Positions 1-64,000 of a stretch of 64,000 nucleotides of DNA are shown in pieces. The notes beneath the pieces are model-generated. The model worked only from the letters and a program-made list of their open reading frames with translations, did no database searches and had not been told where the DNA came from. Each line of letters opens with the position of its first letter. Positions within the stretch are counted from its first letter, which is position 1. This DNA is from Owenia fusiformis (lineage: Eukaryota; Annelida; Polychaeta; Sabellida; Oweniidae). The stretch covers positions 38,467,936 through 38,531,935 of the forward strand of contig CAIIXF020000006.1 in the NCBI GenBank assembly GCA_903813345.2, given 5' to 3'. The translations under genes were made by a program, and so were the position numbers.

Positions 1-305
1 AAGTTCATTTCTGGCTGATATGACCAATATCATAGCTTCTTATTTCACATCAAGATAAAAGAAAGGTTTACAGAATGTGCCTACATCGATTAAAACATGA
101 CATCGAAGTGTAATCTAGTATTTGGAAATTAGACATTGAAAATTTGGACAAACGAAGATGATAAGCAAGAGACGTAATTATATCCGTCTAAGCTCTGGGA
201 TTTCCCCTCCTCTTCGTTTGACAAATCACCATCAACTGTAACTTCGTGAAAACTGAATCATTGTGTCGATACCCCCATAAATTTTGATTTTTCAAATCAC
301 CCCCT

Positions 306-424
306 CAACTACTTGTGTATTGAAATCTCTTGGTTGGATTAGTGGTTACTTAGATAAATTCACCTTTGTGTCAACTACTGACAACGTTTAACAACCCAAA
401 AATTTCAATACACAAGTAGTTGAA
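306..424. repeat. Short inverted repeat upstream of the first seen SAAL1 exon
   Basis: A segment reading CAACTACTTGTGTATTGAAAT near 306 recurs as its reverse complement near 403-423. The arms are about 20 bp and flank about 75 bp of unrelated sequence. It looks like a small MITE or hairpin in an intron or 5' region. No coding exon was recognised in 1-480. Confidence 0.55.
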
Positions 425-480
425 TACTAGTTCAATATTATGCGACCTTTGGACAATTTTTACTCTTTCATATATTTCAG

Positions 481-3400
481 GAGAAGACAGTCGGGGAAAC
501 ATATTCAATGAGGTTGGGAATGACACACCACTCGGTCCCGGAGGAGAAACCCCAGCAAGAACCCCAGAAGTTGATTCACCTCATAAGTTACAAAATTCCC
601 GTTCAGGGTCTCCAGCTTATGACGTAGAAACTGGAGATGGAGAGCGGAATCCAGAGCCACCTCCTGAACTGGCAAAATCGATGGATCTATTAAATGCAGA
701 TAATATAGGGGGCACTGTGTTCAGTAAACATTGGGTATTCAGTACATTGATGAAACTCATACAGGTAAGTTACAGATTTGGGGAGAGTTGGGGTGTATTG
801 GGTGCTCAGAAATTTTAGAAGAAATCGCTGGGAAAATAACATCATATAATTCAGTTCTTTGCTTTATGAAAATGAAATGATCATGGACCTGAAATCTCTT
901 ACATCACACACTGCTTTTTGGGAGAAAATGTAAAATGGCATCGCCCTTTTGGTAAAAGTGTCTGACTCTAAAAGTACAATTTTATTTACTTGGTAGAAAG
1001 CAACATGTCATCAAAATCAATATTATATTCACATTGGGACTCCTCACATTTTCTCCTTTCCAATGGTGTATTCAAATCTTATATCCTAGTGCAGTTTGTT
1101 GAACTTCGTGATGTTTTATTGAAGTTTTGCATTTTTAAGATATTTTCCTTCAGATCTCTCAGCTTCAAACAATGTTTTCTATCTGTACTTTAGGAAGTTG
1201 AAAAGGATGTTGAATCTAAAGATCCTGATGAAATCAGAGAGGTGAACGAAGATCTCCAGGATGAGCTCTGTAAACTATGGGACATTGCAATGGACAAGGT
1301 ACATTACTGTATACAGTGAAACCTGTATATATATCTGAACTGTATCAAATGACTTACAATTGTTACAACTCTCGCAACTTAATGACATTGTGATATTTCC
1401 CAAAGAAAGTTTGTGTCAATCATTATTGATGTTCTATTGTTTCTTATCATTTTGATTTTTTGGAGCATTTCAGGAACAAGTTTAAAAACATGATTAATTT
1501 CGATTTTCAGGATGTTGCTGCATTTCTTCAAGAATTCCAGGCTGTAGAGATTCTCACTGGAGTTATCGCCAAATCTCATGCCCCTAGACTCACAGTAAGT
1601 AGGAATACTTATGTCACCCCCCTGCCCCCCAAGAAGTGGTGACACCGTTATAGCCATTGTTTTTTTGGTCCACAGTTCATTTCTGCTAATATAATTGCAC
1701 ATTCGTAACATTATTTGGTTGCTTTACGTGAAGCATCATTTTTGGTTTTTCTAGAAGGATTAGGCGAAAGAATAATAAGTTAACTACAGGAAAAAACTTT
1801 GTTTTTTAATTATAACTATAAAATTCATATTTTTCTCAAAATCTATGTTATTTCTGGAATCCCAATTTGTTTTCCTTAAAAGTCACATTTTTGAATATTG
1901 TAAAATATTTTCTACCTTTTGTTACTAGAGTACAATGGACCACATTAACAATAAGTCAGTATTCATAAGGTATTAATATGTCATCACCACTAGTGGTGAC
2001 ATATTGTTTTAGTGTGTAGTGTCCCAACTTTTATGTGAATGATGTTTGGCATTTAGCCGTTGGTGTTTGAGAGTCAGTGTTTGGCATTTTGGTGTTTGGT
2101 GACATTTTTAATGTAAATGCGTTGTTTTAAATGGAATGAATGGATTCTCTGAGTGTAATATTGTTTGGCACCTCATTTTTCAGGAAATCTCCATTGGCAT
2201 TCTGGGCAATATGGCATGCCATAAACAGATCTGTCCCGTCATCACTGAAAACAACGAACTTGTGTGAGTCTGTTTCATTTATTCCATCGCTTAATTCAGA
2301 TATTACCCAGGCTAGTGAGGATAATTCTGAGATATGTTGGAGGATATAAGGCATTCAAAATATTTGTGATTTTTAAAAATCAGTGCAATAGATGAGATGC
2401 GAGTAGAAATAATCTCGATTTGCATCATAAAATATTCAAATTTCAGTCAAGTGATATCATATTTGAATATATAATTACATATTCGATGTAAAGTAGATAA
2501 TCAAATTCATGTGCTTATTCCTCTTGGTAAAACTAGGCTTAATAATGAACGATGCCAGTTTTCAGTATTTTTCTCTACTTTATTTCAGGAAGTTGACCCT
2601 ACTGCTGTTGGAAACGCCCGATGCTCCTACTCTTATACAAATCACCAGGTAAAAGAACTTTGCAATTTATAGATTTAAAGTAAGTAAAATTCTTCTGATC
2701 AAATATCTGTTCTTAACCATTCCAAAATTGTTCCGTTCCAAAGCCAAATGTTTTTAACCAAACCATTCTGATTTTTTGTTCCATGACACCCCTACTTAAA
2801 ACACAACTGAATAAAAAACATCTTAATTGAAAAAGCACTAATACTCACACTATATTCACTCTTTACACCTGTAGGTTGCTGTATGTTTGTCTCAGTAGTG
2901 AGGGGAGCAAATGTTCTTGGATACCAGCTATCAAACAACACGAGACAGTGCTTCAGAACATACTGTTTGTCTTCAACAGTTCAACCAACAGTAAGTTGGA
3001 GTGAACTACTCAGTCGAAGTCCCCCCCCCCCCCTTAAAAGCAAAAGAACATGGCCATTTTCAATGTTTTCAAGATGCCTCTAGCCAGTTTTCATCTTGAG
3101 GTTTAAACTTTAAGGAGGTAGATATTCTTTTACAACAACTAGCCAACAGTAAAACTTTTGTCCAAAAATGAATTTAATTAACACGTCTTATTACATGTAT
3201 GTGGAATTTCTTAAGCTTTTCTATTTACTTGAAAACTTAAAAAATGGGAAAATATCTACTGGTCTTAATATTGAAGAATTTTATTTGTATTGTAGATGAC
3301 TTGCTGAAGAACATGGGAGAATTAGTGGATAAATTACTAGAGATGGATGAAGAAATCTGTACCCAATGGGCCACTGTACAATTTGTCCAGTCGCTGCATG

Positions 3401-6400
3401 AGGCTATTAAGCAGATTGGGTAAGACATTTTAACATGATGGTCTAAATCTGTACCCAATGGGCCACTGTACATTTTGTCCAGTCACTGCATGAGACTATT
3501 AAGCAGATTGGGTAAGACATTTTAACATGATGGCCTAAATCTGTACCCAATGGGCCACTGTACAATTTGTCCAGTCACTGCATGAGTCTATTAAGCAGAT
3601 TGGGTAAGACATTTTTACATGGTGGTCTAAATCTGTACCCAATGGGCCACTGTACAATTTGTCAAGTCATTGCATGAGACTATTAAGCAGATTGGGTAAG
3701 ACATTTTAACATGGTGGTCTAAATCTGTACCCAATGGGCCACTGTATAATTTGTCCAGTCACTGCATGAGGCTATTAAGCAGATTGGGTAAGACATTTTA
3801 ACATGATGGTCTAAATCTGTACCCAATGGGCCACTGTACAATTTGTTCAGTCGCTGCATGAGACTATTAAGCAGATTGGGTAAGACATTTTAACACGATG
3901 GTCTAAATCTGTACCCAATGGACCACTGTACAATTTGTCCAGTCACTGCATGAGGCTATTAAGCAAATTGGGTAAGACATTTTAACATGATGGTCTAAAT
4001 CTGTACCCAATGGGCCACTGTACAATTTGTCCAGTGACTGCATGAGGCTATTAAGCAGATTGGGTAAGACATTTTAACATGATGGTCTAAATCTGTACCT
4101 AATGGGCCACTGTACAATTTTTCCAGTCACTGCATCAGGCTATTAAGCAAATTGGGTAAGACATTTTAACATGATGGTCTAAATCTTTACCCAATGGGCC
4201 ACTGTACAATTTGTCCAGTCACTGCATGAGACTATAAGCAGATGGGGTAAGACATTTTTACATGATGGTCTAAATATATACCCAATGGGCCACTGTACCA
4301 TTTGTCCAGTCACTGCATGAGACTATAAGCAGATTGGGTAAGACATTTTTACATGATGGTCTAAATATATACCCAATGGGCCACTGTACAATTTGTCCAG
4401 TCACTGCATGAGACTATAAGCAGATTGGGTAAGACATTTTTACATGATGGTCTAAATATGTACCCAATGGGCCACTGTACCATTTGTCCAGTCACTGCAT
4501 GAGACTATAAGCAGATTGGGTAAGACATTTTAACATGATGGTCTAACTTGATTGACTATAAGGCTGGGGTAAACAAATGAATTTATTTAACAGGTGTAAC
4601 CAGGCAGTGTGGGCCATATCCACTTGACAGTAGCCCCAGGCGCATGTAAATATTTAGAGTCGAGTGTAAAATTGAATTGCCTTGCCTGGGACATTGTCGA
4701 ACATGAAAAACATAAAATTTGCCATTGTTGAACAATTATAGAACAAAGTCAATTTTAGTTCTAACTTTTTTCATAAACATATTCAACTCTTCTTTTTAAA
4801 GATTTTTATTAACAAGAAAACTGTGGGTATACATATCATCAGTGGCAACACTTTGGCGAGTGTAATCTTTCATTGGCGAGTGTGAAAACACAAGTCGATT
4901 GCCACTTGGCGAGTGACAGAAAAATCTTAAGACCCTCACTGCCAGGGGGTGCAATTGCTTACTAAGTTCCTGCATTAGATTAATTCTTGTACAACTGTGT
5001 CTTATGTTCAGTAATTCAATGTGCTGCATGTACATGTACAATCGTATTACCATATATTTAATATGTACAATACTGTTATATCATGTACAATAATAATTTA
5101 ATATGTACAATACTGTTATATTATGTACAATAATAATTTAATATGTACAATACTGTTATATTATGTACAATAATAATTTAATATGTACAATGCTTTATAT
5201 TTACAATTTTGTCACATATTCTAGTTTTGATATGTTACAGAGAGAGACCAGGGGAGATCATTGGCACATATTTCCATATATGTCAACTTCTGTCGACTAC
5301 TGAAGTGGGTGTACAGGCTTTAGGTAAGTTTCTACTAATTTCTACTATGTAATGTTCAAAATGACAAATAAATTGATAAAATGTTTTCTTTAGTGGGATA
5401 TGAGGTTTTTCAGATTGATATTTTTCAAAAATTTCATACATCTCAAAACTTCAAATAATTTAGGCAATTAAGGGTGGTCTCAGTATATGTTAAGTCCCCG
5501 TCACCTGGGCAGTCAAATTGAAAACAATTGATGACTTTCCTAAAGGAAATCCAGTATGTTTTCTAACCAATTTCGAAAGTTTTTTTGTCATCACAACGAT
5601 TGGTTGTCATAGTCATAGTTGACAATTGGCATCTGTAACAAATGGTAGGTGTTGACATTTTGCATGTTAATGCCTTGTATTTTAATGTTTGTAGTATCAG
5701 ACGTGGACAACATCGGCTCTTCCCTTCTGCTATACTTGGACCATACATGTAATGATGACACCATTAAAGTCATTGGGGAGGAGAATGTACTTGCATCTGC
5801 AATTTGTGTACTTAATTCATTCTACATGTCAGCAGGGAGGAACTCAGTTGTCAGAGACCAAGGTATTTTCACAATTATTGACTTGTATAGGGAGTATAAC
5901 GTCTAAACATACACAGGGGCTTGATGCATAGTTATCTTGGATTATTTAAAGAGAAACAGTAGAACCTGTGTAAAGTAGATGCCCTTGGGACCATTAAAAG
6001 TGTTCCACTTGCGAGGTGTTCCACTAATAGAGGTTCATTAACATTGAGTCAATATGTCGCAGGACTTTTGAAAACCTGTTAAACTTATGATGTGTGCCAC
6101 TTATATATAGGTGTTCCACTTACACATAGGTGTTCCACTTATGTGGGTGTTCCACTTACATATAGATGTTCCACTTGTGAGGTGTTCCACTAACATATAG
6201 GTGTTCAACTTGTGAGGTTTTCCACTTACACATATGTGTTCCACTTGTGAGGTGTTCCACTTACATAGGATTCCAGTTTCTACTGTGCTTATCAAGGTGC
6301 TTTTAGCTTTTTTGACAATATAATTGAACATCTGTTTGACATACCGTTGTGAACATGTACCGCCATGAAACCCGTGTTTCCATGACAACCAGTAGAGTAA

Positions 6401-7403
6401 CAGTAAAAAGGAGGCAATTGAGGCTATTGGTTTAATGATAACAAACTTTTGTGGAAACAACTTCCATTAATAAATTGAAAGGTTTTATCTATTTTCTGAA
6501 TCAGAAGAAAGGAGGAAAGAAAGAAAATTCATGATTAATTGAATTGATTAACAGGATTGTGGCATTTTATTTAAATTATTCAGTTATATAATATTCTTGA
6601 TTTCAGAAAAGCAGCTTACAAGAAACTTACTGAAGATCCTAGAAGTGGTCAGTTGTATATTGAATGACAGTCAGTTGAATACAAATCCAACCAACCAATC
6701 AAATCAAGGAACTCCTCATTCAAATAAACTTGAAAACACAGACGGTAGAAATAAGAAATCAACGGAAATCTCTAATTTGTCAACGACCTCTGACAGTACC
6801 TCAAATACGCATAAACTAGAAAACGGCTCAAATCCATCAAAAGCTACTGACTCGCCAATCTCAAATACTGAAGCTTGTAAAAGTAGTCCCTTATCAAAAA
6901 GAAATACGCCTGGATCTAGTGGAGTTACGCCAACTTCGGATGCTGGGTCTAGCCAAGGATTCTCAGAATGTTCTACACTGTTATATAATACAGTCCAAGG
7001 TTTCCTGGTGGATATTCTGCAGTCCATACCACAGGTAGGTAGTATAAAATGTAAATACAACAATACAAATACATGTATATTTGATTTAGATTGATTAAGG
7101 CATGATTGACAAACAAATATTGATAGATATCAATTTTGATAAAGAAATTTTTAAATTTACAAAGATCCCCAGTTTATTATATAACAGTATTTTTTTTTTC
7201 AGGCTTCACAAGATCATACCCCAGACTTCCTAGATTACATGAACAGGTACTGTCCCAGTGAGAGACTACAATGCCTGTTGACGACCTTAAAACACATGGA
7301 GAACCGAGATCTTATCCAGACCTTATTACAACACTCACGGAATTATCAGTGTGAACATTTTACAAAAGGATTAGAAGACTTTATTAAAAGCACAAATTCA
7401 TGA
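481..7403 (+). CDS. SAAL1: SAAL1-like armadillo-type protein, 11 exons seen, 5' end missing
   Basis: Exons 481-764, 1194-1298, 1511-1594, 2184-2263, 2589-2648, 2875-2990, 3296-3419, 5241-5323, 5695-5862, 6607-7034 and 7203-7403 join in one frame and give about 576 residues before TGA. The first exon starts inside a codon, so the initiator lies upstream; none was found in 1-480. Recognised as SAAL1 (serum amyloid A-like 1) from conserved stretches such as GGTVFSKHWVF, DVAAFLQEF, GILGNMACHKQIC and the SSTN-DLL-GE-VDKL segment, all in the vertebrate order. The fold is expected to be armadillo-like helical. Vertebrate SAAL1 is linked to cell proliferation, but its biochemical role is poorly known. 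The protein is longer than the roughly 470-residue human form because exon 10 carries a linker of about 100 residues rich in Ser, Thr and Asn. Intron 7 begins in a minisatellite that copies the end of exon 7. Confidence 0.9.
1977..2112 (-). repeat. Dispersed element, CACCACTTGTGGTGACA family, copy 1
   Basis: In SAAL1 intron 3. It begins with a CACCACTAGTGGTGACA palindrome and continues into GTTTGGCATTT/GGTGTTTGG units. The same arrangement recurs about ten times in the window (see 9350, 17600, 33890, 35174, 37996 and 40716), so it is a dispersed non-coding element. Confidence 0.6.
3353..4546 (+). repeat. 92-bp minisatellite spanning the SAAL1 exon 7 splice donor
   Basis: About 13 head-to-tail units with a 92-bp period. 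Unit starts can be followed at 3361, 3453, 3545, 3637, 3729, 3821 and so on. The first unit is the last ~67 bases of exon 7 plus its donor and the first ~25 intron bases. Every later unit repeats the exon end (encoding CTQWATVQFVQSL...AIKQIG), the GGGTAAGACA donor and the intron tail. Some later units lose one base in ACTATTAAGC, which would shift the frame. The array therefore holds a dozen extra near-consensus donors. Confidence 0.9.
5052..5195 (+). repeat. 40-bp AT-rich tandem repeat in SAAL1 intron 7
   Basis: The unit ATATGTACAATACTGTTATA followed by TTATGTACAATAATAATTTA repeats at 5061, 5101, 5141 and partly 5181, giving a 40-bp period. It lies about 50 bases before the acceptor of exon 8 at 5241. 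Confidence 0.8.
5590..5685 (-). repeat. CACCACTTGTGGTGACA-family fragment abutting a SAAL1 acceptor
   Basis: The segment containing TGGCATCTGTAACAAATGG and GTTGACATTTTGCATGTTAA matches the terminal part of the dispersed element seen at 9350-9478 and elsewhere. It ends only about 20-25 bases before the acceptor of exon 9 (exon start 5695), so it lies where the branch point and upstream polypyrimidine region would be. Confidence 0.6.
5945..6290 (+). repeat. GTGTTCCACTT tandem/dispersed repeat
   Basis: In SAAL1 intron 9. The motif GGTGTTCCACTTA(C/T) recurs about ten times with 20-25 bp spacing. It is the complement of the GTGGAACACCT motif found at 39683-39880, 42370-42515, 42960-43075 and the start of the 25.0-kb minisatellite, so it belongs to one dispersed family. 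Confidence 0.7.
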
Positions 7404-7438
7404 TGAGGTCTTGGAAATTTCTAGAGGGATTTTTTATA

Positions 7439-7444
7439 AATAAA
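7439..7444 (+). promoter_or_regulatory. Candidate poly(A) signal of SAAL1
   Basis: AATAAA lies 36 bases after the SAAL1 stop codon. This would give a very short 3' UTR. No better candidate was chosen further downstream. Confidence 0.4.
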
Positions 7445-8042
7445 CCAAATCATTGAAGAGGTTAGCAGCTAGATTTACAAAAATAATCAGAATCTTTTTT
7501 TGGTCATATCTTTCTTGTCATTGGTTTTCCCAAAGTAATTTCCTCAAGGTCAAGGTCAGTATTTCAATACACACCCACAGATGCAGTAATTATAGGGGAA
7601 GGGGTGAGCTTGTTAAATTTTGAAAGCTCACGTCAGTTTATAAAGGAAACAGCTTTTGATTTAAAAAAGTCAATTAATGTTCAAGTATTTAATTTAGAAA
7701 GGAGAGAGGAATTATGATTTGGATATTGTCTCAAAAATGTTAGCATGTTAATATTAGGATGTTTTAACATGTTGCATATTCAATATAATGTTATTGTAGC
7801 ATGAAAAGAGCACATGCTACATAAATGGATGAATAGATGGCAGTACTGTACATACTGTACATTACATATAGTATTTTTTTATAGAGAAACTGACAAAAGT
7901 TACTTAATTTTCCAATTTAGCAAATATATTGAATTGGTTCGAATTTATAGAACTCGATTGGCGTGCACGTACATGTAGATGATCTTGGTGACTCGCAGAT
8001 TGTGGTATGCAAGACTTTTTAGACTGCCACTAATGCGATCAT

Positions 8043-8172
8043 GCCCGTAGCCAGCTTTTACCAGGAGGGGGAGCTTTTTTACAATTTTGGCTAAAAATTA
8101 TGCAAAAAATTCTCAGAATGGTGAAAAACTGCATGATTTTGAAAGAATTTCTGGCCAGGGGGAGCTACGGGC
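8043..8172. mobile_element. MITE-like element with GCCCGTAGCCAG ends, copy 1
   Basis: Starts GCCCGTAGCCAGCTTTTACC and ends GGAGCTACGGGC, giving inverted termini of about 10-15 bp around a spacer containing CTCAGAATGGTGAAAAACTG. Five related copies occur at 15841, 36892, 39371, 41873 and 50001. There is no coding capacity. Confidence 0.7.
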
Positions 8173-8177
8173 TATAC

Positions 8178-8345
8178 TGTTCTGACCTCCAAAACTTGGT
8201 TCCTTCCACCCAAACCTTGGTTCTCAAAATCCAAATATTGATTCTTCATTCCCAAATCACAATTTCTTCTCTCCTGAACATATTTCTCTGTGTTGTGAAA
8301 GTTTTGGTTTGGGTGGAAGGAACATAGTTTGTGAGGTCATAACTG
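8178..8345. repeat. 168-bp inverted repeat
   Basis: The left arm contains TGACCTCCAAAACTTGG and TTCCTTCCACCCAAACC. The right arm contains the complement GGTTTGGGTGGAAGGAA followed by GTGAGGTCATAAC. It is a small palindromic element directly after the previous one. Confidence 0.65.
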
Positions 8346-9349
8346 ATGCTGTGTTAGTAGAAGTCTAGGAGGTACAAGCCGAGGAAGATTAACCCCCCCC
8401 CCCACTGTATATATCTAATGTAAAAAAATAGTCTTTTTTCTACATAATACATATTGAGTGGGAGGGGGATGAACTCTTGTTCCCTTGTCTGTGCTAGGAG
8501 GCCTGGGTATAAAGCCTTACTACTGTGAGTTTTTGTAGTTTTGAAAATTGTGTCAATTGGGATTGGGTCAACATTAAAGGGATAATAACCTCAAGTAAAA
8601 TTGGAAATTGAAAATTGAATAGGCCCTGCAAGAAATAACTTTGAATTCCAAAGTTTTTCAAGTGAAAAGTTGCACACAGGATTCAAATATGCAAATCTGT
8701 ATAGTGACTAAGGACTACTAAAATTAGTCATGTCCCTAGTGTCAACTTATGAGAAGTCTGTACATTAAATATACAGATTTTATTATAATTGTTTGTAATT
8801 TTTTATTAGTATTTTTTGTAATGCAATTTTCAATAAAATATAACAAACAAACAAATTTTTTTTCCTTTCCTTTTTTTCCTTTCCTTTAATTTGGCTTCAT
8901 TTAATAATTACTTTTTATTCAATACAGTGTATCAATTCATTTGTGGACTAAGATTGTAATAAGGCCATTGAAAGTTAAATACAAAATAAACATCACCTAA
9001 GCTTGGACTCTTTACTGGATGTTAAACGTATCACCAGAAAATTAACTTTGAATGGTCTTATTTAGGATGTTCAAGAACCCAGTACATCAGGTGAAGTAAT
9101 GTTATAGGGGTTGACATTTTAATACTACTTGGCTAATCATCTTGATACGTAATACAAATGTTCCTGAAACATGAATGAGTTAATATCTTAAAATAAATCT
9201 ACTTTTTGATTGGTTCATTTCATACTTACTATGGTAACCCGATGTGACGTCATCTGGGGCAAACTAAATTTTGTGAAAGTATGAAACTTTTCTCGAGTTG
9301 ATAAACCTAAATTTATATCGATAATCTTTCAATATATTTTTTTTATTAT

Positions 9350-9478
9350 GTCACACACCACAAGTGGTGACAAATTATTGTAGTCTCCAACTTTTTGTGG
9401 ATGGTAGTTGGTGGATGATGGTCGCTGTCTGGCATCTGTAACAAATGGCACGTGGTGACATTTTGCTTGTTAATGGCT
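9350..9478 (-). repeat. CACCACTTGTGGTGACA-family element, copy near the GPCR 3' end
   Basis: Contains CACCACAAGTGGTGACA, then CTTTTTGTGGATGG, CATCTGTAACAAATGGCA and GTGACATTTTGC in the family order. It lies about 70 bases beyond the GPCR poly(A) signal. Confidence 0.65.
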
Positions 9479-9549
9479 TGGCAATACCTGGAGAACCCTT
9501 TGGAATACAAATTGAAAAATAACACAATAATATAAATTATGGAACAATA

Positions 9550-9555
9550 TTTATT
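9550..9555 (-). promoter_or_regulatory. Candidate poly(A) signal of the GPCR gene
   Basis: TTTATT on the plus strand reads AATAAA on the minus strand, about 30 bases downstream of the GPCR stop codon. Confidence 0.45.
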
Positions 9556-9583
9556 GTTAATTAATAAATAATTTCATGCATAT

Positions 9584-10648
9584 TCAATTTGCTGGTTTAC
9601 ACAGCAGAATTCTCTTCAATTCTCTTCTAAATGTTTTCCCAAAGAGGAAATAAAATATAAAATTACAGGATGAATTACAAACAGTCAAAAAGTTTGCTAC
9701 TATAATTGTTAAGTATTTTAGATGATTTGGAATGTAAATGGAATTTGAGCCAAAATGGCCAATGTATACAAGTGTTAAAGCTATGAGATACGAAAGAGAG
9801 TACAACATGAATACAGATACAATAGCTATCATTGTTAAAGTTTGTTTCCTGTCCTCTGCTGCAGCTTCACTCAATTGTTGAACATTCTGCCTTGATTGTC
9901 TGACAGACTGGATCAGTTTATAGTTTAGTACTGAAATTGTGATCAGTGGCCCAGCGTAAATCAAGATGATGTTAAAAATGTCATGTGTTGGTATATCGGA
10001 GTACGTGTAAGTGAACGAAAATCCAAATTTTGTACTGACAAATATAATGGATGAAATTGTCAAAAGTCCCACTGCTATTCTCATACGTTTAATGGTAGCA
10101 ATCCTTGTAGCTTCAAGTGGTTTTGCAATGTGAATATATCGGTCAACTGTTACCAAGACAACCATCCATATTGACAGTGTCCAAGTGGTGTCGGTAAACA
10201 AATATTTAGCTCTGTGGTAATTGATGCTCACACTGAGATTCAAGTCAAAAGCAAAGTTTAAATGCACTGGCAATCTAAATATAGTATAACAAGTCAAATA
10301 TAGTAAGTCTGTCACTGCTAGTGCTTTAAGCAAAAATACACGTGTGCTTTTTGTTGTGTCTTTTGATAGAACTATCAGTGCTAAAATGTTTCCAATCAAT
10401 CCAAATAAAGTCGCAATTATTTGTAGTGTGTATATCACAATGTGAAAGTACCAAGAGCGTGTCACATAGTCAATGTATTCTAGGTAATATGGTAGCTGGC
10501 TCTCGTTTGCTTTGATACTGTTGTTCAGATGAGTATCATTGTAGTCCAGTAGCCCTGTAGAGTTCAAATGTACATTGTTCAGACTTGCATTGCTGAAGCT
10601 TGCATTAGTCAGACTTGCATTGTCCAGACTTGCTTTATATTGATACAT
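9584..10648 (-). CDS. Intronless rhodopsin-like GPCR, neuropeptide-receptor type
   Basis: One open frame of 354 residues starting at the ATG at 10648; the frame runs five codons further upstream but has no ATG there. Seven hydrophobic segments are visible. Family marks: GLIGN in TM1, KALAVTDLLYL in TM2, VTVDRY at the end of TM3, a Pro in TM5 (YAGPL), and NSSCNFIFYFLFGK in place of NPxxY in TM7, followed by an Arg/Lys-rich helix 8. The NSS-NF-Y-LFGK pattern resembles invertebrate FMRFamide-receptor-like proteins; the ligand is unknown. The N-terminus holds about seven N-glycosylation sequons, several in a short SL-NA repeat encoded by a 15-base tandem repeat. Unusual: His at the usual TM3 Cys position, no Cys in the second extracellular loop, and Ser instead of the TM6 Pro. 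It probably signals at the plasma membrane through a G protein. Confidence 0.88.
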   Translation of the reverse strand: MYQYKASLDNASLTNASFSNASLNNVHLNSTGLLDYNDTHLNNSIKANESQLPYYLEYIDYVTRSWYFHIVIYTLQIIATLFGLIGNILALIVLSKDTTKSTRVFLLKALAVTDLLYLTCYTIFRLPVHLNFAFDLNLSVSINYHRAKYLFTDTTWTLSIWMVVLVTVDRYIHIAKPLEATRIATIKRMRIAVGLLTISSIIFVSTKFGFSFTYTYSDIPTHDIFNIILIYAGPLITISVLNYKLIQSVRQSRQNVQQLSEAAAEDRKQTLTMIAIVSVFMLYSLSYLIALTLVYIGHFGSNSIYIPNHLKYLTIIVANFLTVCNSSCNFIFYFLFGKTFRRELKRILLCKPAN

Positions 10649-12504
10649 ACTCACACGTGACACTCATTATAATGTTCCTTTGATATTTTGTATTGTCCAA
10701 GTCACCATGGTAACCATGACATCTCATTTCAACTCAGCCCTGAGTTTCAGGTGAAACAGAAAGATGCTATGAGTATCGGAATGGTCCAAGTTATCATTTT
10801 CTGTTCCAACTTCAATGTTACAAGCATTCAACTCCATCTGACAACTGAGCGTTCAAATCATTTCTTTGTTGTTTGGTTTTACAGATTAATAATAATGATA
10901 ATATCCCAGAATGGCTTGCCTTTTATACACAATTCAATTTATTTATTTTTTGACACCTAAAGTATTTGTTATTTTTGTAAATGGGAGCGCCTGTGTTATT
11001 ATCTTCTGCTGAATATGTTTAAATTGTGAATGTATCATGCATAAGTGATGTCAAAACTTTAAAATACAAATCCATGAAGCATGCAGATGATGTCATATTG
11101 GGGTCCCTTTTTGATTTCAGTTCGATTAATGGATCTACATTCCACACATTTTTCAATATCTTTACTAATTTTCAATTTTTTACGCAATTTTTCAAACACA
11201 AATGATATTGTTCTAAGGGCTTTCATAGAGATAAGAGAATCATTTAGATAATGAGAAAGAGTTGTTATTTTGCGAACAATTTCCATCATTAAAACAAAAC
11301 AATATATCGTAATTACATGGATGTAGTTCAATTGGGTATTTGTTAATTCAGTTGCTGTGTTTACTTAGCATTTAAAACGATCTGACACATTAGTGCTCAT
11401 TTTCAAAATGTATTGTCAACATGCCTAAACGTTTGTAAATAAGCTGCAATTATATTCTAATAGATCTCCTCAGCAGGCAGACATCGAGTTGTCATCAAGT
11501 GGAGAGGAATATCATGTGATAGCTCCATAAATGGCATATAAGACCATATAAGGAATGATCATTAATATTAAATACACAGTTAAATGCTAGTAACTCAATA
11601 AGAACAAGATGAGAACTAAATTAGTACTCCTAACACACATTCCAAATTCTGATGTCATGTGATATAAAACACATCTTTGGTCACCCTGTAATACGAGGTG
11701 ATCATAAAGTTCTTATAATATCTCTCTAATTTCTTTATTTTTCGATATATTCTAATGAAATTATTACAGAATGTGCAGCAAAGAACGTTGTATTAATCCA
11801 GCAAACAATACCGCATACTAGTATGCATTATTCCAACAAGTGACATTTTGTTGTTTCCCTATAATTACTTAAATTTTGCAATTCAATTTACTAATTCACT
11901 TGACACCCGGACTTGACACCTGACACCACTAGGTGAATCACTAGTGGTTTCTGTTAATGAAGGTGTCAAAGGTAAATGTTACAAATACAATGTAACAATA
12001 TTGTTATTAAAATAAATACCATGGTGACAACTCTGGGTTTCTTCTAATGAGAATGTTTGCAATTTGTTGTCCATTGTAGTTGTCTGAATTTTTTCAGAAT
12101 ATATCTATTGCAAGTTTCTTTTCTTACTGCTATTGGTGTTTAGAAATATACATTTGTGTCTTTCCATGTTTAGGCGTAAACCATGATACCATGGCATACC
12201 GTTGTCAATCATCATCGACTATGAAAAAATTATGATCAACTCTGACCATGGTGGCAAAGATAACTTTTGTCCGATTTTGACAATGGAATTTGCATGATTG
12301 AAGATATTTCATAGTCAAAGTTAACTATCAAATACCATTCATTGCCAACAACTGTTATTTACCATGTTATACAATGGTATTTCATTGTTGATGGCATTTC
12401 ATGGTCTTTGATCATCAAATAGCCTAAAAGAAATGATTTGCCCGGTGATGTCACATCGGATTACCATAGTTACTAAAAAATCAACCTATCAAACAGTAAA
12501 TCTT
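10649..12504. other. Intergenic region, no gene recognised
   Basis: Upstream of the GPCR gene. There are small chance open frames but none with family similarity, codon structure or splice support. An ORF-like stretch at 11059-11331 on the minus strand was considered and not accepted. A repeated CATGGTATTTCATTG-like word occurs around 12160-12420. Confidence 0.5.
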
Positions 12505-12857
12505 TTTATCCCATAGTTGAGGTCAAATCTGTAGAATAATAGTTAATATTTATGATATTTTGCAAATGCATGGAAAAAAGCTATATCTGTGGAATACGGA
12601 GAATATTCAACAGATATCACTTTTTTCCACGGATTTGAAAACTCCTGCCAATATGATGTGCATTGTTACATGGTTACATGTTTTATCCTTACATGGTGAT
12701 TTCATGACGTCACAGATATGGAAATGATTGATGTTTTGGCTATAGTTCAAATGACAAGATATAACTGAATGTTGTTTTCATTACATGTAAATTGCTTTAT
12801 AAGGTTGACTATATGGGATGATTTGACCTCAACTATCTCACTATGGGATAAATAAAA
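12505..12857. mobile_element. Palindromic element with TTTTTATCCCATAGTTGAGG ends
   Basis: TTTTTATCCCATAGTTGAGG then TCAAATC at the left is matched at the right by GATTTGACCTCAACTAT and TATGGGATAAATAAAA. The arms are about 27 bp with a short insertion in the right arm, around a non-coding core of about 300 bp. It looks like a MITE. Confidence 0.65.
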
Positions 12858-12945
12858 CATCCTATACATATTTCGGGAATACACTCAATAATGTGTGGGG
12901 AACATCTTTACCAAGTTTCACAAAGATCAGTTCAGTATAGGGTGT

Positions 12946-13132
12946 CCCGAAAGTATGCCCCCCTCCCCTAGGCAGACATACACCAATGTCCCCATAGTAT
13001 GTGTCATATATCAAAGCTACCTTTATATTAAAGCTCATCCAAAGTTACATTGATTTGCCAAGTATCATCGTTCAACTTACAAATGGGAAAAAGTTATTGG
13101 GAGAGCCCATACTTTCGGGACACCCTGTACTA
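12946..13132. mobile_element. MITE-like element with AGGGTGTCCCGAAAGTATG ends
   Basis: AGGGTGTCCCGAAAGTATG at the left is matched by CATACTTTCGGGACACCCT at the right. The core is short and non-coding. Elements with related AC(A)GGGTG ends occur at 38444-38545 and 56262-56440, so this may be one superfamily, possibly Tc1/mariner-like. Confidence 0.7.
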
Positions 13133-13329
13133 TTGAAATGGCAACATCTTTGACATTACTTATGGATCACCCAGTATCTGCATGGGTAAGAATGTAGTCA
13201 AATAAATTGAATTAATCTTATATCATGGATTACATCACGCGCACCAAAGACTAATATGATAGGTCAAAGTGCAGAGATGAGGAAGTAGAGGTCAGAAGTA
13301 AAAGTGCGGGCAAATATTGAGATAACATT

Positions 13330-13605
13330 GCATCACATGTAAATTGATAATGGACATTGTCCAGTTTATTTCTATTATTTCTGTGACTTCATTATCATGA
13401 TCATATTTAGGGGGGGGGGGGTTTGGTGTACATTGATAACATTATATTCACATGAAAATTGATAATGGACATTGTCCTATTTATTTCTATTATTTCTGTT
13501 ACTACATTATCATGATCATATTTAGGGGGGGGGGGGGGTTCGGGGTACATTGATAACATTGAATTCACATGTAAATTATTAATGGACATTGTCTGGTTTA
13601 TTTCT
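13330..13605 (+). repeat. About 118-bp tandem repeat with G-runs
   Basis: The block TTGATAATGGACATTGTCC then TATTTCTATTATTTCTGT then CATTATCATGATCATATTTA and a run of 12-14 G occurs twice in full, then once in part. It is a local tandem duplication carrying homopolymer G tracts. Confidence 0.8.
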
Positions 13606-14657
13606 ATTTCATTTTCATGACAAATTTTTCAAATGATCATGAACCTTTATTCAGGCCAATGTCCACTCAGTTAAGCTTTACTATAGTCCAGCTCATTAAT
13701 CTTGATTCACAGAATTTACAACCTCTTTACACTCAGATGAGAATCTAACATGTGGTACATTCTTCTTTCTATCTTTCACTACTTAAAACATACATGTATA
13801 GTCTTTATAGAAACACTTCATTTTTTATTCAGAATAAATACATTATTCACCTACTACCTCTCCAGTGGTCTGAATTTGGTGTAGTTGTAACTTACGAGTC
13901 TTACAAAACAAGCGTCCATTTTTAGATGATGAATGACACGTGACAAATTATAATTTGCGATTGTTCCAAAAATGGACATTTAGTTTCCCTCATTTCAGTT
14001 ATCCAATGTAAGATACACATAATCAAACAAAAGTGTCCAATCATTTTGTTTCATGCAACCTTATTTGGTCAGGTAAATAACTCCCACTACCTTATATGGT
14101 ATGATTATATCTAATAAATAATAAGCACATTGTACAATGCAAGTTTTGATTTACCCTTTAATCTCTTTAATATCTAGAATATTGAAGCATACTTGATTTA
14201 CTGAGCTCTGAAAATACTGAATTATGCTTACAAATTGTTTAAAAATCATATTCATTATTACCCTATGGTACATAACACTTGGAGTGAAATCTGAAGTCAC
14301 CAATTTCGCCCAACAGCGTACTTTGTATTTTTGTAGCATATGGCACTCAATATGGCTTAAATAAAAAGCTAGCCAAAGATAATGAAATGATATCCCCTGA
14401 CATATAAAATTTCCTCGATTCTAATACATTTAATGTACTCAAACAATTTGGCAAATGTCACACATATGCAGTGAAATATGACATCGTACGGACCAGATGC
14501 AATGACGTTTCCTATATTTGAAGACAATGTCAACTATCTTGCGTAAAGTCTCTGAGATCCTCACAAAATCCGTCCTTCTCCCCTTTTAATAACTGATACA
14601 TGTGCATATATTAAGAGGGATTACACAAAGGCTCCATACAAGACTTAGCATAGTTTA
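13606..14657. other. Intergenic region, nothing recognised
   Basis: No exon, RNA gene or clear repeat structure was seen apart from scattered A+T-rich sequence. Confidence 0.4.
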
Positions 14658-15141
14658 TGGCCTAGTCACATAGCCCGGCCGATGAGGTTCCGATGAGCCA
14701 GCGATGCAATTTTCACCGAACTCGGCCGAACACCGGCCGGACATCCGTGGCGTTTGTTGCTTAAAACCGCATCGGTGGCAGCTCGGTGAAATTTTAACTT
14801 CGGAGTTAAATTTCACCGGGCTCTCACCGAGCTCCCTCATCGCAGCCCCATAGTAACCACATCTGAACACACGTCGGCCGGTGCACGGCCGAGTATCGGT
14901 CGGTGTCCCGTGCATCTGAGACAACCAGAGGACGAGGTTTTTTAACGGACACCGGCCGAGCTCCGACCGAGCTCCGGCCGATGTGGGACAGAGCCTTGGA
15001 AAGTATAGTACCTGAAGATGTCCGGACGGCGTCCGTTCACGTCACCGAGCTCTGCTTCCGATGAGGAGAGCTCGGTGGCACCAAAAAAATCCACCGAGCT
15101 CTACTGATGCCGGACATCGGCCGGGCTATGTGACTAGGCCA
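14658..15141. mobile_element. 484-bp GC-rich Harbinger-like MITE
   Basis: Ends are near-perfect inverted repeats: TGGCCTAGTCACATAGCCCG then GCCGATG at the left, and CATCGGC then CGGGCTATGTGACTAGGCCA at the right. The element is flanked on both sides by TTA, which fits the 3-bp target-site duplication typical of PIF/Harbinger elements. The interior is strikingly GC-rich compared with its surroundings, with many CGGCCG, CACCGAGCTC and CTCGGTG palindromic words. There is no transposase, so it is non-autonomous. It lies just downstream of the cysteinyl-tRNA synthetase stop codon. Confidence 0.82.
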
Positions 15142-15387
15142 TTAGGTGCATTAATGCACCTCTGGGCCTCTATTTAAATATCTGAGATTGATCACAGGCC
15201 CAGAAGCGCCTTTCATGCCATGTTAATATTCCAATCAGGCAGCCTCGTCTAAACATAGTTTTGCTTTAAGTTTTCACCTGTTGTGGCCAATGATCCTAAT
15301 AGCTCATGGCCTGGTCTTGTATAACGTCTCAGAGATCCCAGAGTTATCCCCTTTCTTCGTACAGTTGTATACATATCACAGTTTTGC

Positions 15388-18300
15388 TTAGTTCCCATCT
15401 GCTGTGGCCTCCGTGGCTTGTTGCGCCTTCATATATGCGTTGTATTTCTTTTCCTGAGCCTCATATAGTTTGGTAAGCTTCTTCAGAGCAGATTTCCCTA
15501 GTTCTTTGCCTTCTTTGTCGTGTGTGGGCATACCCTGAAATAATAAGGCAAGTTATTGAGTCAAAATGTCACCACCTAGTTGCTCAAATCTGGAATCTAA
15601 AGTCAGATGTTAAGTTCTGAGAACTCGTAGATGATTTTTTTTTTAAAAATTGGTCAATTTGAAGCAAGTTGCAAGTTTTTGACCTTCAGAAGGTCATTGA
15701 AGGTCAAATCTCAAATTTAAAGTCAGATTTGAAGTTCTGTAATAATAAGAAATTATCGTATACATCTGTAAAGCCACGCTTTGATTATCAATGTCGTCTC
15801 TGCAAGTGTGTACTATGAGTCTCTAAATGAATTGTACCAGCAGGCCCGTAGCCAGGGGGGTTGTTTGATGGGTTCCAGCAACCCCCCCCCCATGGTCAAA
15901 AAATCTTTCAAAATCATGATGTTTTTCATACTGGCTATGGGCCTGACCAGTATTACTTACAATTGAATTTGCAATCTTTGGTACAAAAAAGCATAATTTT
16001 ACTCATTATGCTTCAAAGTCAACTTTGCCACAACTACTTCCCTTTTTATTTTTACTGCTGCAGTGACAAATTTGGAAGAGAGCTTGGATGTGAGTTTATT
16101 TAGGCAGCTCAGTTACAAGCTTGACAATTCTCATTGTTTTTTTGGCTTGTAAGGGACTGTATAGATATTTATAATATCTACCAACTGGATAATCCAAATT
16201 GATGATTCCTCCCTATTAGTTTATAATTACATTATAGGAAATCACTTTACCTTTTCATCAAATTTAGAATACTTTTCCGTCTCCTTTAAGAAGAGCTCTC
16301 CTGGTGGTATCTTATTCAATGCATCTTTGGCAGCCTGTAAAAAAACTGAATATGAATTTGCTTCAAAAAATTGCATCTTGCAAAGACTGAGTATCTTTGA
16401 GGTCTACAGTGTCTCTGTTATTATTTAAAGGGCTACTGTGAATTATTATTATCTTAAAGGGCCACTGTGTCTATTTAATCTAAAAGGAACACTTTCTCTA
16501 TTACATGTATTATTAGACAAATAATAATGGAAAAGGGCACAACATTACATTTTTTTTCTAAATATGGATTTTCTGAAAATACCTCTAAATAATTGTACGA
16601 TACTGACACCAAATGTCCAAGAAAGTTAGGATTATAGAAAATATTTACTGGACATATATATATACTCGGAGTAACTTCAATCAAAGGATATGCAAAGGAC
16701 AGTGATGTTAATTGATATTTTCAGGGACGTAGTCCCATTTTTCCCAATTCCCTCATATTCAATCGTCACAGCAAATAACACAACTAATCCCTAAAGAACC
16801 ATAATTCTAAATGTTAATGCACAGAATCTTGTAAAATGTGTAGCTTAATCTCCCTCATATGCCTCTGTTTCAATCATCTAAGGCCCATACCTGTTGCTTT
16901 AGTTTCTCCTGTTTTTTCCTTTCCTTTTCAAGCCTTTTTTGTTCCTCAAGCTAAAACAAACAATTACAGTTTAACATGATGCCAAAGTTTAACATGGTGC
17001 AGAAGTTTAACATGGTGCATTGGCCTTACATGTTGAAATCAGATTTTCAAGTGTTCAACTCATTTTGTGTTTCGTATTTTTCCATATTAGACAGCTGAGT
17101 AAGTCAACCGACATATTTCATATTTTATACACTACAGGGTGAGCTTAAAATATGGACTCTTTGCAAACTGTATGAGATAAAGATACAATATCCATCAATA
17201 ATTTGGAATATACATGTACAAGATAAAAAGCAAAAATTACCAACAATTTTATAACACCATTTGTTACAGACACTAACTACCAACCGCCGTCACCATAACA
17301 CTTTTTGGTGGTGACATAAAAATCATAGAAAACAACCACAGAACTTTTGAGTAAAAACACCTCTTAAACACAACAAATATAACCCAAACCTTACCTTAAT
17401 CTTTTCTTCCCTCTCTTTAAGAAGAGTGTCTCTGTCGACTAGTTTAATAACGGAAGGTTGGCCCTCGTGGTCCTCCAGTCTCACGCCAAGATTTGGTAAT
17501 GTGTCGTCACGCACTACATCACATAACTTCAGAATCTCAGCAGCTGCAATGTAGATAAAAATAAGCAATAGATAAGATCCAAAACAAGGCATAAACATGC
17601 AAAACATCACCACCTACCATTTGTTACAGACACCCAGCTGCAGTTACCGACCACCGGACGCCGAACACCATCCACAAAAAAGCATAACAATATGTCACCA
17701 CTTGTGGTGGTGGCATAACAATATGTCACAACTTGTGGTGGTGGCATAACAAACCATTTTGAATGTGTAGAAATGAATAAACATTCTTTCCACTTACTAA
17801 CCTCCAGGCATGCAATAATCCATTTTTAATATGAACTGTTTTTAGCAATGCTGTAAAATACGCAATGTTCTCTGACACATGGTTGCATATAGAGTATGAA
17901 AGTATAAGGGTATTAACATTGTTTTTCCAATTTTCCTTTAAATGTATATACAATGTAATGGCAGCACTAGCATTTATGTAATATCTGTAAATTTTATGTA
18001 TTATCTTTTTTTCTTTTCAGCATGCTGACACTGATATCACCAGATGTAAGAGAAGCATGTAAGTTTAAGTCCCTGCTTAAATTAATCTTAACTTAGCCAG
18101 TAATATGATGCTATTTTAAAATATTTGACTTAATATTTCATGCAAAATAAAGACAAGGCATCACTTACTTGGTTCGAAAAGTGTGACAATTGTTACAGAC
18201 ACTGACCATCGATGTCAAATGCCTTACCACATACGAACATGACTATTTTTGGTGATGACTAAAATCAGTTTTTACTTATTGGTACCTGTTATGAAGCAAG

Positions 18301-21300
18301 TTTCAATTGCTTCGTTGAGAAGTATTTTGACAAAAGGCTTCGTAATGAACAATTTTGTACCCATGTTACACCACATGATTCCTTCAGCATGAAGTTATGG
18401 CAAGATTAAAACATTTAAAGGGACAACAAAGAGTATGGCATAAGTCGCTTCAATATTCTGTGATTTTCGACAAAGATTTGTAATGCAGCAATTAAATCAA
18501 AAATTCTCACCCTTTTGCTCTCTGGCCACTTTACGAACATCTTCCCTGAATGTGGCAAATGACTGGAGGTATGGCATAACTGTCTCTTCAATATTCTGTG
18601 ATTTGGCCCCTCCTTGCGGAAATCCAATTGGTTCATCCACTTGTATTGCACCAAATACCTACAAGGCAAGATTAAAACAATTAAAGGGACAAAAAAGACT
18701 ATGGCATAACAGTTTCTTCAAAATTCTGTGATTTGGCCCCTCCTTGTGGAAATCCAATTGGTTCATCCCCTTGTATTGCACCAAATACCTACAAGGCAAG
18801 ATTAAAACAATTAAAGGGACAAAAAAGACTATGGCATAACAGTTTCTTCAAAATTCTGTGATTTGGCCCCTCCTTGTGGAAATCCAATTGGTTCATCCCC
18901 TTGTATTGCACCAAATACCTACAAGGCAAGATTTTTTTTATCAAGAGATTTTATAACCATTAATCATTAAAAGTACATATCATACATGAGGGACCCAATC
19001 GCCAGTGGCATTATAGGTGTCCCTCAATGTAGTAATTGCAATTTGTAAACATGGTTTATACACAATTATATAGGCTATTAGAAGAAAAATAAAAAAGAAA
19101 ACATCTGCATTTTAATTGGAGTGTGGGGGGCTGCTGTCTCTGCCTATAGGGTCCTGGAAACAACTCATACAAGGCAAGATTAAAACAATTAAAGGGACAA
19201 AAAAGACTATGGCAAAACAGTTTCTTCAAAATTCTGTGATTTGGCCCCTCCTTGTGGAAATCCTATTGGTTCATCCCCTTGTATTACACCAAATACCTAC
19301 AAGACAAGATTAAAACATTTAAAGGGAGAACAAAGACTATGGCATAACTGTCTCTTCAATATTCTGTGTTTTGGCCCCTCCTTGTGGAAATCCTTTTTTA
19401 GATTTTTCTTGTCATATGATTTTCTTATCGCAATTAAAAAGTGCTTCAATGTTGTGCTGAGCTGACAGACATGTGGGGTCAACAATAAATCGCCACCAAA
19501 ATAGCGTGCAATCTCTTTACTGTATTCAAAATTGCTATTAGAACATTAGTATTTTTGGGCATTTACGTGCTTGACAGGAGAGAATAAAATATCGCCAAGT
19601 AATTTACCCAGCATGCCCAAAGCCTAATCAGATCCTAGATCTTGTTTTCTCCTGCATCTGTAAAAGTTTGGAAGTTGAACAGGTAATGTTATGCAGTTTT
19701 TCTAGATTTGATGACACGATTTGAGTGGTGCATACCACTGGCGGATCTGTGGGGGGGGGGCACTTATCCACCAGCACAAGATGATGACAATATGCATGTA
19801 TTACTTAGAAAATTGTAGTAATGATATATAGACTCAGCTTAAAAGGCAGCCTAATATTTGGACCCTATATAGTCCAACTTTGAAGCCCTATAAGCGAGTA
19901 GAATTATGAATGGGAGGGTTCACAGAGGGTGCTAGTGAATGAATTATACAAAGTTCAATAGTCGGCCCAAAATAGGAAAGGCAGACAAAGGAAAGTACCA
20001 ACTATTTACCTTCAATATCCTTGTAATATAGATGGCGATGTTTTTCAGAAGTATGCCGTTGGGTGATATCTTGGCCGCTCGTTGTGACGCTATGTAGCTG
20101 TTACTTGAGGTGGTAAGGTCACGCAGACAGTCCATTGCACTTCTTGTATCAATAGAATCTGAAACCACAGGAGTAAAATACATATTTATTTATCATTTGT
20201 AACTTAAAATTGTTAAAGGCCCCATGTGAAGTTAGAAAATATTTTTATTTTATTTATATTTATTTTTGTGATTTAAAAAGTTGTTTAAGACATAAAATCG
20301 GCCTTTTGTTTTTCAAATGTTTCAGTGTTTTTTGTAACTATTTTATTTTTTATTTTTTATTTATCATGTTTTATTTAATACAATAATATATGTTAAAAGG
20401 AAATTTCCAAAAAGGCGACTTGGTTTAACATTATAAGTCGCAGGGTTAATTAACAAAATTTATTAAAAAAACAATCCATTTGGTGAAGCAAATTGGTGAA
20501 TAAATTAAGCATAGAAGGTTTGATAATTGCTGCTAACACTCAGACACTTACACACTTCTGGAGAAAAGAGGCACTAGTTTCAAGAAGTTATGTTTGTAGC
20601 GTAGTTAAATTTTGAGCTGCCAAAAAGAAAGAAATTCAATTTCTCTTGTTGGGTCTTAAAATTCTTTTTATATTGGATTTCAAGGTTATTTAGTTTAATT
20701 TCGAAGTCAGTTAGGAGGGTCCTACGGAGTCTGCAGTTAAAGACGACATGCTTGGATGTTTCACTTTTGAATCCACACTTACATTTTGGTGTATCAGCTA
20801 GAGTAAAGTTGTGGGCATGAAAATGAGATTGAAAAATCAAGTCGACTCGTCCTATTAAGACTGATTTCCTCTGGTCTAGGTAAATGCAATGAGGTAGATG
20901 ATACGATAGGTTCTGGATAAATGAGAAGTGTCAATTTAGATTTGAAAGTACTTAAGTTGTCTATCTCTTGGAGTTTTTGGGGTAGTTTATTCCATTCTGA
21001 GATAGCTGTAAAAATGCATGTTTTCTTTAATATCACAGATCTTTTAGCGGGCAAGAGGAATTCAGTTGGATTTCTCAAATAGAGAGGAGGTTGTTGTCTC
21101 TTATATTTATCAAATATGTTTTGAACATATGAAGGAACTTTCTGATTTTGGACATTGAACATGAGGGTTAGTTTATGAAACTTCCTCCTCGTCTCTAGTT
21201 TAGGCCAATTTAGAATATTGAGCACCTTTTCAGAAGATGACCCATGAATAGTTCCACTACAAATCAGAGCTGCCTTGTAGTAACTATTTGTAAGGTAACT

Positions 21301-24300
21301 AGTCAAATAAGTAATTCTGTAAAAAACACTATTATTTTTTTTCTCTAAATACCAATAGAATGATGAAGTCTTATGTCTAAATGGTATAATTTAATTTTTC
21401 ACACACTCTTTAATTTTATATCACTTTTACACTTTCCCGATGTCATGCTGAAACATTGTGACATTACAATTTTTAAATTATTTATCAGTTATTTCTTTGT
21501 TGTCATAAACCTCATGAAAGTATGATAAACTTTAAAATATTTTTAGTATATCTAGGTCAAGTCATAAGTTTTTAAGTTAAATACATTTATGTGTAACATT
21601 TTGTAACATTAGGTTTTCAATGGGTCAAATTTGTTAAAACTACATAGGCCTTTTACATTATTTCTATTATCTGACCTGATGATTGAAACTGTCAAATATT
21701 ATCTTTAAATCTAATGATTACTTATCATTGTTCCGATGAATTCATGGGAGCATCAAGTTTTCAAAATGCATTTGTAAATACTAAAAATCAGTTTCTTACA
21801 AAGCAAGTGAATTCAGATATTTTACAATTCTAAGAACAAATATTCAATGGTTTAAAAATGGATTGCCTTTGCCCTGATATTCATGTTTCAAACATACATT
21901 CCTATGCACTTTTATTATTTTTTACAATGGTCCTTTATATTATTTTATTATCATTAGTGAAAGTTTTCCATATCGTGCAATTGACCTTGGGATTTCTTCA
22001 CACAAGTAAGAATTATGAACTTAACTACTTGTATTATGCAACTCTCAGACATAAATTGATGCCAAACACTTGGATAAGCTTTCTCACGACTTTAAAAATG
22101 TTGATCTTTCAAAATTCAATTTCACAAAAGTGGTAATAGTAAATACATACAGCCACCGACACCTGGACCATTCAACGTGAATAATAAACATTTGTCCACT
22201 AATGTTAAGTTCAGATTATCTTGCAAGCAGAACAAATATTAGAATATCGCATTACTCGACATCTTTTATTCTGCTTTAGAATGATCACAGACTCCTAAGT
22301 AAGTGTTACAGATTACATATTTGAACGTAAATATAACTTAGCCATGTCTTTTGTGTAATTGCAGGCCCAATATTGATACTATTAGTTAAGAAGATAAGAT
22401 TTCCTCTGGAGCCATTAGATACGTGCAATTTTACATGCTACTTAATTTTAATGAATATTTTGTATTTTTTCTAATTTTATGAATACATAGTATAAGAAAC
22501 AGTTTCGCAAATAGGCATACCACATTAAAATGATAGATATTCCATGGTATACCAATAGCATAAAAAAACACAATGTTTGGTGTCTAAAAGAAAATAATTA
22601 AAACTGCATGAATACACACATTATAAAAAAAGATTAGTAAATATACAATCCATAGAACTAATAAAATAAAACTTATTCTAATGGACGGGTAGGCATAAAA
22701 ACAAAATATTTGATGTAGATATAATTAAATAAAGATAATGACTAGACAACAAGACTGCAAGCAATCCTACAGAGGATGAGGCTCCGTAGGTGTTTGAGGC
22801 TCAAATGCCTCCGTTTGAGGCTCCATAGGTGTTTTTGACAATTTGAATATCAGCCAAAAGTCCAATCTCAAATCTTAAGGTCATATATATTATGAACCCA
22901 AGGCAACTTGTAGATGATGTTTCAAAAAAGATTTGTTCAATTCGAAGCAAGTCAAAATTTGACCTAATAACTGAGGGTGTGAAAGACTATTATTAAGCAC
23001 AAGTATTCAGAATTCAGATTCCTTTGCATTGGCAATATGTTCATCAAATATTTGTTTAACTTAAGTACCCTTTTCAAGGCATGGATTTTTCTCAACTCTT
23101 TTATCATAGCTAGTTCGTCGATCAGCTTATATTCAATAAGAGTATGTGTATTTACATGTACATTTTCTACCAACAAGAAACTGGCATTCATTTAAAGGTT
23201 CAACAAATACTGCAGGGGGGGGACAATCTTAAAAATCTATAAGTGGGAATCCCTTTATAGAAGCTTTGAACTGAATTTACACTTCTTAATGCTGAAATTG
23301 AGCGTTTATCCATACATTTTAAGAAAATAGGTATGTCAAAGAAGATGTTAAGCCAAATATTGACCTGATAGCTTAGAAAAAAGAAAAAAATTCGAATTTT
23401 CTCTCTACAGTCCTTGTTGCCCCTTTAATTTCACAATTTCACCATAATGAACATCATGATCCATCTAAGTATTTCATATGACTGAAGGAATACACTAATT
23501 TATCAGGATGCATCTTGAATGGGATTATTCATTCTGATTCAAACATAATGAAAAAATTGAAGAAAACATTGTTCAAAGAAGGATGTCGATGAAAACAAAC
23601 CAATTTGCTGTCATTCTCGCGCCAGAAAAATTCACTTATCAAACAGCGCCCTAGATGCAGATGCAACATCACAAGACAATGCAGATTCCAGGACGGTCGC
23701 TCGTCGATTGAGAATTATAGAACTGCAATGCTGCAATCTCATTGGATGAGAGACTCTTAAAGAGCATACTGATTGAATTTACATTTTCTGAAAGCAATGC
23801 TTGACGATGCATCAAAACAGTAAAATCCTCTGTACAGTATTACTTAGAGGGTAGAGTGGATAGCTGCTGGAGATAAAGGGTAATAGTCAAATCTGCAGAA
23901 CTGAAAAGGCGCTTGAGATCACATCACCATTTAGCACAGGACACTAAATCAACATAAAAAACAAACATTCTCACACTTAAATTGGTTACCTTGAAATAAC
24001 TGTTGCTTCACTGGTTTAAAGCGAGGGTGTGTGAGGAAGCAATATTAATATACATTTCCTGAGATTCAAAAACTTGGAAACCATATTGAAATAAAGATGG
24101 AAAATGAAAACTATGATGCAGCCATATGGAATGGGATTCTGTTTGGAGGGGTAACCATAGCGATCATCATCTGCAGAATCCTGTACAATCACATCACGTC
24201 AAGGCTTCCACCTACATTGCCATGGTTACCGAAAGTTGGAAGCATACCATTTATCAATACGGAGAACCGTTTAGAGATGTTGGTGAATTTGAAGCAAAAG

Positions 24301-27300
24301 TATGGTGATGCGTGTATGATGTACCTAGGAACAAGGCCTGTGGTAATGCTAAATAGCTACCAAGCCATCCAAGAAATCCTGGTTCGAAAAGGAAACCACT
24401 TCAATCATCGTCCATATCTGCTGGGCTTAAATGAGCTTTTAAACAGCAAAGGTTAGTGTTTTTACATATAACATGGGACAAAATTTGATGAGAATGGCTC
24501 GACTTTCAAAAGGAAACTTCAATGATTTAAAATGCCAACAGGTGACGTATGATGTCATTCTTTATTACCACCCAAGTTGAAGTTCAGTCAAAATATTTAA
24601 AGGGAAATTGGAAAACCTGGAAAATCAATTGATAATGATCTGTTGCGTCCAACGGAAGGAGGGCACAAAGTCCTTTTGATTTTACTTCAATAGCATGAAA
24701 TACCTAATTTATCAACAATAATCATCAATTCGACTTTTCCAGATCAAGATTCATTTATCACATCATCCGGATCAACCAATGAGAAAATGCACAGATTCAC
24801 AGATGATGCCCTGGAGGTGCAACTCCACCCTACCACAGGTACATTCCAAAGCAATCTCCAAGAAGAGCTGAAAGTGTTATTCAAGGAGATAGATGCATTG
24901 AAAGGGAAGGCTGTGGACTATGAGGAGCTGCTACTGACTTGCTGTTCGAATGTGATGAATCGGGTCCTTATTGGGAAGAGACTGGAGGTATCAAGTACAG
25001 CCTTCCAGCAACAGTTACAAGGTACGACAGTTAAACCTGCTAAGTGGAACACCTCTGTAGGTAGAACACTATGAAGTGGGATAATTTTCTACCTCTGTAG
25101 GTAGAATCCTTTTAGTGGGATAATTTTCTACCTCTGTAGGTACATGTAGAACACTATTAAGTGGGATAATTTTCTACCTCTGTAGGTAGAACACTATAAA
25201 GTGGGATAATTTTCTACCTCTGTAGGTAGAACACTATAAAGTGGGATAATTTTCTACCTCTGTAGGTAGAACACTATAAAGTAGGATTATATTCTACCTC
25301 AGTAGGTAGAACACTAAGAAGTGGGATAATTTTCTACCTCTGTAGGTAGAACACTATGAAGTGGGATACTATTCTATCTCAGTAGGTAGAACACTATGAA
25401 GTGGGATAATTTTCTACCTCTGTAGGTAGAACACTATGAAGTGGGATAATATTCTACCTCAGTAGGTAGAACACTATGAAGTGGGATAATTTTCTACCTC
25501 TGTAGGTAGAACACTATGAAGTGGGCTAATTTTCTACCTCTGTAGGTAGAACACTATGAAGTGGGATAATTTTCTACCTCTGTAGGTAGAACACTATAAA
25601 GTGGGATAATATTCTACCTCTGTAGGTAGAACACTATTAAGTTGGATAATTTTCTACCTCTGCAGGTAGAACACTATGAAGTGGGATAATTTTCTACCTC
25701 TGTAGGTAGAGCAATATTAAGTGGGATAATTTTCTACCTCTGTAGGTAGAAAACTATTAAGTGGGATAATATTCTACCTCTGTAGGTAGAGCAATATTAA
25801 GTAGGATAATTTTCTACCTCTGTAGGTAGAACACTATTCAGTGGGATAATATTCTACCTCTGTAGGTAGAACACTATTAAGAGGGATAATATTCTACCTC
25901 TGTAGGTAGAACACTATAAAGTGGAATATATTCTACCTCTGTACACCCCCAAAATGCAATCTGATTTTCGACGCCGTTTCGGTGCCAAATTTCGGTGCCG
26001 TCTCGGCACCAAATGGACTGACTAGTCCGGTAGCAAATTTAAGTGTCCAAAGGTTTCGGTGCCGGAACGGTGTCGAAACGGTGACGGAACAGCGCCAAAA
26101 TTTTTTTTTTTTTACAATAATAATTTCATTTAGATACATATTAGGTAGTGAGGTAGCACCGAAAAATGTACCCGAAGATGTACTTGTTTCTTATGTATTT
26201 TTATGTGATACTTCAGAAAAATTTTGTCTGACGCGCCATATCCGGGGCGAAAGTTGTCAAAATTGGGTTTTTGACCCTAAAAAGGAAAATTACAGGGGGT
26301 ACATTAACATCATTGAATAATTCATTCAGTTAGTCTTCAATCATCACAATGATTTTATTGAGAGTTGATGAGATCATTTTAAGGTAGTATGCAAACTTTC
26401 AATGGTCTGTCACTCGTGGTTGCCATGGAAACCACAATTTTTGCTGAGAAAATCCTTAATTTTGGTAAAACCTGTACCTGTACATAATATAGAATGTGGA
26501 TTATTTTTCAAATCAACATATATCAGAACATTTTAGCACTCTAAAAATCACCAGGGCTGTCCAAACATTTGTTTAAAGAGAAATAATATTGCAATTTATA
26601 TGACTGGTAAGTGTCAAAGACCATACAATTACATAAGTGGTCAAAAGTGGGCGTCGCCCTCATAATAGTAGTTGATTGCCATTCTCTATAAATACAGAGT
26701 TTTACTTGACTTTTGAGATACATTTATATTGAATTTCTTTGGTTATACTTAATATCAAGCATTTTTACATCTAAGTGTTATAGTTATTGCATGGGGATAC
26801 AGGGGGAGGGGGGAGGGGGGGGTAGTAACAGAATTGGGAGGGGGCAGAGCTTATCAGCCTTAAGTGTAAATCTCATCTACATGTTTCTAGATTTCATAGG
26901 GTACAGCTTCTGGGTCTTATTATATTCATCTCAATATATAAGATATAAGAATTTACATGGTTGGTAAGTGTCAAAGACCATAGAATTACACATGTGATCA
27001 AAAGTGGGCGTCGCCCTAATCATAGTATATGGTTCATTCTCTATAAATACAGAGTTTAACTTGACTTTTGAAGTACATTTACTTAAAAACATCTTTGATT
27101 TATACTTAATGTCAAGCATTTCTGGTAAGTTATATATGTACATCTAATTGTAATAGTTATTGTCTGGGGGTGGAGGAGGGGGGGGGAGAGTAACAGAATT
27201 GGAAATGGGCAGGGCTAATAAGCCTTAAATGTAAATCTCATTTATTTAGTTCTGGATTTCAAGGGGTGCATCTTCTGGGTCTTCTTCACTTCTGGGTCTT

Positions 27301-30300
27301 CTTCATCTCAATATATGGGATATTCCAATTTACACGATTGGTAATAGACTGCGGACTATTCTGTAGAAGTGCTCTAGAAATGGATCTCGCTTTTCATGGA
27401 AGGTCACACATTCCAACATATTTCAAACAATTTGTATGATTATAATAGACACTTTCTGGGTAGTTGGACTTTATGTAGGGGTGGCAGAAGGCCCTCAGGC
27501 CAATTTATACCCCTACCCCAACAAAACCTTGGGGGTACTTTAATACCACCCAATAAAAATAATACTAATGCATATCAGATATTCATCGTTTTATAGTGGG
27601 TAGGGCATGCCATGGTTAGTCAGTGCCAGAAATTTCCAATCTCTGACTTATATGGTTACCATGGAAACAGTATTTATATCTCACAATCTTCTCAATTTGA
27701 CCCCATCCCAAATGTGTCCTTAAGTTCTCAAAGTGAAATATTTGCAAATCTGTTTGGATTTTGTGATATTAATACTTAAGACTGACTGGCCATTGGCTTT
27801 GCCCCCTCCCATTTCTGCTACTACCCCCCTTGCCCCCCCCCCCACAGGGAATAAATATTACAATACTAAATGTAATCAAAGAAGTTTTAATTTAAAAAAT
27901 AAATCTTAAAGTCAAGTTAAACTCCATGAGAATGAATTATCTACTATTGTTAGAGCAACACCCACTTTTGATCACTTATGTAATTGTATGGTCTTTGACA
28001 CTCCCCAGTTATGTTAATTGCAATATCCTTTATATTTAAATAAATGTTTGAACTGCCCTTGTAATTTTGAAAATGCTAAAATGTTCTGATATCTGTTGAT
28101 TTGAAAAATAATCCACATTCTATATTATGTACAGGTACATGTTTTACCAAAATTAAGGATTTTCTCAGCAAAAATTGTGGTTTCCATGGCAACCACGAGT
28201 GACAGACCATTGAAACTTTGCATACTACCTAAAAATGATCTCATCAACTCTCGATAAAATTATTATGTTGATTGAAGACCAACTGAATGAATTATTCAAT
28301 GATGATAATGTACCCCCTGTAATTTTCCTTTTTAGGGTCAAAAACTCAATTTTGACAACTTTCGCCCCAGATACGGCGCATCAGACAAAAATTTTCTGAA
28401 GTATCACATAAAAATACATAAGAAACAAGTAATTTCAATTTGTTCAGAAGCGGGTACATTTTTCGGTGCTACCTCACTAACTATATACTTGTAAAACCAA
28501 AAAGTAAAACAAAATTAGATTCAAGACTAATAAAATGGCAGTTTACTAATAGTCAAAGTTTCAAACTTACATACCCATAAAATACATAATACAATATAAA
28601 ACAACAGAACTAATACATATGTTATTATAATATCTGCAGCTCACAAAGACAACATCGAAGCACTTTGTAACTCAAAATGCCTGACTGTTGACCCAACTCT
28701 GCGTTTCATCCCTGGGTTCAGGGGGGCGTATGATACACTCAAGTGGGCAGCGGACACAAGACGCAATATCGGGGAAGGACTGATGAATGTGCGAGGCCAG
28801 GGAGGATGGTTGCAGCTCTGTGAGATGAATGCAAACAAACCAAAGGGAGCAGTGTGGTCTGATGATATATCTGGTAAATATTAAACAGGGGTGGGCCTGT
28901 AGTCTGGGAGAGGAATGCAAACAAACCAAAAGGAGCAGTGTGGTCTGATGATATATCTGGTAAATATTAAACAGGGGTGGGCCTGTAGTCTGGGAGAGGA
29001 ATGCAAACAAACCAAAAGGAGCAGTGTGGTCTGATGATATATCTGGTAAATATTAAACAGGGGTGGGCCTGTAGTCTGGGAGAGGAATGCAAATAAACCA
29101 AAAGGAGCAGTGTGGTCTGATGATATATCTGGTAAATATTAAACAGGGGTGGACATGTTGTCAAGGTTTGAAAATATGTGAGGCAAAAATAGAAGAGGCA
29201 AATTTTTATAAGTGGGATGAGAAAAAGAGGATATAATGTTACTAAATTACATCATTTTCAGTTTCAGTTGTCTATTGTTAATTGACATTTTGCAATTAGC
29301 ATTCAAAAGACATAATTATTGAATTTAAAATATATTTTCATGTAATTGATATTTTCATCAGTTCAATGAGGTTTATGTTCACTTTCTGTTGTAACCATCT
29401 TTATTATCTCATTATAAACAAATTACCAATATACAGGGTGGTAATGAAACAATACCACCACCCCCTAACAGCAAAACATATTTAATGATAGATTATGTGT
29501 CATATATCATTTTAAAGAAAATTCAATTTTTTCTAGAGAGTACACTGAAGTTGATGATCCAGGACTGCCATACTGGAGGGACAGAAACTATGGCAAGGAC
29601 CCTAAACACTGCTCTTATGTACATGGCAATCAACCCATCAATACAAAAACAAGTAAGATCATTGACAATATATGTGATACACAACCAAAAAACAAACAAA
29701 ATATGGGGTGATTAACACTAAGCTTAAGTGATGTTGTTCTATTATATTTTGGCTACTCCCATATTTTGGAAATTCTACACATTTTACACTAGAAGACAGA
29801 GCCAGAAAGCCCTTTAGGGGAAGTTCTGTGTTCTTTCATGCGCACTAGTACACATATATACAAGTACACACCATAAACTTTTTGACTTTCCAGCTTTATA
29901 CTGTAAAGTTGAAACTTTAGGACGACTGAAACTTTATTGATCAAGATGGTTCTAAAATATCAAAAATACATTCTCTGTAATTTCAGCTCCAGGATGAGAT
30001 TGACAAAGTAATAGGGGGAGCCACTATCAAGATGGCTGACCAGCAACGGTTGCCGCTTGTTCAAGCCACCATCTTGGAAATCCTCCGCCTGTCTCCAATG
30101 TTGCCTCTGGGAATGCCTCACATGAGCCATCAGGATAACACTGTTGCTGGATATCTCATCCCCAAGGAAACTGTGGTTTTCCCGAATATTTATGCCATTC
30201 ATCATGATGAGGCACTCTGGGAAAATGCTGAGGAGTTTAAACCGCGGAGGTTCTTAGATGCGAATGGAAAGCTGAGTCAGACTGCGAAGAGTAATCTGTT

Positions 30301-33300
30301 AACATTCTCATTAGGTAAACTAATTTTACTGCATATTGGTTATTCTAATGTTAAAAACTGCTATTTTCTTCAATGTTACTGCATATTGGTTATTCTAATG
30401 TTAAAAACTGCTATTTTCTTCAATGTTACTGCATATTGGTTATTCTAATGCTAAAAGCTGCCATTTTCTTCAATGTTACTAGATATTGATTATTTTAATG
30501 CTAAAAACTGCTATTTTCTTCAATGTTACTGCATATTTATTATTCTTATGCTAAAAACTACTATTTTCTTCAATGTTACTGCATATTGGTTATTCTAATG
30601 CTAAAAGCTGCCATTTTCTTCAATGTTACTGCATATTAGTTATTCTAATGCATATGCTTAAAACTGCTATTTTCTTCAATGTTACTGCATATTGGTTATT
30701 CTAATGTTAAAAACTGCTATTTTCTTCAATGTTACTGCATATTGGTTATTCTAATGCTAAAAGCTGCCATTTTCTTCAATGTTACTGCATATTGGTTATT
30801 CTAATGCTAAAAGCTGCCATTTTCTTCAATGTTACTATATATTGGTTATTCTAATGCCAAAAGCTGCCGTTTTCTTCAATGTTACTGCATATAAGTTATT
30901 CTAATGCATATGCTAAAAACTGCCATTTTCTTCAATGTTACTGCATATTGGTTATTCTAATGCTAAAAACTGCTATTTTCTTCAATATTTAATTTGATCA
31001 AAGGTGCAATCTGTCAATTATCTCTTTAAACATATCTTGTTGGCTCAGAGTGATCGACATACATTATGCATGTTTGGTACAACGAAAAAATATAACAAGT
31101 TGCTATAATAAAGTTTAATCACTAAAATGAGGGATTTTCAATAAATATGATTACTGGTCAAATATTAAAAATTTACTTGTCAGTGTGCATAAAGAAGTTT
31201 GTTGATTTGCTATACTAAGTATGAACCACAACATCTGTTGAAAAAATTACAAATGATCTCCCAAAGTTTTTAAAAATCTCATATATTTATTTCCAGGGAA
31301 TCGTAAGTGTCCAGGGGAGCAACTGGCCGATCAGCAGCTGTTCCTAATGATGACATCTTTACTACAACGCTATTATTTCGTGACACAATCTAAAATTGAT
31401 AATTCTCATTTGAAACAAAATATGGGGCTGATGCTTCATGCTCAACCAATCAAATTGTGTGTTAGAGCACGTTAGATAAAAAACTTTCAGCCTTGACGTT
31501 ACTGGGGTAGAGATTCATAGTGTGTGTTTGAGCTTATTAAGTTATGGTGGATAGACATTGGAGTTGAGTGTTAGTACATATTAGATCAAAGAACTTTCAA
31601 GAAATTTTCAAGATGGCTGCTTAATTTCAAAATGGCAGCCATTTTTCATTATCAAACTGATTGTTGTTAGATTAGGCTAGATGTAGGACCTCATCCTTTT
31701 AAATGGACAAACATTCAAGCTGTGTTTAATGCACATAAGATATTTAACGTTTTGTGTAACATATAAATGGACAGTGCTTTTTAGCCTTTATTTGGAGTTT
31801 TTATTTAATTATGTTTAAGGAAGTTAATGATAGTGGTATGATATTCCTTAAAGATTGAACCAAGTATCAAAAATTATGACCGATTTTGTCCTTTCACTGG
31901 TATTGTTTATTGTTGTGACAGCCATTTTGAAATCATAAACTCAAAATGGCAGCCCCCACTAGGCTTCTTTACAAAACTTAAAAAGGTTTCATAACTTATT
32001 TATAACCAAAAATATGAACAAAAATACTTTAAGTAAAAAAAGAAGTCTAGACTGTTAACTCCTTTTAACAGCAAATTTTCGAAAAAGAAGTTAACATATT
32101 TTTGTACTCGTATGTTTGAAATATTAAATAAAATCATAGATGTTATAAAACTAAGCTAAGAATATTTCCTTTATATTTATTTTTACAAAAGCTTGGTTAA
32201 TAGTGAAAATATTAGATCACTACTCAGGTTATGCCTACATGTTATTTTTCTAGACCATATTTCTGAACTTAAAGTGACATTTATAGTGACTTATTGCCTG
32301 TGCTCCTATTGCAGCGCAAACAGTAGCATATAAGCGACCCAGGAGGGGGGGAGGGGGGGGGGGGAGGGGGGAGGAGCTTACAAATGTCTTGATTCAGCTT
32401 TCGGTGCAATTATAACAATGTAACATATGACCTTATTGTGGCCTGGTTGGCTTTATGGCCTGATTTAGCTACCTACAGTATTATCACTAACAAATCACAG
32501 TACATGTGTTAATAAAGTTAATATCCAACTTATCAAGACATACACTCCTCTCTATAGGTTTGACAACTGGAAGTCCCTTTTTGGGTCACTTATCAAAACC
32601 TGTATATGTTTGGCAATTGATAAAATTATCAAATTTGTCATCTATTTACCAACTATTGTTATAAAGGTACATTGATTTTAATGAAAAAAAAGAAAAAATA
32701 TGATTAAATAATTTACAGGCTTTGATATGCTCCCAATAAAGACCCCGGTTGCTAAACTTTATGGAGGGGAGTGTATTCCTCTATTAATTCATGTTTGAAA
32801 AGTGAAAAAATCATCAAACATGTCTGAACTTTTACAAACTTCAAGAGTACATTTCAGATTCCATCACTGATATGCTATCCATTGCCCAGTTCCACTTCCA
32901 GTTGCTAAACTTTATGAAGGGGAGTGTATCTCTATGTAAATTCATGTTTGCAAAGTACATAGTGCTACTTGTCCTAAATACCAGGTACTTGTTCTTTCTT
33001 ATCTGATATATATATATGAAATTCTAACATTAGGCTACAGTAATTAATTTGTAGGTTTAAGGTCCAGTGTAAAGTTTGAATATATGTTTTTATCATTTGA
33101 ATATTAAGTTGTTTTATAAAGATTTATGCATAAAAATTATTTCTTGTTATGAAAATAACAAATAGAGTAATAGTTCCTAGTGCAGCAATATATTAGGAAT
33201 AATATACATTCTTACTGTTCATCGGTAACCCCAAAATTGCTATTTCCTTAGAATATGAGACAAATTCAAAATCTTTCAAAAAAGATGTTCAAAATCCTTT

Positions 33301-36300
33301 CATTTTAAAGAGATGCTTTTCATAGCACATCTTGATAACATTTGATATGATAAAACTCCAATATAAGTCAAATAGTCCAAACTTTGCTTTATTTTCCTTT
33401 TATGTTTGTATACATTTATATTTTATTTACACTGGCCTTCAAACTATTACACGGGGATAACCTGGTGATAAAAATAACCAGGCAAGCCTTTTCACAACTT
33501 CTGCAGCAAGAACTAACAATGGATATACTGACGGCCATAATCATTGTGGTGCTACTATTTCTGGGATGGTGGTACGTGCTGCTAAAACCCAAATCTGGGT
33601 TACCCCCTGGGTTGCCACGATTACCAATACTAGGAAGCCTCCCATTTCTCAATGCAAACGACCTCCTTGGGTCGTTCCTTGAACTGAGGAAGAAGTTCGG
33701 TGATGTTTTCACGGTTTATATGGCAAACAGACCTGTCGTTTACCTTAATAGCTATGGGAGTATAAAAGAGGCCTTGGTACAAAAAGGCGAGAACTTCATG
33801 CACAGACCATATATTTACATGCTAACAGAGGCCCTGAGCGATGAAGGTAATTTGTGTTATTTTTACTCTCCAATTATTAACATGCAAAATGTCATCACCT
33901 GTCATCTGTTACAGAGATAGAAGGAAACCACCAAATGCCATACACTGAATGCCAAACACCAAATGCCAAACACTAAATACCAAACAATAAATGCCAAACA
34001 CCAAATGCCAAACACTGAACGCTGAACACCATCCAAAAAAAGTTGGTGACTATGACAACTGTTGCAACTTTGGTGGTGACATAAAAACTGAAAAATCTTA
34101 AAAGATGGAATTTGGGAAAAAAGAAGTAAAAGACGCCAAAGTTTTATTATGGCTAAAAGGCATCATTCTATTAGCTCACTACGTGAGCAAACATATATCT
34201 CCAAGATGGGACTCAAGAGTAGGCACCAATATTGTAATTTACCAGTATGAAAAGTGTTGGATAAAAAATAGCATTTGTTTGAATCACAAAGGTGATTCCA
34301 TAGGTGTACCTTCTGAGACAATAAAACTGTAGAATTTTCTTTTCAGGTAAAAACTCATTTGCGAGCTCTTCAGGGACCGAACACAAGACAATCCGTCACT
34401 TCAGTCAAAAAGTCCTAATTCGACAATTTGGATTTGGTACGAAAAAATTTCAAGATAAAATTATCGAGGAGCTCCAAGCGATGTTTGCTGAGATGGATAA
34501 GAATTGTGGGAAGCCGTACGACACGATAGACTTGCTTGGGATGAGTATGTCGAATATGGTGAACATTGTGCTATATGGAAAGAGAATGGAATACACTGAC
34601 ACACTCTTCTTGGGAGTCATTCAAAGTAAGTCTTTATATGGAGGTTAAGTCCTTATATGGAGGTTAAGTCCTTATATGGAGGTTAAGTCCTTATATGGAG
34701 GTTAAGTCCTTATAGGGAGGTTAAGGTAAACTCATATGGAATTTTTATGAATTTTCATAATTACCGTCACATAATTATTAAAACAAATGACATTTGTTTC
34801 ATAATGAGTAAATATCCACATAATATGAAAAATACCGTAACGATATTATTACTCAATATTTTATTGAACTGTTATTCCAACATAATTTTAACACAATATT
34901 TTGATTTTGAACTATGTATGGTATAATAACATGTTAATATCTGCAATATCTCATGATGCAGAACTACCTTAACATAAACTTTTGTTCTTATGCCCTAAAT
35001 GGTGACATTCTACCATTTAGTGGACTCATATTAGACTACATGGCGAAAAAGCAGATTTCTCCAATATGGGACAAAAGTAAGAGCCAGGACAATGGTGTGA
35101 ATAAATTACCAGTAAGGGGCCTCGTAGAATGGATATAAACAGTGATATATAATACATGTGACTGAATAAACAAGATATTAACATGCAAAATATGTTACCA
35201 CCATTTGCTACAGACACCAACCACCAAATACCAACGTTGAACATTAACCACAACACCATTCACAAAAATCAATAAATAAATAACAATCTGGTCCACTTCT
35301 GATGATGACATAAAACCATGGATGCAGGGGTTCAGGCATCAACCACTGTGTACCTTCTTCTGCTGAAGTCAAGTCTAAAGAATGAAGGAGCAGCCTGAAT
35401 GATGTCTGGGTGCCTACATTCCAGGATAATAGAAAACAGAAAACTGAAAAACTTTATCATAACCTACCTGGTAATCATATTCCCATGAATGAAATATACT
35501 TCTTCTATTCAGATCTACAAAAAGCGTGTAGAGACATGAACGCTGGCCAGATGCTGAACATATATCCATGGTTAAATCAAATGCCTTGGTATAATCAGGT
35601 CAAAGAAAATATGTCTCTACGAAAACAAGACCAGAAACAATTTTTGGCGCAGATGCTCGAAAGGCATGCCAATGGGGATGATGATGTTAAAGATAGTTTC
35701 ATGCAGGCCTGGCTTGATAAGATTAATCTAGAGAGGAATTCTGAAACTCCAGAGCCTGTTTTTAATGGTGAGTTTTTTCCCATGTTTCAATGGTGACTTT
35801 GATGTTTTCGCTTTTTCCCATGATTCATATTTGATTATATGAGTAATCACTAAGGGGATTCAGATGATCTCATATTGAGTAAATGTTGTTTTTTTTCGTC
35901 TGCCATAATTATGGTAGTTACTGTCCGGTATTATTCGCGTGCGATTAACTTTCGCGCTTTTCGCGATGGTGTTAAAATCGCGAAAAATTATCGTCGCGAA
36001 ATTGCCAATTAAATCCCCGGGAATTTGTTTGGATCGATTAACTTCAATATTTAGGTTGGCAAGTCTGATACTAATATAGTAGTACTGTGCAACTCCAGAA
36101 TGGCTCCCAGAATGCAACATTGATACTCTCACGATTCTTGATGTTGTGAGTACAAAATTCGAATAACTACTAGTGATCCAAAATACGAATTCAAACGATG
36201 CGATAATAGAAGTTGATATGCAGCTTGCCGATGATAAAGATCCCAGTTATTGTAACTATGACATCAGGTAAGTGCAATTACTGTACATCTACTAGTAATT

Positions 36301-39300
36301 TAGCTTGAGAATTCCGAGAATAATGAATTTCAAACTTGTGAAATTCGCGAAATTTAATAGCCGCTAAACCGTGTTTTCGCAAAATTCGCGAATAATACCG
36401 GGTGTACAGTATCCATATAGAGATATTAATGGCAGTTATCCATATCGAGATGTAATCTATATGATATGATATAAAGCATGGAACAGCAAAACCCATTATT
36501 GAATCTACATTTTTCCTGTGTAATCTGATGTACATCTAACATCACTCTAAGTTGAGCATCTGAATGTGACCCATTAATTTTTCTCTGTCGATGTCCTGAT
36601 TTTGTACTCTCCCATTGAGTACCATGTTAAAAAAACTTTGGATATCTGCTTATTCATACATTCTTGGCCAGCCCAGTGACATCCAGATCAGACAGGTTTT
36701 ATCATATATTCATAAGCTTTGAAACTTAACAGCTTTAAGTTGTTTTCAGAGGTGCAGATGCGACTGGTTATGAATGATTTATTTTCTGGCGGGGCAGAGA
36801 CATCAAAGAGTATCATTTACTTCCTATTGGCCTATATGCTGCACTACCCACAGTTACAAGCCAGGGTAGGTTTCGTTTAACAACTCTCTTGCAGGCCCGT
36901 AGCCAGCTTTTGCCAAGGGGAGTTTGCTTTTACAAAGTTCCAAGAGTTCATATTTGACCATTTTGCCCCAAGACCACTTCAAAATAGATCAGAAAGATGA
37001 AATCTACATGAATATGAAAGAGTTTTTGGTCAGGTTGGGTCAACTTAATCTATAATTATTTGATATAAATATGAACGCGATATGTGTAACACATGACTTT
37101 GTGCCTTTACAGATTCAAGATTCAATTCGTCAACATATTGGAGAAACAGAGCCACCTACAATGGAACACCGCAACAAATGTGTCCTTGCTGAGGCCACAA
37201 TTCTAGAAGTCCTCAGGTGTCATCCTCCTCTCCCATTGGCTGTACCACATACCAATCACCATGACGACACAATAAATGGCTATTATATACCTGCCAATAC
37301 CATGGTGATGCCTAACTTACATGCAGCACATCACGATGAGAAATATTGGGAGAATCCTTCTGAATTTAAGCCTGAAAGATTTATTGATGCCGACGGACAG
37401 ATTGATAAAGTCAAATCTACCCATTTGGTTGTATTTTCTATGGGTAAGCCATACCAAGCATAATCTAAAACTTATTATCACTATCTTGTGAGGCCTTAGG
37501 GTATTAGGATATAGTACTAGTTTAGAAGGCTTATATTTTGCTCTATTGATTTGAGCAATAGGTGGAGCCATATAGTGGTCATTATCCGTCCTAATCCAGG
37601 GTGAATAACGGGTTCGTACTTAGTTTTAAATATGTGGTGATAATACTCATTTCATCATTTCAGCGGGTGACATTGTGAAATCTTGGCCTGTTGCCCTTAG
37701 GTCGAATGAGGTTATTGGTGTAATTCTCGAATTTTGCACTACTATCATCTATAGTGACATTGTTGGACTTATTTGATTTTCCATTTCAGCTTTAAATCTT
37801 AAAGACAGCTCTACAAATTTTAACTTTCCAAATATTTGTGAATGATAATATTTCTTAAATCAAAGTTCGTAAAAACCAAACTGAAAAGACTTAAAACCAA
37901 AATGCAGTGACTGAGAAGCACTAGAAAAACTATTTAATGATGAGCTATTAATTAGCTTGACTAGATTTGAAAGTGTAAGGATGATATCAACTTTTAAACA
38001 AGGCATCATCATGCAAAATGTCACCACTTTCCATTTGTTACAGATGCCAACTATCTAACACAAGACACAAATCGTCGAACACCTTCCATAAAAAATGGAC
38101 ACAATTACAATATGTCACAACTTGTGATGGTAATATAAAATCTTTAATTAACACAAAATATTAATATCCGTATTTTGCAGGCAAACGAGTGTGCCCAGGG
38201 GAGGCGCTGGCGAGGATGGAATTGTTCCTCACATTCACTGCGTTACTACAGCGATACACATTCACACTGCCCCCTGGTGAGAAACTGCCATCTTTAAAAG
38301 TAACACTTGGACTCACATTATCGATACCACCCTACAAGATATGTGCTACCAGAAATAAAGTGCAGGAATGATCAAATTTATGTGCGCTCATGAATTTAAT
38401 GGTTTACAACGGTGTGACACTGCTTCCAAATTATCCATTTCTACAGGGTGAGCCCAAAAAATGTCTACATTTTTAGTGATACCTTTTAATAATGCATATA
38501 TATATTTATATAAAAATATGGACATTTTTGGCCCATGCTGTTCATTTTCATAAATGAACTTTCCTGCTAAATAGTGAAATCTTAAATATGCAAAGTAGAA
38601 CTATACCATGCATTAGATGTGTTGAATTTCTATTGTGCATACATAAATACTAGGGATCCCACGATTGCTCGATGCACCGATATTATCGCTAGAAATCACC
38701 TCTGATTCGATTAATCGATATGGATCCTCTATTTTCGATATTATCGATAATCGTTTTTCAAATCGACTTACCCGTTAATTAAGTAAAAGAGCTCTATTAA
38801 ACCAAAATTGACACAGCAAAACACCGGGAAAATCAAAAATTAAAAATATTTTGAAGAGCTAACATGACACGCCACATATTTTCGTGATTCAAACCGAACG
38901 TGAACTTTTTAGCAATAAATGGATTTTCAGTAATTTTGCGAACATTTGTGATTTTAGATGCCCTATGTGCTTTTCCATACCAAATATTATACCATTGATT
39001 ATCTTAATACGTAATAAATGCGATAGGGCCCTCGACGTATCTTTATTTTAATGTTTTAAGATGTTACAGTATCTTTCCAAACCCATGAATATATTTACCG
39101 AACGACAATCAAACATGACGTTCGAATATTTTATGAATAGTGAAACCTCGGCGAGATTTAAATCCCATTTTTTTGCTGATATTCGTAATATATGGAGAAC
39201 AACATCGCAATAAACACAACCAAAAGGTAAGTCTGAGGTGTGGAGGTCTTTAAAAAACCCAACATTCAATAACAACACCACTTTCTACCCTCAGAAGTTT

Positions 39301-42300
39301 AACTTTGAAAGTTTTTTTGTGGGGGGACTCACCCCCCCATGTATACACAGACATTTACATGAATATGCTTGCCCGTAGCCAGCTTTTACCCCCAGCTCCC
39401 CCTCTGGCTACGGGCCTGAATATGTGTATCGAATCGTTTGTATCGAATCATTTTCATAATATCGAGATACGTATCGAATCGAAAAAAAATGTATCGTGGG
39501 ATCCCTAATAGATATAGGAACAGAAGATCCACAAAACATATTCCAGATATGGGAGACCTCTATTTTATTTGGAGAATGGTTTTCAACCAATACTATATGT
39601 TCAAGAAATAAATAGTGTCCTGTGAAAATGTCTGATAATCAAATAACTAGAAAAACACGTTGTGTTTGTTTAATAATCTTCAGTGAAACCTGTAAAGTGG
39701 AACATCTCTAAAAGTGGAACACTTCTGTTTGTGTAACACTTTTCAGAGTCCCAAGACAAAGTGACTTAAAAGTTAAATGAAACTCTATAAGTGGAACACC
39801 TCTGTTAGAGGAACACTTCAGAGTCCCAAGACCAACTGACTTAACTGTTAAATGAATCTCTATAAGTGGAACACATCCTAAGAGAAGTGCATATCATACA
39901 GATTTTAAATAGATGTCACTTTTGATAAATGTGTTAACTTTCGTAAACACAAACTACATTGACACACATTCATGGTGCCCCCTGGTGAGAAACTGCCATC
40001 TTTAAAGGTGACACTTTGTCCCCGTAAGCATGTGGCATGTGGTCAAAATATCACTATTTTGTAATGTATGTACAGAGTCCCAATAACAACTTTGTTTATA
40101 TTAAATGAACCTCTATGAGTAGAACAACTCCTAAGTGGAGTGTATATTATACAGATTTTAAATAGATGTCACTTTTGATAAATGTGTTCACTTTCGTAAA
40201 CACAAACTACATTGACACACATTTATGCTTACCTGTTAGAAACTATTTTGTAATGTATGTACAGAGTAATGTATTATGTTACATGGTTAAGTATTAGGAA
40301 GATTCTTACCACATAGCGCAGCATGAACACCAGATTGTCTTTCAAAGAACCTACAACGGAAAATAAATACGTCAATAGAACTACCAGTGTTACCATAGCA
40401 ATCAGATGCTCAATATTGAAATAGATACAAGAGTACAGATTGACATATATGTACACCTATCACCCGCAACTTTTCTTTCAGTGCTGCTTTGATGTCCTGC
40501 CACCAAATCTGATGTCATTTTGTGACATCAAATTTTCATCACAGAAATGACACATCATTTTGTTTCGGTTATCTGAGTTATCTTTTACAATAGTCGTCCC
40601 AGGTATATCAATTGTAGGTGTTAATATCAAAATAAGTAAATTAAACACTAATTTATATTACACATGGCTTGGTGCAAACATTAGAGTTGCCCAAAAAGAT
40701 ATTGGAACAAGGAATCAACATGCAAAATGTCACCACCCGTCATTTGTTACAGATGCCGACCGTTAAACGCTGACTGCCAAACACCACTCACAAAAAAGTA
40801 GCAGACTTTAACTATATGTTACCACTTCTGTTGGAGACATAAAATCAACTGATGGCCCTTACTTATCATTTAGCTGTGTTTCTGCAGATTCCCACTTTGT
40901 AAATGCATCTGGTCCAGACGTTGCTTGGTTTCTCAGTATATCTTTGACTGTTAGGAAAAACTCCTACAAAACAACGAAATCAAACAACGCTTGCTTAAAA
41001 CAAATTCATAAAATAAATAAAAAAATGAAGATTCATGAAATAAATCTTTGTCGTTATTAAAGCATAAAAATAACTAAAACACCTCAAACACCTCTATAAT
41101 CTGAACACTTTTCAATGTGAACACTTTCTCAATCACTACTTCTATCCCCCATGGGCCAATATTTAAAAAACTTCTAAATGTAAATGCATGCTTATGTAAA
41201 CAGTTTTGACTGTTCCAAGTAGCATTTGGATTATACTGTTCTTATAGAAAACAAAAAATATGGATAATATTAGTACTGTGTACTCTAATACTTACGTTAA
41301 AATGTTTCTCATATGTAATTGCAACTTCCATCGTGTCCTGACTGTAGTTTAATGTGTCGGCCCACGCATGTAACAAGAACGCAAACCTTAATTGGCGAGA
41401 ACTGTGTGTTTTTAAAGCATCCTGAATCGAGATAAAGTTTTTGAGAGATTTTGACATTTTGCATCCTTCTATAGTGAGATGGCCGGAGTGTAGGAAGTAG
41501 CGGACCCAGTTGTCGTTACCAAAATACGCCTGAAAAACAACAGATATAACGCCATTATATTTCAACAGTCATTTTGGACAACTTCAAAACTTAACAAGTA
41601 CAACAACTGCTAATTATAATAATTATGACAGAAAAATGAAAACCTAGAAAGAATGCTAAAACATAATACAAGCCATGACATTATTTGTAAAATTCACAAA
41701 TGGTATTTGACGTATTAACTATTCATTATGACATACATATCAACTAATCAACCTTAATGCAGATATGGTGATTAATGGCCAAACAGTATTTACATGCAAA
41801 AAGATTATACATAAAACATAATTTAGTGTCTCCTGTATTCTTTGCGGAAAAATAAATTTATACTACCAAGCACAGGCCCGTCGCCAGGGGGGGGGGGGGG
41901 TTCGATGGGTTCCCCTTGGCCAAAAAATCTTTATAAAATCATGCAGTTTTTCACCATTCTGAGCACTTTCTAAGTGATTTTGGCCATTTTTGGACCAAAA
42001 TTGTCACATGTGAACCTCCCTGGAATTTTTCAAAAAGTGAACCCCCCTTGGCAAATCCTGGCTACGGGCCTGTAGCATATGCATAAAAATGTTTCTAATA
42101 CCTCAGCCTGGGCCAGTTCATTATCATGATGTGGAAATTTGAGATCATAACCTCCCGTATGAATATCTAGTGAGTCTCCTAATATACAACTAGCCATTAC
42201 AGAGCACTCTATATGCCAACCGGGTCTTCCTTTGCCCCATGGTGACTCCCACGCAGGCTCTCCTGGCTTGGATGCCTTCCATAAAGCGAAATCATTGGCA

Positions 42301-42940
42301 CTTCTCTTGTCATTTAGTCTGTCTTCTGAGATACTGAGATCACCTAGGGAAATTCGAAAGGGTCTTAATGTTCACTCTTACAGTGGAACATGATAACAAG
42401 TGGAACACCTCTGTTAGTAGAACACGTTTCAAAGTCCCAAGACCAATTGACTTAATGTTGAGATGAACTTCTATGTGTGGAACACCTAAGTGGAACACCT
42501 CCAAAGTGGAACATTTTTTAGAGGTCAAAAGGCGTTTCCCGCTTTGAAAGAAAAGAACTTTTTTTTAGAAAACTCCACTGGGTATAGGATAAAGCAGATA
42601 TGTACGGTTGGTTTGAATATGGGATTTATCCCTTGTGAGCTATGCACTCCATATCCAAATCCTCCCAGTACATAACCCTTATTTATTAGACTCCAGATGA
42701 AATATGTTCAATTTCCATTTCTAGTTATTGAATGATTTTATGTTATCACAATGAATATCATGGCCATGGTGCAAGTTAGACCTTATTTCCATATATCTTC
42801 AGGTTTGTTACTACACACCTTCTCCTTCCTTTAGAGCTTTACTGTCTCCAAATGCCTCTGGTAGAAGTTTGGCATAGAAATGTCCTTCTGATTGGCTGAA
42901 CTTGGTAGTCTCAAAGTATACAGATCCTCCAGCCTCATAT
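15388..42940 (-). CDS. CARS1: Cysteinyl-tRNA synthetase, cytosolic, C-terminal 11 exons; 5' exons missing
   Basis: Charges tRNA-Cys with cysteine in the cytosol. Exons in transcript order: 42940-42819, 42343-42102, 41529-41296, 40963-40863, 40350-40310, 20158-20010, 18658-18511, 17543-17395, 16950-16891, 16334-16251, 15534-15388. All junctions are GT-AG and keep one frame, giving 491 residues to TAA. Diagnostic motifs: [23 protein letters not shown] and [12 protein letters not shown] (zinc Cys and His regions), [11 protein letters not shown] (KMSKS loop), then the anticodon-binding helices and a charged C-terminal extension ([35 protein letters not shown]) typical of the animal cytosolic enzyme. 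The N-terminal half with the HIGH motif was not found up to 64000. One intron is about 20.15 kb and holds two P450 genes on the other strand. Confidence 0.93.
15841..15945. mobile_element. GCCCGTAGCCAG element, copy 2
   Basis: In the last intron of the synthetase gene. Starts CAGGCCCGTAGCCAGGGGGG and ends TGGCTATGGGCCTG, with AAAAAATCTTTCAAAATCAT in the core, as in the copy at 41873. Confidence 0.7.
17600..17750 (+). repeat. CACCACTTGTGGTGACA-family element with duplicated end
   Basis: In a synthetase intron. The order is TCACCACCTACCATTTGTTACAGACAC, then CCGAACACCATCCACAAAAAA, then ATATGTCACCACTTGTGGTGG; the terminal block is present twice in tandem. A shorter relative lies at 17255-17317 and another at about 18185-18262. 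Confidence 0.7.
18588..19390 (-). repeat. 130-bp tandem copies of a synthetase exon 5' part with its acceptor
   Basis: The exon at 18658-18511 begins at an acceptor. That acceptor and the first ~75 coding bases are repeated upstream at acceptor positions 18788, 18918 and 19296, with a truncated copy near 19350-19390. The first three are spaced exactly 130 bp. Each copy still reads [21 protein letters not shown] or nearly so, but runs into a TAG stop after VMP. They look like decoy partial exons made by tandem duplication across an intron-exon boundary. Confidence 0.85.
20560..21310 (-). pseudogene. LINE ORF2 C-terminal relic
   Basis: Two minus-strand frames (20794-21306 and 20580-20840, offset by a frameshift) resemble the C-terminal part of the LINE at 47715. 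Shared pieces are the [14 protein letters not shown]-like block, ILNW-KLE-RR-FHKL and a terminal [17 protein letters not shown] zinc-knuckle-like motif. It is broken and diverged from the other copy, so it is an old insertion. It sits in the large synthetase intron. Confidence 0.75.
21311..24096. other. Synthetase intron sequence before the P450 pair
   Basis: A+T-rich. No exon recognised. Short repeats of GAGGCTCC(A/G)TAGGTGTTTG are seen at about 22780-22835 and a short G-run at 23214-23222. The 5' flank of the first P450 gene should lie in the last few hundred bases, but no clear promoter element was identified. Confidence 0.4.
24097..31475 (+). CDS. Cytochrome P450, CYP2-like (P450-A), nested in the synthetase intron
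   Basis: Six exons: 24097-24451, 24743-25021, 28640-28873, 29537-29652, 29987-30314, 31297-31475. They sum to 1491 bases, a 496-residue haem monooxygenase, the normal length for an ER-anchored P450. The N-terminus is a hydrophobic anchor followed by the Pro-rich hinge [16 protein letters not shown]. The helix I oxygen-binding motif is HTGGTETMA, the ExxR pair is EILR, the PERF-type motif is KPRRF and the haem loop is [14 protein letters not shown] with the Cys thiolate ligand. It is most like clan 2 (CYP2) enzymes of small-molecule, lipid or xenobiotic oxidation; the substrate is unknown. The usual Trp of helix C (WxxxR) is absent. It lies head-to-tail with P450-B and antisense to the host gene. 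Introns 2, 3 and 5 each start in a minisatellite. Confidence 0.92.
25022..25940 (+). repeat. 40-bp minisatellite starting at the P450-A exon 2 donor
   Basis: About 22 units of CTACCTCTGTAGGTAGAACA followed by CTATGAAGTGGGATAATTTT, period 40 bp. The array begins within about 20 bases of the donor at 25022. Its first unit reads AAGTGGAACACCTCTGTAGG, linking it to the dispersed GTGGAACACCTC family. Confidence 0.92.
25943..26101. repeat. GC-rich palindromic element with GGTGCCGAAACGGCACCG words, copy 1
   Basis: Contains CCCCAAAATGCAATCTGATT, then CGGTGCC/GGCACC words around a central GACTGACTAGTCCGG. An inverted copy of the same element is at 47385-47571. It stands out in base composition from the A+T-rich surroundings. 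Confidence 0.75.
26143..28481. mobile_element. 2.3-kb foldback element in P450-A intron 2
   Basis: The left arm (about 26143-26870) is repeated in reverse complement as the right arm (about 27720-28481). Matching blocks include GGTAGTGAGGTAGCACCGAA, TTTGACCCTAAAAAGGAAAA, GGTTGCCATGGAAACCACAA and AAAAGTGGGCG. A third, direct copy of the inner block lies at about 26950-27250. The left arm shows T-runs at its outer edge and a G-rich tract near 26803-26822. No protein was recognised. Confidence 0.8.
28828..29160 (+). repeat. 86-bp minisatellite spanning the P450-A exon 3 donor
   Basis: Units start at 28828, 28914, 29000 and 29086. The first includes the last 46 coding bases of exon 3 (encoding [15 protein letters not shown]) and the donor GGTAAATATT; the next three repeat the exon end and the donor inside the intron. 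The period is exactly 86 bp and units are nearly identical, suggesting recent expansion. Confidence 0.92.
30315..30990 (+). repeat. 50-bp minisatellite starting at the P450-A exon 5 donor
   Basis: About 13 units of TTACTGCATATTGGTTATTC then TAATGTTAAAAACTGCTATT then TTCTTCAATG, period 50 bp with a few variants carrying an extra GCATAT. The first unit begins about ten bases after the donor at 30315. Confidence 0.92.
31476..33518. other. Region between the two P450 genes
   Basis: 3' flank of P450-A and 5' flank of P450-B. No gene seen. A possible AATAAA occurs near 32126. A G-rich tract lies at 32341-32377. Two copies of a GTTGCTAAACTTTATG(G/A)AGG block are at about 32745 and 32902. Confidence 0.5.
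32341..32377 (+). repeat. G-rich tract with quadruplex potential
   Basis: A 37-base run made almost only of G with single A interruptions. Several G-runs of six or more lie adjacent, which fits a G-quadruplex-forming sequence. It lies about 1.15 kb upstream of the P450-B start codon. Confidence 0.6.
33519..38371 (+). CDS. Cytochrome P450, CYP2-like (P450-B), tandem paralogue of P450-A
   Basis: Six exons: 33519-33846, 34347-34625, 35513-35767, 36750-36865, 37113-37443, 38181-38371. They sum to 1500 bases, 499 residues. The start codon at 33519 was chosen because it puts the hydrophobic anchor [18 protein letters not shown] at the N-terminus; an upstream in-frame extension lacks similarity. 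Motifs: hinge [16 protein letters not shown], helix [21 protein letters not shown] and haem loop [14 protein letters not shown]. Exons 2 (279 bases) and 4 (116 bases) have the same lengths as in P450-A and all intron phases agree, so the two arose by tandem duplication. Helix C lacks Trp here too. Likely an ER monooxygenase; substrate unknown. Intron 2 starts in a 19-bp repeat, and introns 1, 2 and 5 contain copies of the same dispersed element. Confidence 0.92.
33890..34085 (+). repeat. CACCACTTGTGGTGACA-family element in P450-B intron 1
   Basis: AACATGCAAAATGTCATCACC, then CATCTGTTACAGAGA, then a tandem AAATGCCAAACACC run of about seven units, then CACCATCCAAAAAAAGTTGG and a GGTGGTGACATAAAA end. 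It has the longest internal AATGCCAAACACC run of the copies here. Confidence 0.7.
34626..34725 (+). repeat. 19-bp tandem repeat starting at the P450-B exon 2 donor
   Basis: The donor GTAAGTCTTTATATGGAGGTT is itself the first unit. It is followed by four more units of AAGTCCTTATATGGAGGTT. Confidence 0.9.
35174..35314 (+). repeat. CACCACTTGTGGTGACA-family element in P450-B intron 2
   Basis: TTAACATGCAAAATATGTTACC, ATTTGCTACAGACACCAACC, CACCATTCACAAAAATCA and a degenerate palindrome ending GATGACATAAAA, in the same order as other copies. Confidence 0.65.
35919..36411. mobile_element. MITE-like element with GGTATTATTCGCG ends in P450-B intron 3
   Basis: Left end TACTGTCCGGTATTATTCGCG. Right end CGCGAATAATACCGGGTGTACAGTA. 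The outer 150 bases on each side are rich in TCGCGAAA-type words. The element is about 490 bp, non-coding, and rich in CpG compared with its host intron. Confidence 0.75.
36892..37040. mobile_element. GCCCGTAGCCAG element, truncated copy in P450-B intron 4
   Basis: Left end CAGGCCCGTAGCCAGCTTTTGCC is clear. The core resembles other copies, but the right inverted end is degraded. Confidence 0.55.
37996..38143 (+). repeat. CACCACTTGTGGTGACA-family element in P450-B intron 5
   Basis: CATGCAAAATGTCACCACTTTCC, TTTGTTACAGATGCCAACT, CACCTTCCATAAAAAATGG, ATATGTCACAACTTGTGATGG, in family order. It ends about 38 bases before the acceptor of exon 6. Confidence 0.7.
38444..38545. mobile_element. Short ACAGGGTGAGCCCAAAAA palindromic element
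   Basis: Left ACAGGGTGAGCCCAAAAAATG with TCTACATTTTT, right AAAAATATGGACATTTTTGGCCCATGCTGT. About 100 bp, in the region after the P450-B stop codon. Confidence 0.55.
38651..39507. mobile_element. 857-bp hAT-like non-autonomous element
   Basis: Left end TAGGGATCCCACGAT, right end ATCGTGGGATCCCTA, with subterminal ATCGAT/CGATATTATCGA words on both sides. The 8 bases outside each end (ATAAATAC and ATAGATAT) agree at six positions, which fits a decayed 8-bp hAT target duplication. A 47-bp GCCCGTAGCCAG...CTACGGGC unit is inserted at 39371-39417. No transposase frame. Confidence 0.75.
39683..39880 (+). repeat. GTGGAACACCTC dispersed repeat
   Basis: GTGAAACCTGTAAAGTGGAAC, GTGGAACACTTCTG, GTGGAACACCTCTGTTAG and similar words recur with intervening GAGTCCCAAGAC-AA-TGACTTAA blocks. 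The same structure is at 42370-42515 and 42960-43075 on the synthetase side. Confidence 0.65.
39957..40015 (+). pseudogene. P450 exon 6 fragment
   Basis: CCCCCTGGTGAGAAACTGCC and ATCTTTAAA-GTGACACTT match bases about 38265-38310 of P450-B exon 6, preceded by a related ACACATTCA. No haem loop or further exon is present. The bases just upstream (39890-39965) are repeated at about 40130-40225 without the P450 piece, so the fragment sits inside a local duplication. Confidence 0.75.
40716..40848 (+). repeat. CACCACTTGTGGTGACA-family element in a synthetase intron
   Basis: ATCAACATGCAAAATGTCACC, CATTTGTTACAGATGCCGACC, ACACCACTCACAAAAAAGTAG, ATATGTTACCACTTCTGTTGG, AGACATAAAA. It lies just downstream (in transcript direction) of the exon ending at 40863. 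Confidence 0.7.
41873..42072. mobile_element. Full-length GCCCGTAGCCAG element, copy 5
   Basis: 200 bp. Left CAGGCCCGTCGCCAGGGGG, right CCTGGCTACGGGCCTG. The core holds CAAAAAATCTTTATAAAATC, TTTTTCACCATTCTGAGCAC and TTTTGGCCATTTTTGGACC. It is the best copy together with 50001-50189 for defining the family. Confidence 0.8.
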
Positions 42941-43359
42941 CTGTAACACATGAAAGAATGGTACAGTAACATTTAAGTAGATAATCTCTATAAGTAGAAC
43001 ACCTCTGTAAGTGGAACTGTTTTGAGATCAACTTAATGTTAAATGAACCTCGAAACACCTCAAAGGAGTTTCGCTTTGACAAGTTTTACTGTATTTAGTT
43101 TTCTTTTAAGGGTCTAGATTTTGACAAGCCACATACTTGGACTTTGAGCAGTTAATTATTAAAAATGCTCAGCCCTTTTCTCTAAAATGCTTATCTCAAG
43201 TAGATTAATATACTTGAACAGTTTACTTTAAAACAGAAAATCTTAAAATAAAATGTATATTTTGCATACAATATTATACTCAAGACAATTCAGCACACAT
43301 AATACATATCCATGAATGAACTAGTAAAGAACAAAATAGAAGTAAAAATTTATTGAAAA

Positions 43360-44946
43360 ATGGCAGCTTCACAACTTAGCTTGAAACCGTACCTTACTAA
43401 ATCTTCAAAGAGACCTATTCACAACATTGAGTTAACTGGACCTTTTCCTAAGCCTAAGGACTATGACACTTTAAAAGGCTACAAAATACCAACTTCTACC
43501 TCTGATGGAGCAGAACATTTAACAGAATTTGTGAAATATATTGCATCAAAAGTTAATGTCAAGAATAGATACACACCAGAGCAGCTGAAGGAACATACTG
43601 AATATGTTGAGAGGTTTGTGAAAGAATTCTGTATAAATTTTGGAAGGCACATTCCAAAGTGTTTTTTCAAGAAGAAAGGAAAACCTAATCCAGTACTTGA
43701 ATCTAACAATATCATCAGAAGAGGGAGTTCATATGAAGGCACTAAGATTATATCACCGAGTGAATACGATTTCATTCCAATCTTTGCATGGTCAGGTGAT
43801 GCAGTAGTCAATGTGGAGGAGGTGGGGGAAATGTGTGATGTGGCAGGACAGGGATATGGTTTCATCAATATACAACATGGTGAACTGCACAAGTTGTTTC
43901 CACAATTTGTACTTGTAGAGAATCAACCTGGTATGAGTGGATCAAACAGATCATCTCAGAAATCATCACCTCATGGGACTATTCCCGAGAGTCAACCTGG
44001 TTCAAGTAAACTGAAAACAGTCTTTCTATCAACATTGCATTCGGCCATTGAATCCTACCTGAGTGACAGTGACAAGTATGAGTACATTGGTGAAAAAGAT
44101 CATGATGAGGATCCAGAGTCTCCATATCCACTGGGAACCATCAGTCTACATAAGTGTAGACATGGTACCAGTGTATGGTTACGAATTGGTGCCCCCATCT
44201 GCACAACAGACATAGATCTCTCATTTGCAGTGGAGAATATGAGTGATACCCAGGGAAGGTGTGTTATGGTGGGTGAGTGGAATGTGGACTGTGACAAGTG
44301 TAATAAAAGAGATACTCACTGGACTGAGTCACTTATACATGCAGGACTCCAGGATGATACAAATACACACACATTATCAACAAATCACCATTATTTATTC
44401 CTGACATTAAAATATATCAAACATTTGATTGAAACAAATCTCAAAATAAAAACATATTCTTCTTCATATTCATACAAAATGCTGCTTCACCATCACCAAA
44501 GAGGTTGTCAGAATGAGAATGTTGGACAGTGCTTTGAGGACATAGTGAACCAGTTCTTCACACATAAGAAACAATGTATTGATGAGATTGAAACCAATAT
44601 ATACAATTATAATGACCTGAATGAAGTACCAGACATAAATTACCCTAAGAGGATGATACAACTTAAAATCCACTCTTCTGAATGTGCTGTCCTACTGTGG
44701 ATCATGCAGCATGTGAAGCACACCACTGACACATCCTGGTGGGACATGTTGCTGCAGGAAGACCTCAAACCAGATGATATCAAAGAGGATGATATGCTTT
44801 ATTCCTTGCTGGACATAGTACAACAGATAGATAAATTCAAGAGGAATAAAAAGCTCAAGAAAGGTTCAGTGCTTGATCTACAGTGGCTGCATAAGGACAA
44901 CACCAAGACAGTATATAGATGGATTAAGGACTGGGGTCAAGATTAA
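43360..44946 (+). CDS. Intronless Mab-21 / cGAS-like nucleotidyltransferase
   Basis: A 528-residue frame with ATG in a good context (AAAAATGGC). Residues 121-137 hold the nucleotidyltransferase signature GSSYEG...SEYD: Gly-Ser loop at 122-123 and the acidic pair Glu135/Asp137. The third acid is Asp286 in TTDIDLSFAV. This is the catalytic layout of cGAS and cGAS-like receptors. The C-terminal half has the Mab-21 helical region (HHYLFLTLKYIKHLIE; YSYKMLLHHHQ), with Cys/His around 376-391 but no clear cGAS-type zinc ribbon. A low-complexity, Ser/Pro-rich loop occupies about 185-218. Family members sense nucleic acid and make cyclic di-nucleotides, though many Mab-21 proteins lack proven activity. 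It lies 420 bases 5' of a synthetase exon, antisense, probably inside a synthetase intron. No introns in the frame could mean a retrocopy-derived lineage. Confidence 0.88.
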   Translation: MAASQLSLKPYLTKSSKRPIHNIELTGPFPKPKDYDTLKGYKIPTSTSDGAEHLTEFVKYIASKVNVKNRYTPEQLKEHTEYVERFVKEFCINFGRHIPKCFFKKKGKPNPVLESNNIIRRGSSYEGTKIISPSEYDFIPIFAWSGDAVVNVEEVGEMCDVAGQGYGFINIQHGELHKLFPQFVLVENQPGMSGSNRSSQKSSPHGTIPESQPGSSKLKTVFLSTLHSAIESYLSDSDKYEYIGEKDHDEDPESPYPLGTISLHKCRHGTSVWLRIGAPICTTDIDLSFAVENMSDTQGRCVMVGEWNVDCDKCNKRDTHWTESLIHAGLQDDTNTHTLSTNHHYLFLTLKYIKHLIETNLKIKTYSSSYSYKMLLHHHQRGCQNENVGQCFEDIVNQFFTHKKQCIDEIETNIYNYNDLNEVPDINYPKRMIQLKIHSSECAVLLWIMQHVKHTTDTSWWDMLLQEDLKPDDIKEDDMLYSLLDIVQQIDKFKRNKKLKKGSVLDLQWLHKDNTKTVYRWIKDWGQD

Positions 44947-45170
44947 GATTTACTCTCAGATATTACACTAGATTCTTATTCTAAATAGATTCATTAATGA
45001 CTGGAATCCAGATTAAGATTAAAACTCACTCTCAGGTATAGCACTACCAAGGATAAAAAAGACAAATTCTATACACTATACAATACAAAACATATCTAAT
45101 GTGAACACTGGTGAGACTGGCTAAAAGTATTCTTAACTTTGTGCTAACATAAAAGGCTTAGGAAACATGT

Positions 45171-45422
45171 GAGTAATATTCACATTTCAAAGAATTCTTT
45201 TGAAAGATATTCATAAACATGCTTCATAATGGGTTGATGTTCAGTTTGATGCTTGTAATATTCACATTTCAATGAATTTTTTTGAAAGATATTCATAAAC
45301 ATGTTTTATAATGGGTGGATGTGCAATTTGACACTTGTAAGGAATATTTACATTTCAATATATTCTTTTTGAAAGATATATTCACAAACAAGTTTTTATA
45401 ATGGGGTAACATGATTTGACAC
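45171..45422 (+). repeat. Three diverged tandem units of roughly 85-90 bp
   Basis: TAATATTCACATTTCAA, then GAAAGATATTCATAAACATG, then TTATAATGGG(T/G)TGATGT occurs three times in tandem at about 45174, 45249 and 45340 with growing divergence. Confidence 0.7.
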
Positions 45423-45428
45423 TAACCA

Positions 45429-45645
45429 GGGGCATAGCCATGATCTAAAATAGGTGAGGCAAATTTGAATAGAAGCAAAACTTAAGTTGAGGCAATATAA
45501 TACTAAAGTCTATAGTATTACCAATCCCACTTCATTTTACAAGTTCTATCTGAAAAATGTATGCACAAATATTTCTTTAAGAATTTTTGGTGAGGCAATT
45601 TGCCTCACCTGGCTTTTTTGCCTCACCTATCTGGCTATACCCATG
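45429..45645. mobile_element. MITE-like element with GGGGCATAGCCA ends
   Basis: Left AGGGGCATAGCCATGATCT with AGGTGAGGCAAATTTGAAT; right TTTTTTGCCTCACCTAT then CTGGCTATACCC. The inverted ends are about 12-30 bp and imperfect. A fragment with GTGAGGCAAAAATAGAAGAGG is also present near 29175. Confidence 0.6.
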
Positions 45646-46183
45646 TTGACTCCTAATATTCAATTAGAACCCCATCAGTTGAGCATTGCATAGTTCAAAC
45701 TGGCCTAGGTAGTTATTATACAACATTTTGAATTGAAAAAAACAACTAAAAATCAGACATTGCATGTCATATTCTAAAAAGATGGCAAGGTGGTTTTACA
45801 TACTAATGATGTACTGTGAAGGGATGTACTGAAGCGTACTGCATGTTTAAAACATGCTGATGATGTAAAGTGTACTGTATGTTTTCACTTTAATTCATCA
45901 TTACATTAAGCAAAAAGCTGGCAAATTATTTGTCATTTTAAAGTCTCTTCCTGTTTGTGATTTGAGTAAAAGAGACACCTAGATTGGAATGTTCCAATGA
46001 TTAAACTTCCTCCCTCCTATGAAATTTACAATGCCCACTTATCATGTAGATTTAATTTTAATAACTTGGGGAGGGATACTCTGACACAGAATAGTCACTA
46101 CAAACTTGTAAACCAGGAATTTTGAATTTGAATGTTTATACATACCCAAATCATAATCCAACATTAGAATCATTCAGCCTTGT

Positions 46184-46262
46184 TAGAAAATCACTATTTT
46201 TGAGGAAGATGAGAAAATCACTTTTTTGGAGAAAGATGAGAAAATCACTATTTTTGGAGAGA
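46184..46262 (-). repeat. Short tandem repeat AGAAAATCACTATTTTTGGA
   Basis: Three near-identical units of about 28-30 bp, each with GAGAAAATCAC and a GGAG(A)AAGATG tail. Confidence 0.75.
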
Positions 46263-46799
46263 TGAAACTTAAAATTTTTAGTCATCATATTTTGGGATCC
46301 ACTTTTTCTCACGTGGACCCAGATTTTTTTCAAATGTGGGGTCTCAGGGATCCTCTTTTTCAGACCCTAATGAAAATACTGGTATAACAAAAATTCAAAT
46401 TCCTGGTGTTCCACCTTACCCTTTGCATTATACCCTATACATTCTGAAATTTTTGTAGGTTTAACTATAAAATGCTCTGTCAAGTTCACTGTCTAAGATG
46501 TTATTATTGCTACATATAGACATTTACAGATAATAAAAATGTCTAAAAACTAGACCAGATCTTTCTGAAATGATTAAAACATAAGTTTGCTCAAATTTCA
46601 TCATCCTCGTGTTGTACCCTACCCCCATGTTCAACTGTCACACTTAATTTGGTACACACCCTGTGTTAATGGGAAATCATTGAAAATGTATGAATTTCAT
46701 GAACAAGAATCTAGCATACTCAAAACACAAGTACTACAACTGACTTTAAAAAATATCCACAAATCTTGATTAATGTTCAAAGTACAACCCTGGTCAATG

Positions 46800-46956
46800 A
46801 CTCAATGCTATAAATATTACACTTCACCATGTGAACAACATTTACACACAATGTGACAAGGTCAAGTCAAGTGTCAGACTGTTGTATTTTATACTATAGC
46901 TGTGACAGGCAAAAATTTGAAGACTGCAGACATAACAAAGTGATAGACTGATTTAG
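46800..46956 (+). other. Likely promoter and 5' non-coding exon of NAT8-like copy 1
   Basis: This block, including CACACAATGTGACAAGGTCAAG, GTGTCAGACTGT, AGACTGATTTAG and the donor GTAAGAATAACACTCATAA at 46957, matches the block before NAT8-like copy 2 (59780-60021). In copy 2 the same donor lies 230 bases before the coding exon, so this is taken as a shared 5' exon. No coding potential was seen. Confidence 0.6.
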
Positions 46957-47384
46957 GTAAGAATAACACTCATAAAGTAATTTGAGTTGCTTCACTGAAT
47001 GATCTATGTATCGCCCATTATATCACGGTGTTATAGCATGACGGTTACATCAAGGCGATTTGCAAAATTTTGCTGTAACGATCAAAAAATGGCGGATGGG
47101 AAAGGCAGCATGTCCTCTTTCTCGCCTGTAGGCAAGATTCACAGATAAGATTTCCCTTTAAACTAGTTCCATTCGGTGACATATATATGGATGGTTATAA
47201 AGACTGGGTCAAATTTGCCAGGTGGTCTACAAGAAGCAGAATATAAGCTGTTAAACTACCGACTGAGATATCCAAGTTCATAATTTTTATATAGAAAATC
47301 TTGATATTTATAAGGTATTACTCATTTATTTAGGAGTCCAGATTAATGTGTCAAGCCTGCGCTACTATGTACACAGCCAATATA

Positions 47385-47571
47385 ATTCGACGCCGTTTCG
47401 GCATCTAAAAAATTCGGCACTGTTCCGGCACCGTTTCGACACCGTTCCGGCACCGAAACCTTTCGACACCAAAATTTGCTACCGGACTAGTCAGTCCGTT
47501 TGGTGCCGAAACGGCACCGAAATTTGGCACCGAAACGGCACGAAAATCAGATTGCATTTTGGGGGTGTAAT
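47385..47571. repeat. GC-rich palindromic element, copy 2 (inverted relative to 25943)
   Basis: TTCGACGCCGTTTCGGCA, GCACCGTTTCGACACCGTTC, TACCGGACTAGTCAGTCCG, GTGCCGAAACGGCACCGAAA and ATCAGATTGCATTTTGGGGG appear in reverse order to the 25.9-kb copy. Many CGGTGCCG-type palindromes. Within the long intron of NAT8-like copy 1. Confidence 0.8.
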
Positions 47572-47714
47572 ATAATAATAAATACATACTTGCAAAGAAA
47601 AGAATTAGTTACAATCGACTCCATATGGAGCTCTATTATGTAATACCTTTCAGGACGATAGGTTCCTTTTGGCATCATTATTTTTATTTATATACATCAA
47701 TGAAATGACAATAT

Positions 47715-49470
47715 ATATAGATATAGCGGCTGCATTTGACACTGTTCCCCACAACCTACTTCTTTATAAACTTGCAAAGTATAACTTTGATCAACCCACT
47801 GTAAATCTCATCAAATCCTATCTCTCAAACAGAAAATTTTTTGTTAACGTCAATGGCAATTTATCCGAACCCTCTGAAGATCACTATGTAAATGCAGGGG
47901 TTCCTCAAGGTTCTTTATTAGGACCACTTCTTTTTCTCATTTATATCAACGATTTGCCAGACTTAGTTAAATCACTGTGTTGTATTTATGCGGATGATAC
48001 ATCCATTTTTCGCAATTTGACCCAGCAAATCCAAATCACTCACTGGCTATTCTTCAATATGATCTGAATCTGATTTCCAAGTGGTCTGATACATGGAAGT
48101 TATTTTTCAAAGCCTCAAAAAGTGTGGATTTGACGTTTATTAAATCTAGGCAAGAAGCTCCCGACCTTGCACCCTTATTTCTTGGAAAATATGAAATTCC
48201 AAAGGTTCGATCTCATAAGCATCTTGGTGTTATTTTTGACCACAAATTAACTTTTAATGACCATGCTAGACATGTGTCAAATAAGTATCAAAATATGGTA
48301 AATGGCTTAAAGGCAATCTCTAAAAAAGTTACCTCAAGACATCTTGAAAAATTTTACAATGCTTTCATTTTACCGATTTTAGACCATGGTGATTTATTTT
48401 ATGCAGCGGCATCAAAATTTGAGCTGGCCAAACTCGAAAGCACTCATTATAAAGCTGGTTGTATTATAAGTGGAGTCATCCATGGATCAAGCAAAATTAA
48501 AGTTTTTGACATCCTGAACTGGAAAACTCTTGAATCTAGAAGAAATTACCATAAACTCTTGTACATGTTTAAAGTCTTTAATAAGATGAAACCTTCATAT
48601 GTGTCAAATGTATTCAATGCGTATTTAGCTGATCATAACAACACTCAGTTGAGAAGAGTGCGATACTATAAGGTACCTGGAAATATATCAGCCAGGTTAT
48701 TAAACTCTCCATTATTCCAACTTATGAGCTCTTGGAATAATGTTGATCAATCTCTCTCCAAAATAAAAGAATTCTTGCATTTTAAATATCGCCTTAAGAA
48801 TTCCATTCAGGATGAAAATATATATACATGTATCATTCCAACTACTAAAATGCTTATATCAAGAAAGAAAGAAATCGCCTTAAATAGACTTAGGGTTGAT
48901 TTATTTCTAAATGCTCACTTCTTTGCTCACAATTTTAATTCAGTCTTATCCCCAGCTTGTTCATGTGGAAATAAAATAGAAGACAGCAAACATTTCCTTC
49001 TCAATTGCACCCTATACAACCCCCAACGGAACAAACTTTTCGCAGAGCTTGCAAAATTCAATGTGTTTGATTATTTCAAGCAAATGAATATGACAAACAA
49101 AGTTAAATTACTTCTGTTTGGAAATTCTAATAAAATGAATTTCAAAACAAATGAATCTCTGGCACACGCAATTTCAGATTTTATAGAATCATCAAACAGA
49201 GATTGACAGACTTTGTAAACATCCTTTTCATGTCCTAGTGTCACCTTCACCATCATCATTTCATTCTTCATACTCATTCATTTTATCACATCTTTTTTAA
49301 ATTCTTTTTTACATTTATTTTCCAATCAAGTTATTGCCTGTATGTATTTTATCTATTTGTGAATATGTCTGTAAAGCCTCAGGGCGATTGACATTATTAC
49401 ACTTTGTTAATTGTAATATACTATTCATGCAATAAATATTAAATAAATATAACTATTAAAAAAAAAAAAA
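47715..49470 (+). mobile_element. 5'-truncated non-LTR retrotransposon (LINE) with poly(A) and target duplication
   Basis: The insert starts inside the reverse transcriptase at motif A ([12 protein letters not shown]). It keeps motif B ([20 protein letters not shown]), motif C (YADDTS), the thumb region and a C-terminal CSCGNKIEDSKHFLLNC zinc-knuckle-like motif; the frame ends at 49206. A frameshift near 48025 separates the RT part from the rest, so it is dead. A 3' UTR of about 250 bases ends in a run of about 14 A. AAATGACAATAT flanks both sides (47703-47714 and 49471-49482), a typical target-primed insertion scar. It resembles the Jockey/CR1-type group. It sits in the intron of NAT8-like copy 1. 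Confidence 0.92.
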
Positions 49471-50000
49471 AAATGACAATATCTCCAGTAAACGTCTATT
49501 GAATATTTTTACACTAAATTTTGACTAGTTGTTTTAATGTGATAATTGTGTTATAAATTGTATTTCAGTAATAATATTTAAGTTAAAGGTCCCGAGGCGG
49601 AGGTAATTTGCAGTTATCACCTCAAAACTGCTCTTACTTGTCCGTCACGAGGGCCAACTTTTTCCTCTCATATTCCTATTATATTCGTGAATTTCACGTC
49701 AGGAAAGGGTTAAAAATGTTCAAGTATTCTTATAAATGTTCAAAGTCTAAGTGGTATAAACATGTTGCTGCTTTTACATTACTTTATCACTTTATAAAAC
49801 TGAAACATGTGAAGAATGATTTAAAGTAAGCTCCTGGTACCTTAACCAATAATTGCAGAATTTGAGAATGTTTTGGTTTGCACACATTAGGCGCATTTAG
49901 TGCTAGTGATAAAACCTTCATCTTTATATGACCTTCTATTCTTACCCTGCTGCAGAGGTGGTAAGAATACAGAACATTTTAAGTACGATTTAAGGCTGAA

Positions 50001-50189
50001 CAGGCCCGTAGCCAGGATTTGCCAAGGGGGAGAGTTCACTTTTGACAATTTTGGTCCAAAAATAGCCAAAATCACTTAAGAGTGCTCAGAATGGTGAAAA
50101 ACTGCATGATTTTGAAGTGAAATCATTTTTGGCCAGGGGGGGCGGGGATTCGCTCAAACCCATCGAACCCCCCCCTGGCTACGGGCCTG
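50001..50189. mobile_element. GCCCGTAGCCAG element, copy 6
   Basis: Left CAGGCCCGTAGCCAGGATTTG, right CCTGGCTACGGGCCTG. The core is the reverse complement order of the copy at 41873, with AAGAGTGCTCAGAATGGTG. Confidence 0.8.
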
Positions 50190-50272
50190 CTGAAATTATA
50201 TCAACATTAGAGTACCATTCATAATGATAACTGCATGACTCAACTGAGTGTATATCAATATCATTATTTACA

Positions 50273-50589
50273 TCCTCACACCGGAATAGCCTGACAACGG
50301 TAAATGGCAGACCTAACCCTCGCTTCAACTCTTTAATCACTTGGTCTCTCTTTCTCTCAATTGGGGTCGTGAATCGGCACAATATAGCACCTTAAATATC
50401 GTCAATGACAACGGAATCTGAATTTGAAATAATTTACAAAGACAACAGCATATGGTAAGATGTGACAGCAGACTATGGTGGATATAGTGCATTGGAACAT
50501 AGGAAAATGACAACAGAGCGAGGGTTATGTCCACCATTTGTGACAACAGTATCTGACTTTATCGTTGTCAGGCTATTCCGGTGTGATCC
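50273..50589. mobile_element. MITE-like element with CACACCGGAATAGCCTGAC ends
   Basis: Left TCACACCGGAATAGCCTGAC then AACGG; right CGTTGTCAGGCTATTCCGG then TGTGATCC. The 317-bp element also carries inner inverted words CCTAACCCTCGC / GCGAGGGTTATG. It lies about 180 bases before the coding exon of NAT8-like copy 1. Confidence 0.75.
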
Positions 50590-50768
50590 TTAAATTTTGA
50601 ACATTTGAAATACAAGATATATGCACACCATAAATAAACATAAATTGTTCTTTAATGTCAAAGGAACATAAACTCTTGTTTATCTACTTTGGACATTGTC
50701 GCAGCCTACAAACAAATCAATTGCAAAGAAAAACAAGAAAATTAACCCCACTTCGTTATTTTTCCAGA

Positions 50769-51484
50769 CTTAATGATGTGGTTATTCAGCAGGAAAACAC
50801 CCATCAAAGTCAAACATGATGAACTTGAGATACGCCTGTTTGACCCAAAAAAGGACAATTGGAAAGAAGTGAAAAATATGGCTTTTATTCCATTCACAGA
50901 GACGATTCCAAATGTTATGAGAGACATGTTATTTCATCCGATACTTAGCTGTGTATTAGCGATATTAGCTGGGGTATTATACCAAGTGAAAGGATCCTTG
51001 TGGAACCCCTTCATTTTCTTGGTGGGGATATACCCTACATTGTATCTTTTCTTAGCCTGGAGGTTTTCTCAATTATTGGAGATATCAAAACAGGTGGATT
51101 TTGACAAGTTTGTAGAATATTGGACTGATCCTGCCCATCCTTTATGGCTACTCTTCCACAAAGGAAAACTAATAGGCAGTGTTGGTCTTAAAGAACTAGA
51201 TGTTGACACTAGAGGAGAACTTGTTCGTATGGCAATAGCAACTGAATACAGGCGTAATGGACTAGGCGAAAAGCTGGTCAATAATTTGTACAGTTATAGA
51301 ATATTGCGAAAAACACAAATATGAAGAGTTGATACTTCGTACTATGGCACAAGATGCAATGAAACTTTACGAAAAAGTTGGATTCACACAATATACAAGA
51401 TATAGTATTTATTATATCACGCCTGTTTTGAGTGCACTGAGCGTTCAAATGGTTGGTTACACCTTGAAAATTCCAAGGAAATAA
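50769..51484 (+). pseudogene. NAT8-like N-acetyltransferase, copy 1, frameshifted
   Basis: The coding exon starts after an acceptor (TTTTCCAG) with ATG at 50773. It matches copy 2 along its length, including the two hydrophobic segments, EYWTDPAHPLWLLFHKGKLIG and the acetyl-CoA site YRRNGLGEKLV. Compared with copy 2 there are about 7 extra bases around 51277-51290 (GTCAATAATTTGTACAG against GTTTATACAG). This shifts the frame so that the frame stops at 51324. After the shift the remaining sequence (EKHKYEELIL, AMKLYEKVGFT, end at TAA 51484) is well conserved, so the lesion looks recent, a rare allele or an assembly error. A 6-base in-frame gap also separates it from copy 2. Confidence 0.82.
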
Positions 51485-53509
51485 ATATAATGACAACTTA
51501 GGGGCAATCATAATGAATTAATGTAGGATAGTTAACAATACGCTAAACTTTAATAGTTCAGGAAGTTTTGGGAGATTAAGATACTCATATATTCTTTTTA
51601 TTCCTTTTTAGTTTCTGAGCACTTCATATGTGACAACACTAAAATTAATTGTCGCTCTCCTTTGGCATTCTTTTGAATATTCACTATAATGAAGAGCATG
51701 AGGCTTATACTGAATATCAATGTAAAATCACTGCATATACTTTGCAAGAGAGGACCTTCTCACATCCTTGCTTTATAGTGGAATCAATTGGTGCAAGGCC
51801 CCCATAGGGACCTTGCGTTTTCATACTAAAGTTTGTTTTGGAATTTTTTCTTATTGTTCTATGTATTTCAAGACATTTTAGAGACAGGGCCCTTTTTCTA
51901 AAGCCCTTTTTAGAAAAATAATTGAGATTACAGAGGATACCCATTATTACTGCTTTTTAACACAAGTGAACAGAAAATTTCAAACTCCTTATCTCACTTT
52001 AAATCCCACTTGGGTAGCAACACAATAGAATTTGCTGTGGTTTATTTTTAAGAATGTATGGTTTTATCAAAAGGAAAGTGCATTATTTTTCTATTGTTTT
52101 TAAAGAATGTACACTTGGCAAGCTATCAAAAACAAGTGAGACATAAATGACCATTGACAGTTTTTGATAGTTTTCATTCCCTAAAAACAATATACAAAAA
52201 TACATGTACCCTTCTCTTGTTACTGTGCATTCTTTAGAATAAAACAATTTATCAATTTTTGTTGCTATCTACATCATTGATCTTATCTTACTTACAAATA
52301 TTCTGCTGTATTCAAATGCAATGTTCTGGACTGGACGGTCACCTGTAGTGCACTGAAGCTAGACTAATTATAGCCCACTCAGTCACTTAAATCAACTCAC
52401 ACTCATGAGGTCAATGCAACCAACTCTTTTTGTTGTTACAATTAATTGGCTATATAACTACATGAACAGTCAACTCAAAAGAACTCACTCACTTACATGT
52501 ATCAAACCACTTACCCCTACATGAACAGTCAACACAAAAGAAATAAAATTTTCCAGATTAGATCATTGACCATTTACCTGCAATATACCATTTACCTGTT
52601 ATAAGAATGTGTGTGATTTAAGTAAGATAAAGCATTCGAATTCGATTTGATAAGAAATAATAACCTCAGGCCTTCGGCCTTCGGTGTATTATTTCTTATA
52701 AAATCTCATTCTTATGCTTTATCCAGTACATAATTCACCAATGGAGAATGGTAGTTGAGCAACCAAACTTGGCATAAAATTGAACCCTAAGATAAGCTCT
52801 AGTCTGAGGGGTTTGATCTTTTGTGAAATCATACATTTGCCTAGCAACCACATAGCAACCATCTAAAATAACACATTTTACAATAAAAATCCACTTAATA
52901 AATGCTAGAATGCTATAAGATCATTACAAAAAGTCTTCTTATCCTAAAATACAACAATCCAAACATATTTACAGAAGTGACATCACCATGTTGCATAGCA
53001 ACAACATGGCAATAGGTTGCAATGCCCATTTTGACATTTGCACACCAAATTCCTATTATATGCTCACTTGTATGCTTTTGGATCCCTTCCACATTATTTC
53101 TTAACATACATTTAAGCATAAATGATGCAGTTATGCCTGACCATTTTCCCTAGCAACAGCTTAAAATAATGCTTAAATTTGCCTAGCAATGATCTAGCAA
53201 CAGCTTAAAATAGGAATGTTTCTCATAAAAATCTCACTATATATCCACTATTATGTAATATGTATGTCTTTTAATTAATAAAGCTTTGTTGCTACACGCT
53301 CAGAAATCTGTAGTCTCTTGTGTAAAGCATGATGGGACATTTCTTGTCTTATGTTTATCAAATTGCAAAAGTCCTGCAATTCATGTTTCAGTTCTGAGAT
53401 AAAGTAAACACAAAATATTCATCTTATTTATCCTTGTTACATTTTAAGCATTAATACCCCTAAGATAATACTCTATTTGGGTTAATTGCTACAATTTCCT
53501 TTGCAATTG

Positions 53510-54250
53510 CATAGTTTCGGTGCAGCAGAATGCACCATGGCATTTGCAGTTCCCTTAGCAGTCACATTTGGTGCATCCACATTAAATTATAACTTTACAT
53601 GCCTTGGATGCTTGCGACAGTATTGTCCATCGGGGTACGCACAATCTTGATGCACTCCTAAACCATCCCCATAGGTTTGTTGAAGAAAGAACTGGATCCA
53701 CTATATGCCATTGCCCCCATACATGTGCTCCTTGGAGCATGACATTATAGAGTGCTGCATCGCATGTTAGAGGTAATCTATCGGGATCCATCTGTCATGA
53801 GTGAACATGTGCCTGCGCATGGTATTGAGATTTGTCTGGTTGTTTGTAGGCTGGTAAACCAGGATAATGAACCTCTCAATTGTGCCCATAACTTCTGTTG
53901 TTGTTACGGTTGATGGGCGATCTACTAGAGTCAAAAGGACTTAAGTTCCATTGCTTGAAAACTGTCACCTTGCTTTGATGGTAAAATCCAGACATGGTAT
54001 CAGTTCCAGTATGGGCGTGGAACATTGGCAACGCACATGATCTTTGTGGTCCTAGTGCTCTAGCAATCTCATGAACTGGAATGTAGCGATACGTTTTGCA
54101 CTTTGAAAATGCTACAAAGACCTCAATCTGTAGCTCAGAGGCACAGGCTAAGGCTATCACAATAACATTACTGTCCACTGAGCTTATCATAAATGTCCTG
54201 CAACCTTTTCCGACACCATGAGACACATGCAAAAACATATGTGTATCTGC
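53510..54250 (-). pseudogene. Broken member of an invertebrate gene family with Cys-rich tail (left arm)
   Basis: Minus-strand frames at 53876-54238 and 53582-53791. Recognisable family blocks, in order: a VDSNVIVIALA-type Asp segment, FSKCKTYRYIPVHEIARAL, LGPQRSCALPMFHAHTGTDT, then GAHVWGQ, WGW, PRWTILSQASKACK and a Cys-rich CGCTKCDC end. The family is frequent in invertebrate genomes, its C-terminus resembles tesmin/TSO1 CXC motifs, and its function is unknown to me. Frame breaks between the pieces make it a pseudogene. It is probably part of a mobile element, since it lies within the palindrome. Confidence 0.65.
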
Positions 54251-54439
54251 CTCATGACATTGTTAATTTTTCACATTTGGATAGTAATATTTCACTGAAC
54301 CCATCATATGGGGTTTATGTATCCCAGCAGGGTTTGTTCAATATACTAGTATATATATATAGATTTTAAATCAGGACACCATATTTTACTGATTAAATCG
54401 TTAGGTCAAGGTTATACTTGTAAAAGCTTAAAATCCTAT

Positions 54440-55310
54440 CTGGAATTTGCTGAAACATACAAGTCATTAATTTCAAAGTTTCAAGTTTTACCACTTGAGA
54501 TGCTGAAGGATGTAGGAATTGTGCAAAGAGCTCTATCTTTCAAGAAAGTCTTGCCAATTGCTTGGTAGTTTGGTGTTAAGATAGGATTTCTCAGAAACAA
54601 TGACAACAAGATAGAGTTCTTTGCACTACTAGCAACTGTTACAAGACATATTATAGCAGATGATAGAGTCTTTGTCTCAACCACTGAAGGAGTGTGCATC
54701 AGTAATCCTGCTAATTATGCCTTAATAGTCCCTGGTCCCAGGAAGAGGCAGATACACATATGTTTTTGGATGTGTCTCATGGTGTCGGAAAAGGTTGCAG
54801 GACATTTATGATAAGATCGGTGGACAGTAATGTTGTGATAGCCTAATAGCCTGTGCCTCTGAGCTACAGATTGAGATCTATGTAGCATTTTCAAAACTAA
54901 CACTACATTCCAATTTATTAATATGCTTGAGCACTAGGACCACAAAGATCATGTGCGCTGCCAATGTTCCACATCCTTACTGGAACTGATACCACATCTG
55001 GATTTTACCATCATAGCAAGGTGACAGTTTTCAAGCAATGGAACTTATGTAATGATCTTTTGACAAGAAGCACATGTATGGGGGCAGTGGTATATAGTGG
55101 ATCCAGTTTTTCCTTCACCAAGCCTATGGGGATGGTTTAGGAGCCCATCAGGTTTGTGGGTGCCCAGATGGACAATATTGCCCAAGCATCCATAGCATGT
55201 AAAGTCATAATTAAATGTGGATGCACCAAATGAAAAGGAACTGCTAATGCCATCGTGCATTCTACTGCATCGAACTATGCACCTGTAAAGGAAATTGAAG
55301 CAATTCACCA
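54440..55310 (+). pseudogene. Second, inverted broken copy of the Cys-rich-tail family (right arm)
   Basis: Plus-strand counterpart of the left copy. It adds upstream sequence (KFQVLPLEMLKDVGIVQRAL, then GFLRNNDNKIEFFALLA and FVSTTEGVCISN) and then repeats the block around TGTCTCATGGTGTCGG, CTGAGCTACAGATTGAGAT and AATGTTCCACATCC, with several stops. The Cys-rich end (AAATGTGGATGCACC) is degraded. It has decayed more than the left copy. Confidence 0.6.
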
Positions 55311-56261
55311 AAATAAAGTATTATCTTAGGGGTATCAATGCTGGAAATGTATCAAGTATCAATGTGATGAATCAGAACTGAAACATGAATTGCAATTTGA
55401 TATGCGTAAGACAAGAAATGTCCCATCATGCTTTACACAAGAGACTAAAGATTTTTAAGTGAGCAACTATAAAGCTTTATGAATTACAAAAGACATATAA
55501 ATTGTCATATAGTGGATATATAGTGCAATTCTTAGAATTAGAAACATTGCTATTTTAAGATGTTGCTGGGTCGTTGCTAGGCAAATTTAACCTTTATTTC
55601 GAGCCGTTGCTAGGGAAAATGGTCAGACATAACTGCATCAATACATTTGCTATATGTTAAGAAGTAATGTGGAAGAGGTCCAAAAGCAATGAACATTTAA
55701 TAGATATATGGTCTGCACATGTCAAAACGGCCATTGTAACCTGTTGCCATGTTGTTGCTATGCAACATGGTGATCTCACTTCAGTAAATATGTTAAAATT
55801 GTTGTATTTTTTAGGATAAGAATACTTTTTTGTAATGGTCTTGTAGCATCCTAGCATAATATATTAAGTGGATTTATATTGTTAAATATGTTATTTTAGG
55901 CAGTTGCTATGTGGTTGCTAGGCAAAGATAAGATATCACAAAAAATCAAAGCCCTAAGATTAGAGTTTATCCTAGGATCTAACTTTGTGCCAAGTTTGGT
56001 TGCTCAATTCCAATTCTCCATTGGTGAATTATAGTGAGATAAGGAGTTTGGAATTTGAATTTTCTATTAAAATTGTGTTAAAAAGCAGAAATAACAGGTA
56101 TCCTCTGTAATCTCAATTATTTTTCTTAAAAGGGCTTTAGAGAAAGGGCCCTGTCTCTTAAATAACTTTAAATACATAAAACTATAAGAAAAAACTCAAA
56201 AACAAACTTTAGTATGAGAACGCAAGATCATTCACCAATTGATTCCGCTATTATAAGTATA

Positions 56262-56440
56262 CAGGGTGTCTCAAAAAATGAACCCAAAAGCATATCAAGA
56301 GCACATCTAAACCAATCAATATTTTCAGACATTTTTTGGATGGTCATGTAGCCAAAAATGTCTGAAAATATTGATTGGTTTGTCTATGCTGTTGATATAC
56401 TTTTGGGTACATTTTTTTAGACGCCCTATATACCCTGTCA
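56262..56440. mobile_element. MITE-like palindrome with ACAGGGTGTCTCAAAAAATG ends
   Basis: Left ACAGGGTGTCTCAAAAAATG then AACCCAAAAG; right CTTTTGGGTACATTTTTTTA then GACGCCC and TACCCTGT. Inner ACCAATCAATATTTTCAGAC is also mirrored. About 180 bp, nearly a full hairpin. Confidence 0.8.
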
Positions 56441-56771
56441 TCTCTCTATTTATTGGTTGGGCTTCAGCCAAGGAGAATTGGCTCACAGAGTGCCACATCA
56501 ATATTCAGTCCCATATATGGAAATGTCGTGATTTGAATTTGAAATGATTTGTCAAAATCTGAATTCTAACAGCTGCCATTTTGTTCACTTCAACATTTGA
56601 ATTGGGAATTTTGGTCTTATTCTTTCATGAAAAATTCCAAAACTCACAAGAAATTATCTAGATATTGGTATGAATCTTTTGGACTGTTTTTCAATTAATA
56701 GTCGGTTTTAATTTCAGAAAATAGCGACATTTCGACATCTTCATTGTTGAAAAAAATTGATCCTAGGAGCC

Positions 56772-59540
56772 ACCCTTATAAAAAATTCAACCTTGAAAGT
56801 CTGAATTTAAACCGTTTCCATCAATCATTGAATAATGATTGTTTCAACTACCAAGATCAAAGGAAAAACCATTGTACGATGATAAGCAATCATTGTGCAA
56901 CCATTGTGTTCAACCAAGCGAAGTCAACTCTTTTTCAACGACTGCGCAACCGTTTCTATACAATCATTGTAATCTGCAACCATTGTAAACTGCAACCATT
57001 TCACATTGAAATGTAAATGGTTGCAATATGTTTTGTTCAATGATTACATAGTTCAACCCCTGCAACCATCCTGAATTAGTATCGTTCCAAAAAATTATCA
57101 TTTTACCTGAATTAAAATTATCTTTAAGTAAGGATTTGAATCTACCTCTATTCAACAACAGTATATTAGGATATTTTCTTTGCAAGCATACATGCATGTT
57201 TATTATAGTAAATAACTTAATTCATGTTAATATGTTTCTTTCTCCAGTACCAATTTAGGAATGCGATACCAGACTAGTTTTCCACTAAATGGCATATGAT
57301 AATTTATGTTCTCTGTCATTTACATTATTTACACAAATTAAAAGCACCATATTTAGTGTTTATTTCCCTTTTCTGATATTGCCAAAATTATATATCTTTA
57401 ATATTAATAATAATTATGAAAAGAATTTAGCAAAAATCCAATTTGGTTAAGAAATTGACCAAGGAAAATCGTAAGATTTCCTTTAAACTTAGCAAAATCA
57501 CAAGATGAGACACAATGGTTTTTGTTCATGATCAGACTGATGATCAAAAGAAGCAGGATAAATGATGTACAAAATAATACAAACATATGTACATGTAATC
57601 ACAAGTTGATTGCTTTATTTAGTGAAAATGTTTTATAGTAATAATGCATTCAGGCAGCAGAGACTTACTTTTCACAGTTTCAACTGGAAAACATCTGAAT
57701 TAATAATTTCACTAAAATTTTGTCAAGGTAGATGAATTATTGCTACACCCATGATATACAAATAGATTGGTATGGGATCATATTGGGTCTTCAAATGTAT
57801 TCATATATGTGTACTTAACACCTAATATCAAATGTATGGCTCACTAAAATTTAAAAAATACAAACAAGAGAACAATTTTGATTCACATTATTCATAACAG
57901 ATTTAATTACCATGTTCTTTCTTGGCAAATATTTTTTATAACAATGCCCAACACAACAATACCTACTACATATTGATATTCTCATGGGTTTAGGCAAATC
58001 AGAATGCTTGAACAGCCAATTAAAACGGTTGAACGGCTAATTAAAACGGTTGAACAGCTAATTAAAACGGTTGAACAGCTAATTAAAATGCTTGACCAGA
58101 AATAGGGTTCATAGTCCTAGTTTCTGTTATATTTATTTTCATTTTGTGTTATACTATATATATATTTTTTTATTCTCTATTTCATGCAGAGGGGGGGGGG
58201 GCATAAAAATTTAAAAAGTGTTTTCAGATTTTTGAAGGTGTATTTCTTTATTCAGTTACTTTAATAAGTGCCGAGAAATCTCAAATAGCAAGTATATGAA
58301 ACTGCAATTACTATTTTCAGAATTTTTTATTTCATTTTTTTAGTTTGTTTTACCATGGGCATTCAATAGATTGAAAGTTCATGGCTTTACTGTATTCACT
58401 AGGGCATAGCATTTCTACTGAAATGTGTAATCAGTTTAAATAATATGTGTCAATGATTAAAAAAAACAGAGCTTATTTTTCAAAACTCTAAACTTGAAAA
58501 AATCTGGAGGAAAATCTGGAAAATTTTCTTTGGAAAATAATTCATCATGTTCTGTGTATGGAATAATTAAATTACATAGGATGCTTCCTTTATAGCAGAC
58601 TCTAATCAAACTGTGAGTCTCTCTGTAATAAGGTTTGTTTTGCCTTGCCAAATTATTTTTGTTTTGTTTATGGATTAATAAAGTTTCTTTAGACACATCC
58701 TTCAAAGCAGACTCTAATCAAACTAGAGAAACTGAGTCTTTCTGTAATCAGAGTTTTTTAAGTTATGCTTATTGACTTAATTATTTAAAACACATCCTGT
58801 AATGTCTGATTGCATCTTCTCTATCAAATCAAAAATATCAAATCAATAAACAGATTATTTTCTGATTGAAGGATTTCTTCCTTCCAGACAGATCTTCCCT
58901 CCTTTATAATTGTGATAATTTCTCAGGTGAAGTATAAGTGTCTGAATTTGTAAAATTCAAGACTTCCCCCCATCCAAAATTATTTCAAATGTTTTTGCAA
59001 TAACTTAAAAAGTAGTGAAGGGATTTTGTAAAAATGATTGGGATTTGCTATGCCTTAGCATTGCTGTTACATGTATCTAGATAATATACATGTGAGTGAG
59101 ACAATCGTCATCCTTCAAAGTTAGATGAAAATTTTTTCAATATATTTTCATTCACAAGACAAGTTTACTAAACTATTTCAATACTTTAAATATCTTTTTG
59201 ATCATAAACTTTAAATTCTGACATGTATGCATGAAATACATATATTTGAAATATATATTTTAAAGAGCAATATAATTATTTTATGTTGTATTGAGATAAT
59301 ATTGCCATAGGTTTAAAGGGTTGCATTCGATTGAAACGGTTGCAAGAAATTCAATCAAAATTTTCAAGCGTTTACAATGGTTACATATGATTGAAACATT
59401 TTCAATGAGTTAACAACCAAAATTGTAATGGTTGCGTTGTAACAGTTGGCATGGTCGCATAAATGATCGGATCAATGATTGTACAATGATTGTGCAACGG
59501 TTTAAATTCGGACTTTCAAGGTTGAATTTTTTATAAGGGT
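56772..59540. mobile_element. 2.8-kb element with long terminal inverted repeats, no ORF
   Basis: Left end CCCTTATAAAAAATTCAACC then TTGAAAGTCTGAATTTAAACC. The right end is its complement, GGTTTAAATTCGGACTTTCAA then GGTTGAATTTTTTATAAGGG. Subterminal regions on both sides are rich in CAACCATTGT / CAATCATTGT words. The A+T-rich interior has no recognisable transposase, so it is a large non-autonomous element or a decayed transposon. Confidence 0.75.
58003..58092 (+). repeat. 21-bp tandem repeat inside the 2.8-kb element
   Basis: Four units of GAACAGCTAATTAAAACGGTT with single-base changes. Confidence 0.85.
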
Positions 59541-59779
59541 CAATCCTCCTTAGGCTTGAGCAGACAAACTGAACATAAAACAATATTAGCCGACACCATA
59601 TACCCTAAGCTTAAGCATAAATGAAGTCCTTTGAAGAAGGATGACCTTCTCAGGCCATTCATATTATCTAGTAAATCAAGTGCACTCAAAACACAAGTAC
59701 TACAGACTGGCATTTTAAACATATTCAGTAAATCTTGACAACTGATCAATGTACAATCTTGGTCAATGATTCAAGTTAA

Positions 59780-60021
59780 TAAACATTGCTTCATCACGTG
59801 AACGAAATTAACACACAATGTGACAAGGTCAAGGTCAAGTGTCAGACTGTGGAATTTAATACTTGTGATTTGGTTTGCATACAAAAGGGTGATAAGTTGT
59901 AAGAACACATTTAATGCAGAATGTATTAAATGTTATCCACATGTCTATCAGTCTCCTATAGCTAAGACAGGAAAATAATTTAAGTCCACAGACATTGACA
60001 AAGTGGTATAGACTGATTTAG
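59780..60021 (+). other. Likely promoter and 5' non-coding exon of NAT8-like copy 2
   Basis: Matches the block at 46800-46956 (CACACAATGTGACAAGGTCAAG, GTGTCAGACTGT, AGACTGATTTAG) and ends at the donor GTAAGAATAACACTCATAA (60022). The intron to the coding exon is 230 bases. An insertion of about 60 bases relative to copy 1 (59890-59950) starts GTAAGAACACATTTAATGC; related words recur at 63783-63990. Confidence 0.6.
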
Positions 60022-60254
60022 GTAAGAATAACACTCATAATGAAAATTGAGTAACCATTTTTTGCATCCTAAAATACTGAACATTTGTAAAATTAACTCA
60101 ATAAATAAATAAATTTGGTATAAATTTATATTGTTATAAAAGAGCATAAAAATCCAGTTTTATTTTCTTTGCATATTTGTGGCACACAAACATATCAATT
60201 GCAAGGAAAGAAATCTGAGATACTAATAATCACATTTGATTATCATTGCAGTCA

Positions 60255-60965
60255 ATGATGATAGGCTTATTAAGCAGGGAACCACCCATCAAAGTCAAAC
60301 TTGATGAACTTGAGATGCGCCTTTTTGACCCAAAGAAGGACAACTGGAAAGAAGTGAGAAATATGGCCTTTACTCCATTAAAAGAGACAATTCCAAAGAT
60401 TATGAGAGATTTGTTATTTCATCCGATACTTAGCTGTGTATTAGCAATATTAGCTGGGGTAACATACCAAATAAAAGGCTCTTTATGGAGCTCCCTCGTT
60501 TTGCTGGTGGTGATATACCCTCCATTATATATTTTCTTAGTCTGGATGATTCCCCCATTTGAGATGTCCAAACAAGTGGATTACAACAAATTTGTAGAAT
60601 ATTGGACTGATCCCGCCCACCCTTTATGGCTACTCTTCCACAAGAGGAGACTAATCGGTAGTGTTGGTCTGAAGGAACTTGATGTCAACACAAGAGGCGA
60701 ACTTGTTCGTTTGGCAATAGCACATGAATACAGGCGGAATGGACTAGCTGAAAAACTGGTTTATACAGTTATAGAGTTCTGCGAAAAACATAAATATGAA
60801 GAGTTGATACTTCTCACCAGTGTATATCAACTGGGGGCAATGAAACTTTATGAAAAAGTTGGATTCACAAAGTATTCAAGATATACTCTTTATTATATTA
60901 CACCGGTGTTGAGCGCAGTAAGTGTTCAAATCATTGGTTACACCATGAAAATCCCAAGAAAATGA
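60255..60965 (+). CDS. NAT8-like membrane-bound N-acetyltransferase, copy 2 (intact)
   Basis: 236 residues. The start was set at the ATG at 60255, directly after the acceptor TCATTGCAG; the open frame runs slightly upstream but without ATG. The layout is that of the NAT8 / camello family: a short N-terminal stretch, a hydrophobic hairpin at about residues 55-99 (ILSCVLAILAGV; LVLLVVIYPPLYIFLVWM), then a GNAT domain with the acetyl-CoA pyrophosphate loop YRRNGLAEKLV (159-169) and the motif B AMKLYEKVGF (195-204). Family members acetylate cysteine conjugates or lysines at the ER membrane; the substrate here is unknown. It is the tandem paralogue of the frameshifted copy at 50769, and the likely functional one. 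It shares the duplicated 5' region. Confidence 0.88.
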   Translation: MMIGLLSREPPIKVKLDELEMRLFDPKKDNWKEVRNMAFTPLKETIPKIMRDLLFHPILSCVLAILAGVTYQIKGSLWSSLVLLVVIYPPLYIFLVWMIPPFEMSKQVDYNKFVEYWTDPAHPLWLLFHKRRLIGSVGLKELDVNTRGELVRLAIAHEYRRNGLAEKLVYTVIEFCEKHKYEELILLTSVYQLGAMKLYEKVGFTKYSRYTLYYITPVLSAVSVQIIGYTMKIPRK

Positions 60966-61036
60966 GTGGGTGTCTATCATTTAACTACTTATACATTATG
61001 TATTGTATATAGTCCATTAAACTTAGCAGTCTTGGA

Positions 61037-61042
61037 AATAAA
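61037..61042 (+). promoter_or_regulatory. Candidate poly(A) signal of NAT8-like copy 2
   Basis: AATAAA about 70 bases after the stop codon. Confidence 0.5.
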
Positions 61043-64000
61043 CTACAAAAATTAACGATATAATACTTCAACATAAATATGCTTTAATATATTCATGCAC
61101 TTTTGAATTAAATCATATTGATAATACTGAAAAAATTAGAAATCAGCATCACCACAGAGTAGCAAATCCCAAGGAACAAAATATTAATGAATCTGTACGT
61201 TGTAATGTTTTCACACATAGCTAGGCAAGGTGTGTCCGATTCCAGCAAATCTGAACAGAGTATTCACATAATGAACAATGTGTGAAATATCATAAACGCA
61301 TTTCTTGTGTACAGTTGCTAAGCGATTGAGATTGAAATTGAGTTTTTAAATACTTGACTCTTGCAAAAAGATTCATTGAAAATATGTTCTTTTAGTGATT
61401 TTGTATCTTTTAGGTGATTTTATAGACCATTTGAGACCATTTGGGAGTTAAAAGGCACACAAATCATAAAGAAAACAGTAAAATATTACAGATATAATGA
61501 TTAATGAAAACACAAAATGAAGGGGTGATGTGTTAAAGTCAGTCCACCAAAGTGGGGATCGAAGCCATGACCCCTCATTTTCTGCATGAGTACTCTACTA
61601 CTGGGCTATAGAACTGACTGCCTCTTCTGAGAAATCTCAAGATATTTGATGTAAAACAAATTTGTCTATATATTACTTACCCATGTTGAGGCTTCAACTA
61701 ATTAATTTACAGTATCAATTTGATGATTGTTCACAGCCATTAATTCCTGGTCTTATAAAAAAAAGAGATTTAAAGAATCATAATATAAGATGTTATATGT
61801 GAAATTATAATGGGACATACTGATTGCCTGGGATAGAAATCTGGATGACTTGGGATGCAGTTTTGTATGCCCACAGGCACAATCCACCCGCACAGCACTT
61901 AATGAGCCTTGTCAGCAGGTTCCGCAATCCAAATTACATGATCACTTGTTTTCAACAATAACAGCTCATTAAAGTGTGCGCCCGACCTGGCTACGTATAT
62001 AACAGAGTTTATACTGGCGGATTAGACTAGTTCATTTTTTATATGTGTGTGAAAGCTTTCTCTTATTTGCGTTTTTTTCGTTTAGTACGGTTTTGTTATA
62101 ATTGCCGAGGTCATATAACCGGGATAAAACAATGATTATCGTTGACTGCGCACACACACAAAACATTTACGTCGAGCGCAACAGTGTTATTAAAAACAAC
62201 AAGCTTTAGAATACAAAGCCCAGTAGTGTGATAATAAGCTGTACACTACCACTGCTGCATGTACATATTAGGGCTCATAAAGAGTGGATAGGGAGGTTGT
62301 GTTTGTCACTTTTAAATTTTACATTTCAAAATTGCCATTTTACATGTCATAATTTCTTGGTTTCATTCGTTTAGCCGATCAAAACATTGTAAAACAATAA
62401 ATCGTCTGTTACGTATAATCAATTTTGTTCAGTTTTGATTAGTTGTCAGAACGAAGTTACGTTCATCTGAATCCATGTTTCAAAACAAAAATCATATTTT
62501 CTTCACTTCAAAATACTTTATTTAGATGAATGCTCGGAATTGTCGTTTGCAATAACTTATTGTCGTATTCGTTCTTTTATCTACTCGATAGAAGCATTTA
62601 GTCGTACATTTGATGCCAGGTCACCTTCTCGCGTACCTCTTGTGGAGCCCCACATTTGTGTCTGTACTCATGGAAGTAAATTCCCCGGTGTAGCCGAGAG
62701 CCACAAACTTTCAACAGGTTCGAAATGGCCAATTTCTCTCATATTTGTATACTCATATTTTATTAATTATCACCTAAAAAGTATTGCTAATAACTATATG
62801 TAATTTCAATAAGGAAACTTATCTGGCTACATGTAAATTCAATATCAACACTAGATGTTTGCTCAACACGTCCTGGCTTACCTTGTGATGACAAACCCTG
62901 GGTTTTCGCTATTTATAGTTTATCAACACCTGGACGCATGCGCATTTTATAGTTTATCAGGCACTTTAAGCGCACTTAAACCTTTTAATGCCGCTCTGCC
63001 AATTTTGTCAGTTCACTTGTCAAAGTCAATAGCTGGTGCACCACGGGAATGCTATTGGCACAAACTTTGGTGTATTTGTGCGCTTGAATGAGTTTTTTTT
63101 GTTAAAAACATGCGACCACGCAATTCACACTCTGAGGTCCAGATTGCTTTCATGATAAGGCTCACTAAGTGGTGTGCGGGTGTATTGTACCTGCATGTAT
63201 ACGCAAATACAGCCTATGCTCAACATTTTTAAATTGAGACCAACAAAAGGTCACAATAACCTAAGCAATGATAAACTATAACTCAGGTGCTTTTATTTAT
63301 TGTAGTTTCATTTCATTCAGAGTTTTACTGTTAGATTACAATGACGTACAATGAATCTATAAAAATATTGCAACATTTTAAGTTTCAGGAAAATAGTAAT
63401 ATTTCTTCAATTATCAAGTGTTTTTAGGTAAGATTAAATACTTTATAGTTAAAGCACAAATTGTAAATTACCATTGTGTGACCATTTGAACCACCAAGCC
63501 ACAAACAACTACATAGCCGTTAAGCACTTAGGATCCATATTAGCTGAACTACATGCTCAACATTTTTTTCTTGAGACCAAGAAGAGGTCACAATGATCTG
63601 AGTAGTGATTAACTATACTGTATGTTGTAGTGACTTATGTTGAATAAACACATTCATTTACACAAAATAGGTATGAATATTTGACAGTATAAAACGTTTT
63701 TTATATGATCTTCATCTATCAGTGTACTAAAGACAAGACCTGTAAAATTAGATACTATAATGTGGAGGTAGACTGTTTAAGTGGTAAGAACAGATTTAAC
63801 CCAGAATGTTTTAATATGTGCTAGAAAAAAGATTCAACCAAGAATGTCCTTAATATGATTTCAAGATATTACAGTGGTAAGAACAGATTCAACCTAGAAT
63901 GTTTTTAATATGATATAAGAACATATTCAACATAGGATGTTTTTAACTTGATTTCTAGACTGCAGACATTACAATTACAGTGGTAAAGAACAGATTCAAA
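61043..64000. other. Terminal region, no gene recognised
   Basis: Apart from the tRNA-like sequence, no supported exon. A block with ATGCTCAACATTTTT, TTGAGACCAA and AGGTCACAAT occurs twice (about 63216 and 63551). Several GTGGTAAGAACAGATT(C/T)AAC words at 63780-63995 resemble sequence in the 5' region of NAT8-like copy 2, which may herald a further paralogue beyond the window. Confidence 0.45.
61538..61618 (-). other. tRNA-like sequence, probably tRNA-derived repeat
   Basis: On the minus strand the order is an acceptor-like stem (GTCAGTTC pairing with GGACTGAC), an A-box-like TAGCCCAGTAGTAGAGTA, a 5-bp anticodon-like stem CTCAT/ATGAG with a 7-base loop, and a B-box-like GGCTTCGATCCCC. The position normally U33 is C, and the T and D stems pair poorly, so a working tRNA is unlikely. 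It could be the head of a tRNA-derived SINE. Confidence 0.4.

What the first reader, a model, noticed from the sequence alone, without database searches (positions are those of the whole stretch)
3353..30990. Tandem repeats are anchored on splice junctions in three separate genes
Six arrays with unrelated units (19, 40, 50, 86, 92 and 130 bp) begin at or span an exon-intron border: SAAL1 intron 7; P450-A introns 2, 3 and 5; P450-B intron 2 (34626); synthetase acceptor (18588-19390). Unit sequences differ, so it is the position that is shared. This points to a mechanism that starts tandem duplication at splice sites, or to selection tolerating repeats there. I recall intron minisatellites at 5' splice sites being described in amphioxus genes; whether this is the same phenomenon is open.
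Basis: partly seen in the sequence, partly recalled or inferred. Interest (0 to 1): 0.85.

Follow-up and report, generated by a model that had tools for sequence, protein, structure and literature searches.

The report
Tandem repeats copying exon-intron borders
Three animal genes in this window carry rows of near-identical copies of one of their own exon-intron borders; this looks like ordinary local DNA duplication that splicing tolerates, of a kind already described in amphioxus, rather than repeats being started at splice sites.

Summary
The arrays are real, but the six are not one phenomenon. I built in-frame exon models of four genes (SAAL1-like, P450-A, P450-B, CARS). Three arrays span a border: SAAL1 intron 7 (92 bp: 67 exon + 25 intron, 13 copies), P450-A intron 3 (86 bp: 57 + 29, 4 copies) and the CARS acceptor at 18658 (130 bp: 89 exon + 41 intron). 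Their 18 extra splice sites keep GT or AG; 16 of 18 score at least as high as the real site. Using one would bring a premature stop. Two arrays start 1 and 7 bp inside an intron, one 29 bp inside. Anchoring is weak statistically: spanning 3 of 11 arrays against 1.1 expected (P=0.09); within 10 bp 5 of 11 against 1.35 (P=0.006), or P=0.04 under another null; all post hoc. Border-spanning arrays are known in amphioxus as 'mirages'. Best reading: random tandem duplication, tolerated because exon definition keeps the exon-proximal site. The host animal is not identified and no genome is held, so the genome-wide test was impossible.

The parts
3296..3419 (+). SAAL1-like exon 7 (of those in the window), which ends at the duplicated donor (..CAGATTGG|gtaagac)
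   Evidence: exon model in frame with its neighbours
3353..4546 (+). 92-bp array, 13 copies, spanning the donor of SAAL1 intron 7: 67 bp exon + 25 bp intron per unit; 12 decoy donors
   Evidence: TRF; copies; donors at 92- or 91-bp steps from 3419 to 4519
28640..28873 (+). P450-A exon 3, which ends at the duplicated donor (..TATATCTG|gtaaat)
   Evidence: model; Pfam p450 hit of the spliced protein
28817..29152 (+). 86-bp array, 3.9 copies, spanning the donor of P450-A intron 3: 57 bp exon + 29 bp intron; decoy donors at 28959, 29045, 29131
18511..18658 (-). CARS exon whose acceptor (cttgccttgtag|GTATTTGG) is duplicated
   Evidence: spliced CARS matches cysteine-tRNA ligases
18570..18933 (-). 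130-bp array, main block of 2.8 copies, spanning the CARS acceptor: 89 bp exon + 41 bp intron; decoy acceptors at 18788 and 18918
19168..19393 (-). outer copies of the same 130-bp array, with a further decoy acceptor at 19296
18399..18466 (-). fragment of the 130-bp unit on the other side of the exon, in the next intron
18934..19167 (-). 234-bp insertion inside the array, flanked by the 14-bp direct repeat AATCTTGCCTTGTA and ending in an A-rich stretch: retroposon-like
34627..34725 (+). 19-bp array starting 1 bp inside P450-B intron 2; its decoys GAG|GTTAAG score 3.3 against 10.0 for the real donor
30322..30986 (+). 50-bp array starting 7 bp inside P450-A intron 5; its GT sites score 2.0 or less against 7.2 for the real donor
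25051..25943 (+). 40-bp array starting 29 bp inside P450-A intron 2; 20 places fit a pyrimidine-rich stretch followed by AG|GTA; a motif at its left edge recurs elsewhere in the window

Best explanation
Three of the six arrays are 'mirage'-type minisatellites. A short local tandem duplication happened to straddle an existing exon-intron border and then gained copies into the intron by slippage or unequal exchange. The exon-proximal copy remains the real border. The other copies are decoy donors or acceptors that should be removed with the intron, because exon definition pairs the nearest acceptor and donor across a normal-sized exon. The other three arrays are ordinary intronic minisatellites lying 1, 7 and 29 bp inside an intron. 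Shown here: anatomy, splice-site scores, reading frames, copy relationships. Inferred: the duplication process, the choice of splice site, and the absence of harm.
For: Units contain exon plus intron sequence in exact continuation of the gene. All 18 decoys keep GT or AG, and 16 of 18 score at least as high as the real site. Seven decoys were translated (SAAL1 first three, P450-A first, CARS all three) and each brings an in-frame stop; in SAAL1 and P450-A the stop lies just past the real donor, so use of any further decoy would include it too. SAAL1 decoys show no coding constraint: stops in copies 5, 8 and 9, a 1-bp deletion in copies 10-13, and 18 of 67 exon-derived against 5 of 25 intron-derived variable columns. 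P450-A and P450-B share all five introns in phase, four of five in the same aligned column, although the array units differ between them, so these introns look older than the arrays. The 92-, 86- and 130-bp units match nothing else in the window beyond their own locus. The same structure is in print for amphioxus.
Against: Five of 11 arrays lie at or within 10 bp of a border, more than the nulls predict (P=0.006 to 0.04); seed units cover 3 of 60 borders (5%) but 1.46% of intron bases; five of the six listed arrays are at or near donors. No transcript data exist here, so use of the proximal site is not shown. Gene models are conceptual; the name SAAL1 found no support in Pfam or PDB.
Confidence: 0.75

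Rival explanations
1. Splice borders, donors above all, are hot spots where tandem duplication starts, for example through R-loops, paused transcription or the AGGT motif.
For: 5 of 11 arrays lie within 10 bp of a border against 1.35 expected; five of the six listed arrays are at or near donors. Intron 2 carries an array near its donor in both P450 paralogues, with unrelated units.
Against: Spanning alone is 3 of 11 against 1.11, P=0.089; the whole-array null gives P=0.28 and 0.038; with all 19 arrays of score 50 or more P=0.51 and 0.19. Borders have strong local copies less often than random intron positions. The units share no sequence, and the SAAL1 intron 7 and P450-A intron 3 donors are not AG|GT.
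Confidence: 0.12
2. The decoy arrays are kept by selection as a splicing control: more decoy sites, more unproductive mRNA.
For: Decoy sites are intact and their use would give premature stops.
Against: Intact sites are expected in young arrays; the SAAL1 decoys vary about as much in exon-derived as in intron-derived columns. No expression data.
Confidence: 0.05
3. The arrays record intron birth by tandem duplication of AG|GT segments (Rogers model).
For: The CARS unit and the 40-bp unit contain AG|GT; tandem duplication is a documented route of intron gain (PMC4974935, passages).
Against: P450-A and P450-B share all five introns in phase; introns 3 and 5 have no such array in P450-B, and intron 2 has unrelated units in the two. 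The SAAL1 and P450-A intron 3 borders are not AG|GT. Not tested for SAAL1 or CARS introns.
Confidence: 0.04
4. Assembly artefact: collapsed or falsely expanded copies.
For: P450-A copies 2 and 3 are identical, and CARS copies c and d agree over 104 bp; one amphioxus mirage was wrongly assembled in the draft.
Against: SAAL1 copies differ from each other by 1 to 10 positions, with a distance gradient; exon copies differ from their nearest decoys by 3 (P450-A) and 5 (CARS) positions.
Confidence: 0.04

Closest known systems
Amphioxus 'mirages' in globin genes BflGb6 and BflGb9 and in Adh3 (PMC3087553, abstract and passages seen)
   Same: [quoted passage not shown] units of 10-72 bp (Adh3) to 150-160 bp (globins); many copies keep AG/GT; inner copies homogenised and cluster edges excluded.
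   Different: There RT-PCR and Adh3 data suggested regular splicing, and length variants were seen, with somatic instability at Adh3. Here neither can be tested and the animal is not identified. SAAL1 has 13 copies; BflGb6 haplotypes had 6 and 3.
Lancelet PGBD5 60-bp and 108-bp repeats, with TnC and Adh cited as further cases (PMC3902484, passages seen)
   Same: Repeats overlap exon ends and splice sites; [quoted passage not shown]
   Different: Copy number differed between two sequence records there; only one record is at hand here.
Human internal tandem repeats at exon-intron boundaries in segmental duplications (PMC2812944, passages seen)
   Same: Minisatellite units at exon-intron boundaries.
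   Different: There the repeats are linked to novel introns and alternative splicing; here the P450 introns look older than their arrays.
[quoted passage not shown] potato RdRp gene, PMC4974935, passages seen)
   Same: Tandem duplication carrying splice signals.
   Different: No new intron is indicated here.

Membership tests
mirage (amphioxus border minisatellite) | Repeat unit spans an exon-intron boundary | tested here: met
   3 of 6 listed arrays; not met by the other 3
mirage (amphioxus border minisatellite) | Occurs at both 5' and 3' splice sites | tested here: met
   two donors, one acceptor
mirage (amphioxus border minisatellite) | Copies carry AG/GT splice signals | tested here: met
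   18 of 18 decoys in the three spanning arrays keep GT (donors) or AG (acceptors)
mirage (amphioxus border minisatellite) | Inner copies homogenised, edge copies excluded | tested here: inconclusive
   fits P450-A and CARS; in SAAL1 the exon copy is only 2 changes from copies 5 and 8
mirage (amphioxus border minisatellite) | mRNA spliced normally despite decoys | not testable with these tools
   no transcript data
mirage (amphioxus border minisatellite) | Allelic or somatic length instability | not testable with these tools
   one sequence only
mirage (amphioxus border minisatellite) | Host is a cephalochordate (the only hosts in the passages seen) | not testable with these tools
   no genome held, organism not named
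intron born by tandem AG|GT duplication | Intron absent from relatives lacking the duplication | tested here: not met
   all five P450 introns shared by both paralogues in phase, four of five in the same aligned column; introns 3 and 5 of P450-B lack the arrays of P450-A; not tested for CARS or SAAL1
dispersed mobile repeat | Copies elsewhere in the sequence | tested here: not met
   92-, 86- and 130-bp units match only at their own locus within the window; a motif at the left edge of the 40-bp array does recur elsewhere

The most novel reading that the evidence does not exclude
In an animal lineage outside amphioxus, exon-intron borders are real hot spots of tandem duplication, so that many genes carry copy-variable arrays of decoy splice sites whose number tunes how much mRNA is spliced productively.
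Probability: 0.08. Interest if true: 0.75.

Novelty: new member of a known kind. Interest (0 to 1): 0.4.

Why it matters
Arrays with up to 12 near-perfect decoy splice sites beside one real site are natural tests of how the spliceosome chooses among equal sites: each predicts that the exon-proximal copy wins. They may also be raw material for new exons and introns. If the host is not a cephalochordate, the mirage phenomenon extends to a further lineage.

Tried and rejected
Rejected: the 50-, 40- and 19-bp arrays as border-spanning (they start 7, 29 and 1 bp inside the intron). My first reading of the CARS acceptor near 18582 was wrong; the in-frame exon runs to 18658 (corrected in entry 2). 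A null that forbids any exon overlap gives P=2.1e-6 within 10 bp for the 11 arrays of score 100 or more; I hold it unfair because three arrays do overlap exons. Allowing exon overlap up to 1,000 bp gives P=0.4 for the same count. A first, approximate seed null with 57 borders gave P=0.090 and 0.0056, close to the final one. Searches for related sequence gave nothing: SAAL1 pieces in viral contigs and genome contigs, a repeat motif in viral contigs. Rfam at gathering scores and ARAGORN found no RNA genes. The word ACATGTACA occurs 6 times against 1.27 expected; I thought of it from memory as a mollusc-like sign and draw nothing from it. Paper searches aimed at molluscs or duplicated donors: one search found no paper; I saw only the listings (15 of 33 and 10 of 23 papers), and no listed title or abstract start was on the point. 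Listings only were seen for all papers except the four named as seen in passages.

Full report
What was checked. TRF lists 43 rows in the window. No genome is held for it. It is DNA of about 35% GC (30 to 42% in 2-kb steps) with intron-containing genes of animal type. I built exon models by reading frame, splice consensus and protein similarity: an 11-exon stretch of a SAAL1-like gene (plus strand), P450-A and P450-B (plus, six exons each), and ten exons of CARS (minus; N-terminal exons not found). Each reads through without internal stops. The spliced P450s match Pfam p450 (E 1.8e-86 and 5.1e-94) and CARS matches tRNA-synt_1e (E 4.8e-69) and solved cysteine-tRNA ligases. The P450 genes lie inside a 20-kb CARS intron.

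Three spanning arrays. SAAL1: the 92-bp unit holds the last 67 bp of exon 7 and the first 25 bp of intron 7; 13 copies give 13 donors, 12 with the identical 9-mer and one with a single change. P450-A intron 3: 57 bp of exon and 29 bp of intron, four donors with identical 9-mers. CARS: on the minus strand the unit is 41 bp of intron and 89 bp of exon; decoy acceptors at 18788, 18918 and 19296 score 12.4, 9.3 and 12.7 against 12.4 for the real one at 18658. Thus 18 of 18 decoys keep GT or AG, and 16 of 18 score at least as high as the real site; the two lower ones are one SAAL1 donor (9.0 against 9.6) and CARS 18918. The scoring matrices come from 28 donors and 29 acceptors of these same models, the real sites included, before the last two CARS exons were added.

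What use of a decoy would do. The first three SAAL1 decoys, the first P450-A decoy and all three CARS decoys were translated, 7 of 18; each brings an in-frame stop. In SAAL1 and P450-A that stop lies just past the real donor, so the remaining decoys would include it as well. The real site is in each case the one next to the body of the exon. Exon definition, which pairs the nearest acceptor and donor across an exon of 124, 234 or 148 bp, would choose it. That is inference; no RNA data are at hand.

The other three arrays. The 19-bp array begins 1 bp inside P450-B intron 2 and its decoys are weak (3.3 against 10.0); the 50-bp array begins 7 bp inside P450-A intron 5 and its GT sites score 2.0 or less; the 40-bp array begins 29 bp inside P450-A intron 2. 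The last has 22 AGGT in 25022-25960, and 20 places fit a pyrimidine stretch followed by AG|GTA. A motif at its left edge, AGTGGAACACCTCTG, occurs 21 times in the window with up to 3 mismatches against 1.2 expected, 20 of them elsewhere. Intron 2 thus has an array in both P450 paralogues, with unrelated units.

Chance. With 60 borders and 11 arrays of score 100 or more: seed-unit null, spanning 3 against 1.11 (P=0.089), within 10 bp 5 against 1.35 (P=0.006), within 35 bp 6 against 1.89 (P=0.005); whole-array null P=0.28, 0.038 and 0.022. With 9 arrays of score 150 or more the seed null gives P=0.066, 0.003 and 0.002, and the whole-array null 0.19, 0.015 and 0.006. With 19 arrays of score 50 or more, placed whole with up to 100 bp exon overlap: P=0.51, 0.19 and 0.23 (57 borders). 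With no exon overlap allowed the same call gives P as low as 5e-7, a null I consider unfair; with overlap up to 1,000 bp it gives P from 0.17 to 0.89. Seed units cover 1.46% of intron bases, 3.47% of exon bases (all of it in the three spanning units) and 3 of 60 borders. Of 57 borders, 3 have a strong local copy within 1.5 kb (score 25 or more; 4 at 20 or more), against 20% of 1,500 random intron positions and 2.3% of 600 exon-interior positions. That scan counts every copy of an expanded array, so it is a count of positions, not of events. The finding was picked because it looked striking, so these P values are generous.

Copy history. SAAL1 copies 10-13 share a 1-bp deletion, and divergence rises with distance between copies (rank correlation 0.36, permutation P=0.007). 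Copies 5, 8 and 9 have stops in the exon-derived frame. The exon copy of SAAL1 is only 2 changes from copies 5 and 8, so it is not set apart from the decoys. P450-A copies 2 and 3 are identical and differ from the exon copy by 3 of 86; the two inner CARS copies agree over 104 bp and differ from the exon copy by 5. P450-A and P450-B (38% identical) share five of five introns in phase and four of five in the same aligned column; at intron 2 the alignment has a gap. Introns 3 and 5 of P450-B lack the arrays of P450-A, so these introns look older than the arrays.

Comparison with print. [quoted passage not shown] PMC3902484 adds PGBD5 and cites TnC. Whether this window is from amphioxus or another animal I could not test.

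Verdict. Three real border-spanning minisatellites of a known kind, and three intronic arrays near donors. A duplication mechanism anchored on splice sites is possible but not shown.

Noticed in passing
18934-19167: A 234-bp insertion splits a CARS array copy right at its decoy acceptor; 14-bp direct repeats and an A-rich end suggest a retroposon. No second copy in the window by blastn.
   Followed up: partly
18399-18466: A fragment of the CARS array, including its unit joint, lies beyond the exon in the next intron, as if copied there by template switching.
   Followed up: partly
24097-38371: Two P450 genes on the plus strand lie inside a 20-kb intron of CARS on the minus strand.
   Followed up: partly
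25051-25943: The 40-bp unit can be read as GT...AG with a pyrimidine tract, about 20 times in a row: resembles a row of recursive splice points.
   Followed up: partly
25051-25943 and 34627-34725: The homologous intron 2 of both P450 paralogues carries an array near its donor, with unrelated units of 40 and 19 bp.
   Followed up: no
10573-10637: 15-bp tandem repeats near the start of a long reading frame that looks GPCR-like by eye encode repeated NAS-type motifs.
   Followed up: no
50746-51324 and 60240-60965: Two related GNAT acetyltransferase reading frames; by eye the first seems to shift frame near its end compared with the second.
   Followed up: no
33880-34110: Dispersed repeat with an internal 28-bp array; pieces match near 40718, 5632, 17304, 2074 and 9381.
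   Followed up: no
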